DNA of 64,000 nucleotides, taken from assembly GCF_040954835.1 (NCBI RefSeq), contig NC_090696.1, positions 70,307,722-70,371,721 of the forward strand. The letters run 5' to 3'. Under the pieces are notes generated by a model. It was not told where the DNA came from and did not search any database. It saw only the letters and a list, made by a program, of their open reading frames with translations. Origin of the DNA: Lepisosteus oculatus. Its lineage: Eukaryota; Chordata; Actinopteri; Semionotiformes; Lepisosteidae. Both the position numbers and the translations under genes were made by a program. Shown here in pieces: positions 1 through 64,000 of this stretch; the stretch's first letter is position 1, and the number at the start of each line of letters is the position of its first letter.

Positions 1-1336
1 TTGTGGGAAAACCTTATGACTGCAAATAGGCTTGTGATCTTCTATGACATAAGATTCTGTTAGCAGTTGTTGCTGCTGTGGGGAAGACATTCTTCAAGTC
101 TGAATTTTATTATCCTCATCTAGCATTGCTTTACACTATCGTCCAGATCTGTTTTGAAGACATTTCTCTCTTGTTAGTTGTCAGTGGTGATGGAGGTTAT
201 GTACGGTGTACTAAAGTACCCTTAATACCCTGGTGGATTCACAAGCAATGTTCTTCAAAGCAATATTTTCAGAGCATATTCCATCAACTCACTGAGTTGT
301 GATACTGTTCCTCCATTTACAGTATACCTTTTATACATGCAAACCAACCATGTGCAAATTCATACCTTACACATTGTCCAAAGAGAACAATTTCCACAGG
401 CATTTAAAAACTTCTAATAATATTGGATCAAAAGCTCTTTCTAGAAAAAAGAGTTTCAAAGACTGTATGGGTTTTGCACTCTACACTCTTTCCACCAACA
501 TGCAGCTCTCAGTGCTGCCACAATCTACTGTAGCACAGCACAGATCAGGGACAGTTACACAAAAAAATAATTTTGTCACAGAGTGATTTACTGCTTTGAA
601 TCCTTAAACTAAGCCATATTTCTGTTCTGCTCAAATTGATCATCACTCATACAAGCCACATACTGTATGAGAACATATATCTGTCTAAATCTGTGGTTAA
701 GCTAGGCAGGTGTGGATGACATTACCAACACGTAAAATGTTCGTGCAACCTTGACAAAACGACATCTTCATATAAACAAAATATGTTTACACTGATCTTC
801 ATAAATTTAAGTAATTTACGTCTTTAAACATTGAGAGTATAACCGTCCAAAGACAAAGTGAAACAAATATCCATCTAGTTACATTATCATCTTCTGTCAA
901 GTATGCAGGTTTTTATTTTTCTGAACTTCTTATTATGGATGGGCTCACATTCCTCTGCTGTGTTAGAGATGAATGACAGTATTGTTTCTTCTCTCTCTGC
1001 TTGCGCACACAGTGGCAAATGTGGCCAAAAAATCCAGCATTTGGAATCACTATTAAGATACCTTTCGGCCTGTATTTCATGAGAGTATAGTTCTGCATGT
1101 AGACAGAATGTAGGCAGAATCTATGAATAAAAAATGTGAATAAAAAAACCCTATAGCTTGCTTTTGTTGACCAGCTCTTACTAAATATTAGGGAAGTGAA
1201 AATGTTAAACCCAAATGTTAGAAATTGTAGATTTGAAAAACCATCTTAAAGTAGGATCATGCTTTAAGACATAGACTCATAATTCACCACAACGCAATAC
1301 AGTAGTATTTGTTTTACACTGCCATTTCAGAAATCT
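1..1336. other. AT-rich intergenic, no gene seen
   Basis: No exon with recognisable protein similarity and no RNA gene is visible. Open frames here are short, lack splice context and resemble no family I know. The only notable words are TACAGTA/TACTGTA at about 318, 526, 661 and 1298, covered under the footprint finding. Confidence 0.6.
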
Positions 1337-1893
1337 GTCACGATCATAATCCCTCCTCTTATGGGCGCCCCAGCCCTTTTGTATTTTAGTAGATTACATG
1401 CACCTGCCCCCTGTTTAGTCTGCCAATATTTAAGCCTGGCTCTCCCGCGGATCCAGGAGCTTCATCACGGCATCCTGACCATCTGAGTCCGGGGCTCAGA
1501 GTGCCTGGCCTCGTTACTGTCATGGCCTGTACTCCTAGAGGGTGCTCTAGTTCAGTCCTGTTCCTAATTCCCTGTGATTATTCATGTCTTTCTGCTGTGT
1601 CTTGTTGTGTAGCCTATTTACTTCCTGTGTCTGCTCTGCTCCTGGTTCAGCACTGAGGGTACGGATGTCCTGAGACCTGCCTAGTCCCTGTCCCTTTTCT
1701 GGATTTCCCCCTTGAAATGTTTGGACTCGTTTGTCTTCGCCACTGAGTACCAGATCACCGTCATCAAGCCCCCTTGTCTTTCAACCCGTCCTGATCCTCT
1801 ACCTCTCTTCCCTGTTGTCCTTCTCCACTTACTTCCGGATTATACTGTCTGCATTGCGTCCTAAACAGCACTTCACGTTACAAAATATGAATC
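1337..1893 (+). repeat. Putative non-autonomous mobile element with TGTCACG/CGTTACA ends
   Basis: A block of clearly higher GC than its surroundings begins TGTCACGATC and ends near CACGTTACAAAA. It has a TATA-like TATTTAAG about 90 bases in and a long pyrimidine-rich plus strand, with no coding potential. The layout matches a second block at 31890-32473 (start TGTTATG, end TGTTACA, TATATAAC near the start). Fish genomes carry many short non-autonomous repeats of this look. I cannot name the family, and the exact ends are uncertain. Confidence 0.45.
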
Positions 1894-4795
1894 TTGCTGA
1901 TCAAGTAACCAACAGTTAAGACTAATGTGACACATCAGATTTGTTCACTTTCAAAATAACAAGCACCAAACATAGCAATGCACAGAAAGAAATTGTTGAA
2001 TGCCGCAGAGTAAACTAACATCGCACTGGAAAGTAGTTTTATAAGAAAGTAAAGAAAAAAACTGAACACATGACTTACTGTAAGGTATCAGATGGTGAAG
2101 TATTAACAGAAAAATGTGTCTTAAGCAAAAAAGTATTTAACTGTTTTTCACAAAAGCAAATGTTACATCACATTATATAACAAGGGAATTATACACTATG
2201 TATAGTGTAAATCTGTATATCTTCAGCCATTAACACTGAACTTTATCTTAACATTTTAAACTGATATTATCATTCAATGAATCTATAAATTAATTAATAT
2301 TTTCCATTGTACTCTTAACTTTTCCATCATTAAGGAGTATCATAAAAACTTTTTTGTGATAATTGAATAATATATAAGTTTCTGTGGTTCTATGAATTTA
2401 TAAATAAAATCACAAAATGTAATGTAGCTATCCTTTTATGAAACTTTTCAGTTTTTGTATAGCTGGAGATTTTGAAACACATCCCATATAATACTTGCCA
2501 TAATGCATTTGAGCACAGCTATCAACTTAAAAATGATATAGTAAAACGCTAAGGGCATATGACATTACATTAAATACAGTAATGTAATGGGCAAAAACAA
2601 AGAGCTATGTAATTGGTGCAAGGAAACATGCAATTTGCTTTTTACATATCATCAGCAAATGTCATCTTCTCAAGCATTTCAATAGTGGGCTGCAACGGAA
2701 TGCCTGCAATGCATCTTATGCAAAGTTTTTTTTTTTCCCACGGGCAGTCATTACACTCACATTTCACAACTTGATTTGAATGTCCTGTGGTGCTTGTTCA
2801 ACACCACTGTGCAATGACAGAGCTGATGTTTGGTTTTCAGTTCTTCAAGGAAAACTAGGTGCTAGGAGAAACTGACATCATTTTTTAGGTTCACTAAGGT
2901 GGCTGCATATAAATCCTATGAGCAAATGTGTCTTTCCACAGAAAATCACATCTTTTTTCATATCTAAAAAATATTTTTGCTTCTCAATTCTAATAATCTC
3001 ATTCTATAATATTTAATGTTAGACTTTAATTCAATTTAATCAGATTTTTTCTAAAACCAGAAGAACAAAATGGCTTTGGGATATTTGTATCCTCTTTCTA
3101 AAATTTTACTCTGTGTTAAAAGTACAAGTGTGGAAATAAATCACTTTTACAGATCTTTCACCGTGTGCTCTTGACTGACTGATGAGTAAGCAGCTGTTGC
3201 ATCATCTGTCAAACTTTGTCAAACTCAGGCTGTGTCAGGATTCTTGGAAGACTCATTAATAAAACTTAATGTCACACACAAACATCTGTCTAACAAAAAG
3301 CAAACAAAGCAACAAAAGATTGCTGTTTCAGTTTATCTCAATGGCTATGCTCTGAGTGTCAATTATTACACATGTTTGCAACATACAGTACCTTCATAAA
3401 AAGGTCTATTATAAAAACATTACTGTTGGCATCTAAATGTCCAAGGAAGATTTTTTTGACACTGAAGAAAGGGAATCCTGTAACAAAAACATAAGACAGT
3501 TTACAAAATAGAGAATGGCTTTTGGCCCATCTAGATCATTTGGTTCTGATGATAAGATCTGCTACATGTCTTGCATTTGTAAAATAGTAGGTCTGGGTGG
3601 TGCTTTCCTGACTGTGTCTGGTTGCCTTGTCTGTTATTGTAATTTATTTCCATGTCCAACTTCAATGGGAGATGTAGTTACAACATTATTATTTTATGAA
3701 ATGGAATTATGTATTCAGTTTTCAAATCTTGGTCTAATGTTCTTAAAAGTATATTCTTTCCAAGGTGACTTTCCTGAATTTTTTGACAAGCTTACTTGTA
3801 ATGAGCATTGCAATAAGTTGTTAAACTATCTCGTATTAGATAATAAAACAATATAAAACCTTTTCTGTGTGCTATTTTTGCCAGTGTACTTAAAGTATAA
3901 TGATTTCAAACTATTTTTTTAAGATTAATAAAGCTGGACTATAACAATCTAGAATACATAGAACTCTGCAAATAAAGCATGATATACAGTAGTCTTTCTA
4001 AAACTTTAAAGGATCAGTAGCATATAACAACCTAACAATATTTTGTTTAATTTATCTTGTCCTTGCACTTACTGTAGCAAAATATATTCTGCTACATGAT
4101 AGGCCATACACATATGAAACACATTAACCCTGTTTAGACTTTACTTTATGGAACAAGTATTATACATTTATTTGTGATACAGTTCATGGGAAAAAGTAGA
4201 ATATGCGTCTATAAGGTTCTCATATGATGGCTGCCCACAGTGGCTGGTTAATCAGAAATTGGTTGTAAAGCCCTGTGCAATATATGATGACAGAAATTAT
4301 ATTCTAAACATATGTTAAATATTACCAATAGAAAAAAATAGGCAGTGGAAGGAATGATTACTGCATAACCAGAGACATAATATCTCAGTGTACTGGCCAC
4401 ATAAAACAATAAATTCTAGAAAGTTTTATACTGCACATTCTGCATGGAAATTTTTGTTAATTGTTGTATTTCATCACCATCTGACATGTACAATTAAAAC
4501 GTCATCACATATTTAAACCAATGATCATCTAGCCTCTGTCAGACCAGAATGTCTTTACACAGAAGAAACATAACCAGAGAAGACACAGAGACTGATGTCA
4601 TCAAGCAGTTTTGCCTGGTTTCACTGGCTGAGTTCTCAGAAAGGTCAAAATGTTTTAATAAGTTTCCATCTCCAGCATTTATACTTTCCTTAAATCCCAA
4701 ATGACAAGATTCATTTTACACTGTTATGAGCTAAGGTTACCAGGCTAAGATGTTACAGTACTGTCTAGGTTTTACATTTCTACAATTGTCGACAC
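1894..4795. other. AT-rich intergenic, nothing recognisable
   Basis: Long AT-rich sequence with scattered short open frames, the longest 113 codons at 3515-3856, which is cysteine-rich by composition but resembles no known protein. No repeat family was recognised. Confidence 0.5.
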
Positions 4796-4993
4796 AGGTT
4801 AGCATTGATAAATAAGGGTCCACCTAGAACAAATATGGCAGACACGAGGAAACTTCAGGACCAGAACTGAGAACCAGTGCTCTACTGGCTTTTGGTCAGG
4901 AGACTGTGATGGCCAATTGAGAATGATACTACTCTTCCTTATTGACTGTAGGTTTGGAATTTGATTTTGGGATATTGTCCTGATGAAGTCCAT
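4796..4993 (-). pseudogene. Tc1/mariner transposase scrap
   Basis: On the minus strand a 64-codon open frame contains LNWPSQSPDQKPVEHW. This is close to the WPSQSPDLNPIE(H/N)LW block around the third catalytic acid of Tc1-type DDE transposases. The acid is kept, but the residues before it (DQKPVEHW) have drifted and no other catalytic blocks remain nearby. It is read as an old, mostly eroded Tc1 relic. The intact copy at 44461-46090 has the same block, so identification rests on family similarity seen within the window. Confidence 0.6.
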
Positions 4994-5679
4994 TTGTGAG
5001 CATGAGCTGACATGATCATGTAGGCATGAGATTATACAATTGTAGGATATAACATACTTTTAGACTTTTAGCACAAGGACTAGAAGATTTAAAACAAACA
5101 TACTGCATGGAAAGAATGATATTCAACTTCAACATAAACTTTACTTTTCCACGTAAATTATACCACTGATGACCATGAGACTCATGTTATGTTTCATCCA
5201 ACAACATAATCCATGCCCCATTTCACTTTAGAGTCAATTAGTTGCTATTTGGAAAAGTAATGTCTTTACCATGGAATTCTGCTGCAGATGTTAGATTTAT
5301 GTGGTCAGCCACAAGTGGTAGCTTTAGAGATATTGTATCTTGATGATGCCATAGTTTCTTAGTTTTTTTTGGCAGGATACACTATGTTTTTACAGTATTT
5401 AATATTGATAGAACTACAATTAATCTTTATGTAATGTATTCATTTAGTTATGAGACAAATGGAGTCCTCAAACTGAAGTTCAGGGGGAGAACGATGTTAA
5501 ATCTTGCACTTCCACTCTTTTACTCATAAATATGTTACCTGCAATCTGTTCCAGGCTGTCATTTTCTCAGGAAACTTTTAATACTTCACAAATGGACAAC
5601 AACACCCAAAAATTAGTTTCGGGATTGTTTAATTTATTTGGTATGATAGCATTGGCATAACCTGTTTGATTATTGGGCA
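4994..5679. other. AT-rich intergenic
   Basis: No gene or recognisable repeat was seen. Confidence 0.45.
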
Positions 5680-5925
5680 GCCTTCTGGCCACAAGATGTG
5701 AAAGCTCGCACCCCATTCAGAGAGGAGCTAACCAAGGGGAGCAAGGTGGAGATGGGGTGGAGGAGGGATGTTTAAGATGAATGTGAATAGAGGTGTTTGT
5801 GTTTGATACAGTATCTATATCTAATTTCCATGATGAATGTGATTTGGAACAGCTGGGTGAGATAGACTTGTCATTGTCATCTCTCCCAAACTTCAGTTAA
5901 TAACGTCTTTTTATTTTAAAACTAC
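5680..5925 (+). repeat. Interspersed repeat, same family as 59510-59760
   Basis: The stretch shares a series of blocks in the same order with 59510-59760: CCTYCTGGCCA, GCTAACCAAGGGGA (GGTAACCAAGGGGT in the other copy), a GGTGGAG segment, a TTTG-TA-T-TATA segment, and an end block TTGTCATY(T/C)CTCCCRAACTT. The two copies are diverged. This copy carries an extra 5 bases making TACAGTA at 5807-5813. A TATA-like segment and a purine-rich region suggest an LTR or other promoter-bearing repeat, but the class is not established. Confidence 0.5.
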
Positions 5926-8900
5926 TGTCACTATAAGTTTGGTCATCTTATTGCTATAATAAGAATTTGTCCCCACTACTGAAATACTAAATGTACATGC
6001 ACTTACTTTTCTTTAAAACTAGCTTTCATTTAAATTGTTTCCAGGACATTAATAAATGTATAGCCAGCTGTGCAGTATTTTACACAATGACACCTGAAGA
6101 AGGCTTCACAGCAGAAAACGTTGTGTTTTCTCTCTTCTCTTTTCAGCATGGAATAAACCAATTACTTGTTACCAATAACTATATGAAGGACAGAAAGTTA
6201 CTATTAGTAATTTTCTAACTTTGGGTGATTTAATGTTAAAAACTACAAAAAAGTAGAATATGTGCAGCTTAAAGGACAGAAATGCTGGGAAATACAATTC
6301 TTTGGTAAAAAAATACAATACTGTTCAATACAAAAACTAAAAAATACAACAATAGATTATAAAGTGTTACAATCATTGTGTTTATTCTTTAACAGGTTAT
6401 TTAGGTTGTGAAGATGATGTAGAAAGTATTACATGTTTATATAAAGAAGTTAAGACAAAATTATTTCTTAAGATCAACTGAAAGCACTGGTCATATTCTT
6501 GGAAATAAAGGTTATGTGCTTCATTCTAAAAAGTGTAATTCTGTAAAGTGAATGTGGAACCCAGTTAATGTATAAAATATGATTAAATTAGATATTCCAT
6601 GACTGTGGGATAGAATTTGCAGTGTACTACAGTATGTCTACTTACATGGCAATACATTTCTATGAATATATTTAACCATGTCTAGGGTTCACATTATTAA
6701 GTTAATGGCAGTATTACATTAAATTAACTGTACACCAAGAGGGTTTTATTTTACTAGTGGAATCTGCAGGCAGTAAAAAATGACTTGTTTTTGTCTCATA
6801 AACACATGCTGCTGTTAAAGGCTGGTGATTGATTGTCCAGTTGCTGCCAGTTAATCATGATGGGCATTATTTTCCTAGAGAGTGAAAATGATGGGGATTT
6901 GCCACTGTATGCCCCTTTGTGCTTCTGCAGTTTTCACCTTGGAACTGAAACTACTTTGGAGACAGCAGTAATGAAACAATTTATAGATCTTTGTGAGTAC
7001 TGGAGGTTACAGAGCTTCTATTCTGAAAAATGAGCTCTTGCATGAACTCTTAATCGTACAGAAACAGTTTTCATTTTATCCTATAAAACCTTTTGAAAGA
7101 AAATTAAAGAAAAAAAGGGTGTATATTTTTATCAAACCATCAAACCTTATCACCTTCAACAGATAAATATAAAACAATTCCAGAAAATTAAATAAAAAGA
7201 TAATTATGAGCTATAACTTAAAAACAATACTACTAATAGTAATTTGATTTGTTAGTTACTAACCAGAACCACAAAAATCTCCTTCTTCTATGGCAATAGA
7301 TTGTGAATAGATTTATGAAACAGAAATTACATTAATTTCTTAATGGAACGTTACCTTATTGCTTTTCCTCCTTCATTTGGTTTGACAGAGTCAACCACTC
7401 AAGAGGAAGATGAACAATCCGTTAGACTAATAAATGCCTGAAAATCCTAAACTTTGATAAGTTTAATATTATTAGTATATTATAGGGTGCTACATAAATG
7501 TTAAAATACTAAAGGTTGCATCTAATCTATTTGTTTAATAAAATGTAGGAAAACATATTTATATTAAGAGATAAGGGCATGTGCATAGATAATGTTTTAA
7601 TGCAAAAACGTACACTGGTTTAAATTATTTCAGTGATAATACAGTACATCGATTCCACGTTTCAGTAAAAGAAAAAAACTGAGTATTGCAGGGAGCACCC
7701 TCACAGCAGGAAGCTTTTACAGCATTCAAGCATGATTGCCTGAATACAGAATTTCTACACATACAGTATACAGCATGGAATATGTTCATGATCATGTCCA
7801 CAAGATGTGACTGATCAACAATAGAGCCATCACATTTCAAGTGATGACTTCCACACAGAAAGAAGTTCGGGAGAAAGGTCAGATCTTATATACTGTAGGT
7901 CAAGACTGTATATATATTGTAAGTCTTGCACCCAGGTCTTCTCTTGATGTATACATCTCACACCCCCAACCCCCACCTTACTCTCACAACAAACTCCCTA
8001 GCTTAATCCTCACAATAGTGAGTAGGGGTTGGGGTTTTTCCCTAAAGTAGGCAGGTCATGCCAAATACTCTATACATATTCCATCAGTATATTGCATACA
8101 TTAGGATCAATCTAGTCATTTAGTGGCAAGTGTTTTTTAAAAATAATTCAGATGTTTTGAGAAGTGAGGCAAGTTAAAGCTGATCATAAACATACTTCAA
8201 ATATACTTCAAAATTACCTTTTTTTCCATTAAATTGAATTTTACCCATCCAATTATCACCACTTTTTGAAATGAAGCATTCCTCTCAAAGCATTCACGAT
8301 CACAGCAGAGCTTCCAAAGATATACAGACCTACACTGACTTTGCAGGGCACAATTTTGAAAAAGTAATGTTATACATGGTATCAAAATGTTAATGTTGCA
8401 TTATTACCATGTTAACAACATTAAGAGACAATGCTACCACATGAGATTTTAATTCACTGAACATGTTCCCTCACACTTCTGGTTGAAAAGAGGCAATTGC
8501 TCCTAGTGGTATATCGGTAACAGGTTATTAAACAGCTTTTCTTCACTGCACAATGGCAGATTGTTGGTCTTGCCATAACTGTGACATCCTGGATTTTAGC
8601 TGAAACAGGTGTCAAATCCCACTGTGTGAGGACCAAACGGCAAAGTAATCAGAGAACTCCCAGCAGTGAAGCCTAAAACAACAACTCTAAAGAGACAGGA
8701 CAGGCTGAAGAATTAGCTATATCGAATGCAGGCAGGTCAAGTGTTGCAGACAGCTGACCCATCACAGCAGCCCTTACAGATTCACAGAAGAGGGGGTTTT
8801 CCAAGCAAAGAAAAGGGTCATGAACTTAAATATCAGTAGTTGGAATTGTGTGGATGTGTGTCTTGTCTCTCTGTGTGACTTGTACATGACTCTTTCAGGA

Positions 8901-9759
8901 TACTTTTATTAAAAAATAATCGGTGCATTATTCGGATTTTACTCAAAAGAGATTTGAATCTACTTTCTTAATACTTGTTCAATAGGAAAGTTTTTTTTTT
9001 CCTAGATGTTTTTTTATTCATGCTTAGAATAAAAAAAAAAGTTGTACATCCCTTATTGTAAATTGTAATAGAGTTATATAGGCATTTACAGTACATGTAC
9101 TGTATGTAAAAATAATAATAGTAATAATCTTATTTCAATAATCTTATTAGATCGCTCTTCAACAATATTTCAGTATCTTATAACAACATGTAGTGGTAAC
9201 TGTAACTCATAATAAGTGATAAGTGAAAAACAAAATGACTTTGGAGATCTGTGGGGAATGAGGAGGAGAGCACAAATATGAGGCAAATATGTTAAATTGT
9301 TGGAAATGTGGGTGATGACTTCCAGGGAATGTGTGGAAGGCAGCAATCTGTAAATGAGTGGCTTGATTTGGAAAGAGATTAGTAAAGAAAGGTTACACAA
9401 AAGTTATTAAACTAGCCTTCCATTCATTTGCATATTTATTCCTTCTGGACTTTGGAAAAATCCACCAGATTTCCTTATCTTTAAGCATATATTTCACTTC
9501 CCTACTCTTTTTCATGTTTTCATCTTTTGTCTGTACTTTCCATCTCTCTCTTACAAAACTAGAGAAGGCTCTAGTATTGAAACATTTTCCTCTTTAACAT
9601 GGAATCTCGCTGCTACACTCTAGCTTCATTATTAACACACTACACCAAGGTTTGACAATGCTAAAAATGTCAAAGTATAGCTGTCAAATGCTCACAAGCA
9701 CATTTATTTTTCTTACATGTACAGTACCAATTTCTTTTCATCATCATTTAAGTCTGGAC
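5926..9759. other. AT-rich intergenic, nothing recognisable
   Basis: Only short, unconserved open frames. No exon-like sequence, RNA gene or named repeat was recognised. The segment contains about seven TAC(A/T)GTA words. Confidence 0.45.
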
Positions 9760-10178
9760 CCACCTGGGTGACATGCAGCAACCTTACTACAAATCACAGA
9801 AGACAGAAATTGTTCCACCAATTGAATTACATGGGGAATTTATGAATGATAGATTATACAAGCTCATGGGGAAATGCAGGCAAGGTACCAGAGTTAACAT
9901 CCCTACTCCTCTAAAAAGTGTCATGTTTAAAGACCAGGCATTCTTGACCTTGGTTTAACATCTTATTCAAAGGATTGCACCTCCTACAGCATGGTGTCCC
10001 CAGGAAATTCTGTTCCATAGTGAAGAGTACCACTTATTGGTCCACAAAGACCATTTGAAGTAGCAAACTGGATTTCCTTTGAGGTCTCTCATCCTAGTGC
10101 TGACCAGGCCCGGCTTTGCTTAGCTTCTGAGATCTAATAAGATAAAGCAATAAGGTGATAAAACTGCTTCTGATCACC
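9760..10178 (-). repeat. 5S rRNA-derived SINE (SINE3-like), diverged copy
   Basis: The segment 10080-10170 reads, in reverse complement, as a diverged 5S rRNA: plus-strand blocks GACCAGGCCCGGC, TTGCTTAGCTTCTGAGATC and GGTCTCTCATCC match the internal part of 5S rRNA. Towards lower coordinates it continues with blocks shared with the copy at 29950-30525 (CACCTGG.TGA, GGGGA.TT.T.A...ATGAT, GGTGTCCCC, AGCAAACT). That makes it a 5S-headed SINE lying on the minus strand rather than a 5S gene. It is heavily mutated. Confidence 0.65.
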
Positions 10179-13100
10179 ATGAAGAATGCATGGAGATATA
10201 CAGTATTATTGAATGTCAAAAGTATTATAGGTCAGCGGTTTTTAAACGTTTTCAGCCAAGTGCCCTCTTTGACCAAATTAGCACACCCCTGTCACTTTCC
10301 TTGTGCATTACAGATGCATTAGAAAACAGGGAATCACTTCTACTTATACAACTACTATCTTACCAGCTAATGGAATGTGTGGGAATAAAGTTTGGAATTA
10401 AGGTAAGCAGAATCAGGTTTAATAGAAGACAGTTTTATCCTTAAATCGTGCTCGGCATGGTGATACTTCGTCTCAGCAAACGATATTCAGCAATGTATTA
10501 CCAAAACCCCAAATACTGACGAAAAATAACAAAGGCTATTTTCTCAAGCAAGCCCAACCTTTTTTCACAATGTTTTTATTTGGGCATCTCTCCATTTGCT
10601 TGTTTTTCCTTATCTATGTGGAACATTTATTGTGACAAAACAGGAATACTTCAACAATAAACTACAGTACCTCTAAGAACTGTGTCAACGCTCCTAAAGC
10701 AGACTCTGATAATTTGTGTGGAGAGACAGTTTCAAGTATTTTTTATTTAGCCATTACACATTTTTCACAGACCCTTAGATCTCATCTTGCACAACCCATA
10801 GGGTATGTGCATCTTAGTTTAAAAATGCTGATATATGAATGATCCCTTAGAACAGAGTTTTGTGCAACACAAGATGAACACAGCTGAATATTCCATCTGG
10901 AGCCACTTGCTGTCACACTGTCAGTCCCCAGACAGAGCAGCTTACTCTTGAAATTTTACTTGAAACTCCATAACAAATTCAAAAAAGACTTAAGTTATTT
11001 TTATTAATACAGTGGTACATTAATTGTGTCTGGTGGTATATTTATTGTGTTTAGAAAGTGAACCAGAGCCTAACTTGGGTGGCACAATGCATGACTGCAT
11101 CTTAAAAGGGATGTCAGATCATGGTAGGCTACACAGCTTCATCAGCAATTGCCTCAAGTAAAGACCTAAATGCTTTTTGAATTAACCAGTATATTACTAT
11201 GCAGTTATGTATTTTGATAGATACAGTGTTTATTTGGGATATGCTTTGGCAGTGCTTATTGGGATTCATGAAGCACTTGCATTTAAAACAATCTTCTGTT
11301 GCCTGTGTTGAATAAAAAAGTTCTGCATATGTTTTCAGCATTTGGTACAATTTTTTTTTTCCAAATAGGTTCATCCCATAGCTTATGTTTTCTGCCTTTC
11401 TATTTCATAAACTGTAAAATCTCATTAAGTCATTTTTGTCATCATCATTAAAAAATGTCAATTGTTATTGGTTGAACATTTTTAATAATAATACACAGAT
11501 GCCTCAGTTGCAGATTCAGGCTTAAAATAATATAGGGCTGTCTTGGGGTGACTTTTTTGGGATTAAGACTTCAATTCAAATTGCAACACATGCCCTCAGA
11601 CTTTTACCTTTACATTTTCAGGTCACAAAATTAATTTTCTTTGTTCTGAAAAAGAGTAAAAAATATCTGGCTAATAACTGATTTTAGTCCTTGTTTTCCT
11701 TCTTGTTTCAATTATGTTTTTTTTAGTTACCATAAAAGCTATACAGTTTTATGTATATTTACAGACATAATGACATTGACAGAAAGCACACTAAGTAAAA
11801 TACATTCGGGACCATTGTAAAATAACTTCAAAAATATTTCTCTATATCTATGTTTAGCTGGAACTGTTCTGGTAGGAAAATATTATGTATTCAGAAAATA
11901 GCTTGCGAAGACTCAAAAGGCTGGGGAATATAAAACCAGGCACAAAATTCAAAGAAACGATTCAGCCTAGACTAACAATCTTCACAGAACTACTAACATT
12001 CACCCGGTCGGATTGCCAAACAGAACCTCCCCTGAACAAATTAAATTTCTCTGCCAGCAGCCAGAGTCAGTCATTCTGCATTCCCACACAGACAATCTTT
12101 CAAATACGTTCTCCAGGCAAACAGATGTAGACGTCTACAAGCTCATTACAACACAAAACATAAGTATGTACAAGTGGTGTACATGGTCTGTGCCCTGCTT
12201 TGTACAGTATGTCTGACATATTTTCTGTCAGCCCATGTAAGGTTAAAGGATATGGGTGGCATCAACATTGAATATCTTATATCCAAAACTGCAGCAGCTG
12301 CAAACATACAATCCTAGATGTAATTAGCCCTGTATTCCAGGATACATGCATATTCATTTTTAACCAACTCCCACAGTGAGAAGAATCCAGCTCTGGAAGG
12401 ACGTTTTCCCAGTGGAAAAATCAAAGTAGAAAATAATGCAAATTTAATATAAGAGAATCTGCCACTAACAGAACATACAGAGATTAGGGTAAATATGACA
12501 AAATCTGGAATATCTGAAGATACAATGTTAAAAACCAGAACCATCTTGTAATTTTCTATAGCTAATGAACAAGAAAAGTAGGTATCTTTTATCTAAAGAG
12601 GTAAGGCTAGCATCACCTTTTGTCTAGTAACAAGCGTCAGGCAAGAGTTTTATAGCAGGCGAGAGGACTGAAATCACATAATTTCTGTAAAGAGATACGT
12701 TTTAATGTTAACATAATGCAATTTATAAAATTAATTTTATTTTTTAAGGTATTAATTCATAATTACAATAATTATTTGTTTAAAAGGAAATGTTTGTGAT
12801 CTGTGTACAATTTCTGTAAGCCATAGAGTAAGAGCAAATAAATCAATACTTTGTTATTCCACACACCTGACTGATATTTATGTTCTGGAAGCATGTTTGT
12901 TTAAACACTGCTAACTAGAATTGGCAATTTTTGGAACTAAAACCACAAACCTTTGTTTTATTGGAAAACTCAGATTTGCAAAACAGTGATGCCTGTTCCC
13001 AAGAGATTACATCATTGGTGAAGATTGTTAAGGTTTCTCAGAGAGAGAAAAGCATTTTATGAACAGGTGCTGAAATAATATATCACAGAGACTGTCTTCC

Positions 13101-14040
13101 CTCACTCAGAAAGGCATCTGGTTCTCATGGAAAAGCAAAAATAGTGAATTTAGAAACTCAAAATAAAGATGAATACAAAAGGGAACATTTATCATAATAA
13201 TAAGTATATCGTGCAACACAAAATGCTTATTTATACTGCAATGTACCAAATTCTAGAGTTTCTGATGGCTCAATTATTTTAACTAAAATCACTCAAAATA
13301 AAAGGCTTATTAAATACTACATACTGTACATGCATTGCTTTTAAATGTTTTGCTTTACTTACTGCTGCTCCTAGCAGCTAGTAATTAAGCTTCAATATAA
13401 CAAAGTTCTGAAGTGTAAAAGTCAAAGCCTTGAACAGTACGACTTTATGTTCCCTTTGATTCCTAAGATAGCAAAAGAAAAGTTCAGGAACCAGAAACAA
13501 AGATCAAAAAAAGCTTTTCCTGGCTTCAGTGTCCACAGCTTTAATCCTCAGAGCTCAACGGAAGGATATGCACAACCTCACTATTGATGTTTCAGCCTTC
13601 ATCTACTGATGAGATCAAAAGAGAGAAAATGAAGAGGTGTTCAGATATAAACAGTGGGAAAGGTTCTATTTGTACTGATACAGAGAGAGTCCTTATACCA
13701 ACTGTTCTCTCAATAAAGAATAAATATTCTGTTTTTACAGATGTGACATAAATGGCGAGATTATATTGACATTGTTTTGCACCACATCTATTTTCCACAA
13801 TTTACCAAAATATTATTTGTGTTTTACCTTGTCATTTAAATGTCCACAACAGATGTTTCCAAGAACTTCTGGAACCATAAATATTTTAAGCTATCACAGG
13901 AACTCCATGATGTGTTAAAAAACTGGTGACTATTATCTTAACATCTAAACGTGGCTCTTTATCTTTTTAACTAAATAATTGAAAAGCATCTAGAAATATA
14001 TTATTCGCAATTAACAAACCACATGAAATTGCACTACAGA
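10179..14040. other. AT-rich intergenic, nothing recognisable
   Basis: No exon, RNA gene or named repeat was recognised. Open frames of up to about 84 codons have no family resemblance. Confidence 0.45.
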
Positions 14041-14049
14041 TGCAAGTCT

Positions 14050-14443
14050 TACAGTGCCTTGGTGATTAGCAATGTAGTCCTGGGTTCAGTTCCAGATGTG
14101 GGGTACTACAGTATATGCATGAAGTTTATATGTTCACCCTGTATTTGTGTTAACTGGCTTCTGAGAAAATTGGGTCTGGTGTGGGTCTGACTGTGCTTGA
14201 ACCCGTGTTAGCCCTGCAATGGACGTCTCATGCAGGGTGTTTCCTGCTTTGCACCCATTGCTTACCACAGCACTGAAGTAAATGAAGTAGAAAATGAATG
14301 GGAAAATGTGTGTTTGTGTTTGTCTGCCCTGTAATGGACAGGCATCCTCTCAAGGGTGTACCCTGCCTTGCACCTGTTGCTTGCTGGGATAAGCACTGGC
14401 TCTCCCTGTATTGGTTAACATGGTTAGAAAATGGATGGATGGA
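14050..14443 (+). repeat. Fish SINE-type repeat with ATGGATGG tail (copy A)
   Basis: The 5' part matches copies at 18.8, 47.0 and 60.3 kb (TCCTGGGTTCAGTTCC, then GGAGTTT..ATGTTC-type sequence). The 3' part has CCCTGTAATGGACAGGCATCC..AGGGTGTACCC and ends AAAATGGATGGATGG. The 3' unit occurs twice in tandem (about 14205-14306 and 14309-14443). A 5-base insertion relative to copy B makes TACAGTA at 14107-14113. The family is very common in fish genomes. Confidence 0.75.
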
Positions 14444-17400
14444 AGTCTTCCTTACATGGAAGTAAGTCCATGAAATGATAGTCTCATTTCTAATGCATTT
14501 TTATGTGAAACTAATAGAAAAATTGTCAAAACGTATTATGTTAAATCCAAATAACCTTTACTTAAGAGCAAGTAGAGTTCAAGTTTACTTATATTTTGGT
14601 GAGAAGAACAGCAATGAACTACAAGCCAAGCATTTTAAGGGTGGTAAAATAGGAAAAGCACATGATTTAAGTTACTTTAAAATTTTAACATATAGTAGTA
14701 GATTATATAGATGTTGGTTGCAGAAAAATGATATCCTGATAGGCAAAAGATGGAAAAAGCAGAGGAAATACCACAATCCCCAATGGCATTTGCTGTAATG
14801 TAATAAATGTCATGAAAACATGCGGGGGTCACCAATGTCTAATTATGGGTATAATGACCTTGTGCGCCGACACATACTTGAAATCTGCAAGCCACAGACA
14901 GTTCACAAGCACTTGGGGTAGAGATGTCCCATGACCTGCAAGGTCTGACGATCTGTGGCTGAGGATGTTGCTGTTGAACATGATGATCCAGCACATGTGT
15001 ACTGTTCGGTTCATATTGAGCACAAAGACTCAGCCAAAACTTGACCATCATGTTCACATAGCTATGTGGATATGTGGAGATGGAAGATCGCTGTATTGGA
15101 AAATTATCTGTTTTGGTCTGTCGGGTTGTACTAAGATTTGAGGTGAACTTCTTGAAAAATGTTGTTCACATAATGTTGGGTAGTGTGACTAATCTATACA
15201 ATGAAAATTCTGCTTGTATTTGATCAGTATTAATTGGATGCCATGCTAACCTCCATGAAAGACCTTTGACTCCAAACCAATGTCATTCCACATTAGGGTT
15301 CTGTGCAAAATGATTTCCCTGGCATTGATATAAACAGTATTGGCCATCAGCATAGATCACATTAAGCTAATATTCAACACATACGCATACGCATACTGCT
15401 GTGGTTTTTTATTCAAACCATGGGATACTGGATTCAAGTTTGAATACAGTAGCTGGTTCTGTCCCTTTAAAGCTAAGTTATAGTAATAAAGCTTTGTAAA
15501 GAGCATTACCATTTATTCCTCAAGGTTACAACTGCAGATTTCCATAATATATATTACAAAAAGTACATCACAATATATTACGTAATAATTATACAATCAA
15601 TTATTTTAATTATACAGGTTCAGTATTTATGAAAATATTTTTATAAATACAGTATTAATCATCTACAATATTTAGCTAGAGTTACAAAAGTATGAAAGTA
15701 TGGAAATAACCATACAGATGGATTGTGGGGGAAAAGTCTCAGTACTTCAAGAGAAATAAAGGAGCTCAGAAAGATACCACTTAAATGAAACCTTACAATA
15801 CAGATGGAAGCAACAATAAAGCACTACAGGTAGTTTAGAAATAACAATCACCAGCATTACTGTTTAGATAGTGTGATGTAATGTATGCAGTATAGTCTCA
15901 AAGTTTGAGAACAGTGTGTACAGAGGCTGTGGGAAAAATAGATTCACTAGATTCCCTAATGTCGTTGCCCTCTTGAACATCATTCAGTAATCCTTAATGA
16001 AAATGTGTGATAGAAGTCCAGTGAAGCTTTCTTTTGCTAAAAATGCTAACAATGTTTGCATTGTTTTTAAAAAGAACAAATTTACTGTTCATGGAGAATG
16101 CTATTTTGCTCCTCATACTCCTTAAGATGTTGGCTGTTTAATGATATAAAAATTGTACTCATTTTAAAAGGTGTGAATACTTACATTTTCTATTGCACAG
16201 AAAGATTCAATTATTTTATTTGTATAGAAAATTCATATGAAGGGTGGTTAATACTTCCTAAATTTGGGCCTGGTTTATTCTGTGAATTAATATTAGTTAT
16301 TTTAAAAGTATCACAGGATTTAATTGGTGCTATTAAGAGAAGACATGCAATGGTTTTATAGTTCAACTCTGCTATAAATGTATTTATTAAAAAAACTGAT
16401 AGCTCTTATGTATTAAATAATATAAAACATATTAGCCTTTGTTCTGACTTTTTACTGAAATGTGAAATCATTTTGGCTGAGTAATTCTAAGACTTCCTGT
16501 CTTGAAAGTTCCTTGTTACACAGTTATTCATCTCTAGTCACCCACATCCTGACTTTGTATACCCAGTCTCTGTTGCATAGTGACAGTCTGCATACAATGG
16601 TTAGTATTGGTTTCCAGACTAATGGCACCAGACCAATAATGAGTCCAATTTGTTAGAGGATATGACAGGAGTATTTTTTATCTCAGGCCTGTGAAATTAT
16701 TTGCCCCAGGGGAAATAACTGGGGCATTATTCAATGAATAAATCATTGTTCACTATTTTCAATCTGTGTGATGCTAATTTTGCTCTCCTTTCTTATACAA
16801 ACCTGGTTAGCTTGTAGGTTCAGTATCAAACATTCTCCATGTCCAAGAGGTATGTTATTTCCAGTTTGTCAGTTACAGTGAGTATTTCCTAGAAAACGAC
16901 TGTTGGGCAAGGTTAGAAAAAGCCTTGAAAAAGTTGAATGTTCATTACAGAAGAAACTGGGTAATCAAACAGACATGCATTGCATCCTTATATTCTTCTA
17001 ATTGACTAACTATAAACATAAAAATATCAATAAATCATTTCATTTAAACTTTTTGATTAAAACCGCAGTAGTAAATATCTGTGTATAGATTAAATGACAG
17101 TATTTGCAACTTATTCATTAATTAGCACAACCTAAATACGTCTAAGGAACCTGAACAACAAAAAACAAAATTGAAAAGGGAAATCTGTTATACTGTACGT
17201 CTCAAGTTACCTGAGAGAGATCTATTTCTATTCAAAAGAACTCTGCTTCAATCTTTGCACACTGCTTTGTAAACATTTCAGCAGCTATGTAATGATTAAC
17301 AAAATAGATTTAATTATATTTGCTTTCCTGTGTGTGGCATTGAGAGTAATTCAGTCTTGCCTTCGGGAAAGACAATACAAATAAGCTGTTGCACTTCACA

Positions 17401-18799
17401 CCTTGCATGAGAACCTATGGTATTTAAAGGATATTAAACCAGAAGGTTGATATATCTGTCTATTAATCGAATATGACTTACAGTAGAAAACATTAGTTTA
17501 TAAAAGAATATGAAACCACACTTTCTTGAGGAAAAAGTATGTACAGTAAATTTTGAGTATGTACAGTATTCAGTGCAAGGTCATTGAATAAATCGTTTTA
17601 AAACAATGCATGTAAATGTGTTAGTAATCTATGATAATTTTTGGTTTAGAATACCTGGTATTCTCATTATTTTTATATTGAGTGCACAGCATTCTTCTTT
17701 TGTTTAAATCTTGAAAAATTTAGGTCTTAGGCATGCCAATAGCTAAGAAAACGAGATAAGGCCGCATAAACCAAATATCTTGAAATCCAGTAACAGAAAG
17801 AACTTCAAAGGGTTATAAATAACTCTGCTCATATGTCAGTCTACAAAACATTCTTTTTTCATTGGTTATGCGCATACTGGTAAAACTGTATGCCAAAGAC
17901 AAAAGGTATGTTCCCTTTAACTCAGGCAATGTTAGACTTGGTCTTCATAAGGTAAATAATATTGTAAAAACTTTGAGTGAGGAAAAATGTTCTTTTAAAG
18001 AAAAAAACCTTTAAATTTTTTTTATTAAACTGCTCGACTATTTCTATTTAGTTTCATCATTTTTTTCAGTCAATGCTTTGTCAATTATAAACTCTTAAAT
18101 TATAAGCTCTCTTCATTCTGCTTGCATCTCCTCTCTGTTTGCAAGAGTTTCCACACATACTGTAGTCCAAAGACATACAGTACTAGTAGATTGATTGACT
18201 TCTGTATGTCTACCACCTGTAATTTTATCAAAAGCCTTCTGAGCATCTAAATTTACAATATCAATATAAATATCAGTATAAATATAAATATAATTTACAT
18301 TTATCCATTATTGATATTGCTTGTTCAAAAAACATTAACAAACCGATTAGTCAAAACCTTCCATTTCTAAATCCATGTTCCCTATTCCCTAGGATATTAT
18401 TTTCAAATAGCTAATCCTCTAGTTTAGCTCTAATGAATGTACCCATAACCTTCATACATGTACTAAAAATATATATATTGGTTTATAGTTATTTGCCTCA
18501 GCTTCGTCACCCTTCTTATGGATGAGCACTAAATTCTCCAATTCATCATCACTACTTTTAACTCTGAAGAGCTTCGTAAAGATTATTTTTTTATTAATTA
18601 TCTCATGGTACAGGATGCACCATTAATTTAACCAAATGATATGGTTTGACCTTTATTGCATGCCTTTCTACATTCTGATGGATATATTAGTTTTTAACTA
18701 TTCAAGGCATTCCTAGTCCTAATGCAGTTTCTGTGCCATTTTCTAATTAAAACTGTGTAAAAACAAAAAGGTTCATTTAGATATGTAGATTCACTTAAT
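14444..18799. other. AT-rich intergenic, nothing recognisable
   Basis: No gene supported. It contains many short open frames, including 107 codons at 14475-14798, without resemblance to known proteins. Confidence 0.45.
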
Positions 18800-19096
18800 T
18801 TTGTTTAGCATTCCTGCCTTGCAGTGTTGGGGCCCAGGGTTCAGTTCTGGGCCTAGGGTGTTATCTGTGTGGAGTTTTTATGTTTCTTCTATCTCTGCAT
18901 GGGTTTCCTACAGGTTCGCTGGTTTATTCCTATAGAGGGAGGTTAACTGGCTTCCGGATTAATTGTCCCTAATGAGACTGTTTGTGTCTCAGGATGCGAT
19001 GGACAGGTATCCTGCCTTGTGTCTGTTGCTTGCCTGAATATTGCTGGATGGATACCAACCTTGTGTCAGACAATGCAGTTAGAAAATGGATGGATA
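18800..19096 (+). repeat. Fish SINE-type repeat with ATGGATGG tail (copy B)
   Basis: GGCCCAGGGTTCAGTTCTGG, then GTTATCTGTGTGGAGTTTTT, GGTTTCCTACAGG, TTAACTGGCTTCCGG, GATGCGATGGACAGGTATCC and a terminal AGAAAATGGATGGAT define the same family as copy A in the same orientation. This copy lacks the 5 bases that create TACAGTA in copy A, so it serves as the empty-site comparison. Confidence 0.75.
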
Positions 19097-22064
19097 CAAG
19101 TTGTATGCCATCAAGTCTCAGCTCAGAGATACAATATACACAGTATCTCAGCTGCTGTTTCATAACTCAATTCTTTGTGCAGTTAGATGTTTATTTTTTG
19201 TGTGTTTTAATCATAATGATAGGTTCCATGAAAACAAGCTTAAAACAGCTTTGTATTCTCAAAGAGAAAAAATAGCACGCTGAATGAAGATTTAGAACTA
19301 AATAAAGGGCATTAATGAATGAACAGTGTCATCACTGTCTGGGAACTCTGACCATTAACTGTCAGGAATGTCATTGCTACTCAGCATTAGTTTGTTAGCT
19401 GTAAGAAAGAGCTTTGTCCTCTTTTGGGAGGAAACTGCAATTTCATTTTAAAATATATAGTTTTCCATAGATTGTTTATAATTTCAAAAGTCACAACTTC
19501 TGTTACAAGGCCTTAAATTTGACCGTATCATTTTTAAACTAATTATAACTTAAATCATTAATATATTAAGGTATCCCATGGGGACATACCATAACAGTAC
19601 TGTATTTTGTAATGAGACATTTTGTAATGGTCACAATAATTTAAATTAAATTAAATTATAAGATTAAAAAGTTAAAAATGTATTATTTTTGTGGGGAGGC
19701 TGAAGACTGTGAGTACATAGAATATGAAGTTTTTTTTAACGTTTTGTATCATTTTCTCACATTCAATAACAGCACTTAAATTATTAGCTTTACACACTTA
19801 ATATATTATAGACTCCTGTGTGCTTTTTTAAATGCAAAAAAATGTCTACTGGGCTTTATGGTAACAGATACAGGCAACCTTTACACAGCAAACCATTTCA
19901 GTTTTAATCATTTAGCATCTAGGGAAACAAAGACAACAAAGTTTGGGTACATGTAAATAAGTCATTTCTGTTGAATTGTGCTGTGCCTTTAAATAATATT
20001 TGAAATTCTCCTTTTCAAATGTTAATGTTACAAATTTCACAAAAAGCACCTTAAAGAAATCACCAATATATTATTTATTAAAAATGAATAATTGTTATGA
20101 AAACAAGTTTCATACTGAAAAAAAATAAATTAAGAACAATAGATCACAAAGGAAATAGACATCATCATTTCTTAACTAGGTAAAAAGAGCACATTCTGCT
20201 CCCAGGTTGTTTCAACCACAGGTTAATTATATCTGACATTTATCATTACTGTAAAAACACTTGTTAGCAAAAAAGCTGCTGCAAATGTGTTTCCTGTTCA
20301 AGTCAAGAAAGCCATGGTATTTAAGAACGATTTTAGTCTTATAAAGAAGGCCACGTCTGTATGTTTTCATTCCTTTCATACCACACTGTACATATTCAAA
20401 TATTTTCAAGAAAAAATAGAATTGATGAGTATTGTCTTTTTTCATTCATGACATTAGTAATAGGATTTGACTCCCGTAATTCCCCATCAAGGTGTTTTAC
20501 AAAGAAAAATTTATTATACTTATAATACATTCTATGTTACTGAACAAGAAAGGAGGACAATTGGTTCACCTCCCTTAGAAATATCCATGTTCTAAGTGCA
20601 CTGAAAATACAGTGACTAATATAGTAAACACCATTAATTGGATCTTTTCAAGGAGCAAATTAAAAGACTGCATGGTATTTTCTTTAATTTAACAATAGGC
20701 TTATATCAAACCAATTGCACTTCAGTTAATCTTTAAATAATTGAGTCCTTACAGGGCTTTCCAAGTGACACAAGTTTACTTCCAGAAACCCCATTAAAAT
20801 CTTCTATGTAGTTCAAAGGTAATCCATGGTGGCCCTTAAAATCAATTTCATGACAGAACAAGGTCACTGCCAGACTGTCCTTATTTAATTGATAAGTCAG
20901 TGGCATTTGTTCTGATTTAAAGAGGCATTACAATTACAAAAAAAATCTATAACATAGAAAATGAGGCATCACCATACTGTAGACTTGAAAAGTAGGGCTG
21001 CATCAAAAAGCACTTCTTCAGTTCATTTTTTAAAAAGAAAGGTTTTCATGTATTTACAGGTATTACTGTAAATACAAAATACAGTGGTCCCAAGCACATG
21101 TAACAGCTCCAGAAGCACTGTTCACAATAAAAAACAACACAATTTTATTTCTGGCTCCTGTAGTGAATGGTACAACACTTATCATTAATGCCACAACATG
21201 GTAAAGCCAGATGCTCATCAGATTATTAACAACAATTTGACAAGACTGAGATATATTTACACACATTTTAAATGGGGGAGTACAGTGTCTCCCAAGCTCT
21301 ATCCTTTAGTAACCCTGGGTCTTCTGGTTTTCATTCCTCTTAGTTTGGTGACACAAAACCTTCAATCAATCTTCTTGATTGTAGTTATGTGGCATTTTCA
21401 GTTTTTAAATAGTTATTTGGTTAGATATTAGCATGAAACATGTTGGAAGCTGGGCTCCAGCTCACTTCTCACTTCAGTTTGTTTCAGTTATTTAGTTGAA
21501 TTTTACCAATAGTCACAACAGGACTAATAATGATAATTATGACTTTTTATACTTACCTGTACTTAGAGTTTTACCTGTGTTTACACATTAATAATAAATT
21601 GTAAATTAACTGATATATAATAAAGATGGGCAGAAAGATATTGGGAGCAGCGTTTTTAAACCAAGTTGAGTTGTACTCATCATGCATCTTGAAAATGACA
21701 CATTTAAAGGAGATGATTAGTAAGGCTAAGACCTGAATGCTGAAATGATTAAAAATTAAATCAACTTTTTCAATAATCTTAATTATTCATCTTAATTGAG
21801 AGATTATTTGGCATGAAAACCACAAGATACAGTAATCAGGGAACACAGGATCAGGATTCAAGATGGGGTAGGATAACCCAGGGTGCATCTCTCTGAATAT
21901 CTGGAATGCCAAATACACAGTCCTCAGTCAAGATCAAGTTAAAAATCTTTTGGTCTAGGTAAGGCTTAGACAAAGACCTCAGTTTCAAACACTGAGCAGC
22001 ATAGGAAGAAACAAATGACTACAAAGAGCATCAGGAAACTGATGAGCACTCGCTATTGCCTCCA
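19097..22064. other. Region downstream of lurap1l, nothing coding seen
   Basis: Lies 3' of the lurap1l stop and probably includes its 3' UTR, but I could not place a poly(A) site. It is AT-rich, with a short TTAAATTAAATTAAATTA run near 19642. No exon or named repeat was seen. Confidence 0.4.
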
Positions 22065-22451
22065 TTATCCAAAGCAGTAGTATTCATCTGAATCCATTTT
22101 AACATCTTTATGTAAAGATGGCTTATCCATAGAATCTTCAATTATGGTCCCATCGGGAAAGTGTTCCAGATCTCCTGGGGAAGTGTGGCCTGGAACGTCC
22201 TCAGCCAAGGTATCCAGATAACTCCCGACGGAGATACCATCAAGCCCATCACTCCCTTCCTGTAGGCTTTCATAGCTGCCCCGCAGAGAGGTGTCCTGGC
22301 TCTCTGAAAGACTGTACATGCTACCTGCCAGGCTGCTTTCTCTGCTCGCCAATGTATTCTTCTCCTCAATCACCCACTTTATAGACTCAATGCCTTCGTT
22401 AATAGACAACAACTGGTGCATCAGTTTAATGTCGATTGCTCTAAGATGAGC
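22065..22451 (-). CDS. lurap1l: lurap1l coding exon 2 (terminal)
   Basis: The acceptor reads GAATTGCAG|GCTCATC, and the open frame runs 128 codons to TAA at 22065-22067. It holds the leucine repeats and the conserved C-terminus ending EYYCFG. Confidence 0.95.
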   Translation of the reverse strand, partial: AHLRAIDIKLMHQLLSINEGIESIKWVIEEKNTLASRESSLAGSMYSLSESQDTSLRGSYESLQEGSDGLDGISVGSYLDTLAEDVPGHTSPGDLEHFPDGTIIEDSMDKPSLHKDVKMDSDEYYCFG

Positions 22452-25400
22452 CTGCAATTCAAAAAAGAAACATAGAATAAAAATGAAAGTTACAAACTTT
22501 GGAAATGTCACTTACAGTTCAATATGAAGATATTTGGTTCTAACAATGAAACACACACCAAGACCATGTAGGTTAAGTTTCAGAAAGGTCATTTAAAATC
22601 TACAATCAATTGGAATAGAACCCTCCTCCCAGGGATGCTGTACTCAAGCTTAGGAACATTTAAAGCACAGTGTGCACTGCACTACAGATTTTAGGCATCA
22701 CTTTAAAAAAAGTTCAAGTTTAGCCTGTCAATTATGAAACCATGTCTCATACATTAAAGAGAGAAATACACAGTGTTTTCCATAGATTAAACCTAACATC
22801 CACAGCTCGGGGTGGTGTGGTGGCTCTGTGGCTAAGGATCTGTGCCTGTGGCTGGAAGGTTGCCAGCTCATATCCCATGGCCAGCAAAGGAATCCTACTC
22901 TGTTGGTCCCCTGAGCAAGGCCCTGAACCCCAATTCACTGTCCAATTTTTCAGATCTTAATTAACCAAACTGAATAAGGTGGGAATAAGCTACTCCCAAA
23001 CCTAACCTATTGAGAAGAAACAGCTGAAACTAAAGCACCTTGGCAAATTGAAGGTAAATGGCATTTTTAGCTGACAGGTTCAACATATTCTTTAAATAAT
23101 GAAAAATACCATTTTGACATTGTCTTAAGCAAGAATTACTGTTATATGATATGTGACCACAACCCAGCATTTCAAACCATAGTGTGTTGGTTGAAGAGAG
23201 CAGAGGCAGATTATTCCCTGGAGGGACACTCTGTGGGAGGTGGGAAGAAACTGGAAAGCCTGAGGAAAATCCATTCAGACACGGGAATCACTGTTTAGCA
23301 ACAATTTTCTCCCGATTAACTTCTTAGTTGAATTGCACATATATTATGGGTCATTGTTATGCATGCTGAAGTGCTTCCCAATAAGTATGCAGAAGCAAGC
23401 CCTTGCACAAGCAGACAGTTTCTGTAAACATCAGAATTAATTTTCCTGCTGCCATCAAAAGTTACATCATCAAACAAAGATGATTGAGCCAGTTTCAGAG
23501 GTAGCCATGCAGGACTAGAGATGATTATCTAATATAGTAACAACATTGCAAGAAATGAAGTAGCTGTCAGGTTTCTGTCTGCTCTTGCCTCTTCCTGTCA
23601 TGTTGCTTAACACTTAATATTTCTACTGTGTTTGCGTCCGTTTTACATTCCTGCAAAGCAGCCTACTGAAATTTATGCTGTTTTTTCAGCCGACTGTGAA
23701 CACAGTAAGTTGACTGAAATCTCAAGTGTGAATAAGAAGGGTGTCAAAAACAGACCTAAACTTTAGGTAACTGTGAATTAGTCCTCATCCCTAATAATGC
23801 TTAAAAATTGTTAGTGTGCATTGATTTTAAGAAATTTTAAACAGATCAATCAAAACAAAAGGTTTAGATAACATTCCAACAAGACTAGTTCAGGTTATGC
23901 AGTTTGGATTCCTGAAAGGACAAAACCCAAATTATTTTCTTTCACATATTATTAGATTTACTTGTAGATGATGTACTGGTATTTACCCAAAGAGATAAGA
24001 TAGTTATAAATGTACTGTATCTACATTCAAAATGACTTTGAAATGTGAATTTTTGAAACTTTATAAAAAACAATTTAACTGCAGACAAAAGCCTTCTTTA
24101 TTGTATAAAAAAGGAATGGGCCAGTTGCATCTGTAATCATTGAATGATCATGCACAAAATATATAGGTATCCTTGACTCAAACTAATAAGATACTGGTGA
24201 AAAATGTATATGTTGTTTCGCTTGCAATAAATAGCCAACACAGACAAATAACCAGTGGCAGAAAACGACTGCTGATGTCAAAAAGCATTAGAGCAGATGG
24301 TGGGTGATGCTCAATACAATGTGTTCCGGACATCTGGCTTAATGACATACAGCCCTACTTCGAGTCACTTGTGCTATGTCAGTTCAGCTCATAATGTGAT
24401 CAGTGTTCTCTTATGAACATAGACTCTCTTTATCTGCTCACATGTTAAACCTGATCACTGCGGCATTTTTACCACATATCTATCCACAATTAAATCAAAC
24501 AAATGAAAAGACTTATTTCCCCTCTGAGCTTATTTTAAGACCAAGACTGTGACTGGAATTCAGTGGAGAAAAAAGCGCTTTAATTCTCAGATTGTAATGC
24601 CATTCTTGCAATATTTTTAAATTAAGAGTTTCGCAAAAAATGCAAAGTGATTTTTTCTGAATTTTTTCTTCTAAATTTAATACAAATGAAAGCAGTGTCT
24701 GGGATGACAGAATGATTTCAAAGGAATACAGCTGATAATTTGGGTTCGAAAGGCCATGGAGATCAGAACATGCAAATTGAAAAAGATAATTAAAATTGTA
24801 ATTATCTGGGTAGTATGGAAACTTAAAAAACTACAGTAAGAAGCCTCATTCTCTTCATCCAGGGAAAGAAAAATAACTTTATTAGGTAACATTTTTAGAT
24901 GTAATTGACTAAGGCCCAATGAGAGCATGAGCGATTTACAATGTTTAACTGAATAAATATGATTCAGGCTAGCTGTCTATGGGAGCTTTAACTGTCGAGG
25001 TAAACTTTTTTCATTAAAAAGTAAGTTTTTATGTATTAACAATTCTGTATGAACCATCCTTTCTTACGAATTTATTATAATACTCAATAACAAGAACGAC
25101 TGTATTCAAAATCAATAATGTATTTGATATTTTACATGGTCTTTCTTCTAATATATACACTTTACAATATTTAAATATTTTATATTGTGATGTTGTTCCC
25201 TCGGACAAGTAAGGCAGATGTACTGTATTACTCAGTCTTTCTTTTCAAAATCAGAAATGACTGCCTCAATGCAACATTAACCTGAACTTTTTTTTTAATA
25301 AGACAGCTGTCTCTAACTGACATTTTTTTACTTAATGTGCTGGATGCTGTGTTCACAAATGTAATGTAAAAAGTCTAAGTAGGAAAAACTTGCATACAGA

Positions 25401-27337
25401 TTCAAGGCTTATTAAGGTAAAGAGTTATTACAGTCATGTTACCTACTGTATATGTTAGAATGTCCTACAGCCCTTGAATCTACTGTATTTTAGAAAACGG
25501 CTACAAAACTCAAAAATAATTTTAACAGTCATCAAAAAGTTAATGTAGAAAAGCAAACATAAGGACAACAAATAAACATCCAGAAGGGTTAACTAAAGTT
25601 GTTCATACAATTCTCATGACATGGAAGTGTTCTATAGAATAGTTTTGGATTTTACTTATTTTCTGCATTGAACTCTAATTTCAAAATGAAAGAAACCACA
25701 TTATATTTTAAATGTATGCTCATACCAATCTTGGTAATGATAACTTTAAACTTTAAAGAAACTTTCATCAGCAAATTTCCATTGAAATGGTATAACCTAT
25801 TTTAATACCCATTTTTAAAATACAACATAACTATGCAATTCGAGTCTGCTGTTTATGTACCAATGAACAATGAACTCAAAATTGCATCACAGCTATCATC
25901 TCTTCAGACAAAAGGTCATTAAACCCATTCATTTTAGTACTTAGTAGCACTGTGTACATGTCTGATATCATCAATAACTTAGTTATTTTAATATGCATAA
26001 AGGACATTTTAAAAGAAAGACTGAAAAGCACAATTAAGTGATTACCATAACATAAAATAGTTGCATAACGTAAAGAACACAGCCAAGGTACTGAATACTG
26101 TATTTATCCATATAGTTCTATCTACATAATAGACTGAATAGTAGAAAACAGTTTTCAATTCTCCACCTTATGCAGACTCATTATCATTGTTCAAGGTCAG
26201 AGTCATCAATACCAGTGCAATCAGTGGGCAATCTTAGTAAGTACTGTATTAAAACTTTAAAGAATTTTCACAAGCACACATAGGGACTACAGTACATACA
26301 GCTGCCATTCTACTCTGCCTACAGATGGTAATTCTCAAAGTAACACCTTAACTAGCACTTCATTAAAAGCAACCTACTTCCACCTTGCTTTGAACAAGAA
26401 ACATATCGTTTTCATTCAAGAAATATGAATTAGCTTCTCTAACTCAATAACAGCTGGTTACATTAAGAAATGGCTAGAGGACATTTTGTTCGTAAGAAAG
26501 GTCTAAGATGACATGTATATTTTCATCACTGGACAGTTGACGTGTAAAACGCGTTGAGACAACCCTTATCAGCGGCAAGCTTGTGTTACCTCAATTTAAA
26601 CTTTTCTGTAGGTCTCATATAACGCTTACATAATCTGTGAATGAAATCATAGGTCAATGCTCTGCTAATTGACTCCAAAGCAAACAGCTGGAAAACAGCC
26701 TTGGAACCTATTTGCAATCCTTGTTAATGTACCACACTTTGGGTTTATCTTTTATTTTTTACACCTTGAAGCCTTCCACTCTGTCTACTTTCATGCTTTA
26801 GAGGGGAAAAAATGAGGAAATGAGGACTTTTGTAAAGAGTGCGTCAGCCTCGTCGCTACTTTATGCATTTTCTCACAGTTCAGACAAGGAAAAGTGTTTA
26901 AATTTTAAATGTAATGTCGCCTACTTTCCTAGAGATTAAACTGTTGCACTGAAGTAGTCAACAATTATTTTGTTCAGCTGCATGATGACAGCTGTAAACA
27001 CAATAGCCCAGCTGACCAAAATGCAGATAATGTAACTTTGGTCTTTTACGTCCATTGTCTTGCAAAGCAGATGCCCGGGCAGACAGGGGTCAGCACATGA
27101 AGGTTTATTACTAGTATAAACACTTACCATCTCTTGTTTCAGAAACAGCATCTTGCTCTCCAGGCGCTTTAAAGTACTAGAGTTAGATAAGCTGACAGAA
27201 ACATTTGGCGACGCAGGTTTTCCCTCTTTCGTTTCGTGGAGCGCTTCTTCAGTGAGAGATCTGATCAGACTTTCAGGAACTTTTCGACCCAGCTTTGTCT
27301 CGATGTCTTTAAAATCCGGCAAAACTGACTCTTCCAT
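22065..27337 (-). CDS. lurap1l: Leucine-rich adaptor protein 1-like (two exons)
   Basis: The CDS is join(22065..22451,27128..27337) on the minus strand: 198 aa plus TAA. Exon 1 (70 aa) starts MEESVLPDF and carries DIETKLGRKVPESLIRSL, matching the LURAP1L N-terminus. Exon 2 (128 aa) carries the leucine-repeat segment (LMHQLLSINEGIESIKWVIEE), the block SLRGSYESLQEGSDGLDGIS and the family C-terminus DSDEYYCFG. Splice sites are ATG|GTAAGTG and TTGCAG|GCTCAT, phase 0. The paralogue LURAP1 (LRAP35a) is known to link MRCK kinases to myosin 18A and to promote NF-kB signalling; the role of LURAP1L itself is less clear. It lacks the Gly/Ser-rich linker of the human protein, hence its shorter length. 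TYRP1 is its neighbour in mammals too. Confidence 0.95.
22806..23062 (+). repeat. tRNA-derived SINE
   Basis: The head has an A-box-like GTGGCTCTGTGGCTAAGG and a B-box-like GGTTGCCAGCTCATATCCC. Next come CCTACTCTGTTGGTCCCCTG and AGCAAGGCCCTGAACCCCAA, a standard body of fish tRNA-SINEs. The tail AAAGCACCTTGGCAAATTG, followed by AAGGTAAATGGC, resembles the LINE-shared tails of these elements. It lies in the lurap1l intron, opposite to the gene. Confidence 0.75.
23225..23290 (-). repeat. Fragment of ATGGATGG-type fish repeat
   Basis: GTGGGAGGTGGGAAGAAACT, then GAGGAAAATCCATTCAGACACGGG, is the reverse-orientation form of the middle of the family seen at 47023-47305 (GGGAGGAAACCCACACGAAC). Only a short, diverged fragment remains. 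Confidence 0.45.
27128..27337 (-). CDS. lurap1l: lurap1l coding exon 1
   Basis: The ATG at 27337-27335 was chosen because the frame then begins MEESVLPDF, matching the family start. An in-frame TTG six codons upstream is not needed. Exon end AAGAGATG|GTAAGTG gives a strong donor, phase 0. Confidence 0.94.
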
Positions 27338-28504
27338 TGCACAAAAATCAGGCAAGTCTTTAGAAATAGTACAAAACGAGCAAATAAAAGTTTGTGCTAT
27401 AACCCCTGTATTTTGTATATATCCGCACTAACCATTCATTATCAGAAGTTGCACAGCAACATTACAGCTGAGTCCCCTCGTTAAATTCTTGTCAGTACCA
27501 CATCATTGTCGTCCATATATACTGTATATATAACCAGCTGTAACTAGTAAACTGTTGACATACAATACAAATAGAAAAATAAATTAAAATATATAAATAT
27601 TTTAACTTCCCAGGATGCCAAATATTCCCAAGAAAGAACAGGAACAGGGGATTGATCCCGGTCGCTTTGTTACTACCGTGAAAAAGAAACAGCCTTCTGG
27701 CGAACAGAGGTTAACTGATACAGCGTGCAGCACCATCGAGCTTCCTCATGTGCTGAAACTTTAAACCCGTCAGACAGGTGGACTACAGCAACACCGCCCA
27801 TTACCGTAATACGACGAAAAACTGGTCATACAAAATATTCATTGAAATTGCTGTTCTTTTAAATGTATAGCTGTTTTGAGACAACGTCCTGAGCTCTAAA
27901 AGTCAACGTGCATCAATATTAATTCAGCATATTTACCGTTTCTTCTTCATCTTTTACTTGGAATCTCATATAATCTTCACATCCTATAGACAACACAGAG
28001 TGCATGGTGGAAGACATGCCAGTTCTTCACAGGGCACATGCAGTACATGCACTGGAAAAATTTAGATCAATAAACTTAACCTGCTTGTTTCTGGAAGATG
28101 GGAGTAAATTAAAATAAAAGCAAACGTGTAATAACAGAAAAAGGACTCACAACTGTATTAATATAGTTCTTTTATTTTTATATTAATTCCCTTATACCAT
28201 CTTGGCAATTTTCCTAGAGTCTAATTTATGAATTTCAAGGATGAATTCATTCGGGGCCTTTAACATTTTGTTTTAAGAATATTCTGTACTCATCATTCTT
28301 CTGTTGACTCAGAATCCTTAGCTTTCTTATTCACTACGTTGCAAACTATTTGTCCATTGTCTACCTTTCTAAAGTTTTAAACCCTAATTTAATACTTAAC
28401 TTAAAAGAGGTATACAACACAATTTACCACGTTATGGTCACACGTTTCCAATGTTATAATGTATTTAATTCTTTAACGAACGGCCGACAAACAGGTTGTA
28501 CAAG
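27338..28504. other. Upstream flank of lurap1l
   Basis: Presumably holds the 5' UTR and promoter of lurap1l, but I see no convincing TATA box or CpG island. The 27.6-27.8 kb part is somewhat richer in CpG than its surroundings. No other gene was seen. Confidence 0.4.
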
Positions 28505-28690
28505 TTGGTTGCGCTGTGGTGATGGCTCCAGCCTCTACCGCCCTGAGCATAACAGGGATGTTGGCCATGACGAAGAGGACGAAGGCCTTATTTAGCTCAG
28601 CCAGCAATATCCCTGTTGAGCAATGCTGGGGGCCCGGGTTTGATCCTGAGGTGAGGGACGAACTGGAGCAGGAGCAACAAGAGCAGAAAC
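28505..28690 (+). repeat. tRNA-like SINE remnant
   Basis: A GC-rich block in AT-rich sequence. TAGCTCAGCCAGCA resembles a tRNA A box and GGGTTTGATCCTGAGG a B box about 45 bases later, preceded by an unrelated GC-rich segment. The arms do not fold as a clean cloverleaf by eye, so it is treated as a tRNA-derived repeat rather than a tRNA gene. Confidence 0.4.
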
Positions 28691-29949
28691 TCCAATAACC
28701 CGAGTGCGCTAGAGTACCATTGTTTTGTCATTGTTTGAAAAGTCTTAGTCAATCAGAACATCTCCCAAGTAGGTCCCTTTACAAACAGTTACAAATTGGC
28801 TAAGAAGCAATTATTAGCTTCTTACTAGTTTAAATATATCAATCAATTTCAACTTCTGTGTTCCCTGTCTTAATATATCCCATTTTACAGTATGTGTGAC
28901 AAGTTCAAATCAATCTCCAATTAAACCCCACCACCTTTGTTACATATCTTCTTAACCTCATTATACACTTAGCACCTTTGGCTGAATAAGGTGGTCAATT
29001 AGCATTTAATTAAAAAAAACTAAAAAAAGCTTTTTTTTCTGTCTTATTTGTATCTATTGAGCTTATTGTTGGTATTGTGGGACATCTACTCACCACCTGG
29101 TGGCTTAAAATATAATGCAATTATACCACTGCGCAATTTGTGCAACACATAACAGGTTAACCATGATCCTTGCTTTGTTGTTCATTTTAAAGTAAGAAAT
29201 TAATGTATGCATATAATTATATTTAGATACTGTATAAATAGTGTATCTTATATTTAATACTTTATTTTAAGAAAGGTAAATGACTCACAAATACCTGAAC
29301 ACACACATCTTTCATCTTGCAGTAAGTCAGCAGTACACATTATATTTCACAGAAAACTAATAACACACAATTTGCCACTTACTTAATTGAACTTCTTAGG
29401 TACAGGTGCTAAGTATGTTGCCATTAATCAAAATAAACAGAAATAAACAGAAAATTGTGATAGGTAAAATTATCTTTAGGGTTAAATTAAAATAATACTG
29501 TACAGTTTACTAACACAGGACTTTTCTGTCTGGTTTCTGATTATCGATCTTTTCATTACGTTTGTGTCCTGTAGACTAGGAAGAATGTTTCTTTTTAATT
29601 TACCAAATAGCAATATTGTTGAAACAAGTTTCCAAATAAAACAATAAAAGCCTATAGAGAGTGGTAACACATTAGTGTTTGACACAGAAATTACACAGTT
29701 TTCGTAAAAATAAAATCAGAACATGAGACACAAATATGCCTGTGTCCTTTAGCTTGGCCATGTGTACACAACGTAAATATACTTTACATACAAACTATCT
29801 CTAGAGAAAATACATTTTTTATTTACAAGCCAGTAACAATGTTACCTTCATAAGTTCTGCCTTTCAAGCTTACATCATCTTACATAATTTCCATAAAAAA
29901 GCAATTTATTGCCAAATTGCTAAACAATATATTAATAATTAATACAGTA
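28691..29949. other. AT-rich intergenic
   Basis: No gene or named repeat recognised. Confidence 0.45.
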
Positions 29950-30525
29950 ATAATTGCTTACACTTATATAGCACTTTTCTGAACACTCCACCCAAAGCGC
30001 TTTACAGATAATGGGGACTCCCCACCACCACCAATGTGCAGCATCCACCTGGATGATGTGACAGCAGCCATGGTGCGCCAGAACGCTCCCCACACCATCA
30101 GCTATCAGTGGGGAGGAGAACAGAGTAATGAAGCCAATTCATAGATGGGGATTATTAGGAGGCCATGATTGGTAAGGGAAAATGGGAAATTTGGCCAGGA
30201 CACCAGGGTTACACCCCTACACTTTTTGAGGAACACCGTGGGATTTTAAATGACCACAGGCTGTCAGGACTTCAGTTTTACATCTCATCTGAAGGACAGC
30301 ACCTTTTTATAGTATAGTGTCCCCATCACTATTGGGGACCATTGGGACTCACACAGCCTGTAGAGTGAGCGCCCCCTGCTAGCCCCCTTAACACCTCTTC
30401 CAGCAGCAAACTTCTTCTTTTTCCAGGAGGTCTCCCATCCAGGTACTCACAAGCTTCACACCTGCTTAGTTTCAGTGGGTTGCCAGATGTGAGTTTCAGG
30501 GTGATATAGCTGCTGGCCATATAAT
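29950..30525 (-). repeat. 5S rRNA-derived SINE (SINE3-like), near full length
   Basis: On the minus strand the head (30525 to about 30425) is a diverged 5S rRNA: plus-strand GGAGGTCTCCCATCCAGGTA, CACCTGCTTAGTTTC and CAGGGTGATATAGCTGCTGGC match reverse-complemented 5S. A long body follows (GCGCCCCCTGCTAGCCCC, GGCCAGGACACCAGGGTTAC, GGGGATTATTAGGAGGCCAT). The tail GCGCTTTGGGTGGAGTG, then AAAAGTGCTATATAAG and an A/T-rich end, is the kind shared with CR1/L2-type LINEs in fish SINEs. It is one of two copies; the other is at 9760-10178. Confidence 0.8.
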
Positions 30526-31889
30526 TATATTATTATAATTATATTAAAATATAATGCGGCCGAAATTACATATATGAAAATAAGAGCACTGCTCTAATTT
30601 TAAATACTTTAGTGGAACAGCATATTAAATTATTTGTATTCTTTTTGAAGTCTTTAGTTATTGTGGAATAGCTGCAGCTTCATGTTATTTGGGTCTATTT
30701 GGGGATTAAGTAGAATTTCTGTGTGTTTTTATGTAATGACACATGACTCACACAATAAGAATTCAAGATATATGAATATCCTTTTGAATTTGTTTTCAAG
30801 ATAACAATGCTCATTTCAAAACACTATAAGACAAGAGATTGAATTTGTCCTTTAAGAGATAAATTGTGGTTTTCATTATAAATTGTAAACTACTGTATAA
30901 TCTTAATATTAACAAATACTCTCTGTAATTTTAAAGTAGCTTAAAGGACAAGAAAATACATTGTGTATCACTACATGATATGTTAAGGAGACAAAACTCC
31001 ATTTAACTCACAAAGAAATAATTGTTTCGTTGTATTTCTTTGTATTTCATTATACTTTTCTACATATTCTGGAACACAAAATACAAACTTTGTTACAGTT
31101 CGCCATATCAAGGCAGCATTTTCCACTAAAGAATGCTTTGTAATTTCACTTTGTGTTTGATGTTATACTTTTACATTATCAAAAGAATAATATAAGTTGC
31201 AGCTCAATGTGCAACTTAACAATCAGATAAGATAAGAACCAAGATGTTTTATCTTTGGAAGTGGTAAATACTACTATTTACACAATATAAATTATTGTTT
31301 TTCAGAATAAAAATATTTTAATTACATGTTCTGTCAGACATTATAATTATAGGTTAAAACCCCAGATGTTGCATCTAACAGTTTGTAAAGATAGACATCT
31401 TTATTGTTGTTTACTTTGTGGATTTGAGAGACTGACTTGGATTGTCTTGAGTAAAATCAAAAAGAATGTTTACCAAGAAAAATGCATGGTTACTATTTTC
31501 TGCCTTTTTTAATTTGCTGTTATGTAAATCAACTGGCTGAGCCGAACAGAAATGTAATTTAGGCAATTTCTAAACATTTTGGGATATTTGTGTAAATGGG
31601 GTTATATTTCATTCTCACATTCACCTTTCAGAAGAGTTTAAGTGTCAAAAAATGTTGTTTTAATGAATGTTTGGAGCTAGAAGGCTTACAGGATGCAGAT
31701 TAATTATTTATAGCATCCTAGTGAAGTCCAATGTTAAATAGAGCAGCTCTTACCTCTCACAGTTATTAAAGGAATTAGTGAGGAGAGGCTGCCCTCTAGT
31801 GTAATAATGTAAAAGTCCTGATTATTTGCATTGATGAAGAAAGTCCAAGTCATTATTCTGACTTGTGTGTGTCTGTGTGTGTTTTTTTG
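30526..31889. other. AT-rich intergenic
   Basis: No gene recognised. It begins with an AT palindromic stretch (ATATAATTATATTATTATAA) next to the SINE head and has a short TG-rich run near 31864-31882. Confidence 0.45.
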
Positions 31890-32473
31890 TTATGTTCCAC
31901 ACTGCTGACCTTTGATTGTTCTCCCTTCCCCATTGGTCCACCATTACACCACTGTTCTGTATGACATCATCATCAATCAGCCTCTCAGCCAATCAGACTG
32001 CATCTTATTCAGTATATAACATGGAGGTTCTCAGAAAGGAGAGGCCCTTTTGTTTGACTTTGGTCCTGTTTTGATTTGGTTATTGCTTTGTTTTGCTTTA
32101 GCTCTGGCTTTGTTGTTTTGTTGGTTTCTGTTCATTTCTTTGTACTTTTGTTTGTTTGTTTGTGTTTATCCTTGTTTTGCTATTACCTTGCCCTAATGTG
32201 TTATATGTTCAACCTTTGTGTTCTTTTGTACTCTGTTCCTGTTGATTACTCTCGTTTTCCCTTATTTGTATTCCTAGTTCACTTGTTTTTGTGTGAACTT
32301 TTTTTGTTTCTTTTCTTTTCTTTGGCATCATTCTAGTTCCTTACCCTTGTGTGTTATCGTGTCTTGCCAGTCACTTGTTCAGCTTAAAATCACTTTTTCA
32401 CCCATCTTTATCCTAGTCCTAGTTCGTTACCAGAACCCACCTGCTTCCAAAAGAATGATCCTAAATGTTACAC
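31890..32473 (+). repeat. Putative non-autonomous element with TGTTATG/TGTTACA ends
   Basis: Begins TGTTATGTTCC, contains CATTGGTCC, two CCAAT-type boxes (CATCATCAATCAGC, GCCAATCAGAC) and TATATAAC about 120 bases in, then a very T-rich plus strand, and ends near CTAAATGTTACACC. The promoter-like head and ends parallel the block at 1337-1893. The open frames inside (86 and 64 codons) are low-complexity F/L/C strings and are not considered genes. Confidence 0.45.
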
Positions 32474-32879
32474 CCCTTTACCCCTAGACACTTGGTCGTA
32501 ACTATCATACATACTCTCTATATATAAAGAAGTACAGTACCTCCAATTTGTAGTCTTGTATGTCCTACTTTTAGTTGCAAATACACTTCCTCCCTCACTT
32601 TGCCTCCAGGCCTTACTTCATTACTGAGCTTGAAACAGTATATTGACAATAATCTAAGTCAAGATTCTCTCTTATAACCCCTTCTTTTCAAAGACGCCTT
32701 CAGCCTGTTTTGTAGCTGTGTTTTAGGTTGAACACAATTTATTTTGTTGCTGTGTTTTTGAAGTATTTTAGAAGAGTTGCAAGAAGATACAGTAATTATA
32801 TAAGAAGCATAGTTGATTAATCAAATATATTTAGGGTTTGTGTATTATTGGTATAGATATTAATTAGCTTATTATCCTA
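32474..32879. other. Intergenic, nothing recognised
   Basis: No gene or repeat identified. TACAGTA words occur at about 32535 and 32789. Confidence 0.4.
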
Positions 32880-34140
32880 AAACAATGATAAAGTCAATAC
32901 TTGATGGAAGCACCTCTGACAGAAGTTACTGCTGGTAGTATTTTTGCATAGTTCTCTACGAGCTTTGCACTGCAAGATGGTGGAATTTTGTTCATTCTTC
33001 CAGCAAGATTACTCAATATCTGACAGGTTCCTTGGGGACAGTGGATGGATTGCAACTGTCAAACCTCACTATAGAATTACTGATGCTTTCAAGTCAAGAG
33101 CATGACTGCAACACTCAAGGACATTCACTCTCTTCTTTGAAGACCAATTCAGTGTGTTTTTGGCCTTGTGCTTCAGGTACTTTTCCTGTCTGCTGAAATT
33201 TGATTTTGCAACCCTGTTTTATATTCTCGTGAGAGTCAAGTAGGTTTTCCTGTAGGATTAGACTGTACTTTGTACCACCATTTTTAGCTCACTCCTGACA
33301 AGCTTCCTAGTGCCTGTCATAGCCCCAATCAAACTTAAACCCTTCTAAACAGCTTTGCAGTATACTGTATCTAATATGATATTTAAGATTCGTTTTTTAT
33401 TTTATGCCACTCATTCATATAGACCAGCTTTTTGTAAGGTTTAGGATATTGTTGGTAAATGAACAGTGAATCCCATCTCTCACATGGATCTTTGAAGATT
33501 TTTTTAAGTCACTGTTGGCTTCACAATATCATCCTAACCAGTTTTCTGCTTGTCTGACTCCTCAGGGAAAGGTGGCATAATCTAGGTTGTGCCTGGGTGG
33601 TATGATGCATACTCCACTTCTTAATATTGGATTTCACTGCACTCAAAGGGATAAGGAACATTCTCCTGATCCGTGCCTCAGGACTACTTTATACTTGACT
33701 GGTTTTGATTGCTCCTTGGCCTTCATGTTGAATCTGTCATATTGTTGTGTGAGTTGTGATTTGAGTTTTAAACTATTCTGACCAAACGTCCAGAGATAAA
33801 CACATTCATTTTAAAGTTAACTTAAAATACTTTGATTACACATACAGACCATTACACTAATTTTGTGCCTTTCAGACTATTTCTCCCCCAAAGTGATTTA
33901 GGATTGCATTACCAAAAGGGTTGAGTAGCTAGGTAATTATGAGTTTTTTAAATTTCTTTAGAAATCAAACTTATTTAGGTACTATTAGCATTTTGTAGTA
34001 GAGGTTGGAGTAGACTGTGTGGATTCTAAACATTCTGTATAGCCCTATTTAAACATGTCAATATTTCAAGCTCAGACAGCAACAAGATGTGGAAACTTTG
34101 CCTTAGGGGAAAGGGCAGTGAATACTTTTGCAAGGCACTG
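32880..34140 (-). pseudogene. Old Tc1-like transposon relic
   Basis: The right end reads GAATACTTTTGCAAGGCACTG followed by TA, matching the terminal inverted-repeat style of the young copy (CTTTCGCAAGGCACTG|TA). Upstream, plus-strand blocks such as GGAAGCACCTCTGACAGAAG, CTCAAGGACATTCACTCT and CTTGGCCTTCATGTTGAATC are eroded versions of reverse-complemented Tc1 transposase coding sequence, so the gene ran on the minus strand. No usable frame survives. The left end is not clear and the start coordinate is approximate. Confidence 0.65.
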
Positions 34141-34805
34141 TATTTACAAGCAGGCCCTTCTGAAAAATGTGTACTAAATACCAATAATGTCTTATCCTAG
34201 ACTGAACTATTCTCATTGACTAAATTCTTAACAAATAGCTTAAGATTTCTTAGCTGGAAGTGTAAGCTTTTCACATTTGTGAAAACTAGAGTGTGTTGTA
34301 TACATCTATTACTTCTGAGTATTGAGAAATTTTAGTTTTAAAAGTTTTTTTTAATAAGAAACAATAGGTTTGCACTCCCTGAAAGAATATCAAAAGATAT
34401 ACACATATTTAACCCTTACATTAAAGAAGGAATTGCTGCAGTAGAAATGTTTTAATTTGTCATTTGAGATACATGTCACTTCAGGTACAGTATAAATCGA
34501 GTTTACTACAAAACTCAATAATAAAAAATGTATTAAAAAAGAACAGACAAATCTTAATGGAGGATGTTTGGAGGTTCAATTTTAATTTTGGTCATTACAC
34601 CTTTGATTAGTGATATTGCTATGTATGGACCACCTGTTTTTTCATCTTACCAAGAAAGTCACACGTACATGTTTTTTTTTTCTTTAAGGAGTGAAAAACT
34701 ACTTCCATGTTACCATAGAGATAGGTCTGGAAAAAAAAAAGTTTTTTTTCAAAAGAAAACTTTCAAGCGAATAATTACAAAGCTTACAAGCCTGTTGCTT
34801 GTAAC
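34141..34805 (-). other. Region just 3' of tyrp1
   Basis: Probably contains the tyrp1 3' UTR. Minus-strand ATTAAA words near 34580 and 34451 could serve as poly(A) signals, but none is convincing. No coding signal. Confidence 0.35.
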
Positions 34806-35020
34806 TTAAACTACAGACTGGGTTTTATCTTGGATTCTCTCATGGTCCTCAGAGTAGCGCTGATAGTGCTCTCCGAGCAGTGGCTGCCGAGATTCATTTC
34901 TGCCATGACTATGTGATCTTGCACGAACAGCACAGGTGGTGGCAGCAAAAATGATGGCGACTACAATCAGAGCGGCCACCACTGCAATGGTTATTATCTC
35001 CGTGAGGCTGTAAGGACGAC
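34806..35020 (-). CDS. tyrp1: tyrp1 coding exon 7 (TM helix and tail)
   Basis: Acceptor TTTGTCTGTAG|GTCGTCC. Encodes the TM helix ([20 protein letters not shown]), the dileucine sorting signal ESRQPLL and the C-terminus QSVV, with stop TAA at 34806-34808. Confidence 0.96.
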
Positions 35021-38000
35021 CTACAGACAAAAGAAAAAAAAAAGTGTTATCTTTTCTGAACAGAGCACCAGAGGATTCACTATCCTCTTAACACAATGTT
35101 CATGGAGGTTAGTGTTTCTAGACACTCTGGCTTGGAAGCCTAATAATGCAAAACATGATGATGAATATCAGGATAAGGAAAAAAAGGGTAGCCAAGCCAA
35201 GTAGAACTATGCTTTGAAAAAAAAGATATACTGTAATTATATAATGTACAATGAAATTAAAGACAAAATGCTCAAAATGTACATAATTGTACAAATTAAA
35301 TTAGTGAGTCACACCATTGGAGTATTTGTCTTGTACAATTTACCATGATTCTGGAATCATAAGGGTCTGTTATTATCATGTTTTTTGTCATAACTGTTTA
35401 AATATTGCTTCTTTAGACAACAGAAGCCCAAGTAATAAAATAATCATGCTTACTTGGCCATTGAACCTCATACGAATACCCAAGCTTATCAGGAGCTGCA
35501 GCAAACATTTCAGCATTGGTAACTGGAGGCCAGAATGGGACCATATTATATTGTCTGTTGTGACCAATTGGAGCATTTTCTAAAGGGTAAACTGAAACAT
35601 CTGGAACAAAAAAATAAATACAATCAGGATCTGTGCAACAATCAATAGTCATTTTTCTTACCATGAAAATAAAATATTTACTATATAAACAATAGATTTC
35701 TAGGTTCAATGCTGAAATCAGGAGCTGTATTTTCAATGTACTGAATAAAAACTTTGATATACAGCTTTAGCTTTCCTCTTCTGTCCTTTCACTACCTTTA
35801 TTCTTTTTCTCTTTTTCCTGCTTATCTCTTCCAAATTGCTGGTTTCCTTTATTCTACTCATTTATTTATGTTTCTATATTATTGTTGGATTAACACAGTT
35901 TGTTTCATGGCACGATGATTGTTCACATTTGTTCATTACTGCATATGGTACCATGTATTATTCTTTCTTTTACCTAAAAAGCCAAGAAACAAATTGAACA
36001 TATTTCTGTGCAGACAATATCATACATGGACTAGTTTAAAAAATTAAGAGCAAAATATTGAATATTCCAACAAGTAATGTATTACCAGGGCTATGTCTTC
36101 TCAGCCACTCATCAAATATAGCATCAGTAAATGTGTGCAACAAGATGAATATGGGATCATTTGGTGAAAGATGTGTCTGTCCTCCAGTGCCATTCAAGAA
36201 AAGGTGTGCTAGGTTATGCAAACTGCGTACAATTGGGTCGTATGTTCCAGAAGGTGCGCTATAACCTAGTTGAAACAAAAAGAAAAAATAAAAAAAAGCC
36301 AAATAATTTAGGTACAATAGAGGCATGGCTTACTCGAATAACAACCCTTTACTATAATGTACTAATACATTTAGAGCACAAAATCTCCAAGACGTCAAGC
36401 ATTTTTTAAGATAATCATTTCTACAAAGAAAATGATTTCTTCCTCTTCAAGATTGCTTTTGAAGCATGTGCCATATTATATGGAGTTGATTATGGATGTT
36501 AAGTTACAGGTTAAAAGTTACTTAATTTTTTGCCAGGTACTTTTATGGCACCTTACCTTTACTGTATGACCATTAATACAGCTGGACATTTTATTGAAGC
36601 AATCTAAGTATGTTGCTCAAGTATACAGCGGCAGAACCCCACCCAAGATGTGGGCCCACGGCCTTGCTGGTATGAACACAGAGCCTCAAACACTACTCCA
36701 TGCTTCCATATTATATATTTGTGAATGCAATTAGGACAATTAGGAATTGCTCTACTATAAGACTCACCTTCCACTGTGTTCCTGAAGCTCTCTGATGAAG
36801 TGGAATAGAAGGGTGGAGTGTCAAAGATATTGACTTCTAGACATTGAATGACATCCTGAGGCTCAGGTAGGCGTTGTACCATTGGTCTGGCAACATTCCC
36901 AGCAGGGTTTCTTCTGATTTGACTACTTTCAGTGCCTGTGGAATAGCATACAAGTCCTCCTAAAAACAGAGCTCTTCCAAAAGGCACACAAAGACATACA
37001 AAATAAAACAGATATACATTCCAACAGCTGGGAAAATGCATTTCAGCGTAAAGTAAATTGAAAGTTGTGTACTCAGTACTATAAGAAAACAGTTTAAAAA
37101 CAGTGCTGATAAAATTCTACATGCAAAAATGTATCCCTGATATAGGAAGTATTTAATGTTCATGTAGAGAGCATAAAGAATTACTGATAGCAAGTTTCAT
37201 ATTATTTTTTCAATTTACAGCCAGTAATTTGATTAAAGTGTTAAATTACTTGTGGATGTTCTACTTTCTTTTATTTGTTTCAAATACCATCGGTGTAAAT
37301 GAAATGAACTGTGGCAAAGTTTAATTCCCATTGATCAAAGCAGCCTGCAGGGTTACCTCCTTGGTTCAGCAGCTACTTGTATCAGGATTACATTCTTGGT
37401 TCAGTAACTGTTTGCGGGTCAGACATTCACATTAAACTTTTCTGTCAGGTAGACAATCTAATAAGAGGATTAAACGAACTAAAAAGATTATAGTTAAATC
37501 CTTCTTGTACAACTTTTTTTTTCTAATACAAGAGCTCTACTCACAGATTCCTTTTAGGCTTGAATGATTTCAAAACAGGAAAGGAAAGCAAAAGAGATCC
37601 GATAAATCATTTGGAAACAATCCTTCAATACAAAAGGACGGTACCATCCCAGATATGATGTTATTTGTATCAAAAGAGGGTTTCTTAATGTTAAATTTCT
37701 AAATGGCCAAAAAAGCAAGCACTAAACCTAGACTTCACATCCCACTGCTGAGGAGGTTTAAATGACTAACTATATGTACAGAAATAAAAATAAAAAGTGA
37801 GCTATTTATACACATATATAGTATTTTAAATACTTAACAATGTGTTTTATATTAGCAGTTTAACTAAAGGTTTTTGATTTCAGCCCTGCAGCAGCCTGAC
37901 ATTTACAATAGGCATTACAATTTGATGACAAACATATGGTAAAAAATCATATCAGACCTTTCTAGTACACTATTTGCATTCTAGCAAGTGGGTAATTCAT

Positions 38001-40251
38001 AAATCACAATGTCATGGAGCTCAATGTGAACAGAAGTGTACCGATGTGCAAAGGCAATAGAGGTAGCAGAACACATAACTGTGACATGCACGCAATACTT
38101 AACTTCAATGTTACTCACTGTCAATATATTTTCAAGCTGCCACTGTTAACAGCATGCTAACATAATAGCTTCACAAAGCTAGAGACAAAGATGGAGATGC
38201 TTACTGTTACATATAGTTCCAAGAGTGTCATAGTCATCAACACTTTCACAAATAACTCTCCACTGCGAGAATACAGAGTTAGAACTGATCAGGTTTGGGT
38301 CAAAGTTACTTCTTGCTCCAAATAATTCGTCTGTGCAGATGTCACAGTTGTTTCCACCAATGGCAAAGTTCCAGTAAGGAAGAGCAAAGGACGGATCTTG
38401 AAGCATATCCTGAATTTTCAAGAAGAGTACACATCTCAATAAAGTATAACCCATTTTTCACAACTTCTCAGACTGATCTTTTGTTGTTGTTTTTTTTCTG
38501 GAAAAGGTCTGACTGGGCTAAGGTGTCAGAGCCTATCATTTTAACAATCATGAGAAAAGGAAAAGCAAATAGTTTAAGTTTAAGCTAAAAAAGACAATTT
38601 TATTCCATTTAGAACCAGCATTTTTTCTTCTATAGAAAAAAAGATAAAAGTATACCCATAACCTAATGGATTTTATTTACAGTACATAGGATTTTACAAA
38701 TTACTCAATTAAGTATGGATTTTGGCCAAATAAATAAAACAAAACAAAGTGTGGATTCACTATGCCACCTGACTAGTCAAATATTGATAACAGTATTACT
38801 ATAAAACATTTCTTTGCCCCTTTTTGAAAATATATATATTTGATTAAGGCTCCCCCCCTTTTCATATCAACACAAATATCTAAATTAAAATAAACCACTG
38901 GCTGTTAGCCATTTCTTTCTTTACACAAATCAAGCCATGCAGCTTTTCCTCACCTGCATGTCCATCTCAAGCTGTAGCAGGTGATACCTGTGCCAGGTAA
39001 GAAAGCCAGGACCCTCATGGGAAAAATCTACTCCTCCAAAACTCTGCTGTCCAGCTCCAAGGAATGTTTTGCTGACAGAATAATAGTGTGACCACACAAA
39101 AAAGTTGTATATGGTGATATTCTCAAACTGCACAGTGTTGCCATCCGGTCCAAAGATCTCCTGATAGCGTCTGGTTGCAATGACCAGGTTGGGGTGTACT
39201 GTACCCTTGGCTTGGTTTAATGCATTCACAAAAAATCTTTTTTCATCTGTGTTCATTTCCATAATATTTCTCCTAACTGCAAATAATGGAAAGGCAAGAG
39301 ATATTGTAATTACAAGACGTTCCAAAGCTTTTTAGGATTTGTTCCCTTTTCTAATTGATTTTTTACAATATGTAAGGTAAACAGTTTTTTTATCATGTTA
39401 CCTGAGTTCTGAAATTCATTTTAACTAACTTAAGAAAATCAACGATTTTATATTCCCAATAATGCTCTCTTGTATACGAAGAAGGTCTTATTTGAAATTT
39501 AAATAATTGTATAGATCTGTAATCTGTGAAATTTAAAAGGCAGAAAATGGCAAACGATTATACGAGTTAATACGATTCAACTACTGTATGAATCAATGCA
39601 GTCTACAGATATTCGTAACAGTGAAGCATGTACAGTATGGACATAAAGAACCCCATACATTAGTCGCTAAATTGCAGTAAAAGAGAAAGGGTAAAACGAA
39701 AACTTCAAAATCATTTTTTGTTAACAATCAAGTCATGACCGTTTTACTATTTAATAGCACACAGATGGCTGCAGATATTGGTCAAAAGACTTGTTGTTAT
39801 TTGAAAGATAACTTTCAAACTTTTGTTACCATTGGCAAACTCCAGAAAAGCAGAAATCAGTACTACTACAATTAATTTAGGATTTCGGAATTATCTTACC
39901 TATAGGGGTACGCTGGTCGCAGTCTATTCCGGTAAACCCATGCTTACATCGTCCGCAGTTATAACCCGAGAAGTTCCCATTGCACTGACAGCTACGATTG
40001 AAGAACCTAAGGGGCCAGCGTTCACGGTCGTCGAGTCCATCGTGTGGATACTGTGGTCCGTGTGGTCGACTGTCTGCATTTATTGCTACACACTGTCCTC
40101 GTCCTGTGCTAGACCCACAGCTGTCATTCGGTACCCCAGTTGGAGACGGACAGCACTCTCCACTGCGAAGTGTCTCTGGGGTTACACATTCTCTAGGAAA
40201 CTGGGAGCGTACAACGCCGCACAAGACAGCCAAAAACCAATACTTCCACAT
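34806..40251 (-). CDS. tyrp1: Tyrosinase-related protein 1, complete seven coding exons
   Basis: Exons on the minus strand: 40251-39900, 39276-38954, 38409-38205, 36935-36768, 36265-36086, 35600-35454, 35020-34806. They total 1590 nt, i.e. 529 aa plus TAA (human is 537). Residues 1-16 are a signal peptide ([16 protein letters not shown]), followed by a cysteine-rich EGF-like part (to about 112). Metal site A is His181, His204, His213 ([14 protein letters not shown]); metal site B is His366, His370, His393 ([20 protein letters not shown]). A single TM helix spans about 467-490. The cytoplasmic tail has the melanosome-sorting ExxxPLL motif at 501-507 and ends SVV. TYRP1 is a melanosomal membrane protein of the tyrosinase family, involved in eumelanin synthesis and tyrosinase stability; its sites bind zinc in the human protein. 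Whether this is teleost a or b copy cannot be told. Confidence 0.97.
35454..35600 (-). CDS. tyrp1: tyrp1 coding exon 6
   Basis: Acceptor TTGTTCCAG|ATGTTTC, donor TGGCCAA|GTAAGC, phase 1. Encodes [20 protein letters not shown] and the [10 protein letters not shown] block. Confidence 0.96.
36086..36265 (-). CDS. tyrp1: tyrp1 coding exon 5 (metal site B)
   Basis: Acceptor TTCAACTAG|GTTATAG, donor AGCCCTG|GTAATA, phase 1. Encodes His366, His370 and His393 and the [12 protein letters not shown] block. Confidence 0.96.
36768..36935 (-). CDS. tyrp1: tyrp1 coding exon 4
   Basis: Acceptor TTCCACAG|GCACTG, donor GTGGAAG|GTGAGT, phase 1. Encodes [20 protein letters not shown] and the [20 protein letters not shown] block. 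Confidence 0.96.
38205..38409 (-). CDS. tyrp1: tyrp1 coding exon 3
   Basis: Acceptor AAATTCAG|GATATGC, donor TAACA|GTAAGC. Encodes [19 protein letters not shown], the [19 protein letters not shown] segment and the [10 protein letters not shown] block. Confidence 0.96.
38954..39276 (-). CDS. tyrp1: tyrp1 coding exon 2 (metal site A)
   Basis: Acceptor TTATTTGCAG|TTAGGAG, donor CATGCAG|GTGAGG, leaving phase 0. Encodes residues 118-225 with His181, His204 and His213. A TACTGTA at 39197-39203 lies in native codons (GTVHP), so it is not an insertion. Confidence 0.96.
39900..40251 (-). CDS. tyrp1: tyrp1 coding exon 1
   Basis: ATG at 40251-40249 opens a signal peptide followed by [18 protein letters not shown] and the [13 protein letters not shown] and [18 protein letters not shown] blocks. 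Donor ATAG|GTAAGATA, phase 1. Just upstream of the ATG, TTACTTTTTTCGCAG|GG looks like an acceptor, implying a non-coding exon further upstream as in mammals. Confidence 0.96.
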
Positions 40252-40624
40252 CCCTGCGAAAAAAGTAAGTGTCCCCGCCTATCTTTGTTTACACTTACAG
40301 TCCTTACTGTCTTTAATGACGATAGCCTATGCAAACACAACAGCTAAATCAGATTTACAAAATATCCCTGTTTACTGTATGTTTGATAAATTACGCTTAA
40401 GTAAATTATTATTTTAGTTAAAGTAACGTGTTATTAATTTAAGGTTTAAGGGAGTGATCCCTTCTCATAATTAAGCCAGTGTAACTGATGTCAGTATAAC
40501 TGAGATTCTTTAAGAGTGTCTGAAATCTACTTTTGAAAGAATGATAATCCTACCTCCTAAATACATTCTTTTCACACAAATTGCTGGCTAGATTAATAAC
40601 CCCCTTCTGCAGATGAACAAATCC

Positions 40625-40660
40625 CTGCCTTAAGTACGAAATTAGCGCATGACTGCCAAG
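40625..40660 (-). promoter_or_regulatory. Candidate tyrp1 core promoter with M-box-like site
   Basis: On the minus strand AGTCATGCGCT (40654-40644) differs at one base from the M-box AGTCATGTGCT, the MITF site known in tyrosinase-family promoters. About 10 bases further on comes a weak TATA-like TACTTAA. A possible donor AGGAG|GTAGGA at about 40555 and the acceptor at 40254 would give a short non-coding first exon. The mismatch falls in the E-box core (CATGCG for CATGTG), which normally matters for MITF, so the call is tentative. Confidence 0.35.
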
Positions 40661-42396
40661 ATTGTTGATCTCCTCGTGATCACATCACATTTCCTACGTA
40701 ACGTCAGGATCAGGTAGGTTAAGGAAAAAATAAACCTAACTCAAACGTTTCGCTGTTGAAAGAGCCTAAGGGATGCCACAAAATCTGAAAGGTGCCTCAG
40801 AAGGACTTTTTTTCTACACGTACTGAAAACATACAGTAGAACGCCTCTGGCAACGCCTGTGTATTCACGCTGTACTGCAACAAGTAATAACCGACCATTT
40901 TCAAATTATAAAAATAAGACAATGCGTTTAATAATTCCACCAGCATTACACAAAGAGTCTGTGAAATGAGATTATCCGAATTGAAACAACGTCCAAATTT
41001 GAAGCTAATGCTCTTAACTTTATACCTCCAGGGATATTTTCATTTTAAGAGCTGCAGAGTCATTTGGCAGGATATCTACGTGACAAATCCCAACATTATT
41101 AACAACAACAATGATGATGATGATAAAAATAATATCACTTCCATTTCTTTAAATGTACCCCTACAAAATTGTGACTTACTGCTTACAATGCTGTACCAGT
41201 TCTCTTCTAAAAGCACCCAGGCTAAGCAGTATCTTTGGATATGTGTAAGTATGCCTGCCCATTTTATTTATAGATATAAGAATGAATTAAATATTAAAAA
41301 AAATCATAGATAATACTGTTTTATCAATGCTACATATATAATTCCAATAATTGCTATTCATATGATACATACATACTGTACAATTGGTAATATCTAAATT
41401 TGACCAACTTCAAATACAGGACTATGCTATGTACAGTATGACCATAGTTTCAAATCAGGTGTTTGATATTTGTATTGTTTGATATTGTATAAGGAAATAA
41501 AAAATAATAAATCAATGAAAGTAGTTGTTTTTATATAGAAAAGTGAGTAACATCTGACCTACTGTATGAAATCAATTGCAAAATAGTGGATTATGATGTG
41601 CCAAGTGTTACTACTGAGTTCCTTGCAGGGGATGTTTACTGTAAGTGAACTGCAAATGGAAGAATTTACAGTATAATGTAACACAACAAAATCATATGAG
41701 GATAAATTCGATTTAAAAGTAATAATTAGTAAATAATATTTGTATAACTAAAATAATAGCTATAATTTCATCATAACCTTTTTCACAGCATAAAACAAAA
41801 TTACAGGTAAGTAATTTGATGGGATTCTTACTGTTTTTTGTTTAAGAACCATTGTCTATATAATTAAGCCTTGCTTAGTCTTAAGTCAATTTTAGGCTCA
41901 CTCCATAAGTTTGAATTTTCAAACTGTGTGACAAATACAGTATATCACCCTGTAGTAGGGATATGTTTAATGAAATTGTAGAGCTGATTAATTTTGTAAG
42001 CACATCTCAGAATGGGGTTTCACAGTGGCATGGTACTGGAGCAAACACTGCAGTCTATACTAACTCACCTTCATGTGCTGTTATCCTCTCACTTTCTCAA
42101 GACATGTTGGCTAAATTAATTGGTGTTGCTAGATTGACTCTGTGTAAGGATGCTTGGAGATGGACTCACATTCCATCTAGGATCCACAACCATTGCCAGG
42201 AATAAGCAGCTTTCTGATAAAGGATTGATCTTCAGAACAGTATGCTGAAGTTAACTGTCTATTGCAGTGATGCAGAACTGCAGTCTTTGAATACAAAATT
42301 CTTGAAGTTTTTGCCTATATAGTATCTTTCCATAAGCAACTTAATAAGACCTAATAAAACTTTTTTGAGTTCTTGGATGGTGATGGAGTGTTGTGA
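40661..42396. other. Upstream flank of tyrp1, no gene seen
   Basis: AT-rich. Contains an (AAC/ATG)n-like short run near 41100-41125. Six TAC(A/T)GTA words fall between about 41371 and 41935. No exon was recognised. Confidence 0.45.
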
Positions 42397-42566
42397 AAAC
42401 TGGCCCTGGTGTGAGTGTGTGCATGTTTGTGTTTGTGTCTATCTGCCCTGTGATTGATTGGCATTCCATCCAGGGTGTACCCTGTCTTGCTCCTGTTGCT
42501 TGATGAGATAGGCTCTGGCTCCCTCACGACCCTGTATTGGGTACAGTTTCAAATTGGATGGATGGA
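42397..42566 (+). repeat. ATGGATGG-type fish repeat, 5'-truncated (copy C)
   Basis: CCCTGGTGTGAGTGTGTG, CTGCCCTGTGATTGATTGGC, CCATCCAGGGTGTACCCTGTC and a terminal AATTGGATGGATGGA match the 3' half of copies A, B and E in the same orientation. Confidence 0.7.
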
Positions 42567-42653
42567 CATATTATACAGCAGTTCAGGTGGGTAGCTGCGT
42601 CAGCATGCGTAGGGTGCAAAGGAAGAAGTAATAGGTTTATCCCATACTGAAAA

Positions 42654-42752
42654 AAATATTATATTATATTATTATATTATATTATATTTAGATTATATAT
42701 AATATATTTATATTATATTATAACATAAAGATTATATTATACAGTATATAAT
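42654..42752. repeat. AT-only low-complexity tract
   Basis: About 100 bases built of ATATT/TATAT units with partial palindromes (TATATTATATTATATT-like), able to fold back on itself. Probably an expanded simple repeat. Confidence 0.7.
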
Positions 42753-43133
42753 ATCAGGAATGCAATAGAAGAACAGAGTACACTAAGGCCCTTGTGGAGA
42801 GGAGGAATTCATCCCAATTGATCTATTGAGGTTTTCCCTGTTACAGTGAGAGAAAGACAGCATTGATTAGGAGTTTGCTAATGAGAAAACCACAAAAATA
42901 ATTTATGAATGGCAGAATTAAATGATCGTAGTTCTGCAGAAGTTTTGAATGGTCACATGGGGTTTGTATCAAAGACGTACCTTTGACTCACTGTAAGTTG
43001 GTTTTGGAAGCCTTTGGAGTATATAAATTTAGTATACAGTACAGTATGTTAATGTACTCAGTGTACAAATATAGTCTCATATTGTGTGGTTATTTGAGTC
43101 CATCAGGAATGGAATAAGCTAAATGTCCACAAT

Positions 43134-43295
43134 GACCATAGAAGACAATGAAATATGGAGGTATGTGAAGTGAGTGAGGAAGATGTGCTCGACAGAGACA
43201 AATGGAGAAGAGCAACCAAAGCAGCTGACCCCAGGACAGTCTGGGACTAAGGCTGTGAAAAAGAAGAAGAAGAAGAAGACCATAGAAGACAATGA
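43134..43295 (+). mobile_element. 5'-truncated RTE-like LINE end with 18-bp target duplication
   Basis: The 126 bases 43152-43277 encode, in one frame, EEDVLDRDKWRRATKAADP followed by RTVWD and a stop, then GGCTGTG and an A-rich (AAG)n tail. This is the usual C-terminus and tail of RTE-like LINEs. The segment is bracketed by perfect direct repeats GACCATAGAAGACAATGA at 43134-43151 and 43278-43295, the target-site duplication of target-primed reverse transcription. Confidence 0.85.
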
Positions 43296-44460
43296 TGGAC
43301 AATTCTTTGCAGGGTTCATTCGCCACAGGTGTTTCAGTTAAAACCAATCCTAATCTTTTACAAGTCTGTCATTGAAGTTTAATGTACTGCAACACACAAT
43401 TTGCGGAGGCTGAGTGTCACTTTGCAAAGGAAAATTGGAAATTTTAGAAGGTCTCCTCACTTTATAATGCAATAGTAACTCTTATGGCTTGCTTATTGTT
43501 TTTGTGCATGCATTGTAATGCTGAGTCATATCAATCCTGATGCTATCTCTGCTGTAGATGCTGTGCGATAGAAGCTGCATATCCTGATAGCATGTGTCAT
43601 CAACCCTTCTGTGCTTTTACAAAGGTTGAAGCAATACGTGCTTGGACAATTGGGATTTTCACATTAGGATATTATAAAAAACTAAACTGGCAATTGCAAT
43701 TGAAAAAACTCTTATTACATAAACACACTGGGACGTAACATGGTTAGTACACAGATTTACTGTAAAAGTGTTGTTGTTGAAAAATATTTGAGGTTCAACA
43801 ACAGGTTTGTCAAAAGTTGTAGGAGAACTAAGAGATTTGGTGTGAAGAAGTCATTTATTTTTATGTTTCATATACAATACCCTAGGTATTAAATGCAATC
43901 TTGTTGCTGAACAAAACAATGAATTTACTGTAGTTACGTAGTTTTCAGGATTTATACTATATGGTTGTTATTCATATGATTTCATTCAGAAAAACAATTA
44001 CAAAGATTTTGTTTAGCAGACTTTTACCGACATTATCTCATGGTCAGTTAGACAGTTTTCATAAATGGATCAGAAGAATTTCTTAGCCTATTATATTGAT
44101 TTCTAGGAATTTCTACACCATTCTAGAGCTAGAATGGTCTTTGGATGTTAAAGATTACATTGCAATGAATAACATAACAAGCTTCTCTTTTGTAGTCTCA
44201 ATTTTATTTTCTTTTAACCTCACGTTCTCTTTTCCCTAGAGGCAATTCTGGAATGACAAGTCTGCCAGATCTCTGAAACTGATATGCTAAAATGGATTAT
44301 TGCTTGACAATTTTATATTTTTCTTGAAAAACACAAGGAAATAATGTATTGTACATGCATACATGGATATACAATATAATAAAACATTCTGAAGATGAGA
44401 AAATGCTGAAAATGCTAATTTAATGTAATAAAACATGTCTTACTAACAATAAAATAATTA
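43296..44460. other. AT-rich intergenic
   Basis: No gene or named repeat recognised up to the Tc1 insertion; a TA at 44459-44460 is the Tc1 target. Confidence 0.45.
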
Positions 44461-46090
44461 CAGTGCCTTGCGAAAGTATTCGGCCCCCTTGAACTTTTCA
44501 ACCTTTTGCCACATTTCAGGCTTCAAACATAAAGATATACATTTTTTATTTTATGTGAAGAATCACCAACAAGTGGGACACAATTGTGAAATGGAACGAA
44601 ATCTATTGGATTTTTGAAACTTTTTTAACTAATAAAAAAATGAAAAGTGGGGCGTGCAAAATTATTCGGCCCCCTTGCGTTAATACTTTGTAGAGCCACC
44701 TTTTGCTGCGATTACAGCTGCAAGTCGCTTGGGGTATGTCTCTATCAGTTTTGCACATCGAGAGACTGAAATTCTTGCCCATTCTTCTTTGCAAAACAGC
44801 TCGAGCTCAGTGAGGTTGGATGGAGAGCGTTTGTGAACAGCAGTTTTCAGCTCTTTCCACAGATTCTCGATTGGATTCAGGTCTGGACTTTGACTTGGCC
44901 ATTCAAACACCTGGATACGTTTATTTGTGAACCATTCCTTTGTAGATTTTGCTGTATGTTTGGGATCATTGTCTTGTTGGAAGATAAATCTCCATCCCAG
45001 TTTCAGGTCTTTTGCAGACTCCAACAGGTTTTCATCCAGAATGGTCCTGTATTTGGCTGCATCCATCTTCCCCTCAATTTTAACCATCTTCCCTGTCCCT
45101 GCTGAAGAAAAGCAGGCCCAAACCATGATGCTGCCACCACCATGTTTGACAGTGGGGATGGTGTGATGAGGGTGATGAGCTGTGTTGCTTTTACGCCAAA
45201 CATATCGTTTTGCATTGTGGACAAAAAGTTCGATTTTGGTTTCATCTGACCAGAGCACCTTCTTCCACATGTTTGGGGTGTCTCCCAGGTGGCTTGTGGC
45301 AAACTTTAGACGAGACTTTTTATGGATATCTTTGAGAAATGGCTTTCTTCTTGCCACTCTTCCATAAAGGCCAGATTTGTGCAGTGTAAGACTGATTGTT
45401 GTCCTATGGACAGACTCTCCCACCTCAGCTGTAGTTCTCTGCAGTTCATCCAGAGTGATCATGGGCCTCTTGGCTGCATCTCTGATCAGTCTTCTCCTTG
45501 TCTGAGCTGAAAGTTTAGAGGGACGGCCAGGTCATGGTAGATTTGCAGTGGTCTGATACTCCTTCCATTTCAAGATGATCGCTTGCACAGTGCTCCTTGG
45601 GATGTTTGAAGCTTGGGAAATCTTTTTGTATCCAAATCCGGCTTTAAACTTCTCCACAACAGTATTACGGACCTGCCTGGTGTGTTCCTTGGTCTTCATG
45701 ATGCTCTCTGCGCTTTCAACAGAACCTTGAGACTATCACAGAGCAGGTGCATTTATACAGAGACTTGATTACACACAGGTGGATTCTATTTATCACCATC
45801 AGTCATTTAGGACAACATTGGATCATTCAGAGATCCTCGCTGAACTTCTGGAGTGAGTTTGCTGCACTGAAAGTAAAGGGGCCGAATAATTTTGCACGCC
45901 CCACTTTTCATTTTTTTATTAGTTAAAAAAGTTTCAAAAATCCAATAGATTTCGTTCCACTTCACAATTGTGTCCCACTTGTTGGTGATTCTTCACATAA
46001 AATAAAAAATTTATATCTTTATGTTTGAAGCCTGAAATGTGGCAAAAGGTTGAAAAGTTCAAGGGGGCCGAATACTTTCGCAAGGCACTG
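44461..46090 (-). mobile_element. Tc1-like transposon, near intact
   Basis: 1630 bp flanked by TA on both sides (44459-44460, 46091-46092). Ends are CAGTGCCTTGCGAAAGTATT and its complement. Terminal inverted repeats are about 215 bp (44461-44675, 45876-46090) and I find about three mismatches, so the insertion is young. An internal copy of the terminal motif (ATTATTCGGCCCC) at the inner end of each repeat gives the IR/DR arrangement. The transposase lies on the minus strand. Confidence 0.95.
44680..45699 (-). pseudogene. Tc1 transposase with one premature stop
   Basis: The frame from ATG at 45699 to TAA at 44680 is 340 codons, the usual Tc1 size, with a single internal TGA at 45534-45532 (codon 56). 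The N-terminal HTH region (residues about 1-55, KISQASNIPRSTVQAIILKW) lies before the stop, at the join to a second HTH segment (GRPSKLSAQTRRRLIRD). The DDE catalytic core follows: LWSDETK (first D), FQQDNDPKHT (second D), and SPDLNPIENLWKELK (third acid E). The stop is a probable CGA-to-TGA change at an Arg common in this family. The open part from codon 80 alone (260 aa) would lack the DNA-binding head. Confidence 0.92.
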
Positions 46091-46092
46091 TA

Positions 46093-47022
46093 TATAATAC
46101 AGAAAACCAAATGAAATACAAGTAGTTTATAATATAAACCAAATAGGAAACAATAAAGTCAGTGAACCTCCAAAACAATAACACTTTACTGTATTAAATT
46201 CTAAGATAATTAAGACAATGCATCTGTATTTTGCAATTTTTATATTTTTCTGTATTTTTTCTGTATAGATTTTTTTAAAGTAGATTTCTGTAACCGTCTT
46301 CATAGATCTATTTAAAATCATTTTGTAAGTCATTAATCACACTTAAATTCTAAAAGTAATATAGCCAAAAACAACTTTAAAATAAAAATGTGCCCTTATA
46401 CATTACCATTCATTATATCTGTGTTTGCATTCAAGAACATTACACAATGAGAGGAAGCCATTTGGTCTATTAAGTTTGTTTGGTTTATAGTAGATAAGTG
46501 TAAACTAGTCGTTATTCAAAAAAGACTAGACGAACACATAATTTCTTCAGTTGAGTGCAAACTCATAACTTTAATAAAGAAACTGAGTATAAAGCTACAA
46601 TGTAGACCTTTAAAGCGCTGATGTTCTGACATCATGTGGTTTGTCCTAAAGACTAGCATCCCTTGAAGGGGAATCCAGAAGAATGTCGGCTTTTATTTCC
46701 TGTTTTTCTTTGGGTATTGTCACCTCACATGAACCATTTGACGCAGTTCTGGGGAAAGACAAAAAATGCCTTCACAGTACAGAACAGATTTATTGGAATA
46801 TTTCATTGACCCACATAATTTTTAATGTTGAGTTTTATTCATTTTTATTTTGTGTCCCTGCAAATATAGGGCTGTAAAATAATATTCTAAAGAAGTCAGA
46901 ATGGATAAATTAGAGATCATCATGCAACGTCTTCTTAAAAAGTAAAACAAAAAATCAATTGGCTAAAACAGCACAATAGATGAAATATCATAGCAGCATA
47001 TGTTTATAGTACCTTAGGCTTT
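46093..47022. other. AT-rich intergenic
   Basis: No gene or named repeat recognised. Confidence 0.45.
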
Positions 47023-47305
47023 CATCCATCCATCCATTTTCTAACCCCCTTTTCAATTCAGAGTCACAGGGCAGTCAGAGCCTATTTCAGCAAGCAATGG
47101 GCACCAGGCAAGGTACACCCTGGATGGGATGTCAGGGCAGACACAGACAGAAACACAGACGCACCAAGGCCAGCTTTTCCAGAAGCAAATTATTGGGAGG
47201 AAACCCACACGAACAAACTCCATGCAGATTACAACCCAGGTCTAGAATTTAACCCAGGGCCCCGACCTGCAAGGGAGCAATAAATGCTAACCACTACTGC
47301 CCCTT
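47023..47305 (-). repeat. ATGGATGG-type fish repeat, near full length (copy D)
   Basis: On the plus strand it begins CATCCATCCATCCATTTTCT and runs through GGCAAGGTACACCCTGGATG, GGGAGGAAACCCACACGAAC, AACTCCATGCAGATTACAAC and AACCCAGGGCCCCGACCTGC to CTAACCACTACTGCCCC, so the element is on the minus strand. It keeps both the head and the ATGGATGG tail. Confidence 0.78.
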
Positions 47306-48678
47306 AGACTGTCATACTATTGGTTAATAAATTAATATGACAGTATATTTCAAAGTCTAATAAGTTACCTCAAGGGCATTATTAAAACCATTAAAAATGT
47401 TGCAAGTAATATGACTAATACCTTTCTGTATCATATGATTTCTGTGTACGAAATAAACATTCTCTAAAACACAAATTCATACAAACAGGTTTTTACATCT
47501 AATTTAGTTACATCTTGTATTTAAAATTAATTAATAATACATTTTTCCATTTGTTTTTTCACCCGTGGTAAAAAAAATTCAAGCGTTACCATGCCAAGAT
47601 ACTAACACGGGAAAGTATGCATGTGGATGGGTGGACTCTATTCAAAAAGCAAGTTTTCAAACCTAAAGATAATGTCATTAAGTATTTTCCTTCACCAGTT
47701 ATTTTCCGGTGACCTCCAAGAGCCTGGGAAGAAACAAATTTTGCTATTTCTGTAAGGTTTAGAGAAAATTCCCCCCAACAACACCCTGGTGGTGCTCTGC
47801 AAGTAGTGTACTGTATTTCTCACTTCAGCACTATACAGTACATAGTTAAATGCTAATGTCATCCATGTTCAAAATGATTAAGGATAGTAGAGCCCTATCT
47901 GTGCTGGGCATGAGGCACTCTAAAGCCTTTTTCTGTGCAGTTTTATTAAGCAAAGAATACATAGCTGAAATGCATTTGTGTTGTTGAAAGGAACGTTTTA
48001 CAACACCTTCCAAGAAGATCTCAAGAAACCCGTGCAATAATAAAAACACAGTATTGGCATTCCTTTGAAGTCCCAGGTTTAAAAACACTAGATGCCAGGT
48101 TTCTATTGCGAACTGGGTTAGTTCCTGAAGATATATAGAAAGGCTGGTGGATAGAATAAATACTGACTGATTTGTGTGCTTTTACAGTATGTGTGCATAT
48201 TTGTTAGAACAGAACTTGTGCCTACTGGTTTGGTTGAACATCCCCACCAGTGAGCGTGTTTTCATTGGACTCTCCATGAATTGTTTCTGCTGCTTCACTG
48301 TCTTCAATCATTTTGACTGCCATTGTCCTTCTGTAAATTATGATAGTTACAGTACATGCAACATTACTTAAATCTGTGAAAAACAGATAAAACTGTCAAA
48401 TTAAATTATAGTATTTATTTTCCGTTGAATTTTATATTGATTTGAATATTTGAGTCTAATTGAGTCATTTCAGAATCTTAATGAGTCACTTTAAATGCAT
48501 TGTTTAAAATACATATACAATGTTAACATATACAGTATTTTATATAAATCACAAAGGAATTATTTAAATATTTAGCAGGTTTTATTTTTACTATTACTGT
48601 ATGTATCAGTTAGCCCCAGTTTTGTATCAATTTTTGTAATGTGTAAAGTTGTTAATCATCTGCAGTAAATTACTAGTA
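47306..48678. other. Region 3' of the unnamed membrane-protein gene
   Basis: Likely contains the 3' UTR of the gene at 48679-52325; no poly(A) site is obvious. No other exon recognised. Confidence 0.4.
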
Positions 48679-48803
48679 TTACCTTATTCTTCTTTTCTTG
48701 CACTTCAAGCAATAAACAATAACCACAATTGTCTCCAAGACCAAGAGAACAGCTGCAGAAATTGCTCCAAACCTCCAAGCCTCAAGGCCTAAGGCAACCA
48801 CCT
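48679..48803 (-). CDS. Unnamed membrane protein exon 4 (TM helix and tail)
   Basis: Acceptor CCTCTTTTCAG|AGGTGG. Encodes VVALGLEAWR, a TM helix and CLKCKKRRIR before TAA at 48681-48679. Confidence 0.66.
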
Positions 48804-51800
48804 CTGAAAAGAGGAAGATGCTTTTTACTTTGTGGTTAAATATGTTTCTTTAAATTTTAAAGTCACAAATATCACTTTGGCATTTGCACTTCTCTATAAA
48901 ATTTGGCATTTTTTTTATTTTGATTCATCATTAGATGTTTGCTTCTGTAATCTGACATCTTTGTTAAAACTGAAAGGGCAACGCACAGTTACTGTAAGTG
49001 TAGTCCTTAAAGAAAAATATGGACACACACACACACTAAAGCATACGAACATAATCTGATCACCAGTTGTAAAGCTACTACTTTAATTGGGCTAATCCTT
49101 ATATTCCCCTTTCCGGGTTTTTGCATTTAGTAGATTAGTAGTCCATAGATGCCAAGAATTTAATTAAACCTTAAAAAAGAAGAAGAAAATCCCATCCAAC
49201 CATTGTCATCATGCTGCTTATCCTGGTGAGTTTCGCCACATGAAGAAAATAATACATATACAGTATAAAGCAGTTTTTATGGCCAAAGCCATTAAGTTAA
49301 TCATTCTCAGTCTCTGACCCTTCCTTACCTCTATTCTGTATTTGTTAAATTATGAAATCTATTAATTTCATTTCTAAAATACGGAATCATATTTAAGCAG
49401 ATTAACACGTGCTCACTGATTTCAAATAATCTGCGGAAAATAAAATATCAGGAGCTTTAGGTCTTAATTGAATATATGAATCTTTATATAAAGAGAGGTA
49501 TTAAAAATGTAACAGATGAATATTGAGACCAAAAGAATTTATTGCATTTTTATGCTTCTCAGTGTATAATACTTTGCATTTTAAGTTTGTTTTCTCTCAT
49601 TATTTTAAGGTATTCACTAATCGCAATGATGCTGTATGCATGATTAAGACCACCATAGCCTCCTTTCTTACCGTTACGTGTATCATAGGTTGTTGTGTCT
49701 AAGATATCTCTGTTTCCATCCTCATCTGAAAGGGGGGGCAAAAGGGTTACTGGGATTTCCTCTACAGAGTTGTCCAGAGTAGGCATGGGCTTGATTTCTT
49801 CTGGGTTCAGAAGTTCATCTTTGGGTGTAATAATCTCATTGAAGTCATTCGACTCTTCCCTGATCTCTCCAGCCATTTTGTTACCTTCTTCATGTAAGCT
49901 GAATATCTCAGGAGCTTGTGACTGAGGTAACAAGTAGGTTTCAGTTGGGGCTGGAGCAAAATCTGTGACACAAGGCAGACATTTGGCATCCGAATGTAAA
50001 TTACACTGAGGCTTTCAAAAGATCTTGAAAGACACAAATGAAATTAAACATCAATAGCCCTTTTATATAACATTAAAATGAACTTGTTTTAGTTTATAAG
50101 AAAATCTGTATTTTTGGGGGTGGAGGCAAAGAACATTTTAGCACCAGAATATCTTCCTCAACATTTTTATACAGTATGTTAATTAGAAGGCCACAGATAT
50201 ATCAAATCTGAGAACAACAAAGGAATTATTTAGTTTTTGCTTATATTTTTAGATATACTGTAACAATAGTCAATATGCACTGTACGATTCTGGTTTGATA
50301 TTCAATTCACAATTGGGTTGTAAAGGACAAAAAAAAAACCCTAAAAGTTAAACATTAGAGAAATAATTCCTAAAAAAAAATCAGAAAGTTAAATTTTGGT
50401 TAGAGAGAGGTTTTTATGTGCTTTTCCTTCAAACTGGGTAATACTGACTGTAAAAATGGATACAGGATTACTCAGCTTTTTAAAAGAGGAAGAAGAGTAG
50501 GTACAGTATAAGGCGTCATCTGATGTTTTTACAATGGATCTTTTTTAAAACCCTGACCTATGCTCTTGCTTTAGCAGGTTCACATTCCTTCTCTCCAGCT
50601 ATAAGACAGAAAGTCTAAAAATACCAAAGACTTAGTGAATGATTAAAGGGCATCTTTATTTTAGAAGGGTTTATAATACTGCATTTCAAAGTGAATAATA
50701 TGGTCAAATACTCCAAACACTACACATTCCATTTATATACACTTTTTATTGTTATCTGTTTATTTTTATATTAATTTTAGGGTAACTGAAAGAAAGCGTT
50801 TCTTCTTTTTTCAGTGTTACAAGAGAAAGTTATATAACAGAATAGAAACCTTTTGATGCATTATTATTGTGAAATATGTTAAACATTGCAGGCAAAAGCA
50901 GATTGTATATATGAATTTTCCAACAATTGTTTCTGTTTTGTTTTTTCTGTGTTTTATCGAATTGATATATTAAGGTCAGTGAGATTATTGCTGTTCTAAA
51001 AAAATAAAGAGAAAATATATCATACCAACTTGACAGTTATGAAGATGTGCACTTGACAGGCGTTATTTTATGGCTCATGGCTCATAAGCAGTTTACAGCA
51101 TACACAGATTTAAAGTAAAAGGAAGCCATCTAAGCTGTTTTGAATGTTATGCATGTTATGTTGTGTTTACTTTTTCTCATGAAGGCAAGTTCTGAAGAAC
51201 ATGTGAAAGATCTTGAACATGAAAAGACTGAGAGTTTTAGAAGTGCTGCAGAATTAAAAATTATACTGAATTTTACAGCAAAAGCAGCATTAAATTGCTA
51301 TTGAAAGTCTAACATGGATAGGAATCTATATTTTTGTTGATTTTTAGAATATCACTGTGATAGGCAGGCACTTTATATACTTTCTCTTTAGTTTCACACT
51401 ATTTTGGCATCTTCGTGGTTCTAGCTGGAAAAAAATACAAACACTTATGTGGCCTGATATTATTTGTAGAATATTATTTATGTACTTTATTTAAAATGAA
51501 AGAAACTTGTTCTCAGAAGTCAGCATAGTACTATAATGTTTAAAACCTGGAAACAAGTGTTTCAAATTATGAAGAAAAAAAACTTTGGATTCTACAATTT
51601 AACACACTTTGGAGACATCCTGGAAACAATTTAACCATGGCATTGAGTTTAGATATTACCTTGCTCATTGTTGTCGCTCTCTTGAGTTGTTTCAATTTCT
51701 CTGTCTGGCACAGCTGTGCCTACTTGGGTTGTCATGGAGATCTCTGAGCTGCTGTATGGCTCCAGTACAGTCACTGCAATTGGGAAATAGGAATAAAAAA

Positions 51801-52325
51801 TACTAGTGTCACAGAAGAAATAAGATTTGTTCTGTATATGTTCACAAAATTCTATATTAGTATTATATGGAAGTTTAAACCCATGGCCATTGGTTACAAA
51901 GTCATTTCAGTGTATCATCACAAATTACAATAGCTATTAATTTCCAAACAATTTCAGCCATTAAACTGCATGTAATTGTAATTATTTGAATTGAAAAAAA
52001 AATGTTTGCAACTTGAAAAAAACATGCAATATACAGTATAGGAATGGGAAAAATATAAATATTTTACTATGTTTAAGGATGAAGTATGAACACCATAACA
52101 TCTCAAAATTAATATGACGTATCTCTGTCACTTCTACAGTGTGTTTTATACATTTTCTATACAGTATATGTTAAAGTCCATCTGACTTTATTTGTTAATT
52201 TCCTTTTCTGATATTTTTCAACAGAATAAAAATGATTATACTGACAAAATCGCCAACTTACCCTGAGAGTTACAAAGATCAAGTAGAAAAATGGAGACCA
52301 GTCCTTTGAGTATAAGAATTTCCAT
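48679..52325 (-). CDS. Unrecognised type I membrane protein, four exons
   Basis: Exons 52325-52262, 51773-51660, 49962-49672 and 48803-48679 (minus strand) total 594 nt: 197 aa plus TAA. All three introns are phase 1 with GT-AG sites, and the frame is open across every join. Residues 1-19 look like a signal peptide (MEILILKGLVSIFLLDLCNS). About 20-160 are an acidic Ser/Thr/Pro/Glu-rich ectodomain without cysteines or N-glycosylation sequons. About 167-188 form one TM helix (FGAISAAVLLVLETIVVIVY). The tail is short and basic (CLKCKKRRIR). It lies about 8.4 kb upstream of tyrp1 on the same strand. I do not recognise the family; composition suggests a mucin- or sialomucin-like surface protein. 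The last codons overlap a possible weak donor (AAG|GTAATA), so a longer tail is possible. Confidence 0.68.
49672..49962 (-). CDS. Unnamed membrane protein exon 3 (acidic ectodomain)
   Basis: Acceptor TTGTGTCACAG|ATTTTG, donor CGTAACG|GTAAGAAAG. 97 codons rich in Glu, Asp, Pro and Thr (for example NSVEEIPVTLLPPLSDEDGN). Confidence 0.68.
51660..51773 (-). CDS. Unnamed membrane protein exon 2
   Basis: Acceptor CCCAATTGCAG|TGACTG, donor GAGCAAG|GTAATA. Encodes a Ser/Thr/Glu-rich stretch starting VTVLEPYSSSEISMTT. Confidence 0.66.
52262..52325 (-). CDS. Unnamed membrane protein exon 1 (signal peptide)
   Basis: ATG at 52325-52323; 21 codons plus one base to the donor CTCAGG|GTAAGTTGG, a strong site. 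Encodes a hydrophobic leader. Confidence 0.68.
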
Positions 52326-55244
52326 TTTTATATTATCCTCTGAATGATGTTCTTACTTGATATGTCTTAGGGAAGTTAAGTGCTGGAAGACCTTCCAACT
52401 GCTATCAGTGAAGAGAAGATCTGTTGTGTTACAGTATTTAAAAATGCAATCTGACCCCATGTTTAGAGTTATCCCTCAGTGTACTGGTGATTTTCTAAAT
52501 TGGAAAAGTCACAGATTGCTGTGAAATACTTAACCTAGTATGAGAATTTAAGTAGAACTTCTCTGGCATGTCACAGACACACTTTAAACCTTAATATAGC
52601 AATGACAATTGATTTGTAACCATGTCAGAAATATATGATCAGTGGTAATGAAAAAAATAATGAAAGGTAGATCTTCTTTCTTTTAATTGAATAATTAAAA
52701 TATTTGAGTCAAATATCTTAACATCTGTGCTGTTATTTTTTGGTAATAATCTCAGTACATATCTGGTATAGTGATTAAAATACATTTTGCCTTATATCAT
52801 TTTTATCATTGTAGTTTAAACAATTTAATGTAAGTCTGCAAAACAAGGCCATATAATTTTGCCTGTAACATCAGATTAATATTTTTCTAATTAAGATAAA
52901 TTCAAACCACATTTCACAAATCGTATAACACCAACTCAGTTTCAGTTTCAGGCACTACACTACTTAACTCTACACTTTTGTTCTTTTTCTTACTGTCATA
53001 TTAACAAATTGTCCTGACAAACTTTGCCATACAGAGAATTGGCTTATAACAATTGTATTGTAATTTGTAGAAAAAAATAAAATTGCTCAAGCCAGATGAC
53101 TATAAATATAATAAAAAGCTAGGTCACTAATATGACTTAACCTACATTAATTAAAAAGTGAAAGGAGGCAGCAACATGGAACTATTCTTTTGAAGGACCT
53201 TTTTTGGACATTGTAAACAAATCTTATTTCATTTCACTTAGATCTCTGTTAAATAGTCAGTCAGGCACTTTCAGCTGTATTCACTGAATTTGCATGTTAT
53301 GTTTGGAGGAGAAGTGGTTTATCTTCTTGTTCACTGGCATAGTTCGCCACATTAACACACCTAGAAATTTGGATAGGTTGGTATATTTGTTTAATTTTGT
53401 TTAAGGATGGTTTTAAAGTCAAGTGAGAAAGATTACATACATTACGTATTCACCATTACAGAATTTTGCAGGAAGCAAAACATTAAACAAAATCTGAAAC
53501 AACTAACTTAAAAATCATGAAAATGACTTAGGTGTTGTCACATCATTTCAATTTTGTAGACAGCACAGAGAAGAAATACAATGACAAATATAGCATTAAA
53601 ATGTGTAGTTAAAAGCAATGGATATTCTGTTAAAAATATTCATTATGATTTAGAATTGTTATAGACTTTTGCTACTGTGGAATCAGACCAGAAGCAGCAA
53701 CAAGATAGACCCCTGTGCTTATTAGAATGTCCTAAAGGGACAGGCTAATAAATCACAGACAAAACTATAAGGGGACTTGATTCAAGTATTCTGAATCAAA
53801 GCTTTAACAGAGTCAACTCAATGGATTTCTGACTCAACGGAGAAAAAAAAAACAGACACAGTCGAAACAATGCAAGTTGCATATAATAATCATCTTTCAT
53901 ATTTTTATGATATGCATTACACCTACTGTAGTGGTTGGATTGGGCAACAGCTTTGGTGTTTTGTTATTGGTGTTCAACTGGGCACTTTGATTCATGCAGT
54001 CATTTTTTTATCTAGAGGTTCAGTTTTCTGCTCAGAAAGTGTCGAAGTTTTGCAGCATTATGTTAATTTGGTATGGTTTAATCATTATATTTTATGTTCT
54101 TATATTAGTAGACATAAAAAACTAGATCAGCACCATTTACTGTGCATGATGTTCCCCTTGGTATAATGATCATCTTTGCTCAATGAAGTCATGGATGTAC
54201 TGTAAGCTTACTGTAGATGGAGTGACACTGGCCTCAAGCAACATCAGCAGTCCTACAGAAATGTATTGACTCTCACAAGATCAGCTTGTGTTCAGAAGCT
54301 AATAGAAGAAGGAAAGAGTAATCTTAGAACCATTTTTTTTTCACTTAAACTTATATATAAGAGCAACACCGTAGAAGAGTCTACAGTCCAGTGCAATAGT
54401 TTTTCAATCTAAAATTGATCATTTCTGGAATCGTTTTACAGAATTGTATTCCTTTTCTAAGCATACTTTATGCACTCTCTAGCTTACAGCATCTCAACTT
54501 ACATCTCACCTTGTCTCCTCATTGGCTATATGAAATAATCACTAAAATAAAAATAAACCAGTCTGGGTTTTCAGTGCTTAGTACTGTAGCAGCTCTGTAG
54601 TATCTTAGAATAGGTGTTAGAAAATAAAATGATCAAAATGGTTGTTGTTCCTGCTCTACAAAGCTGGTCACATACTGTATGGCATATGACCCCACAAGGG
54701 TCTGTTCTTGATCCACTTCTAGCTATGACATTAGTTTTTGTGTTGCTGATACCTATATTGATATTTGCATGAAACCAGAAGTTAATTAGATGGCTTGTCA
54801 CACTATTAGCTCTCCCCATTTATGGACCAATTTTATACAATCCCCTCACCATGGTAATACATGGTAATAGAGAAAAATGAATTTGCCAGAAAAATAAAAA
54901 ATGAAAAATAACTCTGTAGGTAAAATATTCTAATTTACACATTGTAAGTAAATAAGATGTACTGCAATTGGTAATTTAATTAAAAACCCAACATACTTTA
55001 CAATAGTATAAGAGGACATTAATTGTTGGCCTCAGCAGGCAATACAAGGTTTTCAGTCACGTGACTACTCACTTAGTATTCCATATTATTATTGTTGGTA
55101 GGATTGCTCTGTTATCTGCTGCCTTAGGTTTTTAGCCCATCCTTGTTGTGACATGAGTTTGGAAAAGAAGCAGGCTTTGGTTAATACTTTGGTTTTGGAA
55201 ATACTTTGTGTTTTTTTGTAAGTTTGCCCTGTCGTGAAAGGTTA
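52326..55244. other. AT-rich intergenic, no gene seen
   Basis: Upstream of the unnamed membrane-protein gene and presumably holding its promoter; no clear core element was seen. No repeat family recognised. Confidence 0.42.
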
Positions 55245-57480
55245 TTCACGATGGCGTAGAATCCATATTAAATACTGTATCTTAAAAAGGAAATTAAGCT
55301 TGCTTGAGATATAATGTGTTATGAGTAACACACGTAAGCTTGTGGCTTTACATTTTTTTTTCTTTGGCATCCTAACTTTTTTCAGTGTCTCCAACTGAAG
55401 CCAGTCCATTGCCTTATCAACTAGCCTCCTCCAGAGCATCCTATCTCTCCAGGCCTCTACATTAAATATCCGTCTTGCTGGCATCTTTTTTCACTGAGTC
55501 AAGCCATCTTATTCTAGGCCTTCCTCTTGGCCTCTTTCCCTCAATATTCTCTTTTACTACCTCTTTTATCTTGATCTCTTCTCATGGCATGACCATACCA
55601 CCGTAGTCTTCTTCCTTTGACAGTAGCAAGAATATCAGAGTCCTTATTAAGCTCTCTTAATTCTCTGTTTTTCCTTCTTCTCCATTTTCTTTCACTGGTC
55701 CAAAAATCTGTCTTAAAACACTGTTTTGAAAAAACATGAGTTTTTTCTCCTTCTTTTTAGTGAGAATCCTAAGCTCTGCACTATACAGTACTACTGGCTG
55801 AATTATTGTCTTGTGTGTCCTGTCCTTGTGTGTCCTTTTTGGATGTTCGTGACAGCAGTATTTACTTCATAATTTTCCCCTTGGCAAATCTTGACCTATT
55901 ACCAGCCTGAATACTTGCTAGAATTTCTTCGTCTATACTATTTTTCTCTTGGACCCCTCCTCCCAAATGTGTTCCTCATCCACTTATAGGAAGATACTTA
56001 GTTTTAACAATATTGATTTCTAGACCAACTCCTTTGGCCTCCTTCGCTAAAACCCTTGTCATGTCTCTCAATTCTTGTTCGCTTTGACCTACAGTATAAG
56101 CACTGTATCATCTGCGTTGACTTAATTCCTTTTTCCATTTCTGTATCTTTGCTTATGGCTCTTTCTACTAAATTGAAGCAATGGGGACAGGCAGTCACCT
56201 TGTTTGACGCCAGTCTTTACCTCAAACACTCCTGATAGTTGCTCATTCACTCTTACTCGGCATCTTGAGCCATCAACACACAGTTTGGTAAGTCTTATTA
56301 GTTTCTCTGGGATTCTTGTTTTTTCTATTTCTCTCCAAATTGCTTTCCTGTTTATGCTATTGTAAGCTTTCTTAAAATCAATAAACAGTCAATGTATTTC
56401 TCTATTAAACTCCCAACAGTTTGCCAATATCTGTCATAGAGTATGCATCTGGTCCACTGTTGATTTATTCTTCCTGAAACCTGCTTGTTGAAAACCTAAG
56501 GCTTCTTTCATGTATGGTGTCAGTCTTCTTAGCAGTATTTAGCTTAGGATTTTGCAAGCTATAGATAGTAGTGCAATTCCTCTGTAGTTAGTAGACTGCA
56601 TGTGATCTCCCTTTTTGAAAATTGGACATATAAAAGACTCCTTCCATTCATCAGGAATTACTTCCTTTCCCCAGATTAATTTATGATATGGTGCATCTTC
56701 CTATGAAGTGTGTCTCCTACCTCCTGCAGTATTTCAGCATGTGTGTTATCAATTCCTGGGGCCTTCCCTTTCTTCATCTTCTTGATCACTAACCTGACCT
56801 CTTCCAAATTTGGATCATCCATTACAGACTGTCACTATCTTGTCACTATTCAACAATTCTTCAAAATACTTCTTCCATTCTCCTAAAGCCTTTTCTTCAT
56901 CTGTTACCAAGTTTCCTTTTTTGTCAATCCTTGCTTTTCAGGTTTCAGAACCTCCTCCATTGTTTCTTTTAGGCTGTCCTTAATTACTTTCCATTTTTTT
57001 TCAACATCAGCTTTCTCTTTCTCTTCTAAAATTGTAAACCTGTTGTTCAAAGCAATTGTGAACTGTTCTTTCTTGACTTTATCCTTCATCAAATTTAAAT
57101 CTATTCGAAAAGTTACCTTCTTTTTTGCTCTTCATGGGACATGATATTCCCTGACGAATCTTGACTAATACTTTGAAGTGATCCGATTTCTGCTCCCCTT
57201 AAACTTCTGACATCTTCCACTATATTGTACATCTGTGTCTTGCATCGACTAAGACATGATCAATTTGGTTAATTGTTGCCTGGTCTGGGGAGCTCCAAGA
57301 CATCTTATGGACATTCTTTTGTGGGAAATATACAGTACTATCCTAAGGTTTTTTGCTGCTGCAAAATTGATTAATCTCATTCCATTTCCGATTGATGTGT
57401 CATGCAGACTATGTAACCCTATGTATGGCCTCCAGACTAGTTCCCTGCCACCTTATTTTCAAATGAAATTTTAGGCCTTC
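55245..57480 (-). pseudogene. Degenerate RTE-like LINE (endonuclease end plus reverse transcriptase)
   Basis: Reading the minus strand from 57480 down, in interrupted frames: the end of an APE-type endonuclease (VHKMSWSSPD, NQIDHVLVDARH, DVRSLRGAEIGSDHF); the reverse transcriptase (EVIPDEWKESFICPIFKKGD, NYRGIALLSIACKIL, FIDFKKAYNSI, VKTGVKQGDCLSPL, NADDTVLI for the catalytic YADD with Y changed to N); then QPVVLYSAELRILTKK and LRWYGHAMRR, and an A-rich 3' end around 55350 (CCAAAGAAAAAAAAATG). It is 5'-truncated within the endonuclease, and frameshifts and stops are frequent. One frame break coincides with TACAGTA at 56090-56096. The clade assignment is from motif style only. Confidence 0.85.
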
Positions 57481-59509
57481 AAAAACATACTGGGTGAATT
57501 GGCTTTTATTTGATGAAAATAATTATGGTGAAGATGGCAATAAAGCTTGAAACAGAATGTGGGGAGCAAAGATAAAATGAATGTTCTTCACAAACATAGT
57601 TTTGGAATTTTAAAAGGACTTAAATAAGGAAGAGGGAAATAAATTGAGACAATTTCACATTAATATGCTCGGTTTCAAATTTGTCCTGTTAGTTTTTGAT
57701 GCATCATTATAATGACAGGTAATTTAATTGTTATTTGATCCTATTAACATAAGAACATGTATTTGTCCGTGATAAATGTTTCTTTTCTTTGGTAAAGAAT
57801 GCGTGACCTCTTGTTCAGCCATCTTCAGGTGAGAGGCGCTACCAAGAGGTGCTAAAATGAGTTGTAGTAAGAACCGTTCAGCAAAGACATCCAGGTTGAT
57901 GATGATGTACTCATGTTTTATAAGCACAAAAAAGTTTTTTCCTATTGGGAGCCAATATGTAGACCCACCACAGAAGATGTCTAGTCAATCACCAAACTTT
58001 GAATTATTTCAAGAATGTTAAGCTTCCATGCAGTTTTTGTGAATTCAATTTTTAGTGTAATCAGGGAATTAATGTTATTCCAGTTAGCTATCAAGCAGTA
58101 AGACAAGAACATAGTTTCTCGTAGTGTATAAAGATAGTAAAACCATGGTATTTTTTCTCAACTCTTCAGATATAATGGGGAAATTTGTAGTTATAAGAAA
58201 ACGGGGATATTCATTATAAATTATTAAAATAGCATTGGAGGAGAACATTTTCACCATAAATGAAATAAAGTATTGGTTTTATGGATTTATTTCACAGGCA
58301 TCGCCAAGGGACCACCAAGATTTCTGAGTATCTCTGGGATCCTGGGCACTAAACTGAAAATGACCACTCTATTCCAGGGTCATATAATGGCACCTTATTC
58401 AAGGGCAGAACTTTTGAATAGAAAAATTGATAGAGAACACTGGACAAAGCCTGGAATTTGAAATGCCCACAAGCAACCCGTTGATAACGCTCTTGAATTA
58501 ATTATCCTATAGAAATAATGTTCTACCCTGCAGTTACTACAATACAGTAAAGAACAGAATCTGCTTAGCTATTGCAGTAAAAATAAAATGGAATGTGATA
58601 TGTGAGGCGATTCCCAGGGCATGGAGTCATGAGACTGGTTGTTTCTCTCAGGATGCCAGGAGATAGATCATTTGACTTGTATATTCATTTACAATCTGAT
58701 GGAGATACATACATTAAAGAGACTCAGACCATGCTTTTATTTCTTGAGGTTTACACAATTCTGTTTTTTAAATAAACTCAGGAATCAGGACACAATTGTT
58801 CAACATCAGACTTTCACAGAAGACCTTAATGCTTCCAAATAGAGTAATATGTCAATAATGAAGATTGCCATTGGTCACATAATGATTCCTTGTACAAAAC
58901 TGTTTTCTTATAAAAACGTGAACTAACATACAGCTATAATTAACTACAGTTTGATAAAGAATTAAAGCTTGAAGGAATTAAAAGGCTGATTTTTCAAGAT
59001 TATTCTTCCAGACAAAAAATAAAATTCACTTTGTGAAAGTAGCTGTAAGAATTTAAAGGATACATTTTTTCAGAGAGCCTCAGTGAAAAGAAAAAATGGC
59101 AAATTAATATTTCATTTATTTAAAGACATTTTGAGAAACTGACAATTACACACTATACACAATATTTGTACTATAAACCCTTGCATAATGTAAAATAAAT
59201 ATAGTAATTGTGAAATTAGCCACAGATACTACCACTGCAAATGTAATTGTTGAACTTATCACAACCTTCACTGAGTGTGGGTTAGTTTTCCAAGCTGCTT
59301 GTTGTTGCCCTGGGGCGAGAATACTGTATGCGAGTTGTGATGTTAAATAACAGTATAGTATACTTACACAATGCTATGAAACAAAATAAAATATAACAAT
59401 AAAATGAAAGAAGACAGCAGACCACATATAATAAATTACTGCAGTTCACTAGGAATGACAACGCCCAAAATCAAAGCGTAACAAACTATTGTGGAGCGAA
59501 TATTTGACT
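57481..59509. other. AT-rich intergenic
   Basis: No gene or named repeat recognised. Confidence 0.45.
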
Positions 59510-59760
59510 TAACCCGCTTTGGCTGAGGGCCGACCTCCTGGCCATAGGAAGAGGAGGCCGGGACCCTCATGTAAGGTAACCAAGGGGTACCTGCAGAGGT
59601 GGAGTTGGGATGCAAAAATCACACGCAAGGGAGAGAGATATCGCATTTGGTATTTATAGCGTTTGGTGGAGGAAGGACGAATGGAGTGATTGCTAATCAC
59701 TGACGGCTGGGAATTATTGAGCGCAGTTGTCATCCCTCCCGAACTTAAGTTAAATAAACT
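59510..59760 (+). repeat. Interspersed repeat, same family as 5680-5925
   Basis: A GC-richer block with CCTCCTGGCCATAGGAAG, GGTAACCAAGGGGT, GTATTTATAGCG (TATA-like) and GTTGTCATCCCTCCCGAACT, then an AATAAA-containing end (TTAAATAAACTCC). The TATA box, the poly(A)-like signal and the compact size would fit a solo LTR, but no primer site or partner LTR is visible. The homologous copy at 5.7 kb differs by a TACAGTA-forming insertion. Confidence 0.5.
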
Positions 59761-60293
59761 CCATTAATCATGGTAGCGGTTTGCTACTTAAGGAAATATG
59801 ATGAGATACAGTGGAATAAAAAACAACAACTTATTTTTAAATGTTTGTAGGGTGCAATATTTTTATGTTTCATTAATGTAGATTAATTAAGTTGAGTGTT
59901 TCCCGAGTGATTCAACTAGTAAAAGCACTTTCAGAAAACAGACTGATTCCTGTTATCGAGACATTACCAGATTAAGCCCATGCCCAGGGTTTCCTCGAGT
60001 GACAGCACTCTCTTGGCCTTAGTGGAAATAAAAGTGCTTCCATTCTCCCTAACTGTGATCTCGTAGTTTTATTAGTAAGAAGTACCACTACTTCTTTCAG
60101 TGCTAACTCCTTTATGTTCTCAGCATGTCAAATGAAGCATAATTTACATTGTAACAAGAAACGTTTTGTTTCATTCAAATGTTGAGTAGCTGTGTAGCTG
60201 TAAATGTACAGTCATGTAAACTAGAGTTAATTTATCATGTGTATTCTTTATGTATATATAATGGTTTATATATATTGCCAGATATATCATATC
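59761..60293. other. Intergenic
   Basis: No gene or named repeat recognised. Confidence 0.4.
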
Positions 60294-60551
60294 ATTGTTG
60301 GGCACAGTAGTTAGCATTGCTGACTTGCAGCTCTGAAGCCCTGGGATCAATTCTGGACCTGGTGTGCCATCTGGGTTCTAGGAAGATTGGCTCTGGTGTG
60401 AGTCTCCTTGTGTTTGTGTCTATGTGTGCCTTAAGATGGACTGGCATCCCCTCCAGGGTGAGACCTGTCTTGCACCCATAGATTGACAAGACAGGCTCTG
60501 GATCCCCTGTGACCCTGTGGATAAAGCATTTGAAAATGAATAGATGGATAG
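60294..60551 (+). repeat. ATGGATGG-type fish repeat (copy E)
   Basis: GGGCACAGTAGTTAGCATTG, CCCTGGGATCAATTCTGG, GGCTCTGGTGTGAGTCTC and GATGGACTGGCATCCCCTCC blocks, ending GAAAATGAATAGATGGATAG, match the full-length family in plus orientation. Confidence 0.75.
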
Positions 60552-63500
60552 TTTTAATTTTCCAGCTTTAGAAACCCAAATGAGAACCTTTAGCCTTTAG
60601 TGATAATGATATAGATTTTTTTTTTAATATTTGCATTTTAGAAGTTACTTTGGATGGGAGAACCTTTTGGAATCAAGCATTATACATATATGTATCTATA
60701 ATATCATGGTAATCTTTGTATTTTGATCAATTATGTATGTGACTAATCTAAATGTAAAATATTTGGTATTCAATCTCAATAAATCTTGTTAGTACAAAGA
60801 AGTGATATTCTTGCAGTTCATTTTGCACAATTTGTGTTATAATTTGTGTTTCCCTCACTTTCCAGTTGCTACAAAGATTGAATGGGACTAGGAACCTTAA
60901 ATACCCTATCCCATCAAATACCACAAAAATTCCTCGTAATGATTTAAGTTGTTCCAACACTGTTTTCACATTCCATAAGAGATGAAAACCATAAAAATGT
61001 CTTTTACATTTCATGGTTTCACGATAACATATTCCAGAGAATGAACATAATACAGCCATGAATGGCAGGTCTTATTCAAAAACAGTGAACTGCTGCCCAG
61101 GTTATAAGTTATTTTCCCCTGAGGTATAAACAGTAGATGTACTGTATAATTCATGAATGTACTAAAAAACATATGTAAGAATCTGAATGAATGAATTTAA
61201 ATACAGGTTTTAGTTGCCCTCATTAATAAACAATAATAGTTAGAGTTAGTTGTAGTACTACCTAAAAAAGAGGATAACAGAATTACATATACATTTCTTG
61301 TAAAACTAATATTATGCTGTGTGAAGCCACCAAGACTAAAATGGAATGCTATATTGTATAAAAATGTACCATCTTATACTTGACAGTTTAAGGAAAACGG
61401 AATACAACTGGTTTTATAGAACGATACATTAGAATACTAAAGATGTGTCATAAATAAGCAAAAAACTATTTGAAAGTCAGGCAGCAATTTTAAAACTGGG
61501 CCAGACACCAAAATCTTTGTGTGAACTGCCTGGCAGCATGGGATTTATAGAAGTAATTACAGTAATCACATGGAAAGAAGAGGCTGATAGAGAAAAGCTG
61601 CCTCAGTACAGAAGTTAGTCATATGAACAGTTCATTGCTTGTGCTAATAGATCCCTCAGTGGGTTTTTCCAAAGGCAAGGATTAACATTAAGCTACGGTC
61701 ACATCTACTCACATGATACTTTGCAGGGTTTATTCAAGATAAAATGTTTAGAAAGTGCAGGTAGGGTATCACATTCATCCATTCATGTGTACAGTATGTA
61801 CCGAATGAGTCACTAGTTTTTTTTGTTTTGTTTGACGTAACTACTGGTAGACTGAAAAAAATGTATCAGTTAGAAAGAAATAGCAAGTCTGATTAGATAT
61901 CATGGTTTCTGTTGTTTATAAATTATAGTTTTATGCCATAATAATATGATGTCCATATGATGAATGGACAGCATCCTCTTCAGAACAGCAGAACTCAGTT
62001 TGTAGTTGTAAATATGCAGTATGTGCTTGATCACCTCCTAAAACACAAGCTGTTCATATGCTGTATAAAAAATCCTTTAAATCCTTAGTTTATCTTAATT
62101 TCTACGTCAATGCACCTGTATTCCTGCACTTTTTTACAATCATCCCTCACACCACTTGTTTTTATGAAATAAAGAATAAATCCAAGTCCTAAAATTAATA
62201 AAAATATGTGTTTTAAAGTTCAGATCTTCCCATCCAACAGAGACTTTCAAGACCTTCAAACTCAATATCACGGACATGAACAGAGCACCTCCAACTCCAT
62301 AACGCAGATTAATTCATGGGGAAAACTGCGAGAGAAAACACTTTCCTAGTTAAACAGATTGTAAAAATTAATTTTAACAAGCAAATGTCAACCTCCCTCA
62401 GAGCATTTGGACAATCATCAACAGGATATGTACTGGACACATCTGATGTGGTCAACTGATGAACAAACAGCACGTCAAAATTTCATCTGGTGGTGACTGT
62501 GGGTATCCTGGCCAAACCATATTGTGCATAATTACATTTTGCAGACAACGATTTTGATGGTGGCATCCAGAAGTTACATTTTCTCTCCATCAGGTCACTA
62601 ATCTAAAATTGTGACTTCAAGTTTATTCTCCTAAAGCTATAAGAAAAAATAATTTAAATTCAGTTATGAATTGTGAAACAAAAACTCAGTTGGAATCCAA
62701 AATCTGCTGCCGCTGCATCTCTTGCAAACACAAAGTAATAACAAAAGCTTCTCAGAGCACAAACAGGCTGCATATTGATCTCAGTTGTATTAAAGGACAG
62801 CTATGATGGTTTCTAAAAATATGGTTTTGTATGTTCCCAGTGCTACTAGGAGCGTATGATCCACTGCAATTTTGTTCTTTTCATTTTTTTTATTAGCAGT
62901 TTTGAACATTTAAAACTTTAACCTGCTCCACAAAATGTGCACATAGACAATACATGAGTGCTGAATTCTAACTTCAGAAAGAGCCATTTGATCAAACAGC
63001 ACAGAGGGGAAAAACTACAATGCAAGAGCACATAATGTACCATTTGTATTGCAACTCAGGTTGTCACTTTTAACTCCACAGATCAATTAGCTACCAACTT
63101 GGCTAAACCAAAAATGAATAAAGAAGTCCACTGGGTTGACTTAATTATTGCCTTTGAGATCTTTTAATACTTGAATCTGTTCCGCTAATTGTTCTCTGTT
63201 GAGGACTAAAAATGTTCAATTCTTTTTTGTCAGTGTATGTCATTCCTTTAAGCCTGGCAATATATCAAGTTGCTCTTCTCTGGACTAATTCCAGAAAAGA
63301 AATATATTTTTTCATTTGTGGTGCCTAATATTACACAATGTTCTAAATTTCCAGTTACATTTTACAGATGTCAGTGTCAATGCAAAACCGAACAAGAAAA
63401 TTAGCAAAATAAGAAAAAAAATATTTCCCTTAGAGCTGAGAGCTACTAAAATCCCTTCATAACAAAAGGCTCCATTATATGAACACATTGTCTTTACAAT

Positions 63501-64000
63501 GTCTCTTCAGCAAACAGGTTATATTCGATGTGGGAGCTACAATACAACAGGGTTAATAGAGGGACAAAGCAACATATTTCCATACTTTAAAACTTTATAC
63601 AGACAATAGCTTCTTATAGTCTTGCCTGATCATGTAACAGGTCAAAGATATACTGTACATACCTTATATTTCTTATAATTCAGTATTAATATTGTGTTCC
63701 GAAAAGTCATGTGGTCATATTATGATGCATTTCTGTACCTCCAGCATTATTTCTACTATTCAAAACTGCATTATTGAAATCTACTCCAAATGTTTTATTT
63801 ATTTACTAACTACTAAGCATGTACTGTGTTTATATACAGTATATATGTGCCCTTTAAAGTACAGCATAAAGGCATATTAGTAAAGTAGTAAATCTGTTAG
63901 CTGTTTACAGCTCAAGGTTGGGGTTGCTACATGTACCTTTTAGCGTGTCCACATGCTGTTTTGAGCATGCACCAATACAAGCATGGTGGCAGTACAAGGC
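60552..64000. other. AT-rich intergenic to window end
   Basis: No exon, RNA gene or recognised repeat; open frames are short and unconserved in appearance. Confidence 0.42.

Follow-up and report, generated by a model that had tools for sequence, protein, structure and literature searches.

Excess of TACWGTA heptamers in a 64,000-nt window of the Lepisosteus oculatus genome: probable excision scars of Tc1/Sleeping-Beauty-type transposons

Why should a single short heptamer, TACWGTA (TACAGTA or TACTGTA), occur 105 times in the 64,000 nt of Lepisosteus oculatus DNA analyzed here (the window)? A first-pass annotation of the window had read most of the surplus words as footprints of transposon excision, and our analysis supports that claim, for the most part indirectly, based on the specificity of the word, the preference in its flanks, its transition derivatives and the ends of a resident Tc1 element. 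Judging from these features of the sequence, we put at about 0.86 the probability that most of the ~93 excess words are fixed excision scars of Tc1/Sleeping-Beauty-type elements. In the proposed mechanism, an element of this type with CAG...CTG ends, either autonomous or a short derivative, would enter a TA and duplicate it; the transposase would later cut three bases inside each element end, and the two flanks, each consisting of the TA plus a 3-base overhang, would be united by end joining. The central mismatch would be resolved either way to give TA-CAG-TA or TA-CTG-TA, for a net gain of 5 bp. The scar chemistry itself is already known, and the Sleeping Beauty scar TAC[A/T]GTA and the 3-nt overhangs are printed in excerpts of PMC3432063, PMC4378557 and PMC7827188. 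We infer for Lepisosteus oculatus a 3-base staggered cut, excisions that were germline events and later fixed, and the element families that would have made the scars.

Number, specificity and distribution of the heptamers

A recount reproduced exactly the first-pass totals of 57 TACAGTA and 48 TACTGTA, an even orientation split (P 0.44), as well as the counts per 10 kb (19, 14, 17, 11, 22, 17 and 5). The expectation in the window was 11.8 words under a first-order Markov model, and 100 dinucleotide shuffles gave a mean of 11.95 (sd 3.6, maximum 22), such that the observed number is ~9x chance; a second-order model gave 18.6, an estimate that is contaminated by the excess itself. With strands merged, TACAGTA/TACTGTA ranked first among the 1344 two-G/C heptamer classes in the window, those of equal composition not being equally enriched, and second among all of its heptamer classes. 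Based on the Markov expectation and this comparison of classes, base composition was rejected as the main cause of the excess.

The specificity extends to the center and the spacing of the word. Among the 32 TA-NNN-TA classes in the window, the CAG/CTG center had a z of 27 and the runner-up 5.4. TAC and GTA spaced by one base were found 106 times versus 13.0 expected, and the C/G-centered class of TAC-N-GTA was at chance (1 versus 1.2 expected). Spacings of 0, 3 and 4 bases showed no excess in the window, being at or below chance. TAC-N5-GTA, TAC-N6-GTA and TAC-N2-GTA exceeded chance (30, 22 and 21, respectively, versus ~13), and since only 6, 4 and 0 of these matches contain the heptamer, their excess is without explanation. 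Little or no excess in the window was apparent for the other listed scar forms (TACATA, TACATGTA, TACGTA and similar).

The positions of the words were compatible with a uniform spread (KS P 0.80; variance/mean 0.89 in 2-kb bins). The near absence from coding exons that had been claimed for them stands as a count, with one word out of 105 inside the 2175 coding bases marked by tblastn, but this shortage is not significant because the window average predicts only ~3.6. The one exonic word, in TYRP1, was rejected as a scar: the encoded stretch aligns with its human counterpart without an indel, so the word is there by chance.

Target preference, probable decay and two alternative origins

To either side of TACWGTA, the 210 half-sites differed from the half-sites around other TA-NNN-TA words, which served as controls (n=1148), in having more T at outward position 3 (114/210 versus 389/1148, P 4e-8) and position 1 (99/210 versus 385/1148, P 2e-4) and more purine at position 2 (130/210 versus 601/1148, P 0.013). 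The flanks resemble ATATATAT symmetrically on both sides, which is the target preference of Sleeping Beauty/Tc1 and is printed for Sleeping Beauty in frog and mammals, and for ZB, in excerpts of PMC3271037 and PMC7913693. A target preference around the words was a prediction absent from the first-pass annotation, and it held.

One-transition derivatives of TACWGTA were also over-represented (118 versus 76.7, with 3 of the 293 control words, i.e., all permuted words, as high) and they carried an intermediate flank signature (0.85 versus a background of 0.67, P 0.009). Since an excess with a partial flank preference is expected of decaying scars, these derivatives are probably their decay products. 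Transversion derivatives were over-represented as well (208 versus 158; 10 of 293 controls as high) and lacked the flank signature (0.62 versus 0.67), which implies that part of the neighbor-word excess has another cause.

An origin without transposition, in which TACWGTA is a short palindromic motif with a function such as protein binding or arose through another mutational bias specific to this word, appears unlikely. The word is an odd and very specific palindrome, a binding motif could likewise have mildly palindromic flanks, and spaced relatives such as TAC-N5-GTA would fit such an origin; however, the words are uniformly placed along the window, A and T centers are about equally used while C/G centers are at chance, the flanks agree with the insertion preference in the published excerpts, and a SINE-like copy differs in length by ~5 bp at its word (14107, see below).

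Less probable still is an origin from dispersed inverted-repeat elements (MITEs), with the words as their outer termini in the form TACAGTA...TACTGTA. If such an element had CAGTA ends and a TA on either side, it would yield both words equally often, as the totals of the two suggest, but no extended sequence was common to the 105 flanks, among which no column beyond +/-3 bases reached 0.1 bit. Flank pairs with an exact common 10-mer numbered 52 versus 48.5 +/- 8.7 at random sites, and the flank preference was present on both sides of the word. Given the absence of a common flanking sequence, the words do not represent the termini of a transposon family; the refutation by these comparisons applies to a high-copy young MITE family, since the flanks had no terminal sequence in common to one side of the word.

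Repeat context and resident Tc1 elements

That the words were inherited along with old repeat families, of which the window would contain numerous decayed members, is as improbable as the origin from MITEs: only 19 distinct self-alignments were found in the window (E<=1e-3) and 103 of the 105 words lie outside all of them, with just those at 14107 and 42740 inside, although the regions of a weak pair (9087 and 52160) might have a word in common. That pair (E 9e-4, from a single query out of 210, among the matches listed) came from a comparison with the window in which each of the 105 junctions was used both as it stands and without its 5 bp, and which gave only weak matches among those listed.

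At 14107, the single dispersed-repeat site at which prior presence of the word in a repeat consensus could be tested, the two other SINE-like copies that cover it are without the word. Three comparisons had been claimed to display the 5-bp insertion into TA; one such comparison was established, that at 14107, and the placement of its gap is ambiguous. The 5-bp gap at the TA of 14107 has five equally good placements, and versus one of the two copies an alternative 5-bp deletion outscores the predicted gap (18.0 versus 16.5), with free alignment, like BLAST, giving gaps of 4 bp and 1 bp. In the tandem array at ~42740, a clean 5-bp difference between units was not found. The overlapping double word TACAGTACAGTA would be consistent with a later element having entered the TA of an existing scar.

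The first-pass report of a Tc1 element whose CAG...CTG ends match the scar word was confirmed. The element (Table 1) belongs to Tc1 DD34E based on the TA flanking each end, its long inverted ends and HTH plus DDE domains (Pfam HTH_Tnp_Tc3_2 and DDE_3, found in the part of the transposase after the in-frame stop), with the 34-residue spacing from the second D to E counted by eye on the translation. Its transposase is not intact owing to that stop, intactness being required of an autonomous copy and not for membership of the family. There is no TACWGTA inside it. The right end of an older, degraded relative is also GGCACTG followed by TA, and its left end was not located; a word at 33363 lies between its two aligned stretches, so this copy is of no use as a test of that word. 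A scan of viral contigs with the transposase matched six stretches by pattern, none encoding a relative. Recognizable Tc1 copies in the window therefore number two versus ~93 excess words, short non-autonomous elements being outside this search, and the excision reading requires either that excision removed elements very efficiently or that short elements were numerous.

Table 1. Positions of the heptamers, repeats and Tc1 elements in the window
Feature	Position	Strand	Remark
105 TACWGTA heptamers	1..64000	.	~93 beyond chance, read as probable excision scars
SINE-like copy holding the 14107 word	14020..14460	+	self-alignment
TACAGTA inside SINE-like repeat	14107..14113	+	two other covering copies ~5 bp shorter there
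Other SINE-like copies	18780-19110, 42370-42580, 47320-47010 (minus), 60280-60570		self-alignment
Older degraded Tc1 relative	32893..34142	-	59-63% identity in two long stretches
TACTGTA in TYRP1 coding exon	39197..39203	+	encoded stretch versus human TYRP1, no indel
TACAGTA in AT-rich tandem array	42740..42746	+	versus sister unit, no clean 5-bp difference
Overlapping double word	43035..43046	+	sequence
Tc1 element including flanking TAs	44459..46092	-	ends CAGTGCC...GGCACTG
Tc1 left inverted arm, 223 nt	44459..44681	+	98% complementary to right arm; aligned arm includes TA
Tc1 transposase frame, 340 codons	44683..45702	-	one in-frame stop
Tc1 right inverted arm	45870..46092	+	inverted-repeat alignment

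Known scars and a possible record of departed insertions

Vertebrate DD34E Tc1 elements (Sleeping Beauty, ZB) and the resident element have in common the TA target, long inverted repeats and HTH plus DDE domains, and Sleeping Beauty has CAG ends; the likeness is one of structure, and the resident element has its one stop. TACWGTA has a density in the window of 1.64 per kb, and the mouse genome, with which it may be compared, has a size of 2.7 Gb. The excerpted text of PMC4378557 gives >300,000 TAC(A/T)GTA words for mouse, or ~0.11 per kb, part of the gap being due to base composition. According to excerpts of PMC3432063 and PMC4378557, the Sleeping Beauty footprint has the same seven bases, both centers, the TA target and a ATATATAT-like context, but it derives from engineered transposition in cells or tumours whereas the window is natural genomic DNA. 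For natural fixed scars recognized from sequence, the likeness is to Stowaway/Tc1-mariner elements in Triticeae introns, for which the excerpt of PMC1925063 describes repeated gain and loss at one site; that work concerns one intron site across species with variable scar sequence, whereas a single scar word was counted here. ZB scars are reported as zero to three bp in the excerpt of PMC7913693, and hence the canonical scar is not guaranteed in every relative. Literature searches found no report of a comparable density of TACWGTA scars in a natural genome.

Cut-and-paste activity is normally reconstructed from the copies that stayed. A dense scar record would measure departed insertions and the ratio of excision to retention, each scar event adding ~5 bp of insertion. 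If the window is typical, there would be ~1.4 scars per kb, or roughly a million in each gigabase. The apparent remobilization frequency of Sleeping Beauty in the frog germline, given as ~0.2% in the excerpt of PMC3271037, makes it plausible that an insertion would usually become a scar before or soon after its drift to fixation. The odds are even, in our estimation, that across the Lepisosteus oculatus genome there are dozens of excised insertions for each Tc1-type copy that survives. If so, transposon censuses of resident copies overlook most activity, and TACWGTA, together with its decay products and flank signature, would be a record of departed insertions that can be counted and roughly dated, such that the genome may preserve legible traces of transposons no longer present in it.

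Abundance and specificity of the heptamer

The 64,000 bases of the window (65% A+T) contain 57 copies of TACAGTA and 48 of TACTGTA (jointly TACWGTA), whereas 11.8 are expected under a first-order Markov model and 18.6 under a second-order model that is itself inflated by the excess of the word. Over 100 dinucleotide-preserving shuffles the count averaged 11.95 and never exceeded 22. The first-pass annotation had proposed a ranking against heptamers of equal composition, and within the window, with strands merged, the TACAGTA/TACTGTA class was first of the 1344 classes with two G/C bases and second among all heptamer classes; the runners-up with two G/C bases, ACTGTAT (68) and ACAGTAT (63), both overlap TACWGTA. 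Our recount matched exactly the totals and the numbers per 10 kb given in that annotation, and the near-equal orientation split that it described was also found to be even. The positions of the words were compatible with a uniform distribution along the window and their spacing was not clustered overall, despite a few close or overlapping pairs (9087-9104, 54198-54215, 18158-18182 and 43035-43046), some of them inverted.

Among the 32 strand-merged classes of the form TA-NNN-TA, TACAGTA had a z of 27 and the next best, TAATATA, a z of 5.4, while the class with a C/G centre was observed once against 1.2 expected. The TACATTA/TAATGTA class was also above first-order expectation (43 vs 20.5, z 5). 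When the spacing in TAC-N{n}-GTA was varied, one base gave 106 occurrences against 13.0 expected; spacings of 0, 3 and 4 were at or below chance (4, 12 and 9 vs 3.3, 13.1 and 13.1) and those of 2, 5 and 6 moderately above it (21, 30 and 22 vs ~13). Since the heptamer is contained in just 0, 6 and 4 of the latter, most of this smaller excess is not accounted for by it.

The mouse genome measures 2.7 Gb. Over this size, the >300,000 TACAGTA/TACTGTA words given in PMC4378557 amount to ~0.11 per kb, as against 1.64 per kb in the window, a difference that is in part due to base composition.

We consider it very probable (roughly 0.86) that most of the excess words are excision scars of CAG-ended Tc1-type elements. 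Sleeping Beauty excision sites in HeLa cells carry TAC[A/T]GTA (PMC3432063) and, according to PMC7827188, the first nick falls three nucleotides inside the element, producing 3-nt 3' overhangs, and end joining after excision leaves scars identical to the overhangs. The two papers in which a full-text search located both TACAGTA and TACTGTA concern engineered Sleeping Beauty. Among the papers listed by full-text searches, judged mostly by their listing and with subscription journals mostly outside the scope, none was seen to report a genome or region enriched in TACWGTA as natural scars, and the nearest evolutionary study found concerns Stowaway scars in one Triticeae intron (PMC1925063).

Flanking sequence and repeat copies

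Young MITEs ending in TACAGTA were ruled out as the main source because the flanks have no common sequence: with all 105 sites lined up by the heptamer, information content did not exceed 0.16 bit per column in the three nearest bases and stayed <0.1 bit in each column beyond, out to 20, and 52 flank pairs shared an exact 10-mer against 48.5 +/- 8.7 at 105 random sites (200 draws).

Target preference was assessed against all other TA-NNN-TA words in the window (1148 half-sites), with positions counted outward from the TAs of the word. T was enriched at position 3 (114/210 half-sites vs 389/1148, Fisher P 4e-8) and at position 1 (99/210 vs 385/1148, P 2e-4), and purines at position 2 (130/210 vs 601/1148, P 0.013). 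On the plus strand, left position 3 was A in 34/57 TACAGTA and 30/48 TACTGTA sites, and right position 3 was T, more weakly, in 28/57 and 22/48, both signals being higher than the background of 0.33-0.34 around all 5414 TA. At least three of the four matches to A-A...T-T were present at 29/105 sites compared with 77/574 in the control (P 6e-4). This pattern is the ATATATAT insertion context known for Sleeping Beauty and the zebrafish Tc1-type element ZB. For Sleeping Beauty it is given for both frog and mammalian insertions in PMC3271037, with the exact palindrome in none of that study's frog events, and for ZB in PMC7913693.

Comparison of the window with itself yielded 19 distinct alignments at E <= 1e-3, and two of the 105 words lay inside any of them. 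Five SINE-like copies were aligned, and the one that carries the word at 14107 has five extra columns there relative to both other covering copies. Against copy 18840-18910, a five-base deletion at the word outscored every other single 5-bp deletion, five placements of it being tied; for copy 47262-47191 it came second (16.5 vs 18.0 for one ~25 bases off), and free alignment, like BLAST, placed a 4-bp and a 1-bp gap. This single, imperfect case supports the excision reading. Inspection of the tandem array at 42740 revealed no clean 5-bp difference.

Resident elements and host genes

Features located in the window (positions relative to the window)
Feature	Position	Strand	Remarks
Tc1 element including flanking TAs	44459-46092		ends CAGTGCC...GGCACTG
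Tc1 transposase frame	44683-45702	minus	340 codons, stop at codon 57
Older Tc1 relative	~32893-34142		right end same GGCACTG-TA
TYRP1 gene	34809-40251	minus	seven recognisable coding exons
LURAP1L exon	22068-22451	minus	same strand as TYRP1
TACWGTA word	14107		SINE-like repeat; self-alignment
TACWGTA word	42740		AT-rich tandem array; self-alignment

The CAG...CTG ends that the first-pass annotation had ascribed to the resident Tc1 are confirmed (table). Its inverted arms are 223 nt long and 98% alike, and a direct repeat (61 nt, 74%), in which the outer left end plus 28 bases of flank matches 44617-44677, resembles the arrangement in elements with IR/DR ends. The transposase frame is otherwise open, with Tc1 HTH and DDE_3 domains downstream of the stop. 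With its single in-frame stop and nearly identical arms, the element is either a recent arrival or a late survivor; no TACWGTA occurs inside it. Transposase matches by tblastn, which is blind to short non-autonomous elements, were confined to both Tc1 copies and a marginal fragment at 4862-4924 (E 0.03).

Coding sequence was marked by tblastn with four fish proteins (2175 bases; TYRP1 and part of LURAP1L). It holds one word, at 39197, which was rejected as a scar and is regarded as a chance word because the surrounding stretch aligns to human TYRP1 without a gap. The shortage in exons is not significant given the ~3.6 expected from the window average. Among the matches, the hand-joined TYRP1 protein is most like those of ray-finned fish (83% identity with bowfin and with a protein from Albula, 81% with Huso and 74% with Polypterus), a fused Acipenser sinensis protein scoring highest. 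A 5S rRNA-like sequence at 30398-30517 (minus strand; full family model covered, 41.9 bits) is possibly a 5S-derived SINE or pseudogene.

Probable decayed copies of the word

If the scars are neutral, mutated versions of TACWGTA are to be expected. Single-transition derivatives numbered 118 against 76.7 expected, a ratio of 1.54, which was reached by 3/293 permuted-letter control words (0.96 +/- 0.21) and by 2/120 in a smaller control sample. Their flank signature was intermediate, with a mean score of 0.85 compared with 1.09 for the 105 intact words and 0.67 for 434 background words (above background, one-sided P 0.009). Transversion derivatives were also in excess (208 vs 158, ratio 1.31; 10/293 controls as high), but lacked the flank signature (0.62), so part of the excess of neighbouring words has another cause. 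Both the number of transition derivatives and the flank score of these words suggest ~45 decayed scars and therefore, by rough arithmetic on the derivative counts, a mean transition divergence of the scars of very roughly 7% per site.
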